Assembly (NCBI RefSeq): GCF_000277125.1
Contig: NC_016946.1
Location: 4,960,001 to 5,024,000, forward strand
From: Mycobacterium intracellulare ATCC 13950
Lineage (GTDB): Bacteria; Actinomycetota; Actinomycetes; Mycobacteriales; Mycobacteriaceae
Direction of reading: 5' to 3'
DNA length: 64,000 nucleotides
Made by a program: the position numbers and the translations under genes. The notes beneath the pieces were generated by a model. It searched no databases, was not told where the DNA came from, and was given only the letters and a program-made list of their open reading frames with translations. Positions 1-64,000 of the stretch are shown piece after piece. The number at the start of each line of letters is the position of its first letter. Position 1 is the first letter of the stretch.

Positions 1-626
1 GAGCCAATCTCGTGCTGAAGGCATTCAGCCGTCCGATACCAGCAGTCAAGGTCGGCAACGCAAACAATGTCGAGCTGCCTGCGGGGGACTTCCTCGCCAT
101 TCGCTCCAGCGAGAAGTGCGTTGGTGACCGCTGCGCGTGTCGTGGACGCTGATAGATCGTGGGTGTGCGTTAACACCCCGTAAATCAGTGGGGACACCAA
201 TTCGCCGACAATCAAGCCCTGTCGTTCGGCGAATCCGTCGCGTACCAATCGAGCCTCGGCAATCGCGTCTTGAAGGACTTGGGCGTCTAGGGAGGACTTC
301 ACGCTAAATGCCGCAACGACGCCAGCGACAAGCACTTCTGAGCGCTCGCGCAGTTCACGCGGATAAGATGGATGAAAGATGACAAGATCTGTTTCGTTGG
401 AATAGGTCTCGCCATCGATATCGCGTTCGAGGAGCAGATACTTTCGCGTCCCAATCTCGTACTGCGGTGGAATCCATCTGAGTAACAAGCGACGAAACAG
501 CGCCTCGTAATGGTGGCCTCGTTGTTGTATGTTCTCGGGCCCTTCGAGCTTGCGACGGACCTGCCAGTATTCGGCGTTGATGTCCTCGGCTAGGGCGCTT
601 AGCCAGGCATGGTGTGCATGCTCCAT
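1..626 (-). CDS. DUF6602-like protein, candidate PD-(D/E)xK nuclease (C-terminus cut by window edge)
   Basis: The frame stays open from an ATG at 626 to the window edge, giving at least 208 residues, so the C-terminus is missing. An in-frame TAA stands four codons before this ATG and fixes the N-terminus. The protein begins MEHAHHAWLSALAEDINAEY, has a basic helix around residues 20-55 (QQRGHHYEALFRRLL), then a core with E-T-D-L-V-I-F-H-P and, further on, V-A-A-F-S-V-K-S-S-L. An acidic residue in a beta strand followed by an x-x-K strand is the arrangement of DUF6602 proteins, which resemble restriction-endonuclease-fold nucleases and occur in islands. The assignment is from recognised motifs. 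Nuclease activity is inferred, and substrate and partner are unknown. Confidence 0.6.
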   Translation of the reverse strand, partial: MEHAHHAWLSALAEDINAEYWQVRRKLEGPENIQQRGHHYEALFRRLLLRWIPPQYEIGTRKYLLLERDIDGETYSNETDLVIFHPSYPRELRERSEVLVAGVVAAFSVKSSLDAQVLQDAIAEARLVRDGFAERQGLIVGELVSPLIYGVLTHTHDLSASTTRAAVTNALLAGANGEEVPRRQLDIVCVADLDCWYRTAECLQHEIG

Positions 627-823
627 ACTGATGGTTTATACGCCATCGAGGGCGGGCTAAAGCGCTCCTGCGTGGATGTGCCGAGCCGAAGGCCGCTATG
701 AGCACGTCCACCTGGACGTAGGCCGGTACTGGCTTACGATTTATGCACGCCGGGGACGCCCCACAACGTCCGTGAGCTCAAATCAAAGGCGCCGTTGCCG
801 CGCATCCACCCTATGTTGGCCGC

Positions 824-1549
824 CTAGCTGTAGAAGTCTCGGAAAGCGTTCATGATCGGGTTATCTGATCCTCCGCCAATCGGCATCGGAGGAAGCCCGC
901 ACTGCTGTCGGTGTCTATTCGCAATTACGACTCCGTAGGCGGTGATCGCCAGTATGTAACCCTGTGCTTGATTCTGGCTGATCGCGACAACCTCGCCCTT
1001 CGCGAAGCCGAAGCCGAGACTCCTTGAGCGGTTAACGAACTGTGTGTCGGCGATACCGGCATTGTGTGCCCATACGTGCCGCACCATCTGAGCCATTTTG
1101 AACTCATCTTCGATAATGTCTGGTAGCGGTACCTCGTCCTTGAGACCGACAAACTTGAGGACCTCTTCATAGCGCCAGATGCCCGCTTTCCTACCCGCAG
1201 CCTCATTCATTGCGCGATATACCCTGTCGAACTTCTCTTCCTCAGGTGCCAGCAGATCGCGCACATGGACTTTCAACTGGAGAATCCTCTCGTCATCAAG
1301 AAGTTCGCTATTCAGCTTCATGACGCCCTTGGCGAAATCCTCGACGTAAGCTTCGAACGCCCCGAATGACGCAATGATCGAGAGTCCCCACATTTGCGAC
1401 TTCTGATAGTTCGCGTCGATGAGCGCAGCATCTCTCGCAGGAATCATCGCCTTGAGGACCGCGGACATCGCTCCGGTAAGAAGCCCTCCGATGCCCCCAG
1501 CCATCACAACGCCAAGAAGATTGTAGATGTACCGCTTAAATGCGGTCAT
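824..1549 (-). CDS. HEPN-type (RiboL-PSP-HEPN-like) protein
   Basis: This is a 241-residue protein. A longer start at 1663 exists, but the ATG at 1549 follows GGAGAGG by two bases, and the longer N-terminus would overlap the upstream gene, so the shorter start is preferred. Residues 8-35 are hydrophobic. The remainder is helical and contains R157-HVWA-H162, the R-x4-H signature of HEPN ribonucleases, followed by N-A-G-I-A-D, close to the RHxxVHNxGxxD pattern of RiboL-PSP-HEPN proteins. Catalytic HEPN proteins act as RNases in toxin-antitoxin and defence systems, whereas some are only structural; the complete R-x4-H motif favours catalysis. It lies 46 bp downstream of the membrane-protein gene ending at 1596 on the same strand, probably one operon. 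The role is inferred. Confidence 0.65.
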   Translation of the reverse strand: MTAFKRYIYNLLGVVMAGGIGGLLTGAMSAVLKAMIPARDAALIDANYQKSQMWGLSIIASFGAFEAYVEDFAKGVMKLNSELLDDERILQLKVHVRDLLAPEEEKFDRVYRAMNEAAGRKAGIWRYEEVLKFVGLKDEVPLPDIIEDEFKMAQMVRHVWAHNAGIADTQFVNRSRSLGFGFAKGEVVAISQNQAQGYILAITAYGVVIANRHRQQCGLPPMPIGGGSDNPIMNAFRDFYS

Positions 1550-1595
1550 TGCCTCTCCGGGCGGGCTGGCTTCCCATTCGTCGTCTGTCACAGAT

Positions 1596-2057
1596 CTAGA
1601 CCAACTGCCACTTATCACGTTCAAGGCGATTGATCTCCTCGTCCAGCTTGTCTGGTACCGCACCTAAACGCTGTTGCAAAGGTTCCGCCGATAACGCCGC
1701 GATCTGTCGAACAGTCTTCCCGGATAGCTCGCGCCTCAGCGTGCCGTACCACGGCTTGGTTTGGACGTTGGCCAAATCTGGATCTGGCACAACGTTCACA
1801 TACTCAATGGGATCGGTGATCCGATCTCGGAGCGTGGCGCGTTTCGCGACTCGCTGGGACTTACCGTCTTCGAGTTCGGCTCTGCGTAGTACCGCGACTC
1901 CTGAACGCCATTCACTAATCCGTTCGAGGCGGATCGCTCGCCGCAACCGCCTTTGCTCGATGCCCCAGTTGGCCCAGGGCGCGACCAGGGAGCCGATAGC
2001 GCCGGTAGCGAGGCCAGCGCCCCCACCAATTAGGGCTACGACGATCTCTAATGCCAC
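1596..2057 (-). CDS. Small membrane-anchored protein of unknown function
   Basis: A 153-residue protein starting at GTG 2057. Residues 1-30 (MALEIVVALIGGGAGLATGA and onward) form a Gly/Ala-rich transmembrane segment. It is followed by an Arg-rich amphipathic stretch (EQRRLRRAIRLERI) and a charged, probably coiled cytoplasmic tail ending NRLERDKWQLV. I recognise no family. It precedes the HEPN-type gene by 46 bp on the same strand, so the two are probably co-transcribed. A membrane partner next to a HEPN effector is an arrangement seen in some phage-defence pairs, but this link is inference. The codon TTA appears at position 3, unlike the core genome, consistent with acquired DNA. Confidence 0.6.
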   Translation of the reverse strand: MALEIVVALIGGGAGLATGAIGSLVAPWANWGIEQRRLRRAIRLERISEWRSGVAVLRRAELEDGKSQRVAKRATLRDRITDPIEYVNVVPDPDLANVQTKPWYGTLRRELSGKTVRQIAALSAEPLQQRLGAVPDKLDEEINRLERDKWQLV

Positions 2058-2604
2058 GCGTCAAAGTCTCTCAGTCAGGCCCAACGGCGCCAGGTTTGCG
2101 CGGTTCTAGGGCGTGTCCTGGGAGCACAGTTGGTCCTGTTGGAGCGCTCTCACGATCAGCTGGTCAGAGGACATTATCCACAACAACCGACAGTGCTTCA
2201 CAACCGGAAACCCCAGTGACACGTTCCGGTTGAACGTCTGTGCGGGCCGATACAAATGGGGCCCCCGTTGGCTGCGAGGCTGCTTGTGTTGAGGTTTCCG
2301 ATGCCGCCACGGTCGTCCAGCCGTGGTCTATTAGGGACGGGCAAATCGGGTGGCCACGTCGTCACTATGGCTAGCGATCAGAGCAGTGTCTGGCCCATCG
2401 TTTATTCACCGATAATGACCGCGAAACACTGAGAACCGACCAATCTACTAGGTTGCATGCAGCGCGAAAGTTCTTGGCGCGCAACCAATAACTGGGTGTA
2501 ATCGGAATCGTCCGGATCAGCTGTCCGAGAATCCGTTGATCGCGGGTTCTCGTTCCAAACGTTTCCTCATACCTCCATGCGCCGCGCTAAGCGACGCAAG
2601 TCCG
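2058..2604. other. Island intergenic region, no gene recognised
   Basis: I see no convincing coding sequence in these roughly 550 bases; the short open frames have no recognisable sequence. The stretch contains the inverted repeat at 2201-2232 and an AT-richer part around 2400-2520 that could hold a promoter for the minus-strand gene starting at 2057, although no clear -10/-35 pair stands out. Confidence 0.5.
2201..2232. repeat. 9-bp perfect inverted repeat
   Basis: CAACCGGAA (2201-2209) and TTCCGGTTG (2224-2232) are exact reverse complements separated by 14 bases. They lie about 150 bp upstream of the minus-strand membrane-protein/HEPN pair. This could be a protein-binding site or a hairpin. 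There is no T-run, so a canonical terminator is unlikely. Confidence 0.45.
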
Positions 2605-3183
2605 TCAACCGCCGAAGTCTGGGCAATAGGCGCTGATAGCCGCGTCGACCATGGCAGTGGCCGCGCCGAGCGTCCCGTTGACTGTGTTCTGCATCGTCGT
2701 TGTGATGGCGAGGTCTCTGCTTTCGTCGCCATTCCGTAGGTGGACACAAAGTTCGCGAGCCGTGGCAGTCATTAGCGCAGGATCGCGAATGATCATCCCC
2801 GGAATTTCAGATACCAGGCCGAGGAAGTAGGTGTCGGCGTCGGGTGGCGGCGCGGCAGCACCCGCGAGTGTGGAGTGCGACGAATCGCAGGGACACCACT
2901 CTGCTACACCGTCGTGGTGGGAGCACGTACCACTCCGGGTCACGCTGTGGGAATAGAGCCCATCTCCACACTCGGCGGTTGCGCCGACTGGGTTGTCATC
3001 GACTCCCTCGACGCATTCACCCGTCCTCTTGCTCCTGTAGTCGCACGGCGATTGTGGAAGTGGGAACCAAGCCGTTACGAATCGACCAGGTGGCGCTGGA
3101 AAGCTAGCCGCACTAGCCGCTGACACTGGATCAACGGTCGTCATGGCGATGGCTACGCCGACCAAGACGGCCCGGACCAACAT
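2605..3183 (-). CDS. Secreted DUF3761-DUF732 two-domain protein
   Basis: A 192-residue protein. The ATG at 3183 follows GGAGG with 8-base spacing, so it is preferred over the upstream in-frame start at 3222. Residues 1-27 form a signal peptide (LVRAVLVGVAIAMTT...ASAAS). Residues roughly 35-100 match DUF3761: a Cys-rich domain with C-x-D-G-x-Y-S-H-S and S-G-T-C-S-H-H-D-G-V-A, typical of small exported proteins. Residues roughly 115-192 match mycobacterial DUF732 (YFLGLVSEIPGM, LCVHLRNG, ISAYCPDF), with the paired cysteines of that domain. DUF732 is found almost only in mycobacteria and relatives, so this gene belongs to a mycobacterial host pool even though it lies in the probable island. Function unknown; probably cell-envelope associated or secreted. 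Confidence 0.75.
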   Translation of the reverse strand: MLVRAVLVGVAIAMTTVDPVSAASAASFPAPPGRFVTAWFPLPQSPCDYRSKRTGECVEGVDDNPVGATAECGDGLYSHSVTRSGTCSHHDGVAEWCPCDSSHSTLAGAAAPPPDADTYFLGLVSEIPGMIIRDPALMTATARELCVHLRNGDESRDLAITTTMQNTVNGTLGAATAMVDAAISAYCPDFGG

Positions 3184-3573
3184 GCTCCAAACCTCCCTAT
3201 TCGGAGACCGTGTTCGCGACACTGCCTGAGTCGTCGGTCGGAGCGTATTCCTGAGCGGGGTTATTCACACCGGGAATTGTGAAAATCGTTTGGAGGGCGC
3301 ACTGACTATGTCCTCGCGGGGCAACAATGCCCCCGCCGCCAGGTACGCAGACGGGTACGTTTTTTCTCCCAACGGCCGTCGCGAACAACCGTTGGGCATT
3401 GATGGAAACGCACTGTTTAGCAGCTAGTACGGCTAAATTGCCGTCACTAACCCACTTCAGCCATATCGCCTAGTCGTCGTCGTTCGGGACGAAGAGGTCA
3501 GGTGTCTACCCCGGTGTCACGACGTTGTCACTGCTGCAAACGCGGAGAGACATGCCGGGATCGCCTGCATCGA
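3184..3573. other. Intergenic, no gene recognised
   Basis: No supported coding sequence. The stretch separates the DUF3761-DUF732 gene from the tRNA fragment. Short open frames on both strands lack recognisable sequence or ribosome-binding sites. Confidence 0.5.
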
Positions 3574-3618
3574 CTTCCCAAGCTGAGTACGCGGGTTCGA
3601 TTCCCGTCATCGGCTCCA
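3574..3618 (+). other. tRNA 3' fragment, probable attachment site (tRNA-Gly, CCC)
   Basis: The 45 bases run from an anticodon-loop-like CTTCCCAAG through an intact T arm (GCGGG-TTCGATT-CCCGT, 3591-3607), the acceptor strand CATCGGC (3608-3614), discriminator T and an encoded CCA (3616-3618). The 5' half is absent: no GCCGATG acceptor partner or D arm lies in the preceding 100 bases, so this is not a functional tRNA. Loop TTCCCAA gives anticodon CCC and the segment resembles actinobacterial tRNA-Gly(CCC). A lone tRNA 3' end is the expected attL/attR scar of an element that integrated into a tRNA gene. Confidence 0.7.
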
Positions 3619-3915
3619 CAGCTCAGGCTGCGGCAGCCAGCGTCCGCGCTTAATTCACATGCTGGGCAGCGCGCCCGGGCACCGAATCTCTTCCTTGGTC
3701 GAGGCGACGCCACGGCGATCGGCGGGCCATGCGCAGTGTGGCCACAGAGCCGCGCGCGATGGCTAGTCCCGTTTGCTCGGCCCTACATAACGTTGGCGGC
3801 GTGATACGGCACCCACGGCGCGGCTGTCCATGCCGGCGCTAGGGCAACGACCGCTGCTAAGTCTCACCGCTGGCCACCATGCGGTCTTCCGCCGCGTCAA
3901 CCGGGGGGCGAGGCA
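3619..3915. other. Intergenic between island junction and core, no gene recognised
   Basis: No coding sequence is supported. The GC content rises here to the level of the rest of the window. A promoter for the F420 reductase gene at 3916 is expected near its 3' end, but I cannot pick out clear elements. Confidence 0.4.
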
Positions 3916-5052
3916 GTGAAGTTCGGTGTCGTCGAAGCGCCACTGCATAGCCGGTTCGGGCCGACGGCGGCGGCCGAAATGGGTTATCGGGTAGCCATGC
4001 TGACCGGTGCTGATTCGTACTGGCTGCCCGACCATCTCAATGCCTTTTTGCCGCGAGCGGTGATGACGCCGAAGTACAGCGGGATAGCCCGACTGGCGCC
4101 CGATGCGGACGCATTCCTGGAGCCGTGGACGACGCTCGGGCACCTCGCCGGCCGGCATCGTTTCAACCGGATGCGACTGGGCACCTGCGTGACCGACACC
4201 GGCCGGCGGAATCCGGCCGTGACGGCGCAGGCCGCGGCGACGCTGCACCTGATGACCCGGGGCCGCGCGGTCCTCGGGATCGGAACCGGGGAACGCGAAG
4301 GCAACGAGCCATATGGGGTGGACTGGTCCAAGCCGGTGGCCAGATTCGAGGAGGGGCTGGCGACGATCCGTGCGCTGTGGAACTCCAACGGGCAGTTGGT
4401 GAATCGAGATTCGGAATGGTTCCCCCTGCGCAACGCGATTTTCACCTTGCCTGCCGTCAAAGGCAACCGGCCGCAGATCTGGGTGGCCTCGCACGGACCG
4501 CGGATGTTGCGGGCGACGGGTCGCTACGCCGACGGGTGGTTCCCAGTGGCGATCGTTAGCCCGGAACGGTACGCAACCGGGTTGGAACAGGTTCGCGCGG
4601 CCGCCGACGACGCCAACCGGGATCCGTACTCCATCGTCGCCGCGATCACGCAGTTCGTCGTGACCGGGCGCAGTACGGCCGAGGTCGACGACGCCTTGGA
4701 GTCAGTGCCCGCCCGCACGTATGCCCTCCTTCTCCCGGATGTGGAATGGGCCGAGCACGGCGCCCGTCACCCGATGGGAGAGGGATGCACCGGATATCAG
4801 GACATCCTGCCGCAACTACTCGACGAGGCGACGACGCTCGCCCACATCGATGCGGTACCGCGGGCTTTGATGCGGCGATGCCTGCTCAGCGGAACACCTG
4901 ACGAGGTCCTCGATCAGCTCGCCACCTACCGCGATCACGGTGTCCGGTATCCGACGCTGCTCAACATGAGCACCATCCAGCCCCAACTCAGTCGCGGGCT
5001 GTCCAGCGCGTTGCCCTTCATGAAGATCCTCCGCGGAATCGCGAGGCTGTGA
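3916..5052 (+). CDS. Phthiodiolone-ketoreductase-like F420-dependent oxidoreductase (LLM class)
   Basis: This 378-residue protein is a luciferase-like monooxygenase-fold TIM barrel and is closely similar across its length to M. tuberculosis phthiodiolone/phenolphthiodiolone dimycocerosate ketoreductase (Rv2951c, 381 aa). Shared blocks include GADSYW-x-x-DHLNA, CVTD-x-GRRNPAVTAQAAATLH (residues roughly 90-112), LGIG-x-GEREGNEPYGV-x-W, IRALWNSNG and SGTPDEV. That enzyme uses reduced F420 to reduce the keto group of phthiodiolone in PDIM synthesis. The gene starts at ATG 3916 behind GGGGGGCGAGG. No PDIM genes (pps, mas, tesA) are nearby, so it may act on another keto-lipid or serve as an orphan paralogue. 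It is the first core-type gene after the tRNA fragment. Confidence 0.8.
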   Translation: MKFGVVEAPLHSRFGPTAAAEMGYRVAMLTGADSYWLPDHLNAFLPRAVMTPKYSGIARLAPDADAFLEPWTTLGHLAGRHRFNRMRLGTCVTDTGRRNPAVTAQAAATLHLMTRGRAVLGIGTGEREGNEPYGVDWSKPVARFEEGLATIRALWNSNGQLVNRDSEWFPLRNAIFTLPAVKGNRPQIWVASHGPRMLRATGRYADGWFPVAIVSPERYATGLEQVRAAADDANRDPYSIVAAITQFVVTGRSTAEVDDALESVPARTYALLLPDVEWAEHGARHPMGEGCTGYQDILPQLLDEATTLAHIDAVPRALMRRCLLSGTPDEVLDQLATYRDHGVRYPTLLNMSTIQPQLSRGLSSALPFMKILRGIARL

Positions 5053-5165
5053 AAGCACCGAACCTGGCTTGTCCCAACGGTTTTGCGCGCCCCTCAAGGG
5101 TGCCGACGCGTTGGCCTGCCCTACCCGGCTCAGCGATCCCGTGGCGGTGCCGCCCGACGCTTCAA

Positions 5166-5945
5166 CTACACCCCGGCGTTGACCGGCGCGGGCGCCTGTG
5201 TCGTCGCCCCGGCGCGCCTGGTCAGGTAATCGACCTGGAGATAAATGGCGTAGAGGACGAAGACCGGCAGGATCATGTAGGGGACGTTCTCCCCGACCAG
5301 CTTGAACCACAGGCCGTAAGCGCCCTGGCCGATGTCGTTGAACCCGGTGCGGATTTCGCTGACGTAATAGACGAGGGTCCCGGTGAGCAGCACCGCGACG
5401 CCGAAGAACGTCAGCCAAAGACACTTGATCCGCGACTCGTCGGGTAAATCCTTGCGCAACAAACGAAGCCACACGATGGTGAGCATGATGCCGACGAGCA
5501 CTGCGCCGAATTCCAGGCCGAAGATCCACGGATCGTCGCTGCGGTAGCGGGTATCGGCCAGGCCGTACTGCCACCACAGCCACCGCCACCCTGGGTCCGT
5601 GGTGGCGGTCCACAGGTTGAACGGGTGACCGAGCAAGAACGGTAACTCATAGGTCAGCTGGCTTCCCGCCGTCAGAGGGATGTAGATCAGTGTCAGCTCG
5701 GCCGCAAGCTGCAGACGGGATCGCTGCTCTCCCCTTCCCTTCCAGAACAGGATGAGCGGCAGCAGCAGCACCGGGATGCCGAAGATCAAATTCGCCGCCA
5801 CATCCACCGTCAGCGTCGGGGGTAGCAGCCGGGTGGCCTCCGCAATGGTCATGAAGACGAAGACGACGCCGACGACCGTCAGCAGGCCTACGTAGGCGCG
5901 CTGACGGTGCGGTGCAAACGGACGAGCGAGGTCCGGTGATTCCAT
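5166..5945 (-). CDS. Polytopic membrane protein, possibly EXPERA/EBP-like
   Basis: 259 residues from an ATG at 5945 behind GAGG. Six or seven hydrophobic segments are visible, at residues roughly 18-38, 47-66, 80-100, 145-162, 178-195 and 218-238. Conserved-looking polar residues lie in or near membrane segments (TYELPFLL, WWQYGLADTRY, GLEFGAV, FND), which recalls EXPERA/emopamil-binding proteins that isomerise or bind sterols. That likeness is only suggestive. It is convergent with the F420 enzyme gene and carries no signal peptide. Confidence 0.6.
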   Translation of the reverse strand: MESPDLARPFAPHRQRAYVGLLTVVGVVFVFMTIAEATRLLPPTLTVDVAANLIFGIPVLLLPLILFWKGRGEQRSRLQLAAELTLIYIPLTAGSQLTYELPFLLGHPFNLWTATTDPGWRWLWWQYGLADTRYRSDDPWIFGLEFGAVLVGIMLTIVWLRLLRKDLPDESRIKCLWLTFFGVAVLLTGTLVYYVSEIRTGFNDIGQGAYGLWFKLVGENVPYMILPVFVLYAIYLQVDYLTRRAGATTQAPAPVNAGV

Positions 5946-6208
5946 GACGCAACCTCTGATTCGACAGCCGGTGTCAAGTAGTTGATATCAGCCAGTTGAC
6001 CATATTGCCGGCGCGATCCATCGTCAACAGCTCCGCTCGTCGCTTCGCTGGGAGCGCCCGTCCCGTCGCCAGGCCGCCGAACCAAACCTCCCGTTGTCAA
6101 AACGTGACCGTTGCGTGGCCGAATATCCACGTGCCCTTGCGCTTTCGCAGGTCAGACGCCATTTATCATCCCTATTGCAACGAGGTCAGTTAAAAGGGAA
6201 TTGAGGCC
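5946..6208. promoter_or_regulatory. Divergent upstream region of the membrane protein and ldtA-like gene
   Basis: 263 bases separate two diverging genes. The right part, from about 6150, is AT-richer (CATTTATCATCCCTATTGC) and is the likely promoter area for the L,D-transpeptidase gene at 6209; TATCAT around 6163 could be a -10. No strong palindrome was found. Confidence 0.35.
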
Positions 6209-7015
6209 ATGCGGACCGGTGTTCGGTGTGTTCTTGGGGTCGTCGGGGTCGCTGCCGGAATGGTCGTAGCGCCGGCCGGTGTGGGCCTCGCGTCGGCCAA
6301 CCTGTCGCATGGTCCTGCCATCGCGTCGGTTTCACCGGCGCGCGGCGAGGTCGTGGGCGTGGCGCATCCCGTGGTGGTGACGTTCCGTGGTCCGGTCACC
6401 GACCGGAGCGCGGCCGAGCGGGCGGTTGAGGTCAAGTCGACGCCCGCGATGACGGGCAAGTTCGAATGGCTCGACAACAAGGTCGTCCAGTGGGTGCCCG
6501 ATCGATACTGGCCGGCGCACAGCACAATTGCGCTGACGGTGGGCCAGGCGACCTCGGAGATCAAAACCGGTCCCGCCGTCATCGGGGTGGCCAGCATCTC
6601 GCAGCACACGTTCACCGTGAGCATCGACGGGGCCGAGGCGGGACCGCCGACCCAACTCCCGGCGCCGCATCATCGCCCGCACTTCGGGGAGCAGGGCGTG
6701 ATGCCGGCCTCGCTCGGCAGGCCGGAATACGCGACGCCGGTCGGCTCGTACACCGTGCTCTCGAAAGAGCCTGCGGTGACCATGGATTCGAGCAGCGTCG
6801 GCATCCCCGTCGACGACCCCAACGGCTACCTGCTCACGGTCAACTACGCCGTCCGCATCACCAACCGCGGACTGTTCGTGCACTCGGCCCCCTGGGCCGT
6901 CCAATCACTGGGGCTCGAGAACGTCAGCCACGGCTGCATCAGCCTGAGCCCCGATGACGCCGAGTGGTACTACAACCACGTCAACGTCGGCGACCCGGTG
7001 ATCGTCCAGGACTAG
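6209..7015 (+). CDS. ldtA: L,D-transpeptidase, LdtMt1/LdtA type
   Basis: 268 residues. Residues 1-30 form a signal peptide. Residues roughly 35-138 form an Ig-like bacterial L,D-transpeptidase domain (ASVSPARGEVVGVAHPVVV, FEWLDNKVVQWVP), and residues 160-265 the YkuD catalytic domain. The catalytic motif is complete: H225-S226-A-P-W, then S240-H241-G242-C243-I-S-L-S with nucleophile C243. Length and domain order match M. tuberculosis LdtMt1 (Rv0116c). The enzyme makes 3-3 cross-links in peptidoglycan in the periplasm and is the target class of carbapenems. The ATG at 6209 is preceded by a GA-rich sequence including GAGG. Two strong hairpins follow the stop. In M. tuberculosis this gene sits elsewhere, so its placement here is species-specific. 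Confidence 0.9.
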   Translation: MRTGVRCVLGVVGVAAGMVVAPAGVGLASANLSHGPAIASVSPARGEVVGVAHPVVVTFRGPVTDRSAAERAVEVKSTPAMTGKFEWLDNKVVQWVPDRYWPAHSTIALTVGQATSEIKTGPAVIGVASISQHTFTVSIDGAEAGPPTQLPAPHHRPHFGEQGVMPASLGRPEYATPVGSYTVLSKEPAVTMDSSSVGIPVDDPNGYLLTVNYAVRITNRGLFVHSAPWAVQSLGLENVSHGCISLSPDDAEWYYNHVNVGDPVIVQD

Positions 7016-7056
7016 CGCCTCAGTCAGACCGGGCTGCGTCGAGCGGCCCTCGCAAA

Positions 7057-7097
7057 CGAAGCTCCGCACCCACATGCAAGACGGGTGCGGAGCTTCG
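7057..7097. terminator. Strong bidirectional terminator hairpin
   Basis: CGAAGCTCCGCACCC (7057-7071) and GGGTGCGGAGCTTCG (7083-7097) form a perfect 15-bp stem with an 11-base loop, between the convergent ldtA-like gene (stop 7015) and the Pro/Ala-rich gene (stop 7165). It lacks a long U-run, as is usual for mycobacterial terminators. Confidence 0.8.
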
Positions 7098-7121
7098 ATT
7101 GTGTTGGGGCACGTAACGGAA

Positions 7122-7151
7122 CGGGCCCGCTGGTAGGAACCAGCGGGCCCG
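7122..7151. terminator. Second terminator hairpin in tandem
   Basis: CGGGCCCGCTGGT (7122-7134) pairs with ACCAGCGGGCCCG (7139-7151), a perfect 13-bp stem with loop AGGA. It lies 24 bases after the first hairpin and 14 bases before the end of the minus-strand gene, so it probably ends transcription from that side. Confidence 0.75.
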
Positions 7152-7164
7152 CACACGTTCGGGC

Positions 7165-7662
7165 TCAGCTCGCGGGGCCCGGGCGAATCGGCTGACCGGA
7201 CGTCGGCCCGCCGGCGGGCGCCGGGCCGGTCGGCGCGTCCTTCACCCCGGCCATGTCGATGATCGGAGCGGCCGCCTCCAAGGGAGCACCCGCCACCGGC
7301 CCGCCCAGGGCGATCAGCGGCGCACCGGCGGGCACCACCGGCACCGGCGGCACGACCGGCACGGGCGGCGCGAGCGGCAGTGGCGGCACGATCGGCACCG
7401 GAGCACCGAGCGGCACCGGTCCGGGCACGGCCATGGGCACGCCGGACATGTCAGTGAGCGGCGCCGCGCACATGTCCGCCGGCGCGCCCGCGGCCACGGG
7501 ACCTCCGGCGGCCGGCGCCGCATCGCCCGCTTGCCCCTGGATGCACGCGTGGCCGCCCGTTATCAGCGGGGCGGCCGCCGCGTCGGGGCTCAACGCTATA
7601 GCTGCTCCGCACAACCCAGCGCCGGCAACTACTTTCATGTTGAACCGATCGACGATCGCCAT
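7165..7662 (-). CDS. Secreted Pro/Ala/Val-rich protein
   Basis: 165 residues. The ATG at 7662 follows GGAGAG with 9-base spacing; an upstream in-frame ATG at 7686 overlaps that ribosome-binding site and is therefore rejected. Residues 1-31 form a signal peptide (MKVVAGAGLCGAAIALSPDAAAA). The mature part has two cysteines, in HACIQGQ and DMCAAPL, then a low-complexity run of PVP-, PPV- and APL-type units (residues roughly 75-125). No catalytic motif. Similar small Pro/Ala-rich exported proteins are common in slow-growing mycobacteria. Function unknown; a cell-wall role is likely. Confidence 0.7.
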   Translation of the reverse strand: MAIVDRFNMKVVAGAGLCGAAIALSPDAAAAPLITGGHACIQGQAGDAAPAAGGPVAAGAPADMCAAPLTDMSGVPMAVPGPVPLGAPVPIVPPLPLAPPVPVVPPVPVVPAGAPLIALGGPVAGAPLEAAAPIIDMAGVKDAPTGPAPAGGPTSGQPIRPGPAS

Positions 7663-8053
7663 CAGCGCCAACTCTCCTTCATTCACGCTCAGCTATTTCC
7701 GCAATCAATCAGTGCAGCAGGCCCGCCTAGCCGTACCGAGGCCGTCCTTCACGACCGGGCCAATTGTCAGCAGCCGACACGCGACACGAGCCACGCCGCA
7801 CCGCGCCGTTTCCAAATGGTGACGTCACAACGCTGTCACGAATCGGAACACCGCCGACGGACATCGCTGACCTGCGCCGACACGCATGCGTTCTGGGGCT
7901 TCTCCCGGGGTCGGCCGCCGACTTCGAATCCCGCGGACTTTATTTACCCGCAGGTCATTCACAGGGAATTTTTGATGCACAAAGTCTGTCCAGGAGGTTA
8001 CATAGAAGTGAACACCGTGAGAGCAACCGTTGACAGACAGAGGGGAAGGGCAT
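7663..8053. promoter_or_regulatory. Upstream region of the DUF732 gene pair; possible short upstream ORF
   Basis: About 390 bases without a supported gene. The part from 7930 to 8000 is AT-rich and likely carries the promoter for the gene at 8054. CCAGGAGG near 7989 stands ten bases before GTGAACACC, which opens a 54-codon frame running into the DUF732 gene out of frame. Its peptide has no recognisable sequence, so it may be a leader or chance. Confidence 0.35.
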
Positions 8054-8392
8054 ATGTCACCACGTCGTCTAGCTGGCGGTTTCATCGCCTCGGCGCTGTT
8101 CGGTGCCCCGCTTCTCGCCGGCCTCGTCTGGGCCAGCCCCGCGCAGGCCGACGCGGCCAGCTTTCTCAATGACATGCACAAGGACGGGATCCACGCCGTG
8201 ACCGGCGGCGACGCCGCACTCCTGGAGGCGGGCCTGAACATCTGCCAGCAAATTTCCTGGGGCGCCCCGCCCGCGCAGCTCGAGGGCCTGGCGCTGCAGC
8301 GCTCCGACGAACGACAGGGAGCCGGCGGCCTCAGCCCCCAGCAGGCCGGCGACATCGTCGTCTTCGCCATGCGCGATCTGTGCCCAAGCTAG
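8054..8392 (+). CDS. DUF732 exported protein, copy 1
   Basis: 112 residues from the ATG at 8054 behind AGGGGAAGG; a TTG 24 bases upstream is in frame but lacks a ribosome-binding site. A signal peptide ends at AQA (residues roughly 1-33). The mature part is a DUF732 domain: FLNDMHKDGIHAVTGGDAAL, then two conserved cysteines in NICQQISWG and RDLCPS, likely a disulfide. DUF732 proteins are small exported mycobacterial proteins of unknown function. The gene at 8546 is a close paralogue on the same strand after 153 bp. Confidence 0.8.
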   Translation: MSPRRLAGGFIASALFGAPLLAGLVWASPAQADAASFLNDMHKDGIHAVTGGDAALLEAGLNICQQISWGAPPAQLEGLALQRSDERQGAGGLSPQQAGDIVVFAMRDLCPS

Positions 8393-8545
8393 CCACGCCG
8401 AGCTGAGTCCTCGCACACCGCGCGCGCAGCCGCGCGGCCAGTCTTCGCCGACTATTCATCCTCCGGATCTCCCGCGCGGCGGTCCATGCACTTTTGTGTA
8501 AAGGTGCATCATCCGCATCGCGCAAAGACACAAGGAGAACGTGGG

Positions 8546-8890
8546 ATGGCGGCACGCAGGCTGCACGGCCGGTTCATCGGAGCGGCGCTGACGTTGGGTC
8601 CACTTCTGATCTCGGGAATTGCCTGGGCCGGCCCGGCGCGCGCCGACCAGGCCGCCTTCCTCAACGACCTGCACAACGCCGGGATCCACGCCGTCGACGG
8701 CGGCGACGACGCGCTGTTGCAGATGGGCGCGGACCTGTGTCAGCAGCTTTCGTGGGGCGCTTCGCCGCAGCAGCTGGAGCTGCTCGCGCTGCAGCGCTCC
8801 GATGCCGACCAGGGCTCCGGCGGGATCAACGGCCGCCAGGCCGCCGACGTGGTGATCTTCGCCCTGCGCGACCTATGCCCCAACGCCTAG
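8546..8890 (+). CDS. DUF732 exported protein, copy 2
   Basis: 114 residues. The ATG at 8546 follows AAGGAGA with good spacing and is chosen over the upstream in-frame ATG at 8486, which would add 20 residues not resembling a signal peptide. The signal peptide ends at ARA. The domain AAFLNDLHNAGIHAVDGGDD, with cysteines in DLCQQLSWG and RDLCPNA, is nearly the same as in the preceding gene, indicating tandem duplication. The two genes have separate ribosome-binding sites and may form one transcription unit. The polyol dehydrogenase gene follows 44 bp downstream. Confidence 0.8.
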   Translation: MAARRLHGRFIGAALTLGPLLISGIAWAGPARADQAAFLNDLHNAGIHAVDGGDDALLQMGADLCQQLSWGASPQQLELLALQRSDADQGSGGINGRQAADVVIFALRDLCPNA

Positions 8891-8934
8891 CAATCAGCTA
8901 GCCGCAGCGGACTCCGCGCTAAGGTGACACTCGA

Positions 8935-10338
8935 GTGAAGCTGAACGCACGGAACCTGACCGGTCTCGACATCCCCGTCCCGACCTATGACCGCAGCCAA
9001 ATCGGCATCGGCATAGCGCATTTCGGTGTCGGCGGCTTTCACCGCGCCCACCAGGCTATGTACATCGACCGGCTGCTCAACGCCGGGCTCGCGCGGGACT
9101 GGGGCATCTGCGGTGTCGGCGTGCTGCCGGGCGACCAACAGATGCGCGACGCGCTGCGCGACCAGGACCACCTGTACACGCTGACCCTCGAACACCCCGA
9201 CGGCACGCGGGAACCGCGGGTCATCGGCTCCATCGTCGACTTCCGTTATGCGCCTGAGGATCCCGACGCGGTCATCGAACTGCTCGCCGCCCCGGCAACC
9301 CGGATCATCTCACTCACCATCACCGAGGGCGGCTACCAGCCGCCCCTGAGCGCGGTGTTCGGGTTGGTGACTGAGGCGTGCGACCGGCGCCGGACGCGCG
9401 GCCTGCCCTCCCCCACCGTCGTGTCCTGCGACAACATCGTCGGCAACGGGGGCACGGCGCGGCGCGCATTCACGTCCTACGCACAGCGCACCAATCCCGA
9501 ACTCGCACAGTGGATGAACCAGAAGACACGCTTTCCCAACTCGATGGTCGACCGGATCACGCCCGTGACCACGCCGGACGTGGCCGAGCGGTTAGAGGCC
9601 GAATACGGCGTGCGCGACGCCCGGCCCGTGGTGGCCGAGCCGTTCGCCATGTGGGCGATCGAGGACGACTTCGCCGACGGGCGCCCACCCCTGGACCAGG
9701 CCGGTGTGCAGCTGGTCGACGACGTCGCCCCGTACGAGGCCATGAAATTGCGGTTGCTCAATGCCGGCCATCAGGGCCTGTGCTACTTCGGATACCTGGT
9801 CGGATACCGCCTGGTGCACGAGGCCGCCCAGGATCCGGTGATCGCCGAATTCCTGGCCCGCTACCTGGATTCGGAGGCCATGCCGACGCTGACACGAATC
9901 CCGGGGCTGACCGAGTTCCGCAACCAACTACTTCCCCGGTTCGCCAACGCCTACGTGCGCGACACGGTCGCCCGGCTGTGCGCCGACTCCTCGGACCGCA
10001 TCCCGAAATGGCTGCTGCCGGTCGTGCACGACAATCTGCGCACCGGCGGTCCGGTGCGGCTGTCCGCGGCGATCGTCGCGAGCTGGGCCCGCTACGCCGA
10101 GGGCGTCGACGAACAGGGCCAACCGATCGAGGTGATCGACCGGCTGTCCGACACGTTGGTGCCGCTCGCCCGCTCGCAACGCGAAGACCAGGACGCGTTT
10201 CTGGCCAACCGCCCGGTGTTCGGCGACCTCATCGACGCCCCGCGCTTCCGCGACGCCTACCGGAGGGCCCTGGACTGCCTGCACCGCCGCGGCGCGCGCG
10301 CCACGCTGCGGGACCTGGTCGGGGACGACGCGTCATGA
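8935..10338 (+). CDS. Mannitol/D-arabinitol dehydrogenase family protein
   Basis: 467 residues from GTG 8935. It belongs to the long-chain mannitol dehydrogenase family, which oxidises polyols such as D-mannitol or D-arabinitol to ketoses with NAD. The N-terminal Rossmann domain shows [20 protein letters not shown] (residues roughly 22-41), and DNIVGNG and [11 protein letters not shown] lie near 150-210. The C-terminal helical domain contains K-L-R-L-L-N-A-G-H (residues roughly 273-281), with the family's catalytic lysine and histidine. The stop overlaps the start of the xylulokinase gene (ATGA), so the two are translationally coupled: the polyol is oxidised to D-xylulose and then phosphorylated. 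No polyol transporter is adjacent. The exact substrate cannot be told from sequence. Confidence 0.88.
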
Positions 10339-11774
10339 CGCTGGTCGCCGGGATCGACTCCTCGACGCAATCCTGCAAGGTGCTGGTGTGCGACGCCGAG
10401 ACCGGAGCGGTGGTCCGCGAGGGCCAGGCCGGCCACCCTAGCGGGACCGAAATCGACCCGCGCGCTTGGGAATCCGCCGCGCGAGACGCCGTTGCGAACG
10501 CGGGCGGGCTGGATGGCGTCGATGCTGTGGCCGTCGGCGCGCAGCAGCACGGCATGGTGTGCCTGGACGAAACCGGCGCGGTGGTGCGGCCCGCGCTGCT
10601 GTGGAACGACGTGCGCTCGGCCGACGCCGCGCACGCCCTCGTGCGCGAGCTGGGCGGGGCGCGCGCGTGGGCCCAAGCCGTCGGCGTCGTGCCGCTGGCC
10701 GCGATCACCGTGGCGAAGTTGCGCTGGCTCGCCGACCACGAGCCGCGCCACGCGGACCGCACCGCGGCGGTCTGCCTGCCCCACGACTGGCTGACGTGGC
10801 GGTTGCGCGGTGACGCCGACATCGCGGGGCTGACCACCGATCGCAGCGACGCCAGCGGCACCGGCTACTACGACGCCGCCACCGGCGACTACCGCCTCGA
10901 TCTGCTGGAACTGGCGCTGCGCGGCCGACGTCCGCGGCTGCCCACCGTGCTGGGCCCATCCGACGGGACAAGCAGTGGCACAACACTATTCGGTGCGGGC
11001 CTGGGCGACAACGCCGCCGCGGCGCTGGGCCTGGGCGCCGAAGAGGGCGACGTGATCGTCTCGATCGGCACGTCGGGGGTGGTGGCCGCGGTCACCGCGG
11101 ATCCGGTCCGCGATGACGCGGGGTATGTCGCCGGATTCGCCGACGGCACCGGGCGCTACCTTCCGCTGGTGTGCACGCTCAACGGCGCGCGGGTGCTCGA
11201 CGCCGCGGCCGCGATGCTGCGGGTCGACCACGACGAGCTGTCGACGCTCGCGCTGTCGGCGCCCCCGGGCAGCGAAGGTGTGGTCATGGTTCCCTACCTC
11301 GAAGGTGAGCGAACACCCAACCGGCCCAACGCAACCGGGGCATTGCACGGCCTGCGGGTCTCCAACGCGAACGCGGCCAACCTGGCCAGGGCCGCGGTTG
11401 AGGGACTGCTGTGCTCGCTCGCCGACGGCGTCGCGCATCTGGCCGCGAGCGGTGTCGTCGCGCGCCGCATCCTGCTGGTCGGCGGCGGCGCGCAATCCAG
11501 GGCGCTGCGCGAGATAGCGCCGGCGGTGTTCGGCATGCCGGTGCTGGCGCCCGCCCCGGCGCAGTACGTCGCGGCGGGCGCGGCGCGGCAGGCGGCCTGG
11601 GCGCTGAGCGGCTCGCCCCGGCCGCCTGCGTGGGAGCCGCCGCCGACGCACGAATACACCGCCGAACCCTCGCCCGAGGTGCCCGCCCGCTACGCGCGGG
11701 TGCGCGATCTCACCGAGGGGACCGCGCGTCGGGAAGCGGACGAAACACCGGAAGGATCCGGTATTTCGCGGTGA
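10335..11774 (+). CDS. xylB: Xylulokinase
   Basis: 479 residues, FGGY carbohydrate kinase family. Residues 1-12 contain the phosphate-1 motif ([14 protein letters not shown]). The family signature and substrate region follow ([23 protein letters not shown]), with the ATPase motifs [11 protein letters not shown] (residues roughly 240) and [15 protein letters not shown] (residues roughly 380). The enzyme phosphorylates D-xylulose to D-xylulose 5-phosphate, feeding the pentose phosphate pathway. The ATG at 10335 overlaps the dehydrogenase stop by 4 bp. The length fits xylulokinases, including M. tuberculosis Rv0729, which lies at another locus. The 3' end overlaps the convergent PAP2-kinase gene by 65 bp. 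Confidence 0.9.
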
Positions 11775-13218
11775 AGCGGGCCTGGTCGTATTTGTCCCCG
11801 ACCTCGCCGTCGCGGGCAACGGTCGTGGGGCCGTCGACGGCGCTGAAGCTGAATTCGGGCACCTGCAACTCGTGGTAGAGCGGGCTGCGTTCCAGGCGGC
11901 CCAGCGCCAGCGCGGTCAGGATCCGGGTCCTGGCCCACGGCCGGCCCGCCTCCAGGATGCGGACATCGATCAGGCCGTCGTCCATGCGGGTCCGCCGCGC
12001 CGGCGCGAAACCGGTGGGCAGGTACAGCGAATTGCCCAGGAAGAACAGCGAAGTCAGCAGGGTCTTGTTGTCGTAACAGATGCGCACCGGCTCTTCCTTG
12101 CGCAGCGTGCGCAGCATCGCGTAAAGACCGGCCAGCGGCTTGCCGATGCGCTTCTCGAGCTTTTCGCGCCGCCGCACGAACGCCGGGTAGGCGCCGATGC
12201 TGGCGGTGTTGAGCACCATCTGAGAGTCGTTGAGGCACACCAGGTCCACGCACGCCACGCTGCCGCGCCGAATCGCGTCGACGGTCTCGGCCACGGTGTC
12301 GCAGCCGATGTCCTTGGCGAAGTGGTTGAACGTGCCGGCGGGGAAGACCGCCAGCGGGAGCCCGGCGTCGATGGCCACCCCGGCCGCGGCCGCCACCGTG
12401 CCGTCGCCACCGCCCACCGCGAGCACCTCGGCGCCGGCGGCCGCGCCACGCAAGACCTCGACGGGGTCGTCGTCGGGACCCAGCTCGCGGATGTCCACCT
12501 TCGGCAGCTCGGCGCGCACCTCGTCGAGCACGCGGGCCCCGGTGCCGCTGCCCGACTCCGGGTTGATGACCAGGACCACGCCGGCGCCGTCGGGCCGCGG
12601 CGGCGTCTCGACGCGCAGCGGTTCCGTTCGCGGAAGGGCGGTTTCGACGATCGGCGGCACGAGGCGGCCACCCAGCACGGCCAGGCCGGACCCGATCCCG
12701 AACCCGGCGACGACGTCGCCCGGGTAATGCGCGCCGGTCGCCACCCTCGACAGGCCCACCAGCCCGGCCAGCAGCGCCAGCCCGAAGCCCAGCGGCGGGT
12801 TCTCCAGGCCGACCCCGACGGCGAACGCGGCCGCGCTGGCCGAATGCCCCGACGGCAGGGAATTCGACGTCGGGCGGCGGCGGACCTGCCGGACGAGGGG
12901 CACCAAGTCATAGCCGGGACGCGGGCGCCGCCGGATGCGCTTGGCGAACTGGTTGGTGACCAGGCTGGTGGCGGCCAGCGTCACCAGCCCGCGGGTCGCG
13001 CCGCGCTGCGCGCTGTGCCTGCCGGTGGCCAGCAGGGCCGCGCCGATGGCCAGCCACAGCTTCGAATGGTCGGCCGCGCGCGTCAGCCGCGGCATGACCG
13101 TGTCCAGCAGCGGGGTGTCCGTCTCGGCGATCGCGTCGAACAGCTCGCGATCCAGCGTGCCGAGTCCTCGGGTGATCTGTTTGACGCCGCGCGCGCGTCG
13201 CCAGGGCCGCCTGTTCAT
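11710..13218 (-). CDS. PAP2 phosphatase-diacylglycerol kinase fusion protein
   Basis: 502 residues. ATG 13218 (MNRRPWRR) has GGAG close upstream; in-frame starts at 13236 and 13269 are alternatives. The N-terminal half is a membrane PAP2 domain with all three motifs: KRIRRRPRP (residues roughly 92-100), PSGHSASA, and [13 protein letters not shown]. The C-terminal half (from about residue 210) is a diacylglycerol/lipid kinase catalytic domain with [21 protein letters not shown] and [12 protein letters not shown]. The two activities, lipid dephosphorylation and lipid phosphorylation, are opposite, suggesting turnover of a polyprenyl or glycerolipid phosphate at the inner membrane. Such fusions are known in actinobacteria; the substrate is not deducible. 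Confidence 0.85.
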
Positions 13219-13259
13219 TCGCTCCACCCTAACCATGGGTGACAATCGATCGGAAAGAC

Positions 13260-14033
13260 ATGGACGCACAGGGCTATTGCACGAGATGGCGGGAGAACGC
13301 CGAGCGCCGCGGCGTGCCCCCGCACGCGCTCGCCGAGATCAGCCGGCGCCACGACATCACGCGCGCCAGCTTCGTGGTCCTCGCGAGGATGCAAGAGATC
13401 AAGGACCCGGCCGGCCAATCCTTCTTCCTGCTGCCGCCCAGCGCCGGCGGGGGCGACGCCCGCGCGGCGGCGCTGATGACCTACATCCTGAACGCCGGCA
13501 GCGACTACGGCGCGGCGGGCAAGCGACCCACCGACTTCCCGGTCACCCCCCACTGCGCCGCCGAGGTGACCCGAATCCGCTTGCGGCAGCGGGCAAACGG
13601 CTGGAGCTACACCCGCGACGTCCCGTTCGTGCACCGCAACGGGGGGCGCCTGGTCACCACCCCCAACGGCATGCTGATGGGGTTGGGCGGCAACTGGATC
13701 CAGCGGCTGTTCAGCCAGCGGGGCGGCACCACGTGGGGCGACATCTTCATGGTGAACCTGGGCCGGCTCGACGACCCGGCAGAGCAGCTGCGCCGGGTCG
13801 TCGCCTCCGGGCACACCTGGTGCCTCGACGGGCACGGCGCGCCGCGCTGCACCCGGCTGGACCTGGACCGGGTGCTGCACCACGAAGAACGGCACGCGCA
13901 GCAATGGGCGGCCCGCGGCTATCTGGGCATGCTCACCGGCTACGGTCGGGAGTTGTTCCGCGAGTTGGCCTTTGGGGCGACCAACAGGCTCGAAGCCGAC
14001 GCCGGCCTGGCCGACGGCGGCTACAGGGCGTGA
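13260..14033 (+). CDS. Conserved hypothetical protein with HExxH motif
   Basis: 257 residues from ATG 13260; a GTG at 13239 would add seven. The start is within about 40 bp of the divergent PAP2-kinase gene, so promoters overlap. I do not recognise a named family. The N-terminus is helical and soluble-looking. Notable features are cysteines in HTWCLDGHGAPRCTRLD and the sequence RVLHHEERHAQQWAARGY (residues roughly 206-223), which contains H-E-E-R-H, an HExxH zinc-metalloprotease-type motif preceded by another His. No signal peptide or membrane segment is apparent. A metal-dependent hydrolase is possible but unproven. The last 13 bp overlap the convergent GAP-family gene. Confidence 0.6.
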   Translation: MDAQGYCTRWRENAERRGVPPHALAEISRRHDITRASFVVLARMQEIKDPAGQSFFLLPPSAGGGDARAAALMTYILNAGSDYGAAGKRPTDFPVTPHCAAEVTRIRLRQRANGWSYTRDVPFVHRNGGRLVTTPNGMLMGLGGNWIQRLFSQRGGTTWGDIFMVNLGRLDDPAEQLRRVVASGHTWCLDGHGAPRCTRLDLDRVLHHEERHAQQWAARGYLGMLTGYGRELFRELAFGATNRLEADAGLADGGYRA

Positions 14034-14692
14034 ATCCCGTGGTAGAGCACCATCGCGCCGATCACCACCAAGACGGCCGCGAGCAGGGCGGCGTTGTTGC
14101 GGTCCATCCAGTCCTTGAGGCGCGCCAGCGTGTCGTCGAGGCGGCTGCCGGCGGCCACGTAGGCCAGGATCGGGATCGCGACGCTTGAGGCCGCGATGGC
14201 GACGAAGAACGCGGCGGCCGCCCAGTCGCCGGCGACGCCGAGCCCGCTGGTGCCGATCCCCAATCCGGCCGGGACGCAGATGAGCGCCACGTCCGGGCGC
14301 ACGAGGGCCAGCACCGCGCCGGTGATCCCGGCGCGCGCCGGGGTGATGTTGGCGAACGAGCGCATCCACGCCGGCGACTCGGATTGGTCGTTTCGGCGGA
14401 GCCACCGGTAAACGCCGAACGCGATCAGCGCCGCGCCCAGCACCACGCGCAGCCACGACGACCACCGCGGCGGCGCCTTGTCCAAGCCGCCGAGCAGCCC
14501 GGAGGCCGCGACGGCCAGCGCCGTCAGCACGGCCAGGCTGAGCAGCCAACCGCCCAGGAACGCCAGGCTGCTCGGCCGCGGCCGCGGCGCCTGCAGCACC
14601 AGCACCGCCGGGATGACCGTGAGCGGCGACAGCGAGATGACCAGTCCGAGCGGAACGAGCCCGGTCAGCACCGTGCCCCAGCTTCCTGCCAT
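14021..14692 (-). CDS. GAP family protein (sulfolipid-1-addressing protein-like), copy 1
   Basis: 223 residues. ATG 14692 follows GGAGG with 9-base spacing, while the upstream ATG at 14701 sits directly on that site. It has six transmembrane segments: VLTGLVPLGLVISLSPLTVI, LAFLGGWLLSLAVLTALAV, VVLGAALIAFGVYRW, ITGAVLALVRPDVALI, AAAAFFVAIAASSVAIPIL and ALLAAVLVVIGAMVLYHGI. The SLSPLTVIPAVLVLQAPRPRPSSLAFLGGW pattern (split here by the membrane) is diagnostic of the GAP/SfLAP family, whose member Sap assists sulfolipid-1 export in M. tuberculosis and whose relatives serve glycopeptidolipid export. It is paralogous to the next gene. A lipid-export accessory role is inferred. Confidence 0.8.
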   Translation of the reverse strand: MAGSWGTVLTGLVPLGLVISLSPLTVIPAVLVLQAPRPRPSSLAFLGGWLLSLAVLTALAVAASGLLGGLDKAPPRWSSWLRVVLGAALIAFGVYRWLRRNDQSESPAWMRSFANITPARAGITGAVLALVRPDVALICVPAGLGIGTSGLGVAGDWAAAAFFVAIAASSVAIPILAYVAAGSRLDDTLARLKDWMDRNNAALLAAVLVVIGAMVLYHGIHAL

Positions 14693-14758
14693 GGGCGGCA
14701 TCCTCCCATTGCCGTGCCGAAGTGACGCCGAAACGCGCCGGAGTCGGCCGAACGCGGG

Positions 14759-15433
14759 TCAGGCCAGCGCGCGAATCCCGTTGTAGAGCACGATCAACCC
14801 GATCAGGAACAGGATCACGGCCAGCATCGCGTCGTGGTTGGCCTCCATCCAGGCCTTGAGACGTTCCAGCGTTCCCTCGAAGCGGTCACCCGAGCCGGCA
14901 TAGGCCAGGATCGGGATCGCCACCGTCGACGCGGCGACGACGACGAAGATCGCGGCCGCGACCAACTCGCCGCCGGCGCTCAGGCTGCTGTTGCCGACGG
15001 CCAAACCCGCCGCCGCGCACAGGATGAGCACCTCGGGCCGCAGCGGCACCAGGACCGCCCCCACCACCCCGGCGCGCGCCGGGGAGAGCGTGGAAAACGA
15101 CCGCATCCACCGCGGCATGCTGCGGTGGCGGTGCCGGGTGAACCAGTGGAACGCCGCCAGCGCGAGGAGCGCCACCCCGAAGACCAGGCGCACCCAGGAC
15201 GCCCATTTCGGCGGGGTCGCATGGAAGCCGCTGAGCGCCTCCGAGCCGGCGACGAACGCCGCCGTGAAGGCGACCAGCCCCACCAGCCAGCCGCCGAGGA
15301 AGGCGAGACTGGCCGGGCGCGGCCGCGGCGCGTGCAGCACGAGCACCGCGGGGATGACCGTGATCGGTGACAGCGCAATGACGGCCGCCAGCGCGACGAG
15401 CTTGCTCAGGACCGAGGCCCAACTTGCGTCCAC
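14759..15433 (-). CDS. GAP family protein (sulfolipid-1-addressing protein-like), copy 2
   Basis: 224 residues with the same six-segment pattern and motifs as the neighbouring paralogue (ALSPITVIPAVLVLHAPRPR, LAFLGGWLVGL, ITVIPA, VAIPILAY, LYNGIRAL). The open frame can begin at TTG 15442, but aligning with the paralogue's start (M-A-G-S-W versus V-D-A-S-W) favours GTG 15433. It is separated from copy 1 by 66 bp on the same strand, so the two are a tandem duplication likely transcribed together and possibly forming a heteromer. The lipid transported is unknown. Confidence 0.8.
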   Translation of the reverse strand: MDASWASVLSKLVALAAVIALSPITVIPAVLVLHAPRPRPASLAFLGGWLVGLVAFTAAFVAGSEALSGFHATPPKWASWVRLVFGVALLALAAFHWFTRHRHRSMPRWMRSFSTLSPARAGVVGAVLVPLRPEVLILCAAAGLAVGNSSLSAGGELVAAAIFVVVAASTVAIPILAYAGSGDRFEGTLERLKAWMEANHDAMLAVILFLIGLIVLYNGIRALA

Positions 15434-15463
15434 GGGCAGCAATCATCGCATTGCGCGGTGCGG

Positions 15464-15769
15464 TCAGGCTTTGCGGCGCAGCGTCCAGGCCGGCACCCAG
15501 TGCGTCACGGTCTTGCGCCGGGATCCGTAGGCGACGGGATAGGTCACCAGGCCCCACCAGTCGCCCTGCTCGCACAGGGCCCAGCAGCTCAGCCGGCCCT
15601 CGACGACCTTGTGCAGCTGCAGCCCGTTGGGCTGATAGCGCCCCGAGCGGTGCGGCTCACGCGGGAACAGCACCGTCAGGTCGACCAGGACGGCGATGGG
15701 CGGGCGGACCGCGCGAAACGGGTCACGGACCGGTTGGCCGTTGTACCCGATCGATGCGAGCCGTCCCAT
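15464..15769 (-). CDS. Conserved small mycobacterial protein of unknown function
   Basis: 101 residues from ATG 15769. The protein is soluble, Trp-rich towards the C-terminus (CWALCEQGDWWGLVTYPVAY) and ends in a basic tail (TLRRKA). It has two cysteines and no signal peptide. I do not recognise a domain. It lies just upstream of the GAP-family pair on the same strand (30 bp to the copy 2 start), so it may be the first gene of that operon. It diverges from the glycosyltransferase gene at 15841. Confidence 0.6.
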   Translation of the reverse strand: MGRLASIGYNGQPVRDPFRAVRPPIAVLVDLTVLFPREPHRSGRYQPNGLQLHKVVEGRLSCWALCEQGDWWGLVTYPVAYGSRRKTVTHWVPAWTLRRKA

Positions 15770-15840
15770 TGATCGATCATACGTTCGAATCAGGGGCCCG
15801 GTCGGCCGATCCTCCCGGGCCGTTCTGGCACCATAGCGAT

Positions 15841-17376
15841 GTGTTCAGCCCCGGCGTGCTCGGCAGCCGCCGGCCTGCCGTGGCGGCCGCGCTGGACCCG
15901 TTGCACGTCGCGGCGCTGGCCGTCGCGGTGAGCATGGCCGGGGCCGCCCGGCCCTCCTTCTGGTACGACGAGGCCGCGACCATCTCGGCCTCCTACAGCC
16001 GTTCGCTGGCCCAGATGTGGCACATGCTGGGCAATGTCGATGCCGTCCACGGCCTGTACTACCTGCTCATGCACGGGTGGTTTCAGGTCTTTCCGGCCAC
16101 CGAGTTCTGGTCGCGCGCGCCGAGTGGCCTGGCGGCGGGGGGCGCGGCCGCCGGCGTGGTGGTGCTGGGCAAGCAGTTCTCGTCGCGGACAGTCGCGATC
16201 GCCTCCGGCACGTTCTGCGCGATCCTGCCCCGCACCACGTGGGCGGGCATCGAGGCGCGGCCCTATGCCCTGTCGATGATGGCCGCGGTGTGGCTGACCG
16301 TCCTGCTCGTCCACGCCGCGCGCCGCGACACCCGGCGGTTGTGGCTGGGTTACGGTGTCGCGCTGGCCCTCTCGATCGTGCTCGACGCGTATATCGCGCT
16401 GCTGCTGGGGGCGTACGTCGTCTTCGTCGTCGTCTTCCACCGCGGCCGAACCGTGTTGGCGCGCTTCGCCATTGCCTCGGCCGTGGCGGTGGGTGCGGTG
16501 TTGCCGTTCCTGTTGACGGTGGCCGGCCAGGCGCACCAGATCAGCTGGGTCGCCCCGATCGGTCACCGCACCATCGAAGACGTGGTGATGCAACAGTATT
16601 TCGAGCGAAGCCCCCCGTTCGCCATCCTGGCGGCGCTGCTGATGTGTGCGGCGATTGTGTTGTGGCTCAGCGGGTCCGCGCGGCTGGCGCCATCGGAGCG
16701 GCAGCTGTTGGTGCTCGCGGCGGGGTGGCTGGCCATTCCCACCGCCGCGATCCTGACCTATTCGGTGCTGGTGCACTCGATCTACACGCCGCGCTACCTG
16801 TCGTTCACCGCGCCCGCGATGGCGCTGATCCTGGGGGTCTGCGGCGGCGCGGTGGCCGCCAGGCCCTGGGTCACCGCGGCGCTGGTCGGCCTGTTCGCCG
16901 TGGCGGCGGCGCCGAATTATGTTCGGGCGCAGCGCAACCCGTACGCCAAATACGGGATGGACTACAGCCAGGTGGCCGACCTGATCACCGCGCGGGCCGC
17001 GCCGGGCGACTGCCTGCTGGTGAACGACACGGTGACGTTCATGCCGGCCCCCATGCGCCCGTTGCTGGCGGCTCGCCCGGATGCCTATCGCAAGCTGGTC
17101 GACCTGACGCTGTGGCAGCGCGCGACCGACCGCAACGACGTCTTCGACACCAACCTCATCCCTGAGGTCGTCGCCAAGCCGTTGAGCCACTGCGGCGTGG
17201 TCTGGATCATCACCCAGGCCGACCCGTCACAGCCGGCGCACGAGCGGGGCGCCGCGCTGCCGCCGGGCCCCCGCTACGGGCCGACCCCGGCGTTCGCGGT
17301 GCCGCACGACCTGGGCTTCCGGCTGGTCGAGCGGTGGCAGTTCAACCTGGTTCAGGTGCTCAAAGCCACGAAATGA
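15841..17376 (+). CDS. GT-C family membrane glycosyltransferase (probable mannosyltransferase)
   Basis: 511 residues from GTG 15841; upstream in-frame codons to 15424 overlap the minus-strand gene and read as low-complexity. About ten transmembrane segments follow a short N-terminus. The first extracytoplasmic loop carries W-Y-D-E-A-A-T-I-S-A-S, the D-E motif of GT39/GT-C polyprenol-phosphate-sugar transferases. A periplasmic C-terminal domain begins near residue 390 (YSQVADLITARAAPGDCLLV). Such enzymes use polyprenyl-phospho-mannose or arabinose in lipomannan, arabinogalactan or protein glycosylation. Acceptor and sugar cannot be inferred. The gene ends 3 bp before the convergent GH16 gene. 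Confidence 0.75.
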   Translation: MFSPGVLGSRRPAVAAALDPLHVAALAVAVSMAGAARPSFWYDEAATISASYSRSLAQMWHMLGNVDAVHGLYYLLMHGWFQVFPATEFWSRAPSGLAAGGAAAGVVVLGKQFSSRTVAIASGTFCAILPRTTWAGIEARPYALSMMAAVWLTVLLVHAARRDTRRLWLGYGVALALSIVLDAYIALLLGAYVVFVVVFHRGRTVLARFAIASAVAVGAVLPFLLTVAGQAHQISWVAPIGHRTIEDVVMQQYFERSPPFAILAALLMCAAIVLWLSGSARLAPSERQLLVLAAGWLAIPTAAILTYSVLVHSIYTPRYLSFTAPAMALILGVCGGAVAARPWVTAALVGLFAVAAAPNYVRAQRNPYAKYGMDYSQVADLITARAAPGDCLLVNDTVTFMPAPMRPLLAARPDAYRKLVDLTLWQRATDRNDVFDTNLIPEVVAKPLSHCGVVWIITQADPSQPAHERGAALPPGPRYGPTPAFAVPHDLGFRLVERWQFNLVQVLKATK

Positions 17377-17379
17377 CGG

Positions 17380-18207
17380 CTACCAGATGCGCAGGTAGTC
17401 CACCAGCATGGACGCCGGGAAGACACCCGCGGCGGGGTCACCGGCGCCCACCCCGCCGACGGCGAGCGTGAACATCGGGGTCATCCAGTAGCCGGGGTTG
17501 TTGAACGGCCACCGGAAGTCGTCGGGCGCGCCGCCGGCGACGTGGATGGGCTTGTTGGGCACCTTGTAGTACTGCGCCCCGTCCCGGAAGAACTCGAATC
17601 CCTCTTCGCCCCAGTGCATTCGCCACGTGTGCCAGTTGCCGTCGACCAGACCGGGAATCGACCTGCCCTCCCAGGTCTTCCCGTTGGACGCCGCGTGGAC
17701 CGTGGTGCCGGGGGCCCAGTCGCCGTTGCCGTACCACTCGAAGATGTCGACCTCGCCGTCGGGCAGCGGGTCCTCGTTGACACCCCAGAACGACGGCCAC
17801 AGGCCGGGGAACAAGCAGTCCAGCTTGATCCGCGCCTCCCAGGTCTGGTTGATCATGCTGCGGAAGTTGCCGCGCAGCTTGCCGCTGTAGTAGGTGTTGC
17901 TCATCAGATCGTGGGTTGCGCACAGGACGAGGTTGGAATTGCCGTCCTGGAACACGTTTTGGCGATCGTCGCGGTAGATCCCCTCCACGGGCGGGAACAC
18001 GTCGTCCTGCCAGGTCTGAATCGTCCACTTGCCGGGATCGGGAGGCGAGCCGGCCGGCCCGTCGAACTCGTCGGCGAAGATGTAGGGCCCGCCGCCGGCG
18101 GCCGGCGGCGCCTGCGGCGCCGGCGGGGTGGCCCAGGCACCCGGCAAGCGCATCGCAGCCCCCAGCATGCCGAGCCCCGAGATCAACATCATGCTGCGAC
18201 GATCCAT
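17380..18207 (-). CDS. GH16-family secreted glycosidase-like protein (Rv0315 homologue)
   Basis: 275 residues. The N-terminus MDRRSMMLISGLGMLGAAMR looks like a Tat-type or lipoprotein-less signal, with the mature protein beginning near residue 27. It is closely similar to M. tuberculosis Rv0315 (294 aa), including FxDEFDGPAGS, RQNVFxDGNSNLVL, TWEARIKxxC, EWYGNG and TTVHA. The GH16 catalytic motif E-x-D-x-x-E is present as G-E-V-D-I-F-E-W (residues roughly 151-158). GH16 enzymes hydrolyse beta-1,3/1,4-glucans; Rv0315 has been described as an immunogenic secreted protein with a nonclassical substrate. A perfect 14-bp palindrome at 18279-18292, 72 bp upstream of the start, probably regulates it. 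Confidence 0.88.
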   Translation of the reverse strand: MDRRSMMLISGLGMLGAAMRLPGAWATPPAPQAPPAAGGGPYIFADEFDGPAGSPPDPGKWTIQTWQDDVFPPVEGIYRDDRQNVFQDGNSNLVLCATHDLMSNTYYSGKLRGNFRSMINQTWEARIKLDCLFPGLWPSFWGVNEDPLPDGEVDIFEWYGNGDWAPGTTVHAASNGKTWEGRSIPGLVDGNWHTWRMHWGEEGFEFFRDGAQYYKVPNKPIHVAGGAPDDFRWPFNNPGYWMTPMFTLAVGGVGAGDPAAGVFPASMLVDYLRIW

Positions 18208-18278
18208 CTACAAACCACCCATCGTTGAAAGCCGGCACGTCAAGCCCGGCGCGCTCTCCCCAGGCAACTCTCGCAAAC

Positions 18279-18292
18279 GGTGTTATAACACC
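18279..18292. promoter_or_regulatory. Perfect 14-bp palindrome, probable operator of the GH16 gene
   Basis: GGTGTTATAACACC is a perfect palindrome in otherwise GC-rich intergenic DNA. It is 72 bases from the GH16 start and 32 bases from the end of the oxidoreductase gene, so the GH16 gene is the only obvious target. The core TTATAA could also overlap a -10 element. The regulator is not identifiable. Confidence 0.6.
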
Positions 18293-18323
18293 ACGCGGTG
18301 GGGGTGCGGCGCATCCCGCGGCC

Positions 18324-19343
18324 TCAGCGCGCGCCGGGTTCGCTGATTTTGACCAGCGTCTTGCCGACGTTGACGCCGGTGAACAGGCCGTTGAGGGCGT
18401 CGACACACGACTCGATGCCCTCAAAGATGGTCTGCCGGTGGTGAAGTCGGCCCTGCGCCTCCCAGCCGCGCAGCGCGGCGAACGCCTCGTCGAAGCGGCC
18501 CCACTGGTCCAGCGCGTTGAAGCCCTGCATCAGCGCGGTCTTGGACAACAGGTTCACGTAGTTCGCCGGCCCCGGGTGGTCGCCGGTCAGGTAGCTGGAG
18601 ATGACGCCGCACAGCACCACCCGCGCGCGGGGGGCCAGCCGGCCCAGCACGGCGTTGAGGATGGGCCCGCCGACGTTGTCGAAGTAGACGTCCACCCGTT
18701 GCGGGCAATGCTTTTTGAGCGCCGCGACGATGTCGTCGTTCTTGTAGTCGATGCACGCGTCGAACCCGAAGTCCTCCACCACCGCCCGGCATTTCTGCGG
18801 GCCGCCCGCGATGCCCACCACCCGGGCGCCGGCGATCTTGGCGATTTGCCCGGCCACCGATCCGGTGGCCCCCGCGGCCGCCGACACCACCACCGTCTCC
18901 CCGGGCTGCGGTCGGCCGATGTCGGTCATCCCGAAATAGGCGGTGGCGCCGGTCGGCCCGTACACCGACATGATCGCCAGCTGGTCGTCCTCGCCCGGGA
19001 TCGGCGTGCTGAACAGGTCGTCGCGGATGATCACGTATTCCTGAAACCCGGTCAGCGTCGTGACGACGTCGCCGACGGCGAACGCGTCACACCGCGACGC
19101 GACCACCTCGCCGATGCCGGCCGCGCGGATGACCTCACCCAGCTGCACCGGCGGAAGGTAGCTGGGCTGGTCGTCGAGCCAGGTGCGGGCGGCCGCGTCG
19201 ATGCCGACGTAGGTGGTGCGCAGCAGCGCCTCCCCCTCGGCGGGTTCGGGCGCGGGCGCGGTGACCATTTCCGTGTCGTCGGGCCGGACCAGCCCCGACG
19301 GGCGACGACGCAACAACACCTGGCGGTTCGGCAAATCGGGCAC
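18324..19343 (-). CDS. NADP-dependent MDR-family oxidoreductase (leukotriene B4 dehydrogenase-like)
   Basis: 339 residues from GTG 19343, chosen because family members begin a few residues before the NRQVLLRRRP block and GGGGA lies just upstream. A TTG at 19397 and ATG at 19391 would extend the protein and nearly touch the divergent gene. It is a zinc-less medium-chain dehydrogenase: cap and catalytic domain, then a Rossmann motif A-A-A-G-A-T-G-S-V-A-G-Q (residues roughly 152-163) and YFDNVGG. Such enzymes reduce alpha,beta-unsaturated carbonyl compounds with NADPH. No adjacent pathway genes point to a substrate. In M. tuberculosis no gene occupies this place between Rv0314c and Rv0315. Confidence 0.82.
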   Translation of the reverse strand: MPDLPNRQVLLRRRPSGLVRPDDTEMVTAPAPEPAEGEALLRTTYVGIDAAARTWLDDQPSYLPPVQLGEVIRAAGIGEVVASRCDAFAVGDVVTTLTGFQEYVIIRDDLFSTPIPGEDDQLAIMSVYGPTGATAYFGMTDIGRPQPGETVVVSAAAGATGSVAGQIAKIAGARVVGIAGGPQKCRAVVEDFGFDACIDYKNDDIVAALKKHCPQRVDVYFDNVGGPILNAVLGRLAPRARVVLCGVISSYLTGDHPGPANYVNLLSKTALMQGFNALDQWGRFDEAFAALRGWEAQGRLHHRQTIFEGIESCVDALNGLFTGVNVGKTLVKISEPGAR

Positions 19344-19400
19344 GATCCCCAAAACTACCGAACGGGCCGAAAACGCAGAAGCGAATGGCATATTCAATGC

Positions 19401-20060
19401 ATGGCAGCAAACGATGACCCGGAAGAGCGGATCCGGGAACTCGAGCGCCCGCTCGCCGAGTCGGCGTGGGCCTTAGACCAGGGCAGCTCCGCGTCCGCCG
19501 GCCAGGCCCATCCGCCGCCGACCCAGGGCGCCACGGCACCGCCGCCGGCGTGGACCTACGGCGGCCCGGTCACCGGACCGCCGCCGCCGAGCCCCTCGGG
19601 CAACCGCGTGTGGTGGATCCTCGGCACCGTCATCGTGATCGGTGTGATCGCGCTCGCGGGAGGCATCGCCGCCTTTGCCGCACACCAGATTTCCGGCGTG
19701 AAGTCATTCATCACCTCGCCGCCGAGCGTTTCGACGAGTCCCGCCCCGTCGGCCTCGCGGCGAGCAGCGCCGTCGACCTCACCCGCCCCGCCGCGCGGCG
19801 CCCGGCTCAGCGTCGCGGGCATCAACGAGAGCCGGACCATCGCCTGCAACGACAACATGGTCAGCGTCAGCGGTGTGTCCAACACGGTGACGATCACCGG
19901 GCATTGCGCCAGCCTCTCGGTCTCCGGGGTGCAGAACGCGGTCACCATCGAGGCCGCCGACGCCATCACCGCGTCGGGCTTCAACAACAAGGTGACCTAC
20001 CACTCGGGCACGCCGAAGATCAGCAACTCCGGCGACTCGAACGTCGTCACCCAGGGCTGA
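19401..20060 (+). CDS. DUF3060 membrane-anchored protein (Rv0314c homologue)
   Basis: 219 residues from ATG 19401, the same length as M. tuberculosis Rv0314c (220). Residues 1-65 are a cytoplasmic, Pro/Gly-rich, low-complexity region. One transmembrane helix follows at residues roughly 70-93 (VWWILGTVIVIGVIALAGGI), then a Ser/Pro linker and an extracytoplasmic DUF3060 domain (CNDNMVSVSGVSNTVTITGHC) with repeated S-V-S-G-V and N-x-V-T-I units suggestive of a beta-helix. Function unknown. It starts only 57 bp from the divergent oxidoreductase start. Confidence 0.82.
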   Translation: MAANDDPEERIRELERPLAESAWALDQGSSASAGQAHPPPTQGATAPPPAWTYGGPVTGPPPPSPSGNRVWWILGTVIVIGVIALAGGIAAFAAHQISGVKSFITSPPSVSTSPAPSASRRAAPSTSPAPPRGARLSVAGINESRTIACNDNMVSVSGVSNTVTITGHCASLSVSGVQNAVTIEAADAITASGFNNKVTYHSGTPKISNSGDSNVVTQG

Positions 20061-20074
20061 GCCGAAAACGACTG

Positions 20075-20460
20075 CTACGCAGTCTCTTCGGAGTCGTCGT
20101 CGAGGACGCTGACCGCGATGCCATAGGGCAGGAACCGCACCTTGCGTTTCGGGTCGAGGTTGTCCTTGTTCGCGCGCAGGGCGTCGAGCTCGGTCGCGTA
20201 GACCTGTTCGACGCGCGCGCCGCCGCCGTCGTCCACGGTGTAGATGGCCCACACGCCCTCGCCGGCCTCGCCGGCGGTCTCTGGCGCGGGCGGGGTCGCC
20301 GCGACATGTCCTCGAAGATCGTCGACCAGCCCGACCTGCCACCGGGAGCGGCGACGAACCTGCTGACGCGCTCGAACACGTCGCGCAGCCCTTCGCTGCC
20401 TTCGCGGATCATGCGATCGAATTCGTCCGGGTCGAATCCGAACCCACCGTGCTCGCCCAT
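20075..20460 (-). pseudogene. Rv0313 homologue interrupted by a single-base frameshift
   Basis: Two halves of one protein lie in different frames. The first frame gives the N-terminus from ATG 20460 (MGEHGGFGFDPDEFDRMIRE ... STIFEDMSRRPRP). The C-terminus lies in another frame, starting around 20285 (ETAGEAGEGVWAIYTVDD, then LRANKDNLDPKRKVRFLPYG and VSVLDDDSEETA), ending at TAG 20075. One inserted base in the GC-rich stretch around 20280-20300 would join them into 128 residues, exactly the length I recall for M. tuberculosis Rv0313. The uncorrected frame runs on to 20047 as Arg/Ser/Pro-rich nonsense. Either a true inactivating deletion or a sequencing error in a GC run is possible. Function unknown. 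Confidence 0.8.
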
Positions 20461-20526
20461 CCGACCTCCTCGCCAGCGCGTGCCGTCATTGCCAGTGTGC
20501 GCTCAACTCCGCGCGTGTGCCACGTG

Positions 20527-21918
20527 CTAGGGGGCCGGCGGCGGCGCCGGCGGGGTGATCGGGATCGGCACGGTGACGAACGGGAAGTGCAGGTACATGG
20601 TCACCGGCGCGGGCCTGGGCGGCGGCGGCGCGGCCGGTGGCGGCGGCGGCGGTGCGACCGGCGGGGGCGCGGGGGCAGGCGCGGCCGGCGGGGGTGCCGC
20701 CTGCTCTACCGGTTGGGGCACGTACTGCGGCGTTTGGCGGGTCGGGGCGCGACGGACGGGCGCCGGGGGCGCCGACGTGGCCGTGGTCTGCGGCGCGGGT
20801 TGCTGCGCGATCGGGGCGGGCGCGGGCGCGGGGGCGGCCACCTCGGCGGTGGGCGCGGGCGCCGGCGGGGACGTGCTCGGAGCGGGCGGCTGCGCTTGGG
20901 GCGGGGTGCTGGGCGGCGCGGCCGGCAGCTGGATGCCGGGGGTGGCAACGCTGACGCCGGCGTTGTGCCCCTCACCCGTCGGCTGATCCGCCGTCAGCGT
21001 CACCAGCACGACCCCGGCGATCACGGCGGCGATGCCGGCCAGGGCGCTGCCGGCGAGCAGCATGGCGCGGCTCCGGCGCGGAGGCCGCTGGTCTTCGTCT
21101 TCCTCGGCGTCGTCGGCCAGGGCGCTGTACGCGCGGAAACCGGTGCCCGTGCCGGCGTCGCCCCACAGGTCGAGGTGGCTCGGACCGACGGCCAAAGGGC
21201 CGAATTCCCCGGTGCCCGGGTCCAGGGCGTAGGCCAGGGCCGCGGTCGACGACGCGAACAGCGGCGCGTTCGCCGAGGCCAGCGCGGCCCCGCGGGCCAG
21301 CGCCATGTCCGGCTCCTCGGGTCCGGTCACCCGCAGCGAGGTGGCCGCCTCGATCGCGGGTTTCAGCGCAACGATGTCGGCGCCGCAGCCGACGATGAAC
21401 ACGCCGTCCGCCGCGGACCCGCCCGCGTCGAGACCGGCGACCATCGTCGCCAGCTCGGCGGGCGCCGCGGTGCCGGTGATCCGGCGCCGGTGCAGGTCGA
21501 CGATGGAACCGTCGCCGACCTCGACCACGGCCAGCGTCGCGCTGGCGGTCTCCACGAACAGCATCGCGATGCGCTCGTAGGCCAGCGCGTCGCCGACCGT
21601 CTGCGCCAGCGCGGCCGCAGCCAGCAAGGGCGCGACCATCATCACGTCGCCGAGATCGCTGGCGTTGATGGCCGCCCGCAGCGCGGCGACGTCGGCGGGG
21701 TTCGTCCAGGTGACCCCGGTGGAGCTCAACCGGTGGCCGCCCTCGACCACTCCTTCGCGGGTGCCGCCGATCGCGTCGATCACCCGATCGACCGCATTGC
21801 CGGCGGCGCCCACCTCGAACTCTTCTTGTTCGACGGTCACACCGTCGGCGTCTTGGCCTTCGATCGCTACCAGGCGGACCGTCCCGGGAGCTATCGACAC
21901 CCCAAGCACGATGTCCAC
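20527..21918 (-). CDS. DUF7159-type Hsp70-like membrane protein with Pro/Ala-rich tail
   Basis: 463 residues. GTG 21918 follows GGAGG with 6-base spacing; the frame continues to 21996 but that extension has no ribosome-binding site. The N-terminal 270 residues form an actin/Hsp70-like fold (VDIVLGVSIAPGTVRLVAIE; FIVGCGADIVALKPAIEAAT), without clear intact phosphate-binding motifs. Residues roughly 288-312 are a transmembrane helix (MLLAGSALAGIAAVIAGVVL), followed by about 150 residues of Pro/Ala repeats in the exterior and a short C-terminal block MYLHFPFVTVPIPI. The architecture parallels the next gene, the Rv0312 homologue, so they are likely distant paralogues acting together. Function unknown. 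Confidence 0.75.
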   Translation of the reverse strand: MDIVLGVSIAPGTVRLVAIEGQDADGVTVEQEEFEVGAAGNAVDRVIDAIGGTREGVVEGGHRLSSTGVTWTNPADVAALRAAINASDLGDVMMVAPLLAAAALAQTVGDALAYERIAMLFVETASATLAVVEVGDGSIVDLHRRRITGTAAPAELATMVAGLDAGGSAADGVFIVGCGADIVALKPAIEAATSLRVTGPEEPDMALARGAALASANAPLFASSTAALAYALDPGTGEFGPLAVGPSHLDLWGDAGTGTGFRAYSALADDAEEDEDQRPPRRSRAMLLAGSALAGIAAVIAGVVLVTLTADQPTGEGHNAGVSVATPGIQLPAAPPSTPPQAQPPAPSTSPPAPAPTAEVAAPAPAPAPIAQQPAPQTTATSAPPAPVRRAPTRQTPQYVPQPVEQAAPPPAAPAPAPPPVAPPPPPPAAPPPPRPAPVTMYLHFPFVTVPIPITPPAPPPAP

Positions 21919-22050
21919 GTAACGCCTCCAAGGTCTTTCGAACGCCCCCCGAGCGAGGGCATGACGGGGAAACCCCATCCGAACTTGGTGACACAAACGT
22001 TACCCGCGCGCGCATGGCCGCGCAGATGGACCGCCTAAACAGGACCGACG

Positions 22051-24042
22051 CTAATAACCCGGGCCCCAGTAGGGATTCTGCGAACTCCCCGGATACTGCG
22101 GATACTCATTCCCCGGATACGGCTGGTACTGCGGATACTCGTTCGACGGGTACTGCGGCGAGTACTGCGGGTACTGGGGGGTCGCCGGGGCCTGCTTCTG
22201 CGGAACCTGGATCGGTATCGGCACCGGCAGCAGCGGGACGTGGATCCACTCCGTCGTCATGGGCACCGTGGTCGTGGTGCTGGTGGTGACGGGCTCCTCA
22301 CTCGTGGGCGGAGGCGGCGACGTCGTCGTGGCCGTCGGTGACGGCGGGACCGTAGTGGTGACCGTCGGCTGCGGCGGCGCGGTCGTCGTCGGTGGCGCCG
22401 TGTGCCGCGGGGTGTAGACCGGCGCCGGCGGCGCCGTGGTCACCACGACCGGAGGCGGTGGCGGTGGCGGCGGTGACGGCGGCGGTTCGGGCGGCGGCGG
22501 CGCAGGACTTGGGACGGGTTGCGCGCTCGGCGGCGGGGGTGGGGGCACGGCGGTGGGCGGCGGCGGTGCGGCCGGAGCCGGCGCCGCGGGCTTGACGGAT
22601 GGCGCGGGCGGCGGCGCGACCGACGGCGCCGGCGGGGCCTGACGGTTCTCGATCCCGGTCAGCGTGTAGGCCACGCCGCCGACCGCGGTCATGGCGACCA
22701 CCGCGGACATCCCGATGATCAGCTGGGAGATCCGGAGGCGCCGCCAGGGTCGCCGTTCCCGGGGTGGGTCGATGACGTTGAGCCGCATCGACCAGCCGGC
22801 CGGACCGTCTTCGTCGTAGGTTTCGCCGCCGAATCGCATCCGCAGGTCGCCGGGGTCGTCGGTCTGCGACCACGCCAGTTCGCGATCCGTGAGCGCCTCG
22901 TCGTCGATCACCAGCACGTCGCCGGCGCCCAAGTCCACGACGTCGCCGGCGGCGTCGGCCGTCGCGAGCAGCCCGATCGACGTGCGGGTTCGCAGATCCA
23001 GCTCGCCCCCGCGGGAGGCCAGGATCAGCGCCCCGCAGGCCGCCGCGAAGGCCGGCTGCGACGGCGTCAGGATCGGCGTGCGCCCGTGCATCGAAAGTCG
23101 TTCGGTCACAAGCGGAATGCGTGCCCCGCCACCGACCGTGACCACCGCCGCGAGGTCCGACCAGCTCTTGCGGTAGCGCACCAGCATGTCGTCGAAGGCA
23201 TAGATGAAGCCGGTCAGCCGATCCTGGATCAGCTCTTCGAGGTCGTCCTGCGTCACCGTCAGGCTGCAACTGCGCCCGCCCAGCTCGGCGACGATGTCGG
23301 TGGCCATGTCGACCGAAAGGCGTTCCTTGGCCGCGCGGCACTGTTCCCTGAGTTCGCCGAGCTGCCCGACACCGGCGGTGCTGCCGGGGTCCAGGCCGCT
23401 GCCGTGGCCCAGCTCCTCGAAGGCGCGCAGCTGCAATTCCTGGTCGATCTCGTCGCCGGACAACGCGGTGTAGCGCATGGTGGCGCTGACGAGTTCGAAG
23501 TCACCGGCGATGTTCACCAGGGTGGCCGACGTGCCGCTGCCGCCGAAGTCGAGCAGCCCGACGATGCCCTCGTCGGGCAGGCCGAGCTCGGATTTCACCG
23601 CGGTCAGCGACGCGATCGCGTCCGAGACCAGGCGGGGCGCCATTCCGCTTCGGACGAACCCCACGTGCGTCCGCAGGGCGTCGCGCAGCGCCTGCACCGT
23701 GCTCGGTTTCCAGTGCGCGGGAACGGCGATGGAGATCTCCGAAGCCGCCGCATCGGCGCCGGCGGCGAGCACCATCGCGTCCAGGGCCTCCACCGTCAGC
23801 AGCTCCGGATCATGCGCGGAACCGTCGGGCGACACCAGCGCGACCGAGTCCCCGATGCGCTCGACGAAGTTTCTCATCGGCACGCCGGGTTCGGCTAGCG
23901 GCGGATTCTCTTCGGGCACACCAATTTTCGGTGCACAGTGCGGATAAAGGGTGAGCACGCAGCGGCGGTTAACCGGTGGGCTTCCATTACGCGCAGCGAC
24001 CAGGTTCGTGGTCCCGATCGACAACCCAAGTGGGTCGTACAT
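22051..24042 (-). CDS. Hsp70-like protein with proline/threonine-rich C-terminus (Rv0312 homologue)
   Basis: 663 residues from ATG 24042. It is clearly the homologue of M. tuberculosis Rv0312 (620 aa): it starts MYDPLGLSIGTTNLVAARNG and continues LTLYPHCAPKIGVP, VERIGDSVALVSPDGS. The N-terminal 420 residues are an Hsp70/actin-type ATPase domain (SIGTTNLVA, LLDFGGSGTSATLVN, VTVGGGARIPLV). A transmembrane helix at roughly residues 445-470 follows, then some 190 residues rich in Pro and Thr, ending in Y-P-Q repeats (PQYPSNEYPQYQPYPGNEYP). The topology puts an ATPase-like domain inside and a Pro-rich stalk outside, suggesting a signalling or cell-wall-linked role. Confidence 0.85.
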   Translation of the reverse strand: MYDPLGLSIGTTNLVAARNGSPPVNRRCVLTLYPHCAPKIGVPEENPPLAEPGVPMRNFVERIGDSVALVSPDGSAHDPELLTVEALDAMVLAAGADAAASEISIAVPAHWKPSTVQALRDALRTHVGFVRSGMAPRLVSDAIASLTAVKSELGLPDEGIVGLLDFGGSGTSATLVNIAGDFELVSATMRYTALSGDEIDQELQLRAFEELGHGSGLDPGSTAGVGQLGELREQCRAAKERLSVDMATDIVAELGGRSCSLTVTQDDLEELIQDRLTGFIYAFDDMLVRYRKSWSDLAAVVTVGGGARIPLVTERLSMHGRTPILTPSQPAFAAACGALILASRGGELDLRTRTSIGLLATADAAGDVVDLGAGDVLVIDDEALTDRELAWSQTDDPGDLRMRFGGETYDEDGPAGWSMRLNVIDPPRERRPWRRLRISQLIIGMSAVVAMTAVGGVAYTLTGIENRQAPPAPSVAPPPAPSVKPAAPAPAAPPPPTAVPPPPPPSAQPVPSPAPPPPEPPPSPPPPPPPPVVVTTAPPAPVYTPRHTAPPTTTAPPQPTVTTTVPPSPTATTTSPPPPTSEEPVTTSTTTTVPMTTEWIHVPLLPVPIPIQVPQKQAPATPQYPQYSPQYPSNEYPQYQPYPGNEYPQYPGSSQNPYWGPGY

Positions 24043-24196
24043 AGAGCGAAAACCTTCGTCTATAGGGGTCGGTGGCCAGCGTTAACCATAGCCTCGGACA
24101 CGCCCAAAGCCGATGCTTCGCAATGTCATTGGTATCCGCTCGATGCGCTTGCGTCACCGAAGCGGTACCGAAAACCCCTTGACAAGTAGCTTTTCG

Positions 24197-25426
24197 TTAC
24201 AACACCGTCAGCGGCAGCGAACGCCTGGGCTCGAACTGGAAGGTCGATCCGCCGCTGACCCGGACCACCGAAACCTCTGGCAGTTCCTCGGTGGGCGAGT
24301 CGGTTTCAACCAGTTCCGCGGTCCAGTCGGTGGCGGTTCCGCTAACTCGAACCTCGATGCGCGGATCCACCGCGGTGGCGATCGCCTGCAGCGGCTGCAC
24401 GGATTCCGGGGAGCACAACGAGATCCAGGCACGGTCGTCGTGCGCCGGCGACGGGCGGACGTGCAGCCGGTTCGACTCCGTCTCGGCGACAACGTAGCCC
24501 GCGGGGTTCAGCAGCGGGTGCAGCTCGAGCACCCGCAGGACGCCTTCGGCCCCGCCCGTAAGCTTCAGCGCGCGGTGAATGCGTTCGGCGGCCACGCCCG
24601 CGATGCCGATCAGGCCGCGGGTGCACACGCCGAGGGATTCGTCGTCGCCGGCGGCACGCGCGGCCACCGCGATCGCGAACGACAGGTACAGCAGGTGCAT
24701 CTGCAGGCACACCTCGTCGGCCATCCGGACCAGCGCCGAATGCGAGAAGGCGGCGAAGTCGAAGTCGGACAGCAACGGGCCCGAGTAGTCCGCCTGCCCC
24801 TCGTCCGAGCGATCGATGGGGTCGAGTTCCCATGTCGCGGCGCGGGTTTGGCTGACGACCTCCAGGGCCGGGATGGCCTGCGCCTCGGGGTAGGACTCGT
24901 CGATGATGACGGTCCATGCGCAGTGCGGATGGCGGTCCGCCGGCGTTCGCGGCGGGCGGTGGATGGGGCGCACCTGCGCGCGCGGGTTGGTCGCGATCGC
25001 GGTGGCGTCGAAGGTCGGGTCCTCGATGGTGTGGCACATCCCGAAGACGTACTGTTCGCCCATCGGCTCCACGTCGAGCAGGGCGCCGCAGTGGTCCAGC
25101 TGGAATTCGCCGTGCCAACGGTCGTGGACGGTGTAGCGGAAATCCATGAATTGCGGTGGCGCACCGATATCGAGCTGCAGGCCCTTGAAAATCGTGGGCA
25201 CGTCGTCGCCCTCGTAATTCAGCGCTTTCTGCATGCGCCGGGTGTAGATCGGGCTGGCGCCCGCCCATTCCTCGATTGCGATCTGCACCATCTCGTCGCG
25301 GCCGAACGAGGAGATGCACCAGGCCATCCCGGACCGGTCGATCAGCTGTCCGATCAGCAGCAGTTCGGGAACCAGGACGACGAGTTCGTCACGGGACAGT
25401 TGCGCGTATCGCGAGGGGCTGCTCAC
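24197..25426 (-). CDS. Conserved hypothetical protein (Rv0311 homologue)
   Basis: 409 residues from GTG 25426, the same length as M. tuberculosis Rv0311. The protein is soluble and shows no signal peptide. It has a regular spread of Trp and His residues (MAWCISSFGRDEMVQ, HDRWHGEFQLDHCGALLDVE, FGMCHTIEDPTFD). HGEFQLDHCGALLDVEPMG resembles a metal or cofactor pocket, but I do not recognise a family. It precedes the Rv0312 homologue by 154 bp on the same strand and diverges from the TetR gene at 25465 with only 38 bp between starts, so the regulator probably controls it. Confidence 0.75.
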   Translation of the reverse strand: MSSPSRYAQLSRDELVVLVPELLLIGQLIDRSGMAWCISSFGRDEMVQIAIEEWAGASPIYTRRMQKALNYEGDDVPTIFKGLQLDIGAPPQFMDFRYTVHDRWHGEFQLDHCGALLDVEPMGEQYVFGMCHTIEDPTFDATAIATNPRAQVRPIHRPPRTPADRHPHCAWTVIIDESYPEAQAIPALEVVSQTRAATWELDPIDRSDEGQADYSGPLLSDFDFAAFSHSALVRMADEVCLQMHLLYLSFAIAVAARAAGDDESLGVCTRGLIGIAGVAAERIHRALKLTGGAEGVLRVLELHPLLNPAGYVVAETESNRLHVRPSPAHDDRAWISLCSPESVQPLQAIATAVDPRIEVRVSGTATDWTAELVETDSPTEELPEVSVVRVSGGSTFQFEPRRSLPLTVL

Positions 25427-25464
25427 GCCCCAAAAATAGACTCGGCTATGTTATAAAGTCAACA

Positions 25465-26097
25465 ATGTCCATCGTTGCCGGCCAGCCGCCCGGTCGCCCC
25501 GTCGGGCCCACTCGGCGTACCACCGCGCCCCGCAAGCGCGGCGATGACACCCGGGCGAAGATCATCGATGAGACGGTCCGCTGCATCGTGGAGGAGGGGT
25601 TTTCCGCCGCCACCGCCAAGCACGTGGCCGAACGCGCCGGCGTGACCTGGGGGGTCATCCAGTACCACTTCGGGGACCGCAACGGCCTGCTGATGGCCGT
25701 CGTGGACGACGGCGTGGCCCGCCTGGTGGACAGCCTGTCGTCGGCCGACGTCAGCGAGCTGCCGCTGCGGGACCGCATCGAGGTCGTCGTCGACACCGCG
25801 TGGGGCTGCTACAGCAGCCCGACGTCGATGGCCGCCTTCGAAATCCTGCGCGAGACCCGCGGCGGCCCGGACCCGTCGTCGCGGCGTCACCTGCTCGACA
25901 TGAACGCCGCGATCGGCCAGCTGGGGCGGTTGATCACCACCGAACCCGCGCATGCCGGTGTGGCCGAGGTCATTTGGGCCACGCTGCGCGGTGTGGTGCT
26001 GGCGCAGATGGTCACGGGCACGGCCATCGATTGGAGCCTGGAACGGCGTGCCCTGATCGACATGGTCACCTCCTACCTCGCCCACCACGACACGTGA
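25465..26097 (+). CDS. TetR-family transcriptional regulator
   Basis: 210 residues from ATG 25465. The N-terminal helix-turn-helix domain spans residues roughly 27-75 (TRAKIIDETVRCIVEEGFSA, AKHVAERAGVTWGVIQYHFG), with the G-V-x-x-x-x-I-x-x-H-F signature. The C-terminal domain is a ligand/dimerisation region. The gene is 38 bp from the divergent Rv0311 homologue, and the gap holds TATGTTATAAAGTC, an AT-rich stretch likely to combine promoter and operator. It may also control the SnoaL-like gene downstream. Confidence 0.82.
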   Translation: MSIVAGQPPGRPVGPTRRTTAPRKRGDDTRAKIIDETVRCIVEEGFSAATAKHVAERAGVTWGVIQYHFGDRNGLLMAVVDDGVARLVDSLSSADVSELPLRDRIEVVVDTAWGCYSSPTSMAAFEILRETRGGPDPSSRRHLLDMNAAIGQLGRLITTEPAHAGVAEVIWATLRGVVLAQMVTGTAIDWSLERRALIDMVTSYLAHHDT

Positions 26098-26155
26098 CCC
26101 GCCGGCTCTTCGATGCGAACGCGGACGGCGCACCAGCGTGTGCTGCAATGACCTG

Positions 26156-26632
26156 ATGACCCTCGACGATCTCGCCGATATCGAAGCGATCAAGCAAGTC
26201 AAATACCGGTATCTGCGCGCGCTGGACACCAAGCATTGGGATGACTTCGCCGACACCCTGGCCGAGGACATCAAGGCCGATTACGGGCCGTCGATCGGCA
26301 ACGAGCTGCACTTCACCAACCGCGCCGAGTTGGTGGAGTACATGCGAACGTCGCTGCCCGCGAACGTCATCACCGAGCACCGGGTGACCCATCCGGACAT
26401 CACCGTCACCGGCGACACCGCAACGGGCAGTTGGTATCTGCAGGACCGGGTCATGGTGTCCGACCTGAACTTCATGTTGATCGGGGCGGCCTTCTACCGC
26501 GACACCTACCGCCGCACCGAGGCCGGGTGGAAGATCAGCGGCACCGGTTACGACCGAACCTATGACGCCACAATGTCTTTGGAGGGCATGAACTTCACGC
26601 TCAAACCCGGTCGCGCCATCGCCACCGACTGA
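26156..26632 (+). CDS. SnoaL-like (NTF2-fold) protein (Rv0310c homologue)
   Basis: 158 residues from ATG 26156; a GTG at 26138 would give 164, nearer the 163 of M. tuberculosis Rv0310c. It is an NTF2-like alpha+beta barrel: DDLADIEAIKQVKYRYLRAL (residues 4-23), DDFADTLAEDIKADYG, EHRVTHPDITVTGDTATGSW and FYRDTYRRTEAGWKISGTGY. D-x-x-x-L at the pocket and the Tyr/His residues fit SnoaL-4 dehydratase or isomerase types (bile-acid dehydratase-like). The substrate is unknown. It follows the TetR gene by 58 bp on the same strand. Confidence 0.78.
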   Translation: MTLDDLADIEAIKQVKYRYLRALDTKHWDDFADTLAEDIKADYGPSIGNELHFTNRAELVEYMRTSLPANVITEHRVTHPDITVTGDTATGSWYLQDRVMVSDLNFMLIGAAFYRDTYRRTEAGWKISGTGYDRTYDATMSLEGMNFTLKPGRAIATD

Positions 26633-26636
26633 GGCG

Positions 26637-27296
26637 CTACTTCGTGATGGCGATGACGGCGCCGGGCCGCAGCCATTTCATGATCGACACCAGCTGAGCG
26701 TCGTCGACGGCCACGCATCCCTCGGTGGGTTTGCCGTCGGTGGTGTGGAAGAAGAACGCGGCGCCCCCGCCCGGGGTCTTGTTCTTGTTGACGCCCATCA
26801 CGACCGCGTGCTTGTACTGCGGGATCTGCAGGTTCTCGCTTTCGGCGGTGTTGAACGGGCACTGGGCCTTCTGGCACACCTGCATCGAGTTGAAGGTGGC
26901 GCTGTGGTCGTCGCCGCTCCACCAGTAGTTTCCCCCGGTGATCTGGGTGTAGGGCAGCCCGGTGCCGGGATTCGGCGCGGTGCCGAAGGCGGAGTCCAGG
27001 GTGTAGACGCCCATCGGAGTGGCCGGGACGCCGCTCTTGGCCTGCGGCGCCATTCCCGCCGAACCGACGTGGGTGGGAATGCCGGAACGCAGCGACTGCC
27101 AGCCGGTGCCGGTGCGCTGGAAGACCTCCATGGTCGCGTTCGAGCCGCCGGTGCTCACCACCGAAACCACCTGTGTCGCATTGCCGACCGCGTTCGCGAA
27201 CCAGGGAGCGCCGGCAGCGGCGCCGATCGGCGCGAGCAGCACCGAGGCGAAAATCACGCACGCCGCAGCGCACAGTGACGTGAGCAGTCGGTGCAT
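26637..27296 (-). CDS. YkuD-type exported L,D-transpeptidase-like protein (Rv0309 homologue)
   Basis: 219 residues from ATG 27296 (GGAG upstream); ATG 27305 is an alternative. A signal peptide covers residues 1-27. The mature protein is highly similar to M. tuberculosis Rv0309 (218 aa): WFANxVGNATQVVSVV, GSAGMAP, PATPMGVYxLDSAFGTAPNP, IPQYKHxVVMGVNK. The catalytic segment is F-F-F-H-T-T-D-G followed by T-E-G-C-V-A-V, providing the His and Cys expected of YkuD-like enzymes in a variant arrangement. It is probably periplasmic and active on peptidoglycan or a related substrate. It converges with the SnoaL-like gene (4-bp gap). Confidence 0.8.
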   Translation of the reverse strand: MHRLLTSLCAAACVIFASVLLAPIGAAAGAPWFANAVGNATQVVSVVSTGGSNATMEVFQRTGTGWQSLRSGIPTHVGSAGMAPQAKSGVPATPMGVYTLDSAFGTAPNPGTGLPYTQITGGNYWWSGDDHSATFNSMQVCQKAQCPFNTAESENLQIPQYKHAVVMGVNKNKTPGGGAAFFFHTTDGKPTEGCVAVDDAQLVSIMKWLRPGAVIAITK

Positions 27297-27351
27297 GCAC
27301 TCCATCGTCAGACCCGCGCATCCTCGCGGTCAAGTAAAGCTTTAGCCCCGG

Positions 27352-28038
27352 TTAGGTCACCGCGCCGTGACCAAATGCCCACCGCCGCAGGGCTTTAGCT
27401 CGGACGGTCGGGGCGGGGGGACGAAAAACCCAGAGGCACACCAGGAAATACAGGTATCCCAGCGACCAGCCGGCCAGTACGTCGGACGGGTAATGCACGT
27501 TCAGCGCCACCCGGGAGAGGCCGACCGCCGGCAGCGCCACCGCCACCGCGGCGACCGCGATGCGCCGCGCCGCCACGTTCATCATCGGCAGCGCGAACGA
27601 CAGCATCGCGAGCAGCCCGGCGGTCGCCTCGAGCGCATGACCGGACGGAAACGAGGTGGCGGCCGCCGGAACCAGCATGGTCGGCGGCCGCGGGCGGTCG
27701 GCCAGCGCCTTGACCGCCGCCGTCGCGAACTCGTTGCACGGCGCGCACGCCAGCACCAGCACCAGCGCGGCCCGCAGTTGGCGCATCACCAGGGCGAGCA
27801 CCGTCACGGAGATCCCCAGCACGGCCAGCGCGCCCGGTCCCAGCACGAACGACACCGATTCGGCGAACCGCAGCCACGACGGGTGCTTGATCGCCAGCGC
27901 CCGCGCCCCGTCCAGCAGGGACCAGTCCACGCGGTACAGCCACGCCCAGCGCTGGCGGTAGCCCACCCACATGAGCGCGTACACCGCCGCGGCCAGCGCG
28001 GCGATCCCGGCGGCCAACGGCGTCCTCGGGCGGGTCAT
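27352..28038 (-). CDS. PAP2-family membrane phosphatase (Rv0308 homologue)
   Basis: 228 residues from ATG 28038 (GTG 28041 directly precedes it). It has six transmembrane segments and all PAP2 motifs: K-A-L-A-D-R-P-R-P, S-F-P-S-G-H, and S-R-V-A-L-N-V-H-Y-P-S-D-V. The family dephosphorylates lipid phosphates such as undecaprenyl or decaprenyl pyrophosphate, phosphatidate or phosphatidylglycerophosphate at the outer face of the membrane. Length agrees with M. tuberculosis Rv0308 (238). It is divergent from the Rv0307c homologue with 80 bp between. Confidence 0.85.
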   Translation of the reverse strand: MTRPRTPLAAGIAALAAAVYALMWVGYRQRWAWLYRVDWSLLDGARALAIKHPSWLRFAESVSFVLGPGALAVLGISVTVLALVMRQLRAALVLVLACAPCNEFATAAVKALADRPRPPTMLVPAAATSFPSGHALEATAGLLAMLSFALPMMNVAARRIAVAAVAVALPAVGLSRVALNVHYPSDVLAGWSLGYLYFLVCLWVFRPPAPTVRAKALRRWAFGHGAVT

Positions 28039-28118
28039 CACCCACCGATACCAGCACGGCCGCGGCGGCGGCCGTGCGCCCGCCCCACGGAGTCGCGCCG
28101 CGCGGTCATACTGGCGGT

Positions 28119-28601
28119 ATGGCCGTCTTTGTCCGCAGGTTGTTCGGCATCGGCAAGCTGCCCGACGAGCTGCACGCCCAGGTCGAATCGGAAGGCCTTA
28201 TCTACCTTGCCGATTACGTCGCGGTGACCCGGCGTTTCAGCGGCACCATCCCCGGGGTGCGGTTGCCGCACGGCGTCGCCAGCTACACGGGGTCGCTGGC
28301 CTTCACCTCGGAGCGGGTGCTGGCAACGCTGTCGATGCTGCCCCGGCTGGCCGGCCCGACCGTCAGCGTGCGCTGGGACGCGCCGCAGACCGGCGCCGCG
28401 AACGTGGAGATCTCGTCGACGGGCCTGCAGGTCGACGTCGATGTCTCCGCGGTCGACCAAAAGTTCAGCGGCGAGTTGTCGCTGCACTACAAGGTCGCCA
28501 TCCCGGCCGAGGTGCTCGACACCCTGCCGCGGCGGTCGCTGGCGTTCGACATGCCGCCGGAATACGTCTTCCGCGCGGTTGGCGTTACCTATAGTCCCTG
28601 A
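28119..28601 (+). CDS. Conserved hypothetical protein (Rv0307c homologue)
   Basis: 160 residues from ATG 28119, identical in length to M. tuberculosis Rv0307c. No signal peptide or transmembrane segment is present. The protein consists mostly of alternating beta-strand-like segments (GLIYLADYVAVTRRFSGTIP, ASYTGSLAFTSERVLATL, GELSLHYKVAIP). No catalytic motif or family is recognised. Its 3' end overlaps the convergent small gene by 17 bp. Confidence 0.72.
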   Translation: MAVFVRRLFGIGKLPDELHAQVESEGLIYLADYVAVTRRFSGTIPGVRLPHGVASYTGSLAFTSERVLATLSMLPRLAGPTVSVRWDAPQTGAANVEISSTGLQVDVDVSAVDQKFSGELSLHYKVAIPAEVLDTLPRRSLAFDMPPEYVFRAVGVTYSP

Positions 28602-28869
28602 TCGTGATCCGCGGCCACGGCGGCTGCCGCAGCACCGCCAGGCTGCCGATCACCCCGGCCAGCAGGCCGGTGACCACCCCGATCAGGGCGATGCGATTCG
28701 CGTCCACGGCCGGCGTCCAGGTGGCCCGGCCGTCGCGGATGGCGAAGACCCCCAGCGGTTTGGCGACCACGATGACGGTGGTGCCGTCGGGGGTCTGGTA
28801 GGGCTCGCCATAGCCGCGGCCGGCGGCGGGATCGGCGGCCAGTTGCTCGAGGACATCGGAAGGCTTCAC
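28585..28869 (-). CDS. Small membrane protein with GerW-like N-terminal region
   Basis: 94 residues from GTG 28869, which follows GGGAG with 6-base spacing. The N-terminal part KPSDVLEQLAADPAAGRGYG, then EPYQTPDGTTVIVVAKPLGV, resembles the GerW/YtfJ-type segment (GEP...DGTTVIPV) found in spore and actinobacterial proteins, though the likeness is only by eye. One transmembrane helix lies at residues roughly 63-82 (IALIGVVTGLLAGVIGSLAV) with a short basic tail. Function unknown. It diverges from the BluB gene with 47 bp between starts. Confidence 0.65.
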   Translation of the reverse strand: MKPSDVLEQLAADPAAGRGYGEPYQTPDGTTVIVVAKPLGVFAIRDGRATWTPAVDANRIALIGVVTGLLAGVIGSLAVLRQPPWPRITIRDYR

Positions 28870-28916
28870 GGGACACTCCCTTCGGGACACGTCCACGCTA
28901 ATGCGGATTTCCTACG

Positions 28917-29585
28917 ATGGCTGACGTGACCGATCAGGCATTCAGCCCGCAGGAGCGGCGCGCCGTCTATCGCGTCATCTCCGAACGCCGTGACATGCGC
29001 CGGTTCGTTCCCGGCGCGGTGGTGGACGAGGAGCTGCTGGCACGCCTGCTGCAGGCCGCGCACGCCGCGCCCAGCGTCGGGCTGATGCAGCCGTGGCGCT
29101 TCATCCGGATCACCGACGATGCGCTGCGGCGCCGCATCCACGCACTCGTCGACGAGGAACGCCCGCGCACGGCCGCCGCGCTGGGCGAGCGGGGCGACGA
29201 ATTCCTGGCGCTCAAGGTGGAGGGCATCCTCGATTGCGCCGAACTGTTGGTGGTGGCGCTGGGCGACGACCGCGACAAGCACGTGTTCGGGCGGCGCACC
29301 CTGCCGCAGATGGACCTGGCGTCGGTGTCGTGCGCCATCCAGAACCTGTGGCTGGCAGCGCGATCCGAAGGGCTCGGCATGGGCTGGGTGTCGCTCTTCG
29401 ATCCGCAACGGTTGGCCTCGCTGCTCGACATGCCGGACGGGGCGGAGCCGGTGGCCATCCTGTGCCTGGGGCCGGTGCCCGAATTCCCCGATCGCCCGGC
29501 CCTCGAACTGGACGGCTGGGCCGTGGCGCGGCCGCTGTCGGAGTTCGTCTGCGAGAACCGGTGGGGGCGCCTCCCGTCCGCCTGA
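28917..29585 (+). CDS. bluB: 5,6-dimethylbenzimidazole synthase (BluB, Rv0306 homologue)
   Basis: 222 residues from ATG 28917 (GTG 28926 is possible). It is a nitroreductase-fold protein of BluB type: Y-R-V-I-S-E-R-R-D-M-R-R-F near residues 20-32, A-P-S-V-G-L-M-Q-P-W (residues roughly 52-61), DEERPRTAAALGERGDEFLA and SEGLGMGWVSLF. BluB oxidatively cleaves reduced FMN to 5,6-dimethylbenzimidazole, the lower ligand of cobalamin. Length matches M. tuberculosis Rv0306 (223). No other cobalamin gene is next to it; the gene stands alone in this conserved order. Confidence 0.85.
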   Translation: MADVTDQAFSPQERRAVYRVISERRDMRRFVPGAVVDEELLARLLQAAHAAPSVGLMQPWRFIRITDDALRRRIHALVDEERPRTAAALGERGDEFLALKVEGILDCAELLVVALGDDRDKHVFGRRTLPQMDLASVSCAIQNLWLAARSEGLGMGWVSLFDPQRLASLLDMPDGAEPVAILCLGPVPEFPDRPALELDGWAVARPLSEFVCENRWGRLPSA

Positions 29586-29654
29586 CGAGCCGACGCGGCG
29601 GGGATCGCCGCAGCACGTTGCGGTATCGTCGCCGGTCGCGGGGCAAGGTGAGAG

Positions 29655-31052
29655 GTGACGCAATTGACGCCGGGCAAGGACAACGTGCTGATCGTGCACT
29701 GGCACGACCTGGGCCGCTACCTCGGCGTCTACGGGCACCCGGACGTGTCGAGCCCGCGAATGGACCGCCTTGCGGCCGAGGGCATCCTGTTCACCCGGGC
29801 GCACGCCACCGCGCCGCTGTGCTCGCCGTCGCGCGGGTCGCTGTTCACCGGACGCTATCCGCAATCCAACGGCCTCATCGGCCTGGCGCACCACGGCTGG
29901 GAATACCGCAGCGGAATCCGCACACTCCCCCAAATCCTGTCCGAATCGGGTTGGTATTCAGCGCTTTTCGGCATGCAGCACGAGACGTCCTACCCTAAGC
30001 GGCTGGGTTTCGACGAGTTCGACGTATCGAACTCCTACTGCGACTACGTCGCCGACAAGGCCGACGAATGGTTGCGGCAAAGCGCCGATGGCCTGGTGGG
30101 ACAACCCTTTTTGTTGACCGCCGGGTTTTTCGAGACGCACCGCCCCTACCCCGAGGACCGATACACCCCGGCCGAGGGCGCCGACGTCGAGCTGCCCGAC
30201 TACCTGCCCGACACCCCCGAGGTGCGTGGCGACCTGGCCGCCTTCTACGGGGCCATCAGCGCGGCAGACGCCGCCGTCGGACGGTTGCTGGACACGCTGG
30301 CGGACACGGGATTAGACGCCACCACCTGGGTGGTGTTCTTCACCGACCACGGCCCGGCGTTCCCCCGCGCGAAATCCACGCTGTACGACGCGGGAACCGG
30401 CATCGGCATGATCATCCGGCCACCCACCGACCGGGGTGTGACGCCCCGCGTCTACGACGAGCTGTTCAGCGCCGTCGACCTGGTGCCAACGCTGTTGGGG
30501 CTGTTGGGAATCGACGCCCCCGCCGACGTCGACGGTGTGTCGCACGCGGGTGTCCTGCTGGAGCCGGACCCGCCCGCCGCGCCGGTGCGCGACGAGGTGT
30601 ACACGATGAAGACCTATCACGACTCGTTCGATCCGATTCGCGCGATCCGCACCAAGGACTACAGCTACATCGAGAACTACGCGTCGCGGCCGCTGCTGGA
30701 TCTGCCCTGGGACATCGAGGAAAGCCCGTCGGGGGTGGCCGTGGCCCCGCTCGTCACGGCGCCGCGGCCCGAGCGGGAGCTCTACGATCTGCGCGCCGAT
30801 CCCACCGAAACCACCAACCTGCTGGCCGACGACGGCGCGGACGTCGAGGACGTCGCGGCCGATCTCGCTGTCCTGCTGCATGATTGGCGCCAGCGCACCG
30901 GCGACGTCATCCCCTCGGAGTTCGCCGGCACCCGCATCGCCGCGCGGTACACCGAGACATACCTGCAGATCCATCACGGCGCCAAGCCGACCCCGCGGTC
31001 GGCCATCGCCGCCGACCGGGGCATCGAAGAAGGCAAGCCCGCGCAGCGATAG
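29655..31052 (+). CDS. Sulfatase family protein (Rv0296c homologue)
   Basis: 465 residues from GTG 29655, the length of M. tuberculosis Rv0296c. The formylglycine motif C-S-P-S-R-G is at C56-G61, so a C-x-P-x-R cysteine for maturation by a formylglycine-generating enzyme is present. Metal-site elements are D-L-G-R-Y-L-G-V-Y-G near the N-terminus and F-F-T-D-H-G-P near residue 230. In place of the usual D-D-L-G the first pair is H-D-L-G, a variation on the calcium site. It lacks a signal peptide, so it may be cytosolic and hydrolyse sulfate or related esters. Substrate unknown. Confidence 0.85.
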   Translation: MTQLTPGKDNVLIVHWHDLGRYLGVYGHPDVSSPRMDRLAAEGILFTRAHATAPLCSPSRGSLFTGRYPQSNGLIGLAHHGWEYRSGIRTLPQILSESGWYSALFGMQHETSYPKRLGFDEFDVSNSYCDYVADKADEWLRQSADGLVGQPFLLTAGFFETHRPYPEDRYTPAEGADVELPDYLPDTPEVRGDLAAFYGAISAADAAVGRLLDTLADTGLDATTWVVFFTDHGPAFPRAKSTLYDAGTGIGMIIRPPTDRGVTPRVYDELFSAVDLVPTLLGLLGIDAPADVDGVSHAGVLLEPDPPAAPVRDEVYTMKTYHDSFDPIRAIRTKDYSYIENYASRPLLDLPWDIEESPSGVAVAPLVTAPRPERELYDLRADPTETTNLLADDGADVEDVAADLAVLLHDWRQRTGDVIPSEFAGTRIAARYTETYLQIHHGAKPTPRSAIAADRGIEEGKPAQR

Positions 31053-31080
31053 TCGCGGCTGGTCCGATGGTGGCGACCCG

Positions 31081-31860
31081 CTACGCGCGGCCCGCGCCGC
31101 CCACCACGGCGACGACGAAGACCCGCCGGAACGGGAAGATCGTCGAACCGTCTGAGCGCGCCGGATAGGCGTCGGACAGCAGCGGAATCAACTCCTCGCG
31201 GAACTGCTGCCAGGTGTCGTCGTCGAGCCGCTCGCGCACCGGGACCAGCGCCGTGCCGGTGATCCACTCCAGCACCGGATGCTCGCCGGTCAGCTGATGC
31301 AGATACGTGGTCTCCCAGACGTCGACCCGGCATCCCGCATCCAGCAGCAGGTTGGCATAGTGCGCGGGCGGCTGCACCACCGCACCGACGCGAAACGGTA
31401 TGTCGCGCAACAACTTCGCATACGGCTCACGGCGGGCCAGCGCCCGCACCGCCGCGTAGGACGGGGACTCGAAGTTGCCCGGCATCTGCACCCCGATCCA
31501 CGATCCGGGCGCCAGCTCGCCCGCCCACCGCAGCAACAGGTCGGCATGCTCGGGCACCCAGTGCAGGGCCGCGTTGCTGACCACCACATCGGTGTCGGGC
31601 TGGGGCTTCCAGTCGCGCAGGTCGCCGGTGACGGCGTCGATGCCGCGCTCCTTGGCGGCGGCCACCATCTCCGGGGAGCTGTCCATCGCCTCGATCACCG
31701 CGTCCGGCCAGCGCCGGCCCAGGTATGTCGTCAGGTGTCCGGGCCCGCAACCGAGATCGACGACGCGGCGCGCCCGCTCGGCGCCCACCCGCGACAGCAG
31801 ATCGTAGAAGGGCCGGCCGCGGTGATCGGCAAAGGCCAGGTAGACGTCCGGGTCCCACAT
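31081..31860 (-). CDS. tam: Trans-aconitate 2-methyltransferase (Rv0294 homologue)
   Basis: 259 residues from ATG 31860, behind AGGAGG. Class I SAM-dependent methyltransferase: the SAM-binding motif is [12 protein letters not shown] (residues roughly 33-44), with E-A-M-D-S-S at the acidic ribose-binding position. Family-specific blocks are [20 protein letters not shown] at the N-terminus and S-N-A-A-L-H-W-V near residue 100. It methylates trans-aconitate, a by-product of the TCA cycle that inhibits aconitase. Length matches M. tuberculosis Tam (Rv0294, 261). It converges with the sulfatase gene (28-bp gap). Confidence 0.88.
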
Positions 31861-31965
31861 GTCGGTCCTCCTGATCAACGCGCCGTCGCTAGCCGGCTGA
31901 TAGCAAACCGTATTACCCCTATGGTGCACCGGCATCACCGCCGTGGTCCCGGGATAAGACCGTAG

Positions 31966-31981
31966 CGACCGAAACCGGTCG
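31966..31981. repeat. Small inverted repeat in divergent promoter region
   Basis: CGACCG and CGGTCG (31966-31971, 31976-31981) are separated by AAAC, 44 bases before the GTG of the hydrolase gene at 32025 and 106 bases before tam. It could be an operator for the divergent pair, but the arms are only 6 bp in GC-rich DNA, so chance is possible. Confidence 0.3.
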
Positions 31982-32024
31982 AACATCCTGGAAGCGCGAG
32001 CCCGTCCGGCTACCATCGGCGTTC

Positions 32025-33224
32025 GTGGCGCCCGACATGGACCCGATCGACCCGCCGGTCCCCGTTCCAGACGTTCCCGGCGCCGATGTGCCGGCCGGCG
32101 CCGGCAGATTACCCCCCCACTCGGCGTTGTCGCCCCGTCAGCGAATGGTAGTCGAGGCATCGGCCCTCGGTGATCTGGCCCTGCGCACCTGGGTGGCCTC
32201 GCTGCTCACCACCACGGTGACACCGTTCGTGGTCGCGGGCGCCCTGCGGCAATCCGATGCCTCGACCGAGCGGAGCAACCTCGACTTCTATACCGAGCTG
32301 GGGGCGGCGGGAGATCCCGCGCGGTCCTTTCCGGCGCCCACCGAGTTGCCGCGGGTGACCTCGCGTCGCGCCAGCCCGCTGGCGGAGTGGGTCGCGCGCG
32401 GCACGGTCGACAACATCGCGTTCCCCAGCAGCTTCACCGCGATCAACCCCGCGATGCGCGCGCGCTGGAGCGCGTGGGGATCCAACAACATGGTGCGCGC
32501 GCAGCACTGGCGCCACGACGACGGGCCGCGGCCCACGCTGTGCGTCATCCACGGCTTCATGGGGTCGTGGTATCTGGCCAACGGGCGGTTCTTCTCGCTG
32601 CCCTGGTACTACCGGGCGGGCTACGACGTGTTGATGTACACGCTGCCCTTTCACGGCAAGCGGGCCGAAAAGTTCTCGCCCTTCAGCGGTTTCGGCTATT
32701 TCGCCGGCGGTCTCAGCGGTTTCGCCGAGGCGATGGCCCAGGCCGTGCACGACTTTCGTTCCGTCATCGACTACCTGCGCCACACCGGTGTCGACCGGAT
32801 CGCGCTCACCGGCATCTCGCTGGGTGGCTACACCTCGGCGCTGGTGGCCTCCGCCGACGATCGGCTCGAGGCCGTCATCCCCAACTGCCCGGTCGTCACT
32901 CCCGCGACGCTGTTCGACGAATGGTTCCCGGCCAACAAGCTGGTGCGGATGGGCCTGCGCCTCTCCGATATCAGCCACGAGGCGTTGAGCGCCGGCATGG
33001 CGTACCACTGCCCGCTCAGTTACCCGCCGCTGGTCGGACGGGACCGCCGGATGATCATCACCGGCCTCGGCGACCGGATGGCGCCGCCGGACCACGCCGT
33101 CAAGCTATGGCGGCACTGGGATCACTGTGCGCTGCACTGGTTTCCGGGCAGCCACGTGTTGCACGTGAGCCAGTTGGACTACCTGCGCCGGATGACGGCA
33201 TTCCTGCAGGAGGTCATGTTCTAG
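32025..33224 (+). CDS. Alpha/beta-hydrolase-like protein (Rv0293c homologue)
   Basis: 399 residues from GTG 32025 (M. tuberculosis Rv0293c: 400). The N-terminal 35 residues are Pro-rich. The hydrolase core begins near residue 165 with C-V-I-H-G-F-M-G-S (oxyanion region), followed by nucleophile elbow G-I-S-L-G-G-Y (residues roughly 264-270), and ends with a candidate catalytic His in G-S-H-V-L-H-V. Possible catalytic residues are thus present, but the substrate is unknown. The 3' end overlaps eccE3 by 11 bp, tail to tail, so read-through from ESX-3 could make antisense RNA here. Confidence 0.82.
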
Positions 33225-34251
33225 CGGCCTCGAGGGTGTCGGTGGTCTCGGTGGTTGCCGAGTTGGTTTCCGGGCCGCCGGCCGACGACGCCCGATGGGC
33301 CCCGCCGACCAGGGTGGGCCAGTGCAGCTGGGCGAGCAGGCCCGCGGGCGCGGTCGTGTGTCCGTCCAGCCGCGCCGTCGACAACAGGTCCAGCGCCGTC
33401 AGTGCGGGCAGGTGGTTCCCGCGCTGCGGGGTCAGCCCGTCCAGCGGCGCCGTGCGCTCCGGCGGGGTGTCGGTCTGGAACGCGCACGCCACCGCGACGG
33501 TGGGGTGGGCCTTGTCGCCGGCGATCTCCAGCGCGGTGCAGGTCTCGCGGGCCGCATGCGACCGGATGGCGTCCAACGTCTCCGGCAAGGCCTCATCCAC
33601 CCGGATCTGGTATGCCGCAATGTAATCCGATGCGCCGCGCTGCACGCCGCGCCACCGCTCGCGGGGGTTGGACGTCAACAGCCGGGGAACGTCGTCGGGT
33701 GCGACGGCGGTCGCTTCCCAGCCGATCTCGCGGAGGTGGTCGGCCAGGCGCCGCGCCGCGACCTGGGCGGTCTCCTGCAGCGGGATCCGCGGCGAGCGGG
33801 CCCGCAGCGCGGCCAGGTTCTCCGGCGCCGACACGGTGAGCCCGATCCAGGTCTCGCGCCGCGATGTGTCGGAGGCGTTGTCCCGGCTGGTGATCCGGAT
33901 CTTGTCCGCCCGGATGCCGTAGCGGTCCAGGTAGCCGGCGATCAGCGGCAGCGGCAGCACATCGGAGTCGTCCTCCGGTGCGCCCACCCGGACCAGGGCG
34001 GTGGTCGCCGTGGCGGGGGGCTGCGGGGTGAACGCGTTGGCGCGCCCGATGATCGCCAGGCGGCGGCGCACCAAGGTGGTGAAATACAGGCCACCCCACC
34101 AGCCGAACAGCACGATCACGACGGCCGCCGCGATGCCGAGCAGCCAGTAGTCTCGTGGCGATCGCCATGGGTAGGCCATAACCGCGGGCACAATGGCCAA
34201 GAGCGCCAACGTGATTCGCCCGCTCCCGGGGGTAGGTATCGACATCTTCAC
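33214..34251 (-). CDS. eccE3: ESX-3 membrane complex subunit EccE3
   Basis: 345 residues from GTG 34251, overlapping the mycP3 stop by 4 bp; ATG 34245 is an alternative. It has two transmembrane helices near the N-terminus (ITLALLAIVPAVMAYPW; YWLLGIAAAVVIVLFGWWGG) and a large soluble domain, as in M. tuberculosis EccE3 (Rv0292, 331). EccE is the peripheral subunit of the type VII core complex EccB-C-D-E and may stabilise it with MycP. It is the last ESX-3 gene. The tail is Ala/Thr-rich and ends 11 bp inside the opposing Rv0293c homologue. Confidence 0.92.
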   Translation of the reverse strand: MKMSIPTPGSGRITLALLAIVPAVMAYPWRSPRDYWLLGIAAAVVIVLFGWWGGLYFTTLVRRRLAIIGRANAFTPQPPATATTALVRVGAPEDDSDVLPLPLIAGYLDRYGIRADKIRITSRDNASDTSRRETWIGLTVSAPENLAALRARSPRIPLQETAQVAARRLADHLREIGWEATAVAPDDVPRLLTSNPRERWRGVQRGASDYIAAYQIRVDEALPETLDAIRSHAARETCTALEIAGDKAHPTVAVACAFQTDTPPERTAPLDGLTPQRGNHLPALTALDLLSTARLDGHTTAPAGLLAQLHWPTLVGGAHRASSAGGPETNSATTETTDTLEAART

Positions 34252-35657
34252 GGGGTGGGGTCCTTTCGACGGCGTGCGGCGATGGTGGTGACCGCGCCGG
34301 CCACGGCGACCAGCACGGCCAGCACGGCGGTGCCGACCACCGCGACGGTCCGCGGTGTGGTGTTCTCGGGCGCCGGGGCCGGAGGCAGAGCGACCTGCTT
34401 GGCCGCCGCCCCGCTCGGCTGGTCGCCGGCGGGCAACTGCCAGGTCAGCGCGGCCACCGGGTCCACGCTGCCGGCGCCGACCACGTTGGACGGGTCGCGG
34501 GCGCCGTTGTGCGCGGTCGCGGTGATGCGATGCGTCACCGCGGTGGCGGACAGATCGGGATACTTGCTGCGCACCAGCGCCGCGACGCCGGCGACGTAAC
34601 CGGCCGCGTAGCTGGTGCCCTTGAGGGCGACCAGTTGCTGATGGTCGTCGGGCAGGCCGTTCGCCAGGCCCGCGCCGTCACCGTTGCCCACCGACACGAT
34701 GCGCTCGCCCGGCGCCGCGACACCCACCCACGGGCCCGCCACGGTGAATTTCGACGGCTGGCCCTCCGGGGTCAGCGACGCCACCGAAAGCACGTAGGGC
34801 TGCCACAACGACGGGATGGACACGGAGGTGACGCCGGCCCAGTTGCGCGGATCGTTCGGACGGCTCAGGTCGGTGAGCGGGTTGGATTCGCACGACGTCC
34901 CACCGGCGAACGATCCGGTCGGTCCGCTGTTGCCCGCGGCGGCCACGATCACCGCGTCCTTGTCCACCGCCGCGTAGCGCACGGCGGCGCCGAGGGCGGC
35001 CTGGTCGACGGGGCGGTCGACGGGCAGGCAGGTGGCCGAGCCGACGTCGATGACCCGGGCGCCGAGGTCGGCCGCGTGCACGATGGCCCGGGCGAGGGTC
35101 GTGACCTCGGTCGACACCCGCGCCATCAGCGGGTCGCCGCCCGGCGTGCGGGGGGAGAACCTGGCCGACGACGTCCTGATCGACACCACCCGCGCCGCGG
35201 GGGCCACGCCCGAGAACCCGTCGTCCGGCGACGGCTGGCCGGCGATGATCCCGGCGACCAGCGTGCCGTGTCCGTCGCAGTCGGTCAGGCCGTCGGTGGC
35301 CTCGACGAAGTCGCCGCCCGGCTCGACATTGGGCAGCCGCGGACCCGGCCGCACCCCGGTGTCGAGGACGGCGACCAGCTGACCGTCGCCACGCGAGAAC
35401 TGCCATGCCGCAGGCAGATTCAGCGCCGACTGGCTGGGCGTGGGGGCGCCCGGATCGCTGCCCGGGATGACCCCGGACGTCACGCACGGTCCGCGCTGCT
35501 CCATCGGCTGCACCGGCCCCGGCGCCCCGCTCGGTGGGGGGACGCCGGGATCGACGGTCGGCGGGCTGATCGCGAAAGCCGGCGGACTCGTCCACGTCGC
35601 GGTGGCCGGCAACAGGGCCAACACCGCCGCGAAGCAGGCTGATGCCGATCGAATCAT
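34248..35657 (-). CDS. mycP3: Mycosin MycP3 (ESX-3 subtilisin-like protease)
   Basis: 469 residues from ATG 35657. Signal peptide residues 1-29. The subtilase triad is complete: D99 (VLDTGV), H130 (DGHGT) and S349 (GTSYAA), with oxyanion N243 (AAGNSG). A short propeptide-like segment and paired cysteines (C58, C127) surround the N-terminal extension. A single membrane anchor lies near residues 434-458 (TVAVVGTAVLAVLVAVAGAV), with a basic tail. Mycosins are required for type VII secretion-complex stability. It overlaps both neighbours (eccD3 by 4 bp, eccE3 by 4 bp), showing translational coupling. Length agrees with M. tuberculosis MycP3 (461). Confidence 0.95.
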   Translation of the reverse strand: MIRSASACFAAVLALLPATATWTSPPAFAISPPTVDPGVPPPSGAPGPVQPMEQRGPCVTSGVIPGSDPGAPTPSQSALNLPAAWQFSRGDGQLVAVLDTGVRPGPRLPNVEPGGDFVEATDGLTDCDGHGTLVAGIIAGQPSPDDGFSGVAPAARVVSIRTSSARFSPRTPGGDPLMARVSTEVTTLARAIVHAADLGARVIDVGSATCLPVDRPVDQAALGAAVRYAAVDKDAVIVAAAGNSGPTGSFAGGTSCESNPLTDLSRPNDPRNWAGVTSVSIPSLWQPYVLSVASLTPEGQPSKFTVAGPWVGVAAPGERIVSVGNGDGAGLANGLPDDHQQLVALKGTSYAAGYVAGVAALVRSKYPDLSATAVTHRITATAHNGARDPSNVVGAGSVDPVAALTWQLPAGDQPSGAAAKQVALPPAPAPENTTPRTVAVVGTAVLAVLVAVAGAVTTIAARRRKDPTP

Positions 35658-37078
35658 CGATTGAGCACCAGGCTGAACAACCCGACCACGAACGCCATGA
35701 CGGGGATCAGCGAGGCGTCGAGTCCCGCCGCGGCGAAGCCCACCAGCCGGCGCACCGGAAGCGAATAGCTCTCCGGCTCAGCGATTCCCGGGTTCAACGC
35801 CAGCACGATCCACACCGCCACGAGCGCCAGGAGCACCACGGCCGCACCGAGGGCGGCGCCGTAGCGTCCCGTCGCCGTGTAGATCACCAGCAGCACGCCG
35901 GCGGCCAGGAAGGGCTGGGCGAGCAGCCATGCCTTGCAGGCGGCCGAATCCCACACCCGGGCGCGCAGCACCGATGCCGCGGCGGTCGCCCCGACCACGT
36001 ACCAACCCGCGCCGCTCAGCGTCTCCGGGCGCAGCGCGATCGTGACCGAGCCCAGGACGCTGAGCAACACCGCGGCGGCGATGAATCCGCTCTGGTGGGC
36101 GTCGCTGATCCGGACCCGGCGGGGCAGGTCCTCGAGCACCTGCAGCGAGGGCGCCGACGGCGTGGGATCCCCGGGCGCCGGAATCACCGGCAGCGGGAAA
36201 CGGGCCCACAGCGCGGACATTTGCGCCGCCTCGATGGTGACCAGCAGCGCGGCCACGATCAGTCCGCAGCCGATGGCGACCAGCTTGACGTGCCAGAGCA
36301 ATTCGGCTCCGGCGGCCAGCAGCACCGCGGCGCCCAGCACCGCCGTCGCGGTGAAGAATCCGGCGATACGTTCCCGTTCGGCGCTAGGCACCATCAAGGC
36401 GATCAGCGACCACGCGGTGACCCCGGCCGCGGCCAGCATCACCTGCGCCGGGCCGAACCTGCCCGGCACCGCCAGCACCAGCGCGGCGGCGATGGGCACC
36501 AGCGCGGCGATCGACAGCGCCGTGCCGGTGCGCGCCGAGCGCGCCGTGACGAGCAGGCCGACGATCGCGGTCAGCGCCGCCACCGCGCTGACCGCAACCA
36601 GCCCGGACAGCGCGCCGGTGGCGACGCGGTAGGTGACCGACAGGCCGGTCGCCAGGAAGGCCACGGCGATCGCCGCGGCCAGCGCGCCACGCTGGATATG
36701 CGTTGTGCCCCAAGGCTTGAGCCGAGAGGTGGAGAAAATCATCGCGGCGTCGGCGATGTCCTCGACGATTCCGGGTGCGGCCGGGCCGGCCGGCACCGGC
36801 TGCAGCGCGAGCAGGTCACCGTCGACGACGCCGACCGTGTCCAGGCTCGCGTCCAGACTGAACGGCGCGCCACCGATGGGCGCCAGGCTCAGTTGGGTCG
36901 CGCCACCGACCTCGGCGGCGCCGCGCGAGCCGGAGGCGTCCTCGCCGTCGCCGTTCGCGGTGGCCGGGACCACCAAACGCTGGACCGCGGGCAGGATTTC
37001 GCGCAGCGGCAGCTCGGCGGGCAGGGCCATTTCCGTCAACCTGCTGTCCGCGAGAATTGCCACGCGGACGATCGGCAT
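35654..37078 (-). CDS. eccD3: ESX-3 inner-membrane channel subunit EccD3
   Basis: 474 residues from ATG 37078 (MPIVRVAILADSRLTEMALP), matching the start and length of M. tuberculosis EccD3 (472). GTG 37096, with GAGGG upstream, would add six residues. An N-terminal ubiquitin-like domain covers residues 1-100; 11 transmembrane helices follow, as expected for EccD, ending with FVVGLFSLVLNR. Two EccD copies per protomer form the membrane vestibule of the type VII complex. Its stop overlaps the mycP3 start by 4 bp. It is 78 bp downstream of espG3. Confidence 0.93.
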   Translation of the reverse strand: MPIVRVAILADSRLTEMALPAELPLREILPAVQRLVVPATANGDGEDASGSRGAAEVGGATQLSLAPIGGAPFSLDASLDTVGVVDGDLLALQPVPAGPAAPGIVEDIADAAMIFSTSRLKPWGTTHIQRGALAAAIAVAFLATGLSVTYRVATGALSGLVAVSAVAALTAIVGLLVTARSARTGTALSIAALVPIAAALVLAVPGRFGPAQVMLAAAGVTAWSLIALMVPSAERERIAGFFTATAVLGAAVLLAAGAELLWHVKLVAIGCGLIVAALLVTIEAAQMSALWARFPLPVIPAPGDPTPSAPSLQVLEDLPRRVRISDAHQSGFIAAAVLLSVLGSVTIALRPETLSGAGWYVVGATAAASVLRARVWDSAACKAWLLAQPFLAAGVLLVIYTATGRYGAALGAAVVLLALVAVWIVLALNPGIAEPESYSLPVRRLVGFAAAGLDASLIPVMAFVVGLFSLVLNR

Positions 37079-37156
37079 GACGGTTCCGGACGTCACCGGA
37101 CCCTCGAAGAATGTTGCGGCCGTTCCTGGAACATCGTGCTCTCTTCTCTATTTCTT

Positions 37157-38059
37157 TCAGTGTTGGACGGACAGTGTTGAATTCGAAAAGTCTCGTGCTA
37201 GCCGGTGTTCGGCGAACCATCCGGCGTCGGGCAATTGGGCGGTCAATTGTTCGATCGCGACGGCGATCGCGAACGGGGTGCCGGGCGCGAAGGTCGAAAC
37301 CCACTCGCCGTCGAACGCGCGGGACGGGCTGACCAGGACCCGGCCCTCGCTTGCGTCGACAATGCTCATACCCACCTCGGTGGTGGAGTGTCGACCGTCG
37401 CGGTGGCAGCCGGCGACGATCTCGACGTAGCTTCGCGACCCGTTGAACACCGACTCCACCACAGGACGCGCCGATTGCGGAATACCAAGATAGTCAAGGA
37501 CTTCGGCGAGTGGAGCACCGGAACGCAGCCGCTCGTCGGCGCGGGCGCCCACCCGGGTCGGCATGCTGAACTCGTCGAACCGAGCCGGTTGCCGCTGGGC
37601 GAGCCCGACGCACAGGACCGGAACCAGGGCGCGCGGATCGTCGATGTCCATGGCGGTGAACGTGATCAGCTGCGCGCTGCGCAACGCGACCACCGTCCTC
37701 GACGGCCGGCCGCCGGCCCCGGCGCGCTGCGCGACGATGCCGCGCAGTAGCTCGCCGGCGCCGCCGGCCGCACCGGCGTCCTTGGCGGGGCCGACGTAAC
37801 GCAGGTCGAGCCACCGCTCGGGAAAACACACCACTTTGATCCACTCGGCAACCGCGGGGTTGATGAGCCCGCCTTCCGATACCAGGCCCATCTGGGTGAG
37901 CTCCGCCTTCTGACGGTCGAGGAACGCGTTGCGTTCCGCGGCATCACGATAGGGGCAGGTGATTGCCAATACCCACGGGAAGCTTCCCGCCCCAATCGTT
38001 TCCGCGATGAACCACGCGTGGTCGACCGTCAGCTCGACGGCGTTGGGAGCTGGTTCCAT
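37157..38059 (-). CDS. espG3: ESX-3 cytosolic PE-PPE chaperone EspG3
   Basis: 300 residues from ATG 38059 (M. tuberculosis Rv0289: 295). Soluble, no signal, with the EspG central beta-sheet and helices ([46 protein letters not shown]-like [13 protein letters not shown]). EspG3 binds the tip of the PPE helical bundle of PE5-PPE4 and keeps it soluble until EccC3 recognises the PE signal. It lies 20 bp after esxH. No oddities. Confidence 0.93.
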
Positions 38060-38079
38060 CAGGCTCGTTCAGCCACGAA

Positions 38080-38370
38080 CTAGCCGCCCCACTTGGCGGC
38101 TTCGGCCTGGTCGCGGGCCAGCATCGACATGGTGTTGGCCTCGTGGGTGCTGGCCATCGACTGGTACGCGCGCACCAGGCTTTCCATGGCCTGGTTCCAC
38201 TGGGCCTGCCACACCTGGTAGGTCATACCGGTGTCACCCTGCCAGGCGTTGGACAGCGTGGCCTGTTCGGCGGAGATGTCGGCGCCGAGCCCCTGCATCG
38301 TGCCGGCGTAGCCCGACATGTCGGCGGCGTGGCTCAACATCGCCGGGTAGTTGTACATGATCTGCGACAT
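38080..38370 (-). CDS. esxH: ESX-3 secreted WXG100 protein EsxH
   Basis: 96 residues from ATG 38370 (AGGA upstream), the same length as M. tuberculosis EsxH (TB10.4). It has two helices joined by the W-Q-G turn (AWQGDTG, residues 42-48). It is secreted as a 1:1 heterodimer with EsxG and needed for siderophore-mediated iron uptake, and it inhibits host ESCRT in M. tuberculosis. In M. tuberculosis zinc is bound by H14, H70, H76 and E77. Here H14, H76 and E77 are present, but position 70 is Gln ([13 protein letters not shown]), so the zinc site is altered. The gene is 43 bp after esxG. Confidence 0.96.
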
Positions 38371-38413
38371 CAGAAGTCCTTTCGCGGTTTGGTGGCGTCT
38401 AAGGGTGGCTGGA

Positions 38414-38707
38414 TCAGAACGCGGTGTAACCGGAGGCGGCCGCCGCGTCCGCGGCCACGTAGGTGCCGGCGGCGTCGCCGAGGTTGGCCTGGGCGATATC
38501 CAGCAGCGTGTTGACCCGTGCGGCGACCTCCACGAACCGCGCGTGCGCGGCCTGGAACGCCGCCGAGGACTCGCCCTGGTGGAAGGCCTGCGCCGACATC
38601 GCTTCCTGCTCGGCCTGGCTGATCGTGCTGCGCAGCAACGCGGCCTTGGCGCTGAACGCCGACTGCGAGGCAACCAACTGCGGAATATGAGCGTCCAACA
38701 TACTCAT
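38414..38707 (-). CDS. esxG: ESX-3 secreted WXG100-family protein EsxG
   Basis: 97 residues from ATG 38707 (AGGA then six bases), nearly identical to M. tuberculosis EsxG (TB9.8): [40 protein letters not shown]. The WxG position reads GESSAAF, as usual for EsxG. The partner EsxH is immediately downstream and supplies the W-Q-G turn. Neither has a cleavable signal; EsxG ends YTAF-like (ASGYTAF). The 64-bp gap upstream could hold a second promoter, as reported in M. tuberculosis. Confidence 0.96.
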
Positions 38708-38771
38708 GGTGATTCCTTTCTATTGCGTCCGTTGGGGTTTGGAGTAGTTCACCTGGATGTGGCTGACTGCC

Positions 38772-40262
38772 TTATCCCCCCTTCCCCGGTTCGGCTGGGC
38801 CCCTACCGTTGACGGCGTCCTGCTCCCACGTGCCGGGCACCATCGGCATCCGTGGGCCGCCGCCGAAGTCGTCGTCGGCCAGCTTGGTCAATCCCGCCGC
38901 CTGAAACGCCTTCTGCCTCTGCTTGGTTCCGGCGAACCCGAGCGGTCCGGCCCCCTGGGCCGAAGCCACCGCGGCCGCCAGCTCTTCCTCGTCGCCGTAG
39001 TCCGGGGGCACACCGAAATCGGATTCCATGTCCGCGAATTCGTCGGCGTGGTCGTGCAGCGCGGCTCGCCGCCTGCGCCGAGCCCGCGCCTCGGCGCGGG
39101 CCGGTGCCGCCGCGCCGGCCGCCGGGATCGTCGCCGCCGGCGCCTTGGCCCCGCCGCGCCCGGTCAGGGTGGGACCGACGCCGGTGTCCGGGTCAGCGCC
39201 GTAGGCGACCACGTAGGCCAAGTTTCCGGCCGCCGCCGCCGGCGCCGGGGCCGCCGGCGCGCCGGTGCCGGCCGCGACCGTGGTGGCCGGGGCGGCGGCG
39301 GGAGTCGCCACCGTCGGCGCCATGGCGACCGCCGGCAGCATGGACGGCTTGTTCGACGCCAGCACGGGGGCCACCGCGGCCGGGGCCGCCGCCTCCGGCG
39401 CGGCCTCGGCGGGCGTGGTGAGCAGGGAGCTGAGGCCGATCCCCAGCAGCAGCGGAATCAGGAACGGTGCGGTCAGGATCGCGCCCCAGGTCGGCCAGCC
39501 GACGGCGTTGAAGAACACCTGGTAGGCGATGAAGAACAGCAGCGGTCCGTTGGCCGCCAGGAACGCCGGCAGGTTCGAGAAGAAGTCCTGCAGCATCTGC
39601 TGGATGTTCTGGAAGAAGTCCTGCAGGAACTTCGACAACTGCTGGATGAAGTTCTGCCACCAGTCCCCGGTGTTCTGTGCGGCGTTGGACGTGAGGTTGT
39701 TGGTCTCGCTCCCGGGATTGACGATGGTCGGCGCGGCCATGGTGCGGGGCGCCGCGGCCAGCGCCGAACCCGAGACGGCCTGGTAGGTGCCCATGGTGGT
39801 GGCCGCCTGAACCCACATCCGCGCGTAGTCGGCTTCGTTGACCGCGATCGGAATGGTGTTGATGCCAAAGAAATTCGTCCCCACCAGCACCGCGTGCACG
39901 GCGTGGTTGGTGGCGAGCTCCCCCAGTGTCGGCATCGCCGCCAACGCTGCCGTGTACGCCGTCGCCGCGACCTCTTGTTGCGCCGCGGCGCCCGCGCTGT
40001 CGGCACTGGCCTGCTGCAGCCAGGCCAGGTACGGCAGGTGGGCCGCCACATACTGCTCGGCGCTCGGCCCTTCCCACGCGCCCGCCTGCGCCTCCCCCAG
40101 CAGCGCACTGAGTTCCCCGGCCGCCGTGGCGTATTGGGCGCTGAGCGAGGTCCACGCACCGGCGGCCGCCAACAGCGGCCCCGGTCCCGGACCGGCGCTC
40201 AGCAACGCCGAATGCACCTCTGGTGGCGACGCCATCCAGATGGGGGCGAGGGGGGCAGTCAT
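38772..40262 (-). CDS. PPE4: PPE4, ESX-3 substrate partner of PE5
   Basis: 496 residues from ATG 40262, 2 bp after the PE5 stop. The N-terminal 180-residue PPE domain carries P-P-E (residues 13-15), the [11 protein letters not shown]xG region and the EspG-binding helical tip ([21 protein letters not shown]). The middle (residues roughly 185-300) is Gln/Asn-rich with repeated [20 protein letters not shown] and hydrophobic helices [18 protein letters not shown]. The C-terminal part is Ala/Pro-rich and ends in the PPE-SVP-like block [18 protein letters not shown]...[12 protein letters not shown]5-PPE4 is required for iron/mycobactin use in M. tuberculosis. Length agrees with M. tuberculosis PPE4 (513). 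Confidence 0.94.
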
Positions 40263-40264
40263 CG

Positions 40265-40573
40265 TCAGGCGCCCGCGATCCCGAACGTCGCAGCGGCCGC
40301 GGTGTCACCCGCGAGATAGCTTGCGCCGGCTTCCCCGACGCCGAGACCGGCGCGGCCCAGCTCCTCGACGCCCTGGACCGCCATGGCCGAGTGCTCCTGG
40401 CCCTGAGCGCTGAATCCCATGGCCGTCTGCAGCGACACCGGATCGACCGCCGGCGGGACCACCGCCGTGATCGCCGGGGCCGCCGCCGCGTGTGCGGCGG
40501 CCAGCCGTGCCGTCAGCGCCTCCACCGCGGCGCTGGTGGCGGCCAGTCCTTCGGGAACCACTCGCAGCGTCAT
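40265..40573 (-). CDS. PE5: PE5, ESX-3 substrate partner of PPE4
   Basis: 102 residues from ATG 40573, as in M. tuberculosis (Rv0285). It is a helical hairpin PE domain. The general type VII signal Y-x-x-x-D/E is present near the C-terminus as S-Y-L-A-G-D (Y-L-A-G-D: residues roughly 86-90). It lies between eccC3 (2 bp upstream) and PPE4 (2 bp downstream), so these are translationally linked and the pair is produced in equal amounts. No anomaly. Confidence 0.95.
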
Positions 40574-40575
40574 CT

Positions 40576-43500
40576 CTACTCCTCCCGTTGCGCTTCACTT
40601 GCCATTACGGATTCCCCGATCAAGGGGTTGATCAACTGCACGTACGTCGGACCATCGCTGTCGCCCAACAGGATCGCCCGCCCGGCCGGCAAGCGGCCGA
40701 ATCGTTGGCCGCGGATCTTGCCGCTGTCTTGCGGATTGCCCGCCAGCATCAACGTGGTGGCCTGCAGGTCGTTGAAGCGGCGCAGCAGCGGGTTGGTCAT
40801 CAACGCGTGCCCCGAACCGGTGGCCCGCGCGGTGACGATCACCCGGATCCCCAAATCGGCTGCCTGCGACAGCAACCCGATCAGCGGAGACCACGGGCGC
40901 TGCCCGACGTAAGGCCCGCTCATCGCCGGCGAATCCGGAATCTGGTCGACGTCGTCGATGATCAGGTAGTGCGTCTGGCCCGCGAACGTCCAGCGCGACA
41001 GCTCGGCCGGCGACAGGCCGGCCGGCGGCCGGCGCGACTCGATCAGGTTGGCCAGCCCCAGCATCGCGGGGATGATGCGGTCGATGTTGGCCGTGTACTC
41101 GTTGTCGGCGAACAACGGTTCGTCGACGAGGTGCAGCCGTCGATCCAGCACCGTGAAGGCCACCTGGTCCGGCGTGGAGTGTTCGCGGACCGTGCGGATG
41201 AGGTGGCGCAGCAGCGTCGTCTTCCCCGACTTGCTGTCACCGAACACCATCAGCAGCGGGTTGTCGGCGAAGTCGACCACCACCGGCGCGAGGTCCTCCT
41301 CGCGCTGGCCGATGACCACCTGCTCGGGCCCGCGGTACAGCGACCCGACGGCATCCGGGGCGAGGTTTGTGGGCAGCAGCCGCACCGGGGGCGCCGCCAT
41401 GCCCGGGTAACGGTCGTTGATCGCGGCGATCTGGTCCAGCTCCGGGGTGGCGAACAGGAAATGCTCTGCGCCCATGGTCAATCCGCGACCCGGCTGGTCG
41501 TGCGGCACCGCTTCGGCGGGCCGGCGCAGGGCGCCCACCACCCGCACGTTGCTGTCCCGCGGATCGTGCAGCTTGAGCTCGAGCCTCAACCCCAGGCCGT
41601 CCCGCATCGACAGCGGCACCTCCAGCCAGCTGGGCGTGGTGACCACGACGTGGATGCCGTACGCCAGCCCGATGTTGACCAACTCGGTGACCTTGGCCAG
41701 CAACGGGTTTCGCGTGTTGAACTGGTCGGTGTTGTCACGGCCGAACGCGTAGAGGTTGTCGATGAGCAGGAACACCTCGCCGAACCCGTCGTCGGGGACC
41801 CCACCGCGGGAGTCCCGGAACGCCTCCCGGCGCTGCCGCGACAACAGCAGCTGCTCGAGCTCGCCGAAGGTGCGACGGATCCGTTCGGGCTCCAGCGCCG
41901 AGGCGACGCTGCCGACGTGCGCCAGGCCCTCCATCGCACGGAGCTTTCCGCCGCCGTAGTCCAGGCAGTAGAACGTGACCTCGCGCGGCGAGTGCAGGCT
42001 GGCCGCCGACAACATGAACGTCTGCAGCGCAGTCGACTTCCCCGACTTGGGGCCACCGTGGATGACCATGTTTCCGGCCGACGACGCGGCATCGAAGATC
42101 AGCGGGTCGCGGCGCATCTCGAACGGCTTGTCGATCTCACCCAGCGGCCACTGCCACTGCCGCGGCGGCACACCGGCCCGGGCCAGCATCGCGCTCACCG
42201 GGATCGGCTCGTCCAGCGGCGGCAGCCACAACTGCGGCGCGCGCGGCCCGTACCCGGCCAGCTGGTCGCCGATGGTGGCGATGAGCTTGCGCGGCGGCCC
42301 GGTCAGTTCGACCTCGTCGGGGCTGGTGATCACGGTGTCCTGATCGGGCTCGACCCGCCCCGCCGTGAACACCTTGGGCTCCGGGATAGACGGCACCACA
42401 AGCGATTTGGCCTTTTGCGGCGGATCGTAGATGCCGTCGACATAGGTGCTGCGGAACTTGATCGGGGTCGCGCCCGGCGCGGGCACCAAGAAGCCCACGC
42501 CCTTGTGCTCCTTGCCGGATTCGATGTGGTAGGCGTCCTCCACCCCGATGATCTGGCGGGACACGCTGGGACTGGCCACCTTCAACCCGATGCGGTAGGA
42601 GGTGTTCTTGTCGATGTCCTTGATCTTGCCGACATCCAGCGTCTGCGACGCGAACAGGATGTGGATGCGGAACGAACGGCCTTTGCGGGCAACGTAATCG
42701 AACAGCTCCGCGTACTCCGGGTGGTCGGCCAGCATCAACGTGAACTCGTCGGCCACCACGAACAGCGTCGGGATCGGCGCCAGGTCGTGCCCGGCCGCGA
42801 TGGCGTTCTCGTACTCGACCACCGAGTTGAACGCGCTGCCCTGCACCCGGCGGCCGGCCTCGCGCAGCAGCGTCTCCCGGCGGGCCACCTCGCCGCGCAG
42901 CGTGTCGGCGAATCGGTCGGCCAGCGACTTCTTTTCGGCCATGTTGGAGATCACCGCGACAACCTGCGGGAAGTGGCGGAAGCTGTCGGCCCCCGCCTCA
43001 CCCTTGAAGTCGGCGTAGATGACGATCAACCGGTCCGCGGAATGAGTCGTCAACAGCGACAACAGGATCGACATCAGGGTCTGGGACTTACCCGATCCCG
43101 TCATACCGATCATCAGACCGTGCGGGCCCATCCCGCCCTCGGCCTCGTCCTTGAGGTCGAACATCAGCGGCTCACCGGTCGCGGTGACCCCGATCGGAAC
43201 GCGCAGCTCGTCCTCGCGACGCCGCGGCGCCCACAGCGTCGGCACATCCAGTTGCGACGCGTCCGGGATGCCCAGCATCGTGGTGAACGTGGCGCCCCGG
43301 GTGGCCGCCGAACGCAACCCCGTGTGGGTCGGGTTGGAGTCCCAGCGCGACAGCTGGCGCGCCAGGTGGGCGGCCTCGTCGGCGCCCAGTTGGTCGGCGT
43401 CGTCGATGTACGGCTGCCAGCCGCCGGTCTGCCAACGCTCGATGGAGTGGGTCCGGGCGCCCGCGCCGTCCGCCGCGGTGATGCGCAGGATCGGCTTCTC

Positions 43501-44565
43501 GGGGTCCGAATACTGTTCGCGGTGCGGGGCGGTGGCGCCGCGGTGCACGACGGTGACGCCCGCGCGGCCCATCGCCAGCGTCGAGGCGTTCAGGTCGTAG
43601 TCCGGGTCGTCGACGATAATCAGCAGGTGCCGCAGCGCGTCGGCGGGTTCGCCGGTGAACGCCGGGCGGTCGACTAGCGCGGACCCCAGCTTGGCGACCA
43701 GTTCGTCGACGTTGGTGGCCATGAAGCGGGCCGGCCCGACGCCGTCGAGCTCACCGGGAATGTCAATGTGCGGCAACCACTTCAGCCACGACCAGTCCGG
43801 GCTCTCGAGGTCGGGGGTGACCAGCGCGACCCCGAGCACGGTCGGGTCGTGCCAGGTGACCGCCTGGGCCACCCAGGCCCGCATCGCCGAGCGCGCCTCG
43901 TCCTCGGAGCCCAGCACGGTGATTCGCGAGACCTTGGCCAGGTCGATCCCGGTCGGCACGTCACGCACCGTGCGGTGGGTGTCGAGCAGGCTGCGTAATG
44001 CGCTGTGCGACACCGGTTCCAGGTCGATTTCGTCCGCGGTGTCGTTGACCCGCAGCGCGGTCGCCAGGGGCACGTGGTGGCGTCCGGCCCGCAGCACCAG
44101 GAAGTCGGGATCGTGCGGGTCGCGCTCCCACTGACGGCGCGATCCGGGCACGGCGGCCAGCGCCGCGGGCTCCGGGTGGGACCACTGCGCGGCGGCGCGC
44201 TGCGCGGCGGCCTGGGTGCGGATGTTGTCCCGGACCACCGACAGGTAGCGCAGGTAGTCGGCGCGTTCGGCGTCGACCTCCTCGGTGCGCGTCTTGTTGT
44301 CGTTGCCGCGGTACATCGCCGTCGCGGCGAGCAGCAGCACGAACGGGAAGAACAGCGTCTGCGGGGAGATCAACCGCATTCCGGTCGCGAACAGCGCGAC
44401 GATCATGCCGACGATCAGGATCACCAGCACGTACGGCATCGCGCGGCGCAGGAACGACGGCGGGATCACCCGCGGCAGCTCGGGCGGGGCCTCGATGGCG
44501 ATGGTGCCCTTGCGGGTCACCGGCGGCGCCAGCCGGCGGCGCGCTTCGAAGATCAGTCGGCTCAT
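40576..44565 (-). CDS. eccC3: ESX-3 FtsK/SpoIIIE-type ATPase EccC3
   Basis: 1329 residues from ATG 44565, which overlaps the eccB3 stop by 4 bp (M. tuberculosis Rv0284: 1330). Two transmembrane helices lie at residues roughly 43-62 and 70-85, followed by a DUF domain. Three ATPase domains carry Walker A motifs: GMTGSGKS (residues 487-494), GGPKSGKS (about 838) and GDSKSGKT (about 1112). Unlike ESX-1, EccC3 is one polypeptide. It recognises PE and Esx substrate signals through its third domain and drives secretion. Confidence 0.97.
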
Positions 44566-46181
44566 CGGGGGGCTCCCTCGGCTTCCCTAGCAGCGGCAGT
44601 GACGCGGCCGGGCTTCTGGTCGGGCGTCAGCCCGTCGTGTGCCAGCAGCGCGTCGGCGCGCGATAATGTCGGGCCGCTCGCGAACAGCGACAGCACCGAC
44701 CACGGGATCGGGACCGGCGACCCGGTAAGGCCAAGGGCCTCAACGGTTTTGTTCTGCCCGGCGGCCGAGTGCTCGGCCTCGTTGTCGATGCCGTAGCGGA
44801 CACCGGTGTCAGAGACCCAGAACAGCGACCCGGCGCCCGGCGAGTTCGGCCCGCCGCCGACGGTCTGGGTGAAGTAGCCGGTGCCCGGCGCCAGGGCGAC
44901 GCGGGCGGCGGTGGCCGGCGAGCCGCCGCCCACCAGATCGACGGTGCGTATCGATTCGGCGACCGGCAGGGCCGAGCCCGTCAGCAGGTTCACCGAGCTG
45001 CTGGCGGCCTTGGCGGGCTTGCTCCAATAGGCGCACATGACGGGCGATTTGGCCGCATCCACCACCCCGACCTGCTGGTCGGGGTACCGCGCGGTGTCCA
45101 GCATCCGCGACACCGGCAGCTTGGCCACCGCGTCGGCGCCCAGCCGCGGCGGTTGGTCCAGCCCATAGGAATTCGTGTTCCGCAGGATCGCGGCGAGCAC
45201 CGGCGAGATCTGCTGCAGGCCGTCCGGCAACACCGCGTAGTAGCGCGGCGCCCCGGAGGAGCTCTGGTCCAGGGTGTAGGACACCACGACCCCACCGATC
45301 GGTGCCGGCACGGTAAAGGGCGCCGGCGCACCGGCGTTCGGGATGCCGGGCGCGGTCAGCGGCGGGGCTTCGGGAATCGCGTTGAACAGGCCCAGGGCGA
45401 TCGGGCGGGGCGCGGGGATCTCGGAGTTGCCCTGCCCCAAGCCAAGTGCGTTCGTGATCGCGTGGTCGGTGAGGTTGATCTGACTGCGCTTGCCGTCCCA
45501 CAACAGCCACGTGGTGCCGTCACGGTCGGCGAGCATCGCCTGCCGCGGCGGGAGCGTGGCGGCGCGGGCGCCGCTGCTGTCCGGCCGGCCGGCGATCACC
45601 GTGACACCGGTGCTGTGTGCGGCGTGCCCCCCGGGCTCGCTGACCGCGTCGCACACCGTCCAGTTCGCATCGGTCGAGGGGTTTTGCACCATCCGTTCCG
45701 GCGCACCGGGGATGCCGATCAGGTTGCCGCGCGGAAACCGGTCCAGCTCACTGCTTTTCACCATGGTCGGGTCCACCGGCCGACCCGTGATCAGTCGGGC
45801 CGAGGTCAGGTTGAGCACCGGATGCAGATCCTCACCGACACGGACATACAGCGCGGCGGTGGACCGGTCGGCGAGCACGGCGTTGGTGCCGGCCGTCCCG
45901 TTCGGACGGATCAGCGAGAACACGAAGCAGCCGGCTAAACCGGTGACCAGCAGGACGGCGCCCATCGCCACCGCGCGCGACTGCGTGCGCAGCGGGTCGA
46001 CGAGCATCCTGGTGTCGTGCAACGCGATACCGGAGGCGATCCGGCGCATCACGAAACGCCAGCCGCTCACCTGGTGCCGGGTGACGAAGCCGCGGCGGTA
46101 CTCGACCTGGTCGGGATTGTCGTTGACCGGGGTGCGAGACGAGAACGAACGGCGTTCGTCGGGTTGCTGATTGGACGTCAT
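44562..46181 (-). CDS. eccB3: ESX-3 membrane/periplasmic subunit EccB3
   Basis: 539 residues from ATG 46181, overlapping the eccA3 stop by 4 bp. It has a single transmembrane helix near residues 70-92 ([20 protein letters not shown]) and a large periplasmic domain with four repeat-like blades and cysteines in WTVCDAVSE and SPVMCAYWS that form the expected disulfide. EccB forms the periplasmic part of the type VII hexamer. Length agrees with M. tuberculosis EccB3 (538). Confidence 0.95.
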
Positions 46182-48031
46182 GCCGGCACCGACAGCCCGA
46201 GGCCGCGCAGCAGCGGCTCAACCGACCTTGCGACGTCGTCGTCGGTGATCGTCATCAGCTCCTCGTCACTGAATTCGCCGGTTCCGGCGTGTTCCGAATG
46301 GTCGAGCCGGAACTCTCGTTCTTCTTCGGAGCGTTCGACGATGTTTCGGACGAATCGACCGTTACCGGCGATGTCCAGGTTGCGTCGCGAAATTCCGTTG
46401 GCATCGGGTGTCGACTCGGTCGCCAACTTCGTGAACAACTCCTCCATGTGGTCGAGCGCGGCCTTTTCGAAGATGCTGTCGCGCTGCTCGGCCATCTTGT
46501 TCGCGATCTCGACCAGTTCCGACGGTGCGTAGGAAGGGAAGTCGATGTTGCGGGTGAATCGGGAACGCAAGCCCTCGTTGGTGTCCAGGAACTTGTCCAG
46601 GTCGGCCCGGTACCCGGCGATGATGACCACCAGGCGGTCGCGGTCGTTCTCCATCCGCGCCAGCAGCGTGTCGATGGCCACCAGCCCGAAGTCGTTCTTG
46701 GCGCCGGTGGCGACCAGTGCGTAGGCCTCGTCGAGGAACAGCACGCCGTCGAGCGCGCTGTCGATGATCGCGTTGGTCTTGGCCTCGGTCTCGCCGATGT
46801 GCTGGCCGATGAGGTCGGCGCGGTGCACCTCGCGGATGTTCTCCCGCTTCAAAAGCCCCAGGCCGCAATAGATCTTGGCGACCACGCGGGCGATGGTGGT
46901 CTTACCGGTTCCGGGCGGGCCGGCGAAGACCAGGTGGTGGGCGCGCTGCGCGACCGCGAGCCCACGCTGCTTGCGGACCAGCTCCATGGCGACCGAGCTC
47001 TTCAGCCGCGACACCTGGTTCTTGACCTCTTCGAGGCCGATGAACTCGGCGAGCTGGCGTTCGGCCTCGTGCAGCAGCACGGCCTTGCGTTCGTGGGCGG
47101 CGGGGTCGACGAAATCCTCGGCGCTGGGCTCGGTTTCGGGATCCCACGGATCGGTGCGGGCTTCGATGCGCGCCGCCGTGGTGGTCACGATGCCGAAACT
47201 GGTGTCGGTCAGGGCCTGTTCGACCTGTTCGTTCTCGGGGTGGGCCGCGTACAGGTCCTGCAGCACTTCGCTCGCCGCGTCCTCGTCGACGTGGGCGCGC
47301 AGCACCAGCGCTTTGGCCAGCGCGCCGTCGACGGCCGCCACCGCGACCGGCCCCTCGGGCTCCTCCAGGTAGGACAGCGCCGGGGCGAACATGCCCAGCC
47401 GGGCCAGCGCGGTGCCGAGCGCGATCTTGGCCGCGTGCGAGAACGCCTCGTCCAGGTCCGTGTCGTTGACGATCGGGGTCAGCAGTTTGACGACGTCCGA
47501 CCAGCGCTCGGCGCGGTAGTTGATGACGACGGACACCCAGCGGGCCTCACGCCAGTTCGGTCGCTCGGCCGTCAGGCCGGCGACGATCGCGTCGGCGTCA
47601 GCAAACCGTCCCGCCGTCGCGAGCGCGGCCGCGTAGGCAAGGTGGAAGTCGTCGGGAGTGGTCGCGCGGAACTGTAGATACAGTCCGGTGTCGTAGCGGA
47701 AGCCCAGCGAGTTGGGTGCCAGGTCGACCTGGCGCTGCAGCACGCCCGCGGAGGCCGCGGTGCGCGACACCGCCTCGAGCACTCGCAGGGACGTGTCTCC
47801 GGCGGCCGCCAGCCCCGTCCACGCGTCGCATTGGTCGTGGGCGATGCGGGTCAGCGCGGCGAAACCCGAACGCGCGGCGGCCAGGTCGGCCGGCCGCTGG
47901 CGTTGGTAGACGACGATGCCCAGCGCGCGACAGCAGGTGGCGAACCGGCTGACGACGTCGCCGTCAACGCGCGTGTCCACGCGCGAATTGGCCGGCTGAA
48001 CTGTGAGCATGCCGGTGTCACCGTGTTCCAC
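46178..48031 (-). CDS. eccA3: ESX-3 AAA+ ATPase EccA3
   Basis: 617 residues from GTG 48031, with ATG 48010 (MLTVQPANSR) an alternative. Residues 1-280 are TPR-like helical repeats. The C-terminal AAA+ domain has Walker A G-P-P-G-T-G-K-T (about residue 374), Walker B V-L-F-L-D-E-A and the sensor/arginine region RSRFTRNIDFP. EccA is the cytosolic CbxX/CfqX-type ATPase thought to release EspG from PPE substrates. It is the first gene of the ESX-3 operon, and the regulatory sites upstream (IdeR-like box 48082-48100; Zur-like box 48247-48261) control the whole cluster. No strong ribosome-binding site precedes either start. Confidence 0.95.
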   Translation of the reverse strand: MEHGDTGMLTVQPANSRVDTRVDGDVVSRFATCCRALGIVVYQRQRPADLAAARSGFAALTRIAHDQCDAWTGLAAAGDTSLRVLEAVSRTAASAGVLQRQVDLAPNSLGFRYDTGLYLQFRATTPDDFHLAYAAALATAGRFADADAIVAGLTAERPNWREARWVSVVINYRAERWSDVVKLLTPIVNDTDLDEAFSHAAKIALGTALARLGMFAPALSYLEEPEGPVAVAAVDGALAKALVLRAHVDEDAASEVLQDLYAAHPENEQVEQALTDTSFGIVTTTAARIEARTDPWDPETEPSAEDFVDPAAHERKAVLLHEAERQLAEFIGLEEVKNQVSRLKSSVAMELVRKQRGLAVAQRAHHLVFAGPPGTGKTTIARVVAKIYCGLGLLKRENIREVHRADLIGQHIGETEAKTNAIIDSALDGVLFLDEAYALVATGAKNDFGLVAIDTLLARMENDRDRLVVIIAGYRADLDKFLDTNEGLRSRFTRNIDFPSYAPSELVEIANKMAEQRDSIFEKAALDHMEELFTKLATESTPDANGISRRNLDIAGNGRFVRNIVERSEEEREFRLDHSEHAGTGEFSDEELMTITDDDVARSVEPLLRGLGLSVPA

Positions 48032-48047
48032 GGCCGCGTCTTTTCAT
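48018..48047 (-). CDS. Possible 9-codon leader peptide overlapping eccA3
   Basis: ATG 48047 follows GGGGAG with 9-base spacing, the best ribosome-binding site in the leader, but opens only a nine-residue frame (MKRRGRGTR) that ends at 48018. It covers the eccA3 GTG start and stops 8 bases before the alternative ATG at 48010. It could couple translation or indicate that eccA3 starts at 48010. It could also be chance. Confidence 0.35.
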   Translation of the reverse strand: MKRRGRGTR

Positions 48048-48081
48048 GTATGTAGTCTCCCCTAACCTGACCCGCCTGAAG

Positions 48082-48100
48082 TTAGCATTGCATAAGCTAA
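48082..48100. promoter_or_regulatory. IdeR (iron) box upstream of eccA3
   Basis: TTAGCATTGCATAAGCTAA is a 19-bp interrupted palindrome with both outer TTAG/CTAA arms of the mycobacterial iron box (consensus TTAGGTTAGGCTAACCTAA). A second half-like element, CCTAACCTGA, lies at 48061-48070. The position, 51-69 bases upstream of the eccA3 start, fits iron-dependent repression by IdeR, known for ESX-3 in M. tuberculosis. Confidence 0.75.
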
Positions 48101-48206
48101 CTGTCGAGGCGTTTGGGCCTGTCCGACTCACCACTGCACTGCCCTTCTTCTACCGCCGATGAGGACGTTCTGGAGAGGGTTTAGCCGCATTTTCGGCATA
48201 CTCACA

Positions 48207-48223
48207 GCCGCACGCCGTGCGGC
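48207..48223. repeat. Hairpin flanked by 7-bp direct repeats in the ESX-3 leader region
   Basis: GCCGCAC-GCC-GTGCGGC is a perfect 7-bp stem with a 3-base loop. CTCACAG occurs on both sides as a direct repeat (48201-48207 and 48224-48230). It lies between the Zur-like box and the IdeR-like box and would be in the transcript if the Zur-side promoter were used. Role unknown. Confidence 0.4.
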
Positions 48224-48246
48224 CTCACAGCAAGGCCTCACCTTAC

Positions 48247-48261
48247 TGAAAATCATTTTCA
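48247..48261. promoter_or_regulatory. Zur box upstream of eccA3
   Basis: TGAAAATCATTTTCA is a perfect AT-rich palindrome, and ATTTTCA follows directly, as in mycobacterial Zur sites. It is 216 bases upstream of the eccA3 start and after the methyltransferase gene end (48510). With the IdeR-like box it gives ESX-3 dual iron and zinc control, as described for M. tuberculosis Rv0282. Confidence 0.85.
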
Positions 48262-48509
48262 TTTTCAATCCCGGCACGCCACCTCGGCGCCCACCGGCTC
48301 GGCCGAGCGGATCAGGCACGACATCGTCCGCACCGGCGCGGTCATGGCAAGGACTCCTCGACGATCGGGTTGTGCTCGACGATCGCCCCGACCCGCAGGC
48401 CGGTGGAACGATCACGCAGCCACTAGTCGGCTGGCGGACCGAAAAAGTTCCGGCGTTGGTCGCTGCCCGAGCGAACTCGCCCGGCCTCCCGTGAAATCCG
48501 CCCGAGGGC
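48262..48509. other. Intergenic between methyltransferase gene and ESX-3 leader
   Basis: About 250 bases of GC-rich sequence upstream of the Zur-like box, with no supported gene. On the minus strand, short open frames exist (for example one reading TGLRVGAIVEHNPIVEESLP), but none has a matching neighbour or clear start; a decayed gene remnant is possible. Confidence 0.4.
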
Positions 48510-49415
48510 TCAGGTGCGGACGGCGCTCACCAACGTGTTGCGCGCGATCATCGGGCCGGCTTCGGTCTCCGGCCCCGGCACCGGGCGGCCGACCTCGCGC
48601 AGGTAGTCGGCCAACGGGGTGCCGACCGCGGTCCAGCCGCGGTTGCCGAACCACTCGGTGGCCGGCGCGCACTGCTCGTTGTAGACCAGCTGGAAGAACA
48701 CGCGCTGGTCGCCCTGCGCGGTGGCCGCGCGTTCTTCGGCGACGGCGGTCTCGAAGTCCTCGGGGTTCATCGGGGCGCCGTCCTCGACGGCGACGTGGCT
48801 GCCGTGACCGGCCAGCCCGTCGATACCGGTGAACAGCTGCTCCTGGGCGCTCGCCGGGAGATAGATCAGCAGGCCCTCGGCGATCCACGCCGAGGGTTTG
48901 GCCGGGTCGAAGCCGCTGTCGCGCAGGGCTTGCGGCCAGTCCTCGCGCAAATCGATGGCGATCTCGCGGCGCTCGGCGCGCGGCTCGGCGCCGACGCCGG
49001 CGAGCACCTCCCGCTTGAAGTCGAGCACCTGCGGCTGGTCGAGCTCGAAGATCGTGGTCGCGGCCGGCCAGTCCAGGCGGTAGGCGCGCGAGTCCAGGCC
49101 CGCCGCCAAGACCACCACCTGTCGCACGCCCGCGTCGGCGGCGCGCCGGAAGTAGTCGTCGAAGTACTTGGTGCGGGCGCCCTGGAAGTTGACGAAGTTT
49201 TCGCCGAAGTCGGCGGTCTTCAGCTGGTGGTCGGGGTCCTTGCCGTCGAGGACGTCGGCGGCGGCACCGCCGACGGCGCGGCAGAAGATCTCCGCGTACG
49301 GATCCACGGCCAGCGGGTCGGGCTTTTGCGCCTCCAGCGCCCGCGCGGTCGCGACGAACAACGCGGTCGAGCCCACGCTCGTGGTGATGTCCCAGGTATC
49401 GCCTTCGCTTCGCAC
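48510..49415 (-). CDS. SAM-dependent methyltransferase, SAV2177/UPF type (Rv0281 homologue)
   Basis: 301 residues from GTG 49415 ([20 protein letters not shown]), the same start and length as M. tuberculosis Rv0281 (302). It belongs to the mycobacterial PPM-like S-adenosylmethionine methyltransferase family: [24 protein letters not shown] (SAM motif, residues roughly 89-102), E-L-D-Q-P and [10 protein letters not shown]. The substrate is unknown. It lies between ESX-3 and rpmE2 on the same strand; no Zur-like box is seen directly upstream. Confidence 0.88.
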
Positions 49416-49496
49416 CCCGCCCACAGTACGCCGCCGCGACTCGGCCCCTTTTCGGCTGGCGCGCAACGGTAGTGGAGCGCGTCGGCGCGGTACGGG

Positions 49497-49751
49497 CTAC
49501 CGGCGACCGTAGCGGCGGTGGAACTTCTCCACTTGTCCCGCGCTGTCGACGATGCGGCGGCTGCCGGTCCAGAACGGGTGGGAGTCGGCGGTGACGTCGA
49601 CGACGACGAGCGGATAGGTCCGGGTTCCCCGCGCCGTCTGCCACTCGACCATCCGCGGGCTGGTGCGGGTCGACCGCGTCAAGAACATGGCGCCGGTGGT
49701 GGCGTCCTGGAAGACGACGGGGTGGTAGTCGGGATGCACGCCGGGCTTCAT
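49497..49751 (-). CDS. rpmE2: Ribosomal protein L31 type B (zinc-free)
   Basis: 84 residues from ATG 49751, overlapping the mrf stop by 4 bp. It has the L31 fold: [16 protein letters not shown], then D-S-H-P-F-W-T-G and F-H-R-R-Y-G. It has no cysteines, so it lacks the CxxC zinc motif of the type A paralogue and can replace it under zinc limitation. Translationally coupled to the upstream mrf-like gene and expected to be repressed by Zur through the box at 50960. Confidence 0.92.
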
Positions 49752-50947
49752 GAAGGGTCCTTGCCTTGCTGGGTGTGGCCGGCCACGTTGTCGGCGGCCT
49801 CGGTCAATTCCGCGCACGGATCCTCGTGCCAATCGCCGAACGGGTCGTCGTAGGCGATCCAGGCGCGCGGGTTCCGCATCTCCTCCTCGGTGAGCAGCGC
49901 GCCGCGCAGGGCGTCGAGGACCTCGTCGGTCCGGGCGCCGCACACCAGGATGGCCATCGCGGTATGCCGATCGCCGTGCCGGTCGTCCCAGCCGAGCGCG
50001 GCCAGCGCGCGTCGCTCGGCGTCGACGCCGTCGCGCTCCGGCCCGCTCATCGCCGTCAGCCATTTGCCGGCCGAGCTCACCCGCAGCCCGGGGCCGGCCG
50101 ATTCCAGCCACATCGCGCGGTCGGGATTGCTGGCCAGCCACAGCCGTCCCCGGGTCCTGATCACGCCGTCGAGCAACAGATCCAGGGCGGCGTGCAGGCG
50201 CTGCGGATGAAAGGGGCGACGGGCGTTGAATTCCACCAGGCTGATCGGACCGCGGGACTCCAGCGGCGGCTGCCCAGCCAGCAGCGGGCCGTGCGGGTCG
50301 TCGCTTCGGCCGCGGCGCGCGTCGCGGTACAGGTTGTTCAGTGCGTCCTCGATGCCGCCGGCCCCCACGCGGACGCGGGCGCGCGGCGACAGGCGACGCA
50401 GCACGGCCGCCACGAACGGGTTGGCGCGGTCGAGCACGACGACGTCGGCGAACTCGGCCTGTCCGATCACCACCTGGGCGTGGGTGCGGCCGTCGTCGAG
50501 TTCCTCCTCCCCCAACGCCTGGTCCAGCCAGGCCGCCGAATCGACGCAGGTCACCACGGCGGCGATCGCCACGTCCAGGGCCGCGGGCCCGTCGATGTAC
50601 CCCGGCGCCACCCGCACCCGAACGTGCTTGATGGCCAAGCAGATTGGTTCAGGTTCCAACCAGGGCGCCAGGTGCACCACGATCCGGTCCACGTCGTCGC
50701 GGCGGTGCAGCTGGCGCAACAGCACCAACAGGTCGTTGCGGATGGTGCACGAGACACAGCCGTGCGCGAGTTCCAGTCCGTTCTCGGTGCTGGTCAACAC
50801 GCCGTCGGACAGCGACGCCGTCGTGCGGCGCACCACGTGACCGTCGAATCGGTGCTCGACGACCAGCGTTCCCGGCGTCCGCAGCATCGCGCCCACAACG
50901 GCGTCGGTGTCCCGCTGGCCGGCGACCAGGATGACGGGCGTCCGCAT
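49748..50947 (-). CDS. mrf: COG0523-like GTPase-family protein, Mrf homologue
   Basis: 399 residues from ATG 50947 behind GGAGG. It aligns with COG0523 (CobW/ZigA) proteins: N-terminal V-I-L-V-A-G, the metal motif region H-G-C-V-S-C-T-I-R (C64, C67), and the C-terminal domain ([32 protein letters not shown]). The Walker A loop (GxxGxGKT) is replaced by A-G-Q-R-D-T-D-A, so nucleotide binding is doubtful. A CVSC motif and a place in the alternative-ribosome operon match the mycobacterial Mpy recruitment factor (Mrf), which recruits the hibernation factor Mpy to zinc-free ribosomes; I assign it on those grounds. A classic zinc chaperone is the alternative. Confidence 0.78.
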
Positions 50948-50959
50948 CGTCCTCCTTAC

Positions 50960-50974
50960 TGATAATCATTTTCA
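50960..50974. promoter_or_regulatory. Zur box upstream of mrf-rpmE2
   Basis: TGATAATCATTTTCA lies 13-27 bases upstream of the mrf start on the minus strand, covering the probable promoter and transcription start. Zur with zinc should repress mrf-rpmE2. It is 41 bases from the second box at 51015, so both diverging units have their own operator. Confidence 0.85.
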
Positions 50975-51014
50975 TCTAAGCCGTTCCTACGGTACCGTCC
51001 GTGGGGGACCTTGT

Positions 51015-51029
51015 CGAAAATGATTTTCA
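51015..51029. promoter_or_regulatory. Zur box upstream of rpmB2 operon
   Basis: CGAAAATGATTTTCA, continuing into ATAA, lies 22-36 bases upstream of the rpmB2 start. It matches the mycobacterial Zur consensus and controls the plus-strand ribosomal operon. Confidence 0.85.
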
Positions 51030-51050
51030 ATAAGAGATGTGGAGGTGCAG

Positions 51051-51287
51051 GTGTCCGCCCACTGCCAGGTGACCGGCCGGCGGCCGGGTTTCGGTAACGC
51101 GGTGTCGCATTCCCATCGCAGGACCCGTCGGCGCTGGTCGCCGAACATCCAACTCAAGACGTACTACCTGCCCTCGGAGGACCGCCGGATCCGGCTACGG
51201 GTCAGCGCCAAGGGCATCAAGGTCGTCGACCGCGACGGCATCGAGGCGGTCGTCGCGCGGTTGCGCCGCGAAGGGCAGCGAATGTGA
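51051..51287 (+). CDS. rpmB2: Ribosomal protein L28, zinc-free paralogue
   Basis: 78 residues from GTG 51051, directly after GGAGG with 5-base spacing; an upstream in-frame GTG at 51039 is part of that site. It has the L28 core [24 protein letters not shown] (shortened), and [18 protein letters not shown]. Only one Cys (C5), so the zinc ribbon of the usual L28 is broken. First gene of the rpmB2-rpmG-rpsN2-rpsR2-orf operon. Confidence 0.92.
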
Positions 51288-51451
51288 TGGCGCGCAACGA
51301 GATCCGTCCCCTGGTGAAACTTCGGTCCACCGCGGGCACCGGCTACACCTACATCACCCGCAAGAACCGGCGCAACGACCCCGACCGATTGGTCCTGCGC
51401 AAATACGACCCCGTCATCCGCCGCCACGTCGACTTCCGCGAGGAGCGCTGA
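51287..51451 (+). CDS. rpmG: Ribosomal protein L33, zinc-free paralogue
   Basis: 54 residues from ATG 51287, overlapping the rpmB2 stop (TGATG). It starts [20 protein letters not shown] and contains [19 protein letters not shown]. No cysteines, so it is the zinc-independent L33 type. It is followed after 2 bp by rpsN2. In M. tuberculosis the same gene order is Rv2058c-Rv2055c at a different site. Confidence 0.93.
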
Positions 51452-51453
51452 CC

Positions 51454-51759
51454 ATGGCCAAGAAATCCAAGATCGTCAAGAACGAGCGCCGCCGCGCGAT
51501 CGTGGCCCGCTACGCCCAACGCCGCGCCGAACTCAAAAAAATCATCCGCTCACCGGCGAGCACCCCCAAGCGACGGGCGGCGGCACGGGACGAGTTGGCG
51601 CGCCAGCCCCGCGACGCCAGCGCGGTGCGGGTGCGCAACCGCGACGCCGTCGACGGCCGACCCCGCGGCCACCTCCGCAAGTTCGGGCTGTCGAGGGTCC
51701 GGGTCCGCGAACTGGCCCACGCCGGCCAGCTCCCCGGCGTGCGGAAGGCGAGCTGGTGA
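51454..51759 (+). CDS. rpsN2: Ribosomal protein S14, zinc-free long form
   Basis: 101 residues from ATG 51454. It is the long S14 without the C-x-x-C...C-x-x-C zinc ribbon: [20 protein letters not shown], then [25 protein letters not shown] (shortened). The short zinc-binding S14 is replaced under zinc limitation. The stop overlaps the rpsR2 start. Confidence 0.94.
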
Positions 51760-52022
51760 TGGCCAGAAAAGTCGCGCGTCGCCGGGCCATCGCGCCGGCC
51801 GGCCGCTCGCCCAAGAGGAATCTGCTCGACAGCCTCGGGTTGCGCACGGTGGACTACAAAGACACGGCGACGCTGCGGGTGTTCATCTCCGAACGCGGCA
51901 AGATCCGTTCCCGCCAGGTGACCGGCCTGTCCGTCCAACAACAACGACAGGTCGCGACCGCCATCAAGAACGCCCGCGAAATGGCGCTCCTGCCCTACCC
52001 CGGACGGCACACGGCGCCTTGA
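51759..52022 (+). CDS. rpsR2: Ribosomal protein S18, zinc-free paralogue
   Basis: 87 residues from ATG 51759; GTG 51756 is the codon before it, inside the rpsN2 stop overlap. S18 core: [18 protein letters not shown], then [19 protein letters not shown]. No cysteines. Last recognised ribosomal gene of the operon; the stop overlaps the next TTG start. Confidence 0.94.
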
Positions 52023-52408
52023 CGTCCCCACGCCGCGGCACCGATCGCCCGTTCACCGTAATCGTCTGTGCCGCATGCGCCGTCGACGATCGACTGTCGG
52101 TCATCGACGAATTGCGCCCCGCCATCCGGCGCTGCCCGCATTCCATGTTGGTCTCGGTCGCCTGCATGCTCGGACCACTCACCTGCGCCTCTCGGCCGAC
52201 CGGCGGGGGCATGATGGCCCTGGTCCAGCCCTGCACGAACGATCGGGTGGCCAGCGGCCCGGCGCGGTGGATAGGACCCATCGCCGACAGCGATTCAGCC
52301 GCGGCGCTGCGCGACTGGCTGGTGCTCGGTCAATGGGAAAACATCCCCGTCCCAAGGCAACTCGATCGGCATCAGCGCTGGACACGCGACTCGCATCGAC
52401 GCAACTGA
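52019..52408 (+). CDS. Cys-rich small protein at the end of the zinc-free ribosome operon
   Basis: 129 residues starting at TTG 52019, overlapping the rpsR2 stop by 4 bp, which supports co-translation. The sequence is a compact domain with many cysteines: V-C-A-A-C near residues 16-20, [14 protein letters not shown] (residues roughly 47-56) and Q-P-C-T-N-D-R. It ends with W-I-G-P-I and [13 protein letters not shown]. Cysteine-rich and small, it looks like a thioredoxin-like ferredoxin or metal-binding protein. I recognise related genes in actinobacterial Zur clusters but know no function. A metal-handling role within the zinc-starvation response is inferred. Confidence 0.7.
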
Positions 52409-52442
52409 CGCCTGACGAACCCGGCGATGGGGTGCCGGGGCG

Positions 52443-54020
52443 CTAGCCGTCGCGGCCCGCCTCGTCGGCACCGTCGTCGCCCCAGGTGCCCGGCATCATC
52501 GGTGCCGTTGGGCCACCGTTGAATTCGTCCCCGGCCAGCCGGGTCAGCCCGGCCGCCGCGCCGACCGCCTCACGCTCGGCGGTGCCGGCGAATCCCAGCG
52601 TGCCGGCACCCCGATCGGACGCCAGCGACGCGGCCCAATCGGGGTCGACATCGACATTCATGTCCATGAACTCGTCGCCGTACCCGCGGTCCGTCGCGCC
52701 CCGGCGCCGCCGCGCCCGGGCCGCTTTGCGCGTGCGCGCGGCCGCGGCCGCCGCGGCGGCGGCGCTATCCGGTTCCGGCGCTTTCCTTTTCGCGCTGGAG
52801 CTGGCGCTCGCCCCCATCCCCGAGCCCGTTCCCATTCCGGGCGGACCGACGACGTACGGAGGAAAGAAGCCCGCCGCGGCCGGCGCCGCAGCGGGTGCGG
52901 CGGGAGCGGCGGTCACGGTGGTCGCCGTGGGGGCGGGCGCCGGTGCCGGGGCGGAGGCCGGCGCCGCCACCGGCGCGACGGGGGCGGTGGGGGCCATGGC
53001 GATGGCGGGCGGGATGCTGGGCGTCGGCGGCGGCGGCGCGGCCACCACCGGGAGGGCCGCGGGCTGGGGGATGGCGGCGAGGCCGGCCAGCCCGGCGAAT
53101 CCGCCGACGGCGCCGAGGGGCGCCGCCGCGAGGAGGAGCGCGGGCGCCAACAACTCCGGCTGGCTGATGAAAATCTCGAGGATGTGCGTCGGCCAGTCGA
53201 ACAGGATGAGTTGCACCAGGTACTGAAAGGCCAACGCCGGATTGTGCACCAGGTAATAGCCGAACTGCTCGAAATCCTCGAGCAGTTCCAGGGCGCGCAC
53301 CACCCAGAAGATGGGCTGCCCGGCATTCGTGTAGGCGTCGTAGGGCAGGCCGTTGACCGTGCCCTCGGACGGGTCCCAGTTGATGCCCAAGTTCTTCAGG
53401 ATGTTGGCGATGAAGTCGTTGAACGGATTGTCGATCTTGGGGTCGTGATCCTCGTCACCCGAATCATCGCTTGACGCATCGGATTTCACGATCGGCGGCG
53501 CCGGATCGGTTTGCGGTGTCGCGGCGACGGCGGCGGTGGACACCGCCTGGTAGGTCGACATCGTGGTCGCCGCCTGGGTCCACATCCGTGCGTAGTCGGC
53601 CTCGTTGACCGCGATCGGAACCGTGTTGACGCCGAAGAAATTCGTTGCCACCAGGGCCCCGTGGACGACGTGGTTGGTGGCGAGTTCGGGCAGCGTCGGC
53701 ATGGCGGTCAGCGCGGCGGTGTAGGCGGCCGCGGCGGTCTCGTGCTGGGTGGCGGCGGCGGCGCTGTCGGCGCTGGATTTTGTCAGCCACGCCAGGTAGG
53801 GGGCGTGCGCGGCCACGTAGGACTCCGCGCTGGGTCCCTCCCATGCCCCCGCCTGCACCCCCGCCAGCAAGGTGCTCAATTGTTCTGCGGCGGAAGCGTA
53901 TTCGGCGCTCAGCTCGGACCACGCGCCGGCGGCCGCCAGCAGCGGCCCGGGGCCGGGGCCGCTGCTGAGCAAAGCGGAATGCACTTCGGGCGGCGAGGCC
54001 ATGAAGATCGGCGCCGTCAT
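52443..54020 (-). CDS. PPE3: PPE protein, PPE3-like (Zur-regulated)
   Basis: 525 residues from ATG 54020 (GAGGAGT upstream). The N-terminal PPE domain is very like PPE4 of the ESX-3 operon: [51 protein letters not shown]. After residue 180 comes an acidic linker ([20 protein letters not shown]), a hydrophobic middle and an Ala/Pro-rich tail. The C-terminus has [20 protein letters not shown] and ends in the PPE-family block [10 protein letters not shown]. Position (next to the Rv0276 homologue) and length fit M. tuberculosis PPE3 (Rv0280, 536). No PE gene is beside it, so it likely pairs with PE5 for export by ESX-3. A Zur-like palindrome lies 47 bp upstream. Confidence 0.88.
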
Positions 54021-54066
54021 AGGTACTCCTCGGGCTGGAGGGCTTACCAGACTGAGGAGAGCTTAA

Positions 54067-54087
54067 TGAATATGATTGTCGTTATCA
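54067..54087. promoter_or_regulatory. Zur-like box upstream of the PPE3-like gene
   Basis: The 21-bp element begins TGAATATGATTG and ends TCGTTATCA: outer TGA...TCA arms and an AT-rich centre with an ATGAT/ATCAT core, as in the other three boxes but less perfect. It lies 47-67 bases before the PPE start and in the 31-bp tail of the MpaB-like gene side region. Confidence 0.7.
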
Positions 54088-54117
54088 ACTTGGCGGGCGC
54101 CGCCCCGCCGCGGGCCG

Positions 54118-55026
54118 CTACACCAGCGGCCGCCCCTTCTTGATCCGGCGGTCCAGGTCGTGCAGCAAGACGTTGAACGGGAACTGCCGGATGAACCGCG
54201 GCAGATACCGGTTCACCGTGGCCAGCACGGCGATCAGCCTGTCGAAGCGCCGCTGCTTGGTCGCGTCCCAGGGCAGCCGCATCTCGTCGCGGAACCGCTG
54301 CGGCAGGAAGCCCGTCGTGATCATCAGCGCGAAGCCCTCGGAGAGCCGCTGGATGGGGCCGGGCAGCTTCACGCCCCGGATGCGGTTGGCGGCGATCGGG
54401 TACAGGTATTCCCGCACCGCGTCGTCGATGTGCACCTTGGCCAGCGACTCTTCCCAGTAACGGTCGAACGCCGCCCGGTCGGCCGGCCACATCTTCGGCG
54501 GCACCTGCAACGTCGTGGCCAACGCCATGCCCTCGCGGTAGTGGCGCTCGGCGTCCTCGCCGTCGAGCTCACCGATGAACATCCGGTAGATGTCGAGGCC
54601 GCCCTTGTACAGGCAGGCCCCCACCCAGAGCTGCAGCGCGGGATCAAAGGCGTTGTAGGACACCGGGCTTTCCGGCGTCGAGTAAACCTGCGCGTGGGCC
54701 TTGTTCACGGCCCGGCGGAAGGCGGCCTTCTGGGCGTCGCTGCCGTTGGTCGCCACGGCCAGGTAGGTGAACGTGGTGCGGGCCCGCTTGAACGGGTGCA
54801 GGTCGACCCGGCCGCTTTCGACGCGGCTTTCCATGACGCCGTAGCCCACGCCGGGCTGCGCGAGTTGCATGATCACGTTCGCCGGACCGGCCAGCAGGGC
54901 GACGCCCATCAGGCCCTCGTCGATGCCCAGCGCCCGCCCGCGCCTGCGCCGCTGGGGGCGCGGCGGATCGGTGGCCCCGCGCTCGACGTGCCCGATCGGT
55001 GCCTGCACCGACTGGTGAATTGCCAT
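54118..55026 (-). CDS. MpaB-like oxygenase (DUF2236, Rv0276 homologue)
   Basis: 302 residues from ATG 55026, behind GGAGGA with 7-base spacing; the frame is open far upstream but has no sequence resembling a protein family there. It is a DUF2236/MpaB (latex-clearing-protein-like) helical protein: GVALLAGPANVIMQLAQPGV, G-V-x-E-S-R-V near residue 65, FTYLAVATNGSDAQKAAFRR and H-A-Q-V-Y; H-x-Q and H-x-x-R-x-D-type residues could coordinate heme. Similar length to M. tuberculosis Rv0276 (306). Probably a heme b oxygenase of hydrophobic substrates. It is divergent from a TetR gene (91-bp gap). Confidence 0.8.
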   Translation of the reverse strand: MAIHQSVQAPIGHVERGATDPPRPQRRRRGRALGIDEGLMGVALLAGPANVIMQLAQPGVGYGVMESRVESGRVDLHPFKRARTTFTYLAVATNGSDAQKAAFRRAVNKAHAQVYSTPESPVSYNAFDPALQLWVGACLYKGGLDIYRMFIGELDGEDAERHYREGMALATTLQVPPKMWPADRAAFDRYWEESLAKVHIDDAVREYLYPIAANRIRGVKLPGPIQRLSEGFALMITTGFLPQRFRDEMRLPWDATKQRRFDRLIAVLATVNRYLPRFIRQFPFNVLLHDLDRRIKKGRPLV

Positions 55027-55116
55027 CGTCAGATCCTCCCGCAGCGCGGCCGCTAATGTGCGAACGCTTGTTTCCTGATATTGTCGCGCCGCGGCGTAAG
55101 TGTCAAGATGGTCCGC

Positions 55117-55770
55117 ATGAGCGACACGTCCAGCGCGCGGCCGTATCGCGGGGTGGAGGCCGCCGAACGCCTGGCCACCCGCCGTAACCGGCTCCTGGCC
55201 GCCGGCCTGGACCTGCTCGGCGATCAGCGGCCGGACATCTCGGCGGTCACCGTCCGCGGAGTGTGCCGCCGCGCCGGGCTGGCGGCCCGGTACTTCTACG
55301 AGAGCTTCACCGACAAGGACGAATTCGTCTCCTGCGTCTTCGACTGGGTGGTCGCCGAGCTGGCCGCCACCACGCAGGCCGCGGTCGCCACGGTGCCCGC
55401 CGACGAGCAGACCCGCGCGGGCATCGCCAACATCGTGCGGACCATCACCGACGACGCCCGCGTCGGCCGCCTGTTGTTCAGCACGCAGCTGGCCGACCCC
55501 GTGGTGGTGCGCAAACGCGCCGAGTCCAGCGCCCTGTTCGCGATGCTGTCCGGCCAGCATGTCGGCAACGCGCTTCAGGTGCCGGCAAACGATCGCATCA
55601 AGGCCGCAGCGCACTTCGTGGTCGGCGGGGTCGGGCAGACCATCAGCGCCTGGCTGGCCGGTGACGTCCGGCTCGAACCGGGTGAGCTCGTCGATCACCT
55701 GGCCGCCCTGCTCGACGAGCTTGCCGAGCCAAACCTCTACCGGCTCACCGAAACACGGGCCGAGGCCTAG
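55117..55770 (+). CDS. TetR-family regulator (Rv0275c homologue)
   Basis: 217 residues from ATG 55117 (ATG 55108 also possible). The N-terminal DNA-binding domain spans residues roughly 20-65 (TRRNRLLAAGLDLLGDQRPD, VRGVCRRAGLAARYFYESF), with the R-Y-F-Y-E-S-F turn typical of TetR. The C-terminal helices form the ligand pocket. It diverges from the MpaB-like gene with 90 bp between starts, so it likely controls it. Ends 5 bp before the convergent acyltransferase operon. Confidence 0.83.
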   Translation: MSDTSSARPYRGVEAAERLATRRNRLLAAGLDLLGDQRPDISAVTVRGVCRRAGLAARYFYESFTDKDEFVSCVFDWVVAELAATTQAAVATVPADEQTRAGIANIVRTITDDARVGRLLFSTQLADPVVVRKRAESSALFAMLSGQHVGNALQVPANDRIKAAAHFVVGGVGQTISAWLAGDVRLEPGELVDHLAALLDELAEPNLYRLTETRAEA

Positions 55771-55774
55771 CGCC

Positions 55775-57130
55775 TCACACCGGGCAGACCGTGTGCCAGC
55801 CCGTTGTGGCGGCCAGCGAGAAGTCGCTCAGCGTCTTGGAAAGCGCTTGTCGCAGACCCTCGTTCGAATTGTGGCGGCCCAATTCGTAGGCGAGGACCGA
55901 GATGAAGACCCGGCCGTGGACCCGCCCCGACAGCAACGCCAGCGCCCCGTTGGTGCGGTGCATCGTCGCGGCGGTCACGCCCGGGTACACCGACTTCATG
56001 GCGAAGTAGTCGGCGTCCGTGCCGTCCGGCCGGTTGGCGGCCGGGTCGAGCGCGCCAAGATTGGACGACACCACGGTCGCCGCGCCGCCGGTGACCACGC
56101 TGAGCAACCGCCGAAACACCGGCTTCGGGATCAGCGGGACGAGGGGCAGCAGCGCCCACCGCTCGTCGGGCTCGTCGTGATGGCGAACCAGCGCCCGCTT
56201 GATGGCGGCGCGGATCTCGCGCAGGTCCGTGGTGATCGCCGCGGCCCCCAGCGTGACGTCGACGTTCGTGACCGCGTTGGCGCGCGTGTCGCTTGGGGCG
56301 CGCTCGTTGACGGGCATGCCGATGTTGACCGAGCCGTCGGGGGCCACCCGCCCCACCCGCTGGGCGAGGTGGGCCGCCAACCCGGCGAGCAGCGCGTTGC
56401 TGGTGCCGCCCAAGGCGGTTGCGCGCGCGTCCCAGTCGTCGGCGCTGACGAAGATCGTCTCCATCGGCAGGACGATGGGGTCGTCGGGCGCGGCGGGCGG
56501 CGCGGGCCGCTTCCCGCTTGGCGGGGCGACGGCCGCGGTGCCGTCGCGGCCCTGCCGGAGCATCCGGGCCGCGGCGCCGACGGCGCGGCCGACATCGAGC
56601 GCGTCGTGCGCGGTTTGGCGCGCGTCCTCGCGCAGGGCTTGGCAGCGCCGCCGGCCTCCCGCTGCGGGCCAGCGGGTCCGGTCGCCGCGTCCGCGAGCCG
56701 CGTCGGCCAGGGCCTCGCACAGCCCGACGCCATCGGTGAGGCAGTGGGTGGTGACCAGACTCACCACCGCGCCGCCGTCGGACAGCGGGAGCATCGCCAA
56801 GTGCCATCCGGGCCCACGCTCGGCGTCCGGTCGCTTGTGGGTCTGCTCGTCAAGCCACGCGTCGATGTCGTCGCGCTCCCGCGGCGGCGCGACGATCTCC
56901 AAGGGGGAGCACTCGGCGGCCGCCACCCAGCGATGACGGCCAAACGGCAAGGCGGAGCGCTCGACTCGCCGCGACAGCCGCCCCCGGCCGAGGTGGCTGT
57001 GGAACTCACGCAGCCCACCGACGTCGACGGCGCGGTCGTACACCCAGACGCACTGCAGCAAGCTGGTGGCACCCGTCGCCCGCTCACCCAGGAAGAGTGT
57101 TTGGTCGGCCAGGTCCAGCACGTTGCTCAT
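55775..57130 (-). CDS. WS/DGAT-type or condensation-fold acyltransferase
   Basis: 451 residues from ATG 57130. It starts MSNVLDLADQTLFLGERATG, the usual N-terminus of wax ester synthase/diacylglycerol acyltransferase-like proteins. The acyltransferase motif is T-T-H-C-L-T-D-G (about residues 130-137), an HxxxDG form in which only the second His of HHxxxDG is kept, and the C-terminal half has SVNIGMPVNERAPSDTRANA and VVSSNLGALDP. Such enzymes acylate lipid alcohols in storage or cell-wall lipids. It follows the PapA-like gene by 2 bp, so the two make one operon and probably act on the same lipid. No counterpart lies at this place in M. tuberculosis. Confidence 0.78.
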   Translation of the reverse strand: MSNVLDLADQTLFLGERATGATSLLQCVWVYDRAVDVGGLREFHSHLGRGRLSRRVERSALPFGRHRWVAAAECSPLEIVAPPRERDDIDAWLDEQTHKRPDAERGPGWHLAMLPLSDGGAVVSLVTTHCLTDGVGLCEALADAARGRGDRTRWPAAGGRRRCQALREDARQTAHDALDVGRAVGAAARMLRQGRDGTAAVAPPSGKRPAPPAAPDDPIVLPMETIFVSADDWDARATALGGTSNALLAGLAAHLAQRVGRVAPDGSVNIGMPVNERAPSDTRANAVTNVDVTLGAAAITTDLREIRAAIKRALVRHHDEPDERWALLPLVPLIPKPVFRRLLSVVTGGAATVVSSNLGALDPAANRPDGTDADYFAMKSVYPGVTAATMHRTNGALALLSGRVHGRVFISVLAYELGRHNSNEGLRQALSKTLSDFSLAATTGWHTVCPV

Positions 57131-57132
57131 CG

Positions 57133-58608
57133 CTACGCCGCTTCGTGATCGTCCGTGTCCGGCGCCGGAGCGAATGTGTCGTCCGGGTTCACCTGGGGCG
57201 CAACCACAACCGGCTCGTCCCCGGTGGGCCTGGCGACACGCGCGAACACCTGGATCAGCGTCGCGATGTAGCGCAGCACCGACTCCCGCGCGATCGCGTT
57301 GTCCGGGAAGGACATCGTCACCGTGGTGTTCGCGGCCTGGCGGTTGATCCACATGTTCACCCCGCCGTGGGACAGGCTGTCGCCGTAGGTGCCGAACTTC
57401 GTCTCCGCCCACAACCCGTTGAGGGGGATCTTGCGGAAGTCGAGGAACGACAACATCATCGGCAGCTGCGTGGGCAGCTTGATGCCCAGTTCGTCCGGGG
57501 TGGCCAGCTCCAGCACCCGCTCGACCGGCACGTCGGCGAGGCGCTGAGCGTCGTCGAACGACTTCTGCGCCGTCCGGGCGGCCTGGGCGAACGTCTCGCC
57601 GGCGGTCGGCACCGTGATCGGAATCAGGCTGGCGAACCAGCCCACGGTCATCGAGTCGACGCCCGGTGTCCGGGTGTCCTTGGCCGTGAACCCGTGATAG
57701 GTCTTCTTGCCGGTCAATTCGTGCTCGGCCAGGCCCGTGCAGGCCAACACTCCCCCGATGAACCGGGCGCCGGCCGCCACGCAGGCGGCGTCGAAAGACT
57801 CCGTGTCCTCGGCATTCATCAACTCGACCGTCAACAGGTCGCCTCTGGTGCTGGACCACGTGTCACCAAGGGGCAGCGGGAAACTGGGCCAGTCGCCGTC
57901 GGTGTCGCGGGCGAACTCGATCCAGTCCTTGATCTCGGGCGACGAGAGCGTCAACGTCGCCGCCTTCTCGCGTTGGCGCGCAACGTAGTCGCGGTAGCTG
58001 CGGATCTCCGGTAGGCCTGCGGGCTGGTGCCCTGTCTGCGCGAGTTCCTGATACGTGAGGTGGACGTCGAGGAAGATGAGGGCGGCCGACAAGCCGTCGA
58101 TGTGCAGGTGGTCGACGCTGGCGTAGAACGTGAAATAGTCGGCGTGCTGGACGATTCCGTAGGTGAAGCAGCCCCACTCGAGGGTGTCCGGGGTGGTGGT
58201 CAAGGCATGGGCGCGGACTTGGTCCGCGGTCTTGTGCCCCAGCGCCACGGGGACGAACTCGATCGCTTCGGGATCGTCGATCACCCGGCGCACGAACGTG
58301 CCGTTGTCGTACTCGAACCAGTTGTGATAGGTGTCCTGGCGGCGAACGTGGGCGTTGATCGTCGCCGTCATCGCCGCAATGTCGCAGGTGCCGGGGATGT
58401 CCCACGCGACGATCATCAGACGGGGCAGCTGGCGGTTCATGGCCTTGCCTTGGTAGGAGGCCCAGAGGTGTTGATTCTGTTGGTAACTCGGCGCTAGGTC
58501 GCTTCGCCGTGCGGCGCGGGCCGCTTCGCGTGCGTCGGGTGCGGCCATCCACATGGTGACCGGGCCGTGCGGCGGGTGCCATTCGTTGATATTTCCGAGT
58601 GCGACCAT
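57133..58608 (-). CDS. PapA-family acyltransferase (PapA3/PapA1-like)
   Basis: 491 residues from ATG 58608 (GAGGAA just upstream; the frame is open to 58770 but that extension is Ser/Arg-rich and unlike the family). It is a polyketide-associated acyltransferase with condensation-domain fold: W-H-P-P-H-G-P-V, QNQHLWASYQ, catalytic H-L-H-I-D-G (HxxxDG, residues roughly 169-174) and V-G-W-F-A-S-L-I-P-I with D-F-R-K-I-P in the second half. PapA proteins transfer acyl chains to trehalose or other sugars in sulfolipid, DAT and PAT synthesis. The partner gene follows at 2 bp. The extra cluster is inserted between the Rv0275c and Rv0274 homologues. Confidence 0.83.
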   Translation of the reverse strand: MVALGNINEWHPPHGPVTMWMAAPDAREAARAARRSDLAPSYQQNQHLWASYQGKAMNRQLPRLMIVAWDIPGTCDIAAMTATINAHVRRQDTYHNWFEYDNGTFVRRVIDDPEAIEFVPVALGHKTADQVRAHALTTTPDTLEWGCFTYGIVQHADYFTFYASVDHLHIDGLSAALIFLDVHLTYQELAQTGHQPAGLPEIRSYRDYVARQREKAATLTLSSPEIKDWIEFARDTDGDWPSFPLPLGDTWSSTRGDLLTVELMNAEDTESFDAACVAAGARFIGGVLACTGLAEHELTGKKTYHGFTAKDTRTPGVDSMTVGWFASLIPITVPTAGETFAQAARTAQKSFDDAQRLADVPVERVLELATPDELGIKLPTQLPMMLSFLDFRKIPLNGLWAETKFGTYGDSLSHGGVNMWINRQAANTTVTMSFPDNAIARESVLRYIATLIQVFARVARPTGDEPVVVAPQVNPDDTFAPAPDTDDHEAA

Positions 58609-59011
58609 TTCCTCGAGTCCTTGTGCTGTGAGACGACGACGTTTGCGGGGCGGTCTGGGGGTGCTGGAAGTGCGGTTGGCGCTTGGCTTTTCGAGGATCG
58701 TCGATGTGTGTCGCGCTTGAAATTGTCCGACGGACTTTCGCCTGTGTTGGTGAACTACCCCGCCGCTCATACCCCTATGTCGCTGCTGTGGACGCTAGCT
58801 GACGCAGGCGAAGATTTCGCGGTTTTGTCAAGACTCGAATTCCGCCGCGAGATCGCCGGCGGTGCAGTAATCTTTTCCCCCTCAACGGCCCTGGCCACGC
58901 CGGGCGGGGTCGATTCGCGACGACTTATCGCCGATTCGGCCCGCTACGCCCGCAAGTCGGGATACAGTTGTCCGGCCCTCGAGCCGGTGCGCGGGCCAAA
59001 CCCGCACCGCC
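58609..59011. other. Intergenic region upstream of the acyltransferase operon
   Basis: About 400 bases with a visibly lower GC content around 58740-58900, fit for a promoter of the minus-strand papA operon. No gene is supported; an open frame on the plus strand has no family resemblance. No palindrome of note found. Confidence 0.5.
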
Positions 59012-59560
59012 TCACGGGAACAGCGGCAGCTCCCAGAGGCGCATGCCGGGACGCAGCAGCCACAAACGCATCATGGTGAGCCGCAGGATGCGCATGGCGC
59101 TGAAGATCATGAAGATCGCCAGCGGCACCTCGATCAGCAGCGCGGTGATCACCGACAGCCACACGTCCTTGGGGCCCGCGGTCATGAGATCGAACCACGC
59201 GTCGCAGATCAGCAGCACCCCGGTGGTGAACGCGGCGAGCACCAGCAGCTGGCGGCGCAGATACCCCAGCGCGGCCGTCGTCAGCATGAAGGCGACCAGC
59301 AGCACATCGAAGCCGATCCAGGTGACCGGCCAGTTGTGGGCGACGTACTTCTCGGGCAGCGTCATCGCCAGGTACCCCAGCCAGGGAACCATCGCGATGG
59401 AACCGCCGATCATCAGACTCAGCCGGACGCGGCGCACCCGGTCCAGGAAGTCCGGGTCGATGACCTCGCCGAGGGGCCGCTCCAGCCGGGAGATGAGGTC
59501 GCGGCGCTGCCCGGGGGTCAGCGCGGCGATCTGTTCGTCGGTCAAAATGCCGTCGGTCAT
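59012..59560 (-). CDS. Four-helix membrane protein of unknown function
   Basis: 182 residues from ATG 59560 (AGGT immediately upstream); ATG 59569 is an alternative. The N-terminal 40 residues are cytoplasmic and charged (LTDEQIAALTPGQRRDLISR). Four transmembrane helices follow, at residues roughly 46-66, 80-98, 104-122 and 130-155, with a short C-terminal tail rich in Leu/Arg. I do not recognise the family. It lies between the papA operon and the VOC gene on the same strand and is probably part of the insertion absent from M. tuberculosis. Confidence 0.6.
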   Translation of the reverse strand: MTDGILTDEQIAALTPGQRRDLISRLERPLGEVIDPDFLDRVRRVRLSLMIGGSIAMVPWLGYLAMTLPEKYVAHNWPVTWIGFDVLLVAFMLTTAALGYLRRQLLVLAAFTTGVLLICDAWFDLMTAGPKDVWLSVITALLIEVPLAIFMIFSAMRILRLTMMRLWLLRPGMRLWELPLFP

Positions 59561-59596
59561 ACCTAGCATTCTCCGACTCGCGGAGCAGCGGCGCGA

Positions 59597-60178
59597 TCAG
59601 CGACCGGCGCCCACCGGGGGCCGGCGGTCCGCGGCGGTCTTGGGCACGGCCTTCGCGTCGCCGCTTTCGAATTCCTTCACCCAACAGGCGAACTCAAGGG
59701 TAATGCCGTCGGGGTCCTGGAAATAGAAAGAGCGCACATAGACGCCGGGATGCACGGTCGCCGAGACCTGCATGGGGCTCTCGTCGTGGTTGAGCACCGG
59801 CCCGACCCGCACCCCTTTGTCCTTGAGTCGCTGGCGGTAGGCGTCGAACTTCTCGGCCGGCACGTGGAAGGCCAGGTGGTTCATCGTGCTGACCGCGCTG
59901 GTGATGTCGCCGATGCCGGGGATGGCGCCCGGCGACGAAATGCCCGGCACCCGGTCGGGGGCGTCGGCGAACCAGAAGAAGGCGACGCAGTCGCCGTTGC
60001 CGGCGTCGAAGAAGAAGTGCTGGCCCGCCCCGCCGGGCAGATCGAGCGACTTGATCAGCGGCATGCCCAGGATGTTGCTGTAGAAGTCGACGGTTTTGGC
60101 CATGTCCGAGCACACCAGCGCGACATGATTGATCCCGCCGAGTTCGAATTCCGCGTTGGTGTTGTGCGGCTTGATCAT
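59597..60178 (-). CDS. VOC (glyoxalase/dioxygenase-fold) protein (Rv0274 homologue)
   Basis: 193 residues from ATG 60178, behind GGGGAG, the same length as M. tuberculosis Rv0274. Two betaalphabetabetabeta repeats form a vicinal-oxygen-chelate fold: G-I-N-H-V-A-L-V-C-S-D near residues 14-24, M-N-H-L-A-F-H-V near 85-100 and F-Y-F-Q-D-P-D-G-I-T-L-E-F near 150-162. His and Glu at these points are the likely metal ligands. Metal-dependent ring cleavage or isomerisation is possible. The substrate is unknown. The start is 97 bp from the divergent TetR, and a perfect operator-like palindrome lies between. Confidence 0.85.
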   Translation of the reverse strand: MIKPHNTNAEFELGGINHVALVCSDMAKTVDFYSNILGMPLIKSLDLPGGAGQHFFFDAGNGDCVAFFWFADAPDRVPGISSPGAIPGIGDITSAVSTMNHLAFHVPAEKFDAYRQRLKDKGVRVGPVLNHDESPMQVSATVHPGVYVRSFYFQDPDGITLEFACWVKEFESGDAKAVPKTAADRRPPVGAGR

Positions 60179-60229
60179 CGTGCGGCTCCCCTCGGTTCCC
60201 GGCTCGACGAGCCTGGCCAAGATCCGAAT

Positions 60230-60251
60230 CTGAATCTAACATCAGATTCAG
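60230..60251. promoter_or_regulatory. TetR operator-like palindrome between VOC and TetR genes
   Basis: CTGAATCT (60230-60237) and AGATTCAG (60244-60251) are exact reverse complements spaced by AACATC. The site is 52-73 bases upstream of the VOC start and 24-45 bases upstream of the TetR start. Typical TetR operators have this form, so it probably represses both genes. Confidence 0.8.
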
Positions 60252-60274
60252 TTTTGGCCCAGGGAGGTGCGCCG

Positions 60275-60922
60275 GTGTCCACCGCGGCATCCCCTGCTGA
60301 CCGGAGCGGGCCACCCTCGGAGCTGCCCACGCATCGCGGCAGGCGGACGCAGGCCGCGATCGATCTGGCCGCTCGGACCGTCATCGCGCGCAAAGGCGTC
60401 CTGGCCACGACCATCGCCGACATCGCCGCGGAGGCCGGCCGCTCGGCGGCGTCCTTCTACAACTACTACGAGTCCAAAGAGGCGATGGTGCGCCAATGGG
60501 CGCTGCGCTTCCGCGACGAGGCCAACCAGCGCGCGCTGGCGGTGACCCAGCACGGGTTGACCGATCGCGAGCGCGCGTACGGGGCGGCCGCCGCGCACTG
60601 GCACACCTACCGCAACCGGCTCGCCGAGGTGATCAGCGTGTCACAGCTGGCGATGATCAACGACGACTTCGCCCAGTACTGGGCCGAAATCTGCTCGATA
60701 CCAATTTCTTTCATCGCCGAATCGGTCCGCCGCGCGCAGGCCGAGGGCCGTTGCCGCGACGACGACCCGCAGCTGATCGCGGAGGCGATCGTGGCGATGT
60801 TCAACCAGTTCTGCTACATCCAGCTCGGTTCGGCACGCGGGGAACCGGACGACGAGGCCTGCATCCAAACCCTGGCCAACATCTATTACCGGGCCATCTA
60901 CGCCACTGAGGGGGACCGCTGA
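60275..60922 (+). CDS. TetR-family regulator (Rv0273c homologue)
   Basis: 215 residues from GTG 60275 behind GGAGG; the frame continues upstream to 59750 inside the VOC gene, but this is antisense. The helix-turn-helix lies at residues roughly 40-68 (TTIADIAAEAGRSAASFYNY). It likely controls the VOC gene and itself through the palindrome at 60230-60251, and maybe the hydrolase-fadE6 genes downstream (2-bp gap to the hydrolase). Similar length to Rv0273c (206). Confidence 0.85.
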   Translation: MSTAASPADRSGPPSELPTHRGRRTQAAIDLAARTVIARKGVLATTIADIAAEAGRSAASFYNYYESKEAMVRQWALRFRDEANQRALAVTQHGLTDRERAYGAAAAHWHTYRNRLAEVISVSQLAMINDDFAQYWAEICSIPISFIAESVRRAQAEGRCRDDDPQLIAEAIVAMFNQFCYIQLGSARGEPDDEACIQTLANIYYRAIYATEGDR

Positions 60923-60923
60923 A

Positions 60924-62054
60924 TTGACTCGTCGCACCGGTGCCGGAGTCATCCGCGAGTTCGTCGGGCTGCCGTCGCCTACGGCCGGGCGCGCCGGCGC
61001 CGGCGGGCACCCCTGCCAGGGGCTGTATCACCGGGGGGTGGGACGCAAGCCCAAGGTGGCGATGATCGCGGCGCACTACCAGATCGACTTCTCCGAGCAC
61101 TACCTCGCCGACTACATGGCCACTCGCGGCATCGGATTCCTCGGCTGGAACACCAGGTTCCGCGGCTTCGAAAGCAGCTTCCTGCTCGACCACGCGCTGG
61201 TGGACATCGGGGTGGGGGTGCGCTGGCTGCGCGAGGTGCAGGGAGTGGATACCGTTGTGCTGCTGGGTAACTCGGGCGGGGGGTCGTTGATGGCCGCCTA
61301 CCAGTCCCAGGCCGTCGAGCCGAACGTGACCCCGCTGGAAGGCATGCGCCCCGCGGCCGGGGTGACCGAGTTGCCGCCCGCCGACGGCTACGTGGCCACC
61401 GCCGCCCACCCCGGGCGACCCGAAGTGCTCACCGCCTGGATGGACGCCGCCGTCGTCGACGAGAACGATCCCGTCGCCACCGACGCCGACCTCGACCTGT
61501 TCAACGGGCGCAATGGGCCGCCCTACACCGCGGACTTCCTCGCCCGGTACCGCAGCGCGCAGGTCGCGCGCAATCACGCCATCACCGACTGGGCCGAAAG
61601 AGAGCTCAAACGCGTTCGCGCGGCGGGGTTTTCCGATCGCCCGTTTTCGGTGATGCGCACCTGGGCCGACCCGCGCATGGTCGATCCCGGCATCGAGCCG
61701 ACCAACCGGCAGCCCAACATGTGCTATGCGGGCGTCCCGGCCAAGGCGAACCGCTCGGCGCACGGCATCGCGGCGGCCTGCACGCTGCGCAACTGGCTGG
61801 GCATGTGGAGCCTGCGGGTGGCCCAGACCCGGGCCGAGCCGCACCTGGCCCGGATCCGGTGTCCGGCCCTGGTGATCAACGCCGACGCCGACACCGGGGT
61901 GTTTCCCTCTGACGCGCAACGCATCTTCGACGCCCTCGCCGGCGCGGACAAGACCCGGGCCTCGGTGGACACCGATCACTACTTCACCACCCCCGGGGCC
62001 CGCAGCGAGCAGGCCGACATCATCGCCGGATGGATCGGCAAGCGGTGGCGGTAG
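60924..62054 (+). CDS. Alpha/beta-hydrolase-fold protein (Rv0272c homologue)
   Basis: 376 residues from TTG 60924, 1 bp after the TetR stop, matching M. tuberculosis Rv0272c (377). Nucleophile elbow is G-N-S-G-G-G (residues roughly 113-118), with D-A-D-T-G-V near 315 and H353-type candidate His in TDHYF (residues roughly 351-355). Hydrophobic N-terminal core strand is VAMIAAHY. Probably an esterase or thioesterase in lipid catabolism, co-transcribed with the TetR and fadE6 genes. Substrate unknown. Confidence 0.82.
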   Translation: MTRRTGAGVIREFVGLPSPTAGRAGAGGHPCQGLYHRGVGRKPKVAMIAAHYQIDFSEHYLADYMATRGIGFLGWNTRFRGFESSFLLDHALVDIGVGVRWLREVQGVDTVVLLGNSGGGSLMAAYQSQAVEPNVTPLEGMRPAAGVTELPPADGYVATAAHPGRPEVLTAWMDAAVVDENDPVATDADLDLFNGRNGPPYTADFLARYRSAQVARNHAITDWAERELKRVRAAGFSDRPFSVMRTWADPRMVDPGIEPTNRQPNMCYAGVPAKANRSAHGIAAACTLRNWLGMWSLRVAQTRAEPHLARIRCPALVINADADTGVFPSDAQRIFDALAGADKTRASVDTDHYFTTPGARSEQADIIAGWIGKRWR

Positions 62055-62068
62055 GTGATGTCGTCAAC

Positions 62069-62082
62069 CAACCGACTGGTTG
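62069..62082. promoter_or_regulatory. Small inverted repeat upstream of fadE6
   Basis: CAACC-GACT-GGTTG lies 56-69 bases before the fadE6 ATG, in the 83-bp gap after the hydrolase gene. It could be a TetR-type operator. The arms are only 5 bp, so the call is weak. Confidence 0.35.
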
Positions 62083-62137
62083 TTAGCTTGGAAGGTACTT
62101 GGCCGAGACGGCGTCCTGCAGCAACGGAAGGCGACCA

Positions 62138-64000
62138 ATGCCGATCGCGATAAATCCCGAGCATCAAGAACTGGCCGATTCCGTGCGAGCGCTGGTGGCG
62201 CGCATCGCCCCGTCCGAGACGCTGCACGAGGCGATGGAGACGGAGGTCCAGAACCCGCCGCCGTACTGGCAGGCCGCGGCCGAGCAGGGCCTGCAGGGCG
62301 TTCATCTGGCGGAATCCGTCGGCGGGCAGGGCTTCGGCGTTCTCGAGTTGGCCATCGTGCTCGCGGAATTCGGCTACGGGGCGGTGCCGGGCCCCTTCGT
62401 TCCGTCCGCGATCGCCAGCGCGTTGATCTCCGCGCACGACCCGGACGCCAAGGTGCTCGCCGGGCTGGCATCCGGCGCCGAGATCGCCGCCTACGGCCTG
62501 AATTGCTGCGCGCTGACCGCCACCCGGCAGGGCGGTTCTCTGGTGATCCGCGGCGAGCTCCGCGCGGTCCCCGCCGCCGCGCAGGCGTCGCTGCTGGTGC
62601 TGCCCGTCGCGATCGACAGCGGCGAGGCGTGGGTGGTGCTGCGCGCCGACCAGCTCGAGATCGAGCCGGTGAAAAGCCTGGACCCATTGCGGCCCATCGC
62701 CGACGTGCGGGCCAACGCCGTGGAGGTCGGCGACGACGTCGTCTTGACGAACCTGAGCATGGGCACCGCGCACGCGCTGATGACGACGCTGCTGTCCGCC
62801 GAAGCCATCGGCGTGGCGCGCTGGGCGACCGACACCGCGTCGAGCTACGCCAAGATCCGCGAGCAGTTCGGCAGGCCGATCGGCCAATTCCAGGCCATCA
62901 AGCACAAGTGCGCCGAGATGATCGCCGACACCGAGCGGGCCACGGCTGCGGTGTGGGATGCCGCCCGCGCGATCGACGAGGCCCGCGAAAACCGTTGGGA
63001 CACCGCGGGTTCCCACGTCGAGTTCGCCGCCGCCGTGGCGGCGACACTGGCGCCGGCGGCCGCTCAACGGTGCGCGCAGGATTGCATTCAGGTGCACGGT
63101 GGGATCGGCTTCACGTGGGAGCACGACACGAACGTGTACTACCGCCGGGCGCTGATGTTGGCCGCCTCCTTCGGCCGCAGCTCGGACTACCCGCAAAAGG
63201 TGGTCGACACCGCGACCACCACCGGGATGCGCGCGGTCGACATCGACCTCGATCCCGAGACCGAGAAGCTGCGGGCGGAGATCCGGGCTGAAGTGGCGGC
63301 GCTCAAGGAGATCGAGCGCGAGCAACGCAAGGTCGCCATCGCCGAGGGCGGCTGGGTGCTGCCGTACCTGCCCAAGCCGTGGGGCCGGGCGGCCGGGCCG
63401 GTGGAGCAGATCATCATCGCGCAGGAGTTCGCCTCCGGGCGGGTCAAGCGGCCCCAGACCGGCATCGCCACCTGGATCGTCCCGTCGATCGTGGCGTTCG
63501 GCACCGAGGAGCAAAAGCAGCGGTTCCTGCCGCCGACCTTCCGCGGCGAGATGATCTGGTGTCAGCTGTTTTCCGAGCCCGGCGCGGGTTCGGATCTGGC
63601 CGGCCTGTCCACGAAGGCCACCCGGACCGACGGAGGGTGGCGCATCACCGGCCAGAAGATCTGGACGACCGCCGCGCAGTTCTCGCAGTGGGGTGCGCTG
63701 CTCGCACGGACCGACCCCAGCGCGCCGAAACACAGCGGCATCACGTACTTCCTGCTGGACATGAAGAGCGAGGGCGTCGACGTCAAGCCGCTGCGCGAGC
63801 TCACCGGCAACGCGATGTTCAACACCGTCTACATCGACGACGTGTTCGTGCCCGACGAGTGCGTGCTCGGTGAGGTGAACCGGGGCTGGGAGGTCAGCCG
63901 CAACACGCTGACCGCGGAGCGGGTGTCGATCGGCAGCAGCGAGGCGAACTTCCTGGCCACGCTGTCGCAGTTCGTCGAGTTCGTTCGTGACGGGCAGTTC
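62138..64000 (+). CDS. fadE6: Tandem acyl-CoA dehydrogenase FadE6 type (C-terminus beyond window)
   Basis: 621 codons are visible from ATG 62138 and the frame is still open at the window end, as expected for M. tuberculosis FadE6 (Rv0271c, 731). Two acyl-CoA dehydrogenase units are present. The first (residues 1-375) has L-A-E-S-V-G-G-Q-G-F-G and ends with C-I-Q-V-H-G-G-I-G-F-T-W-E. The second (from about 385) includes S-E-P-G-A-G-S-D-L-A-G-L-S and Q-K-I-W-T-T-A-A. The enzyme oxidises acyl-CoA with FAD. Gene order Rv0273c-Rv0272c-fadE6 is kept, linking it to the TetR. Confidence 0.92.
   Translation, partial: MPIAINPEHQELADSVRALVARIAPSETLHEAMETEVQNPPPYWQAAAEQGLQGVHLAESVGGQGFGVLELAIVLAEFGYGAVPGPFVPSAIASALISAHDPDAKVLAGLASGAEIAAYGLNCCALTATRQGGSLVIRGELRAVPAAAQASLLVLPVAIDSGEAWVVLRADQLEIEPVKSLDPLRPIADVRANAVEVGDDVVLTNLSMGTAHALMTTLLSAEAIGVARWATDTASSYAKIREQFGRPIGQFQAIKHKCAEMIADTERATAAVWDAARAIDEARENRWDTAGSHVEFAAAVAATLAPAAAQRCAQDCIQVHGGIGFTWEHDTNVYYRRALMLAASFGRSSDYPQKVVDTATTTGMRAVDIDLDPETEKLRAEIRAEVAALKEIEREQRKVAIAEGGWVLPYLPKPWGRAAGPVEQIIIAQEFASGRVKRPQTGIATWIVPSIVAFGTEEQKQRFLPPTFRGEMIWCQLFSEPGAGSDLAGLSTKATRTDGGWRITGQKIWTTAAQFSQWGALLARTDPSAPKHSGITYFLLDMKSEGVDVKPLRELTGNAMFNTVYIDDVFVPDECVLGEVNRGWEVSRNTLTAERVSIGSSEANFLATLSQFVEFVRDGQF

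Follow-up and report, generated by a model that had tools for sequence, protein, structure and literature searches.

A 2014 paper (PMC4298942) describes a zinc island of M. avium paratuberculosis (ZnGI, map3725-map3788) in which the core of the arrangement described here is present and induced by zinc starvation. It treats the clustering as found in that subspecies alone, and counts 45 of 70 zinc genes within the wider island. Induction of the orthologues by TPEN is given there as 15- to 37-fold for ESX-3, 24-fold for PPE, 218-fold for mrf, 183-fold for rpmE2, 192-fold for rpmG2 and 194-fold for rpsN2; rpsR2 is listed at 22-fold, but flagged and with a q-value of 1.0. Another paper (PMC3796483) places ESX-3 under Zur and IdeR in M. 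tuberculosis and under IdeR only in M. smegmatis, and refers to an element reported from the 5' UTR of esx-3. Zinc limitation induces rpmB2, Rv0106 and rpsR2 of M. tuberculosis (PMC8121289), and Mrf is described in two papers as the recruiter of the hibernation factor Mpy to ribosomes (PMC7174638, PMC13418864). Searches of open-licence papers found none on synteny between ESX-3 and genes for alternative ribosomal proteins, and none on ESX-3 with rpsR2 in M. intracellulare.

We analysed a 64-kb stretch of M. intracellulare DNA (the window). A complete ESX-3 operon, an Rv0281-like methyltransferase gene, rpmE2-mrf, the divergent rpmB2-rpmG2-rpsN2-rpsR2 genes and a PPE gene were found to be contiguous at 33214-54020 (Table 1). 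NCBIfam and Pfam matches and frame reading bear out a preliminary description in which ESX-3, zinc-free ribosome genes, an Mrf homologue and a PPE gene were joined; the Mrf homologue corresponds to the CobW-type gene, and the PPE3-like gene lies at the right edge as proposed. The genes named in that description are all present, and two had been overlooked, the methyltransferase gene and a 129-codon gene after rpsR2, here called x129. The components of an ESX-3 type VII system (eccA-eccE, mycP, espG, PE/PPE and EsxG/H) are present in order; EsxG, EsxH and PE were identified by reading the three small frames, and the methyltransferase is presumed to be Rv0281-like from its position next to eccA3. 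Pfam matches exceeded curated cut-offs for L28, L33, S14, S18, L31, the CobW-type protein and the right-hand PPE protein. The M. intracellulare genome has a smtB-zur pair, read by eye and with a Fur family match.

Table 1. Features of the M. intracellulare locus, numbered from the first base of the window
Feature	Positions	Strand	Basis
eccE3	33214..34251	-	NCBIfam TIGR03923 above cut-off
mycP3 mycosin	34248..35657	-	NCBIfam TIGR03921 above cut-off
eccD3	35654..37096	-	NCBIfam TIGR03920 above cut-off
espG3	37157..38059	-	Pfam PF14011
esxH	38080..38370	-	Frame read; start by inspection
esxG	38414..38707	-	ORF and frame read
PPE4-like	38772..40262	-	Pfam PF00823 and PF18878
PE5-like	40265..40573	-	ORF and frame read
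eccC3	40576..44565	-	NCBIfam TIGR03924 and TIGR03925 above cut-off
eccB3	44562..46181	-	Pfam PF05108
eccA3	46178..48031	-	Pfam PF21545 and PF00004
IdeR-like palindrome, eccA3 promoter	48082..48100	.	Best in window; identical in 19/23 aligned promoters
Zur box of eccA3, perfect palindrome	48247..48261	.	Palindrome scan and matrix
Rv0281-like SAM-dependent methyltransferase (LCM family)	48510..49466	-	Pfam PF04072; start uncertain
rpmE2 (L31, without cysteine)	49497..49751	-	Pfam PF01197; 4-base overlap with mrf stop
mrf homologue (CobW/COG0523-like, Rv0106/MSMEG_6069 type)	49748..50947	-	Pfam PF02492 and PF07683
Zur box nearest mrf	50960..50974	.	Palindrome scan, matrix, conservation
Zur box nearest rpmB2 operon	51015..51029	.	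Palindrome scan, matrix, conservation
rpmB2 (L28)	51054..51287	+	Pfam PF00830
rpmG2 (L33)	51287..51451	+	Pfam PF00471; ATG overlaps rpmB2 stop
rpsN2 (S14)	51454..51759	+	Pfam PF00253
rpsR2 (S18)	51759..52022	+	Pfam PF01084
x129, five-cysteine, predicted thioredoxin/ferredoxin-like	52019..52408	+	Start overlaps rpsR2 stop (TTGA)
PPE3-like PPE-PPW protein	52443..54020	-	Pfam PF00823 and PF18878
Zur-like box of PPE gene	54067..54081	.	Matrix score 35.7; 3 mismatches to palindrome

The L28, L33, S14, S18 and L31 paralogues recognised by Pfam lie beside Zur boxes, as expected of C- ribosomal operons. Their translations, read by eye, contain no CxxC in any of the five; cysteine is absent from L33, S14, S18 and L31, and L28 has one. 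In the Mrf homologue, C64, S66 and C67 of a CxSC motif are invariant across nine aligned rows, as is D15 at the place of the Walker A glycine, and there is no Walker A. The published description of Rv0106, with a CxSC motif and no Walker A, agrees (PMC2770081).

All four Zur-like palindromes of the preliminary description are present where it had placed them. Scoring with a matrix trained on 15 Zur boxes published for paratuberculosis, partly circular because some of these are orthologues of the boxes scored, gave 33.3-39.6 for the four; no other place in the 64 kb exceeded 14.5, and that next-best place overlaps the eccA3 box. As controls, five Markov-1 sequences reached 13.1 and the reversed window 16.4. 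A training-free consensus palindrome with at most one mismatch occurs at four places in the 5.40-Mb genome, three of them here and the fourth at 493202, beside znuABC-like genes; the PPE box is weaker in this test, with three mismatches, and was recovered by the matrix only. Scans of 30 rpoB loci (127,629 bases) and of the 55,000 window bases outside 46-55 kb found no place scoring at least 20. Together, the palindrome scan, the matrix controls and these last scans reject chance matches as the source of the boxes. Both boxes of the divergent mrf/rpmB2 promoter are kept in 29 of 29 readable loci of one set of relatives (L033-L062), and the eccA3 box in all 21 loci of that set with a readable eccA3 promoter. 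Among 18 ESX-3 regions from genomes that lack the arrangement (L153-L170), 16 have the eccA3 box too, and L168 and L170 do not. Conserved promoter palindromes, as expected of a Zur regulon, are found for eccA3, mrf and rpmB2, and Zur would bind at four starts, those of eccA3, mrf-rpmE2, the rpmB2 operon and the PPE gene.

The single IdeR-like box noted earlier lies in the eccA3 promoter and is a conserved palindrome, identical in 19 of 23 aligned promoters; its assignment to IdeR is tentative. It is the window's best match to the IdeR consensus, agreeing at 14 of 19 positions with 5 mismatches, and could be the site of another DtxR-family regulator. The 19-mer was not found in open-licence papers, and a search for Rfam elements in 46000-54300 gave a single chance-level match.

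When zinc is plentiful, Zur at the four operators would keep four units closed: 1) ESX-3; 2) mrf-rpmE2, whose transcript perhaps extends into the methyltransferase gene; 3) rpmB2-rpmG2-rpsN2-rpsR2-x129; and 4) the PPE gene. Under zinc starvation all four would open, ribosomes would be rebuilt from paralogues without zinc-binding CxxC pairs, Mrf would bring a hibernation factor to the remodelled ribosomes, and ESX-3 with its PE/PPE substrates would serve metal uptake. ESX-3 is probably iron-responsive too, via the IdeR-like site. A joint zinc response of the units is well supported by the TPEN induction of the paratuberculosis orthologues and by box conservation, and this part of the preliminary description stands. 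It had also proposed one integrated unit, physically coupling type VII secretion to ribosome remodelling. Contiguity, shared boxes and co-induction in paratuberculosis favour such a unit, but "one unit" is too strong because there are four Zur-boxed starts, on both strands, with an iron-type site at ESX-3 only; moreover, in 51 of 80 named loci they are separated. We regard such an integrated, physically coupled unit as very improbable. Taken as a whole, the locus is in all likelihood the core of a Zur regulon gathered in one place, with a history of cassette insertion.

The gene-order comparison across mycobacteria proposed in the preliminary description reveals that core adjacency is common to a group of species, and a peculiarity of a single strain is thereby rejected. 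With matches below 30-40% query coverage excluded from synteny counts and Mrf fragments retained among the named loci, the named loci were split by Mrf identity: at 77% or more, 25 of 29 have the core arrangement, and at 69% or less, none of 51. The methyltransferase gene or eccA3 adjoins the ribosome/mrf cassette in 28 of 30 loci of L033-L062 and in none of 10 of L063-L072. Absence of a gene is weak evidence in L043, L067, L081, L084, L098 and L102, which stop at a contig end. In 12 genomes without the arrangement, mrf and eccA3 are 274-491 kb apart. The gap between the PPE and methyltransferase genes is below 100 bases in 7 of 18 ESX-3 regions without the cassette; as the two are often direct neighbours elsewhere, the cassette looks inserted between already Zur-boxed units. 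Relics occur in just 2 of 18 non-adjacent ESX-3 regions (an x129 remnant in L155 and a lone rpmE2 in L162; the reversed control gave no match), and suggest later cassette loss. In the Mrf tree, all 24 adjacent Mrf, with two second copies, fall on one side of a 100/100 branch. Adjacency is not a single clade in the EccA3 tree (3 changes) or the rpoB tree (2 changes), the gene trees having weak backbones (rpoB 73/62) and midpoint roots. The Mrf and EccA3 trees cover the 33 genomes in which both genes could be read (35 Mrf rows), and the rpoB tree covers 30 genomes. Together with homologue names, the trees point to the M. avium complex for the genome analysed here.

Most likely, an ancestor shared by the M. 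avium complex and related slow growers acquired the cassette in the PPE-methyltransferase interval, between two units already carrying Zur boxes, and part of the group would afterwards have lost it; we infer this order of events. Alternatively, the cassette may have landed beside ESX-3 by accident, its adjacency being hitch-hiking of no further value. In keeping with accident, each unit carries a separate box, the units function at different locations in other species, and relatives lack the cassette or hold relics of it. We nevertheless find an accident rather doubtful, since adjacency is kept over a wide group despite extra genes between units in many of the adjacent loci, Zur boxes were already on both flanking units, and the wider paratuberculosis island has collected so many zinc genes. 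With gathering of a Zur regulon as the preferred explanation, the series of genomes with the cassette absent, inserted or left as a relic offers a natural way to ask whether placing secretion and ribosome genes together under a common metal signal brings a benefit.

The analysis also brings to notice a conserved zinc-response gene, x129, which encodes 129 residues and is coupled to rpsR2 by overlap. Five cysteines are invariant in its family, a thioredoxin/ferredoxin-like fold is predicted, and dN/dS over 374 of 378 pairs indicates purifying selection. Family models found no match in Pfam, NCBIfam or PDB sequences, and comparison with a NuoE-type domain profile was not significant. At E up to 1, the 31 x129 members together match 9 families, and DUF1636 (PF07845) is not one of them; a search for DUF1636 in 41 genomes gave no match anywhere, controls included. 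With the same coverage limit on matches, a Zur box lies upstream of 12 of 13 copies located away from the ribosome operon, two of which (L248 and L254) look like near relatives; for the remaining copy (L239) none was found within its 8.3 kb. We assign x129 to the Zur regulon. In the environmental species Mycolicibacterium rhodesiae (L138), x129 also adjoins the ribosome operon. Distance to Mrf was scored for 72 of 100 copies, the other 28 having no Mrf among the matches listed; 8 of the 72 lie more than 10 kb from Mrf or on another contig, and 4 more at 5.7-9.3 kb. These distances, and the L239 copy, count against our reading. Databases mostly label x129 homologues hypothetical, and no paper on x129 was found in the open-licence literature. 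MAP3766 of the 2014 paper was considered as x129 and rejected, being called a putative permease there with a tag that implies the PPE strand; permease-like frames occupy that place in a genome that lacks rpsN2, rpsR2 and x129 (read by eye), which further disfavours the identity.

Our best guess is that x129 is a cysteine-rich thioredoxin-fold metal or Fe-S protein acting with COG0523 proteins. An ordinary electron-carrier ferredoxin of the thioredoxin-like [2Fe-2S] class, with no role in zinc sensing, is quite possible, if short of probable. x129 differs from such ferredoxins (Aquifex 1m2a, Azotobacter FeSI 5abr) in that a fifth cysteine is invariant; sequence comparison gave no significant match, and the cysteine spacing of x129 presumably differs from theirs. 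Extending the metal or Fe-S reading, x129 might be the founder of a new family of thioredoxin-fold proteins with five cysteines, controlled by Zur and acting with COG0523 proteins (e.g. Mrf) on zinc-free ribosomes, for instance as a metal- or redox-sensing partner deciding when remodelled ribosomes hibernate or resume work, and M. avium-complex species would have it at the end of the alternative ribosome operon; we consider this extension unlikely as it stands.

Compared with known systems, the locus shares with M. tuberculosis orthologous ESX-3 (Rv0282-Rv0292), Rv0106 and Rv2055c-Rv2058c (PMC4298942); judging by locus numbers, the three gene sets lie apart there. The M. smegmatis cluster MSMEG_6045-6071 likewise holds Zur-controlled rpsR-rpsN-rpmG-rpmB, mrf (MSMEG_6069) and rpmE2, but ESX-3 is not among the genes listed in the accessible part of PMC7174638. 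ZnGI is alike in having ESX-3, cobW/mrf, rpmE2, rpmG2-rpsN2-rpsR2 and PPE in one Zur-boxed stretch, TPEN-induced in paratuberculosis. It differs in its LSP15-type genes (Mn/Zn ABC transporter, Fur-like gene, second cobW), which are not in the M. intracellulare stretch; that genome gives one match to an ABC-3 permease, two to the Fur family and two to CobW_C, and only one cobW lies here. In M. intracellulare, rpmE2 directly adjoins the methyltransferase gene, and x129 is present, coupled to rpsR2. The arrangement is thus not new in kind, and the novelty implied earlier is lessened by the 2014 paper (PMC4298942). For the core arrangement, the published claim of exclusivity to paratuberculosis is incorrect; the comparison points to a core shared among species, and the paratuberculosis island looks like an addition to it.

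Profile matches and frame reading placed the complete ESX-3 operon, the zinc-free ribosome genes, mrf and a PPE gene next to one another in the window (4,960,001-5,024,000 of a 5,402,402-base single-contig genome), at the coordinates claimed in a preliminary description drawn from sequence alone. That description had the gene neighbourhood right, although it overlooked x129, and its reading of the region as a single zinc-response unit is too strong. Adjacent frames overlap by one base at rpmB2/rpmG2 and rpsN2/rpsR2, and by four at mrf/rpmE2 and rpsR2/x129.

Features and their coordinates
Feature	Sequence	Coordinates	Remark
ESX-3 operon	window	48031 to 33214	right to left: eccA3, eccB3, eccC3, PE, PPE, esxG, esxH, espG3, eccD3, mycP3, eccE3
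Methyltransferase gene	window		Rv0281-like, right of ESX-3
rpmE2, mrf	window		next, same strand
rpmB2-rpmG2-rpsN2-rpsR2	window		divergent, beyond mrf
x129	window	52019-52408	129-codon orphan after rpsR2
PPE gene	window		after x129
Condensation-domain protein	window	57133-58770 (-)	Pfam PF00668, past PPE gene
znuABC-like operon	window's genome (G000, L173)	C1:490603-493216	palindrome at 493202
Permease-like frames	L040	11083-12842	before PPE gene
Degraded x129	L155	11794-12153	between PPE and methyltransferase
Lone rpmE2	L162	12107-12358	near ESX-3

The orphan x129, translationally coupled to rpsR2 and carrying five invariant cysteines, is the best open lead of the analysis. Two loci (L120, L123) gave no match for rpmG2, rpsN2 or rpsR2, and the start of x129 there reads like the first RpmG2 residues fused to it. 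The PF00668 protein is perhaps a lipid acyltransferase; pks2 and papA3 adjoin the PPE gene in the paratuberculosis table of PMC4298942.

Zur boxes were scored with a matrix trained on 15 published paratuberculosis boxes, some of them orthologues of those tested. The four Zur-like palindromes of the preliminary description were recovered with scores of 33 to 40, against at most 14.5 elsewhere in the 64 kb; control maxima were 13.1 in five Markov sequences and 16.4 in the reversed window, and no score of at least 20 occurred in 127,629 bases around rpoB from 30 genomes. Because of the orthologous training boxes, we also ran an untrained palindrome genome-wide. With at most one mismatch it occurred at four places, three within the window; the only one outside lies at the start of a znuABC-like operon (ABC-3 permease by profile match, its two companion genes judged by eye). 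Against the same palindrome, the PPE gene's box shows three mismatches. An smtB-zur pair is encoded elsewhere in the genome.

A second palindrome upstream of eccA3, TTAGCTTATGCAATGCTAA on the gene's strand, agrees at 14 of 19 positions with the IdeR consensus. It is unchanged in 19 of 23 aligned eccA3 promoters, including those of species with the cassette elsewhere. ESX-3 of M. tuberculosis is described as responding to both IdeR and Zur (PMC3796483).

A search of the genus at E up to 1e-30 detected Mrf in 228 of 396 genomes, and 40 loci were fetched. The methyltransferase gene or eccA3 adjoins the cassette in 28 of the first 30 (Mrf 73-92% identical), the exceptions being one locus that stops at a contig end and one second copy, and in none of the next 10 (66-71%). 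Named genomes, some of them also in the first set, gave 80 loci. Where Mrf was at least 77% identical, 25 of 29 loci had the arrangement, the other four being two second copies and two short contigs; where it was at most 69% identical, 0 of 51 did. Bearers include M. colombiense, M. arosiense, M. interjectum, M. paraense, M. terramassiliense and Mycolicibacterium vulneris, together with M. alsense and M. bohemicum (only the methyltransferase falls inside the locus) and M. lepraemurium (partial loss). Species lacking it include M. triplex, M. genavense, M. montefiorense, M. simiae, M. kyorinense, M. gordonae and M. asiaticum. At L040:11083-12842, in an apparently M. avium-like genome, rpsN2, rpsR2 and x129 were not found, and frames that by eye look permease-like occupy their position ahead of the PPE gene.

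In the 12 genomes that lack the arrangement, have an EccA3 of at least 84% identity and carry Mrf on that contig too, mrf and eccA3 lie 274-491 kb apart. PPE and methyltransferase matches were less than 100 bases apart in 7 of 18 cassette-free ESX-3 regions, a direct neighbourhood that is the uninterrupted site, and the Zur box upstream of eccA3 was found in 16. Therefore, the cassette seems to have been inserted between two units that were already zinc-responsive. In the Mrf tree, all 24 adjacent loci and two second copies share the same side of a 100/100 branch. EccA3 and rpoB trees place the M. triplex group, which lacks the arrangement, among species having it; repeated gain is a possible history, because the tree backbone is weak. 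Relics in two of the 18 regions fit cassette loss: L155, from a genome that carries its cassette at another site, has a degraded x129, and L162, from one with mrf about 275 kb off, has a lone rpmE2, 81% identical. A reversed control gave none.

Mrf is described as recruiting Mpy to zinc-free ribosomes and as undergoing degradation in its zinc-bound state (PMC7174638, PMC13418864). Rv0106-type proteins are reported to lack a Walker A motif (PMC2770081), with which all nine rows of our Mrf alignment agree.

Eckelt et al. 2014 (PMC4298942) described a paratuberculosis island that includes the same core and is strongly induced by TPEN; their table gives rpsR2 as 22-fold, flagged, with a q-value of 1.0. 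The abstract calls the clustering exclusive to that subspecies. Their comparison took in seven other mycobacteria, none of them among the arrangement-bearing species listed here. For one, MAA (M. avium), the table gives core orthologues with consecutive tags, MAV_4860 to MAV_4879, and the core is therefore present in MAA too. The arrangement described here is an instance of this known cluster, which is more widespread than published.
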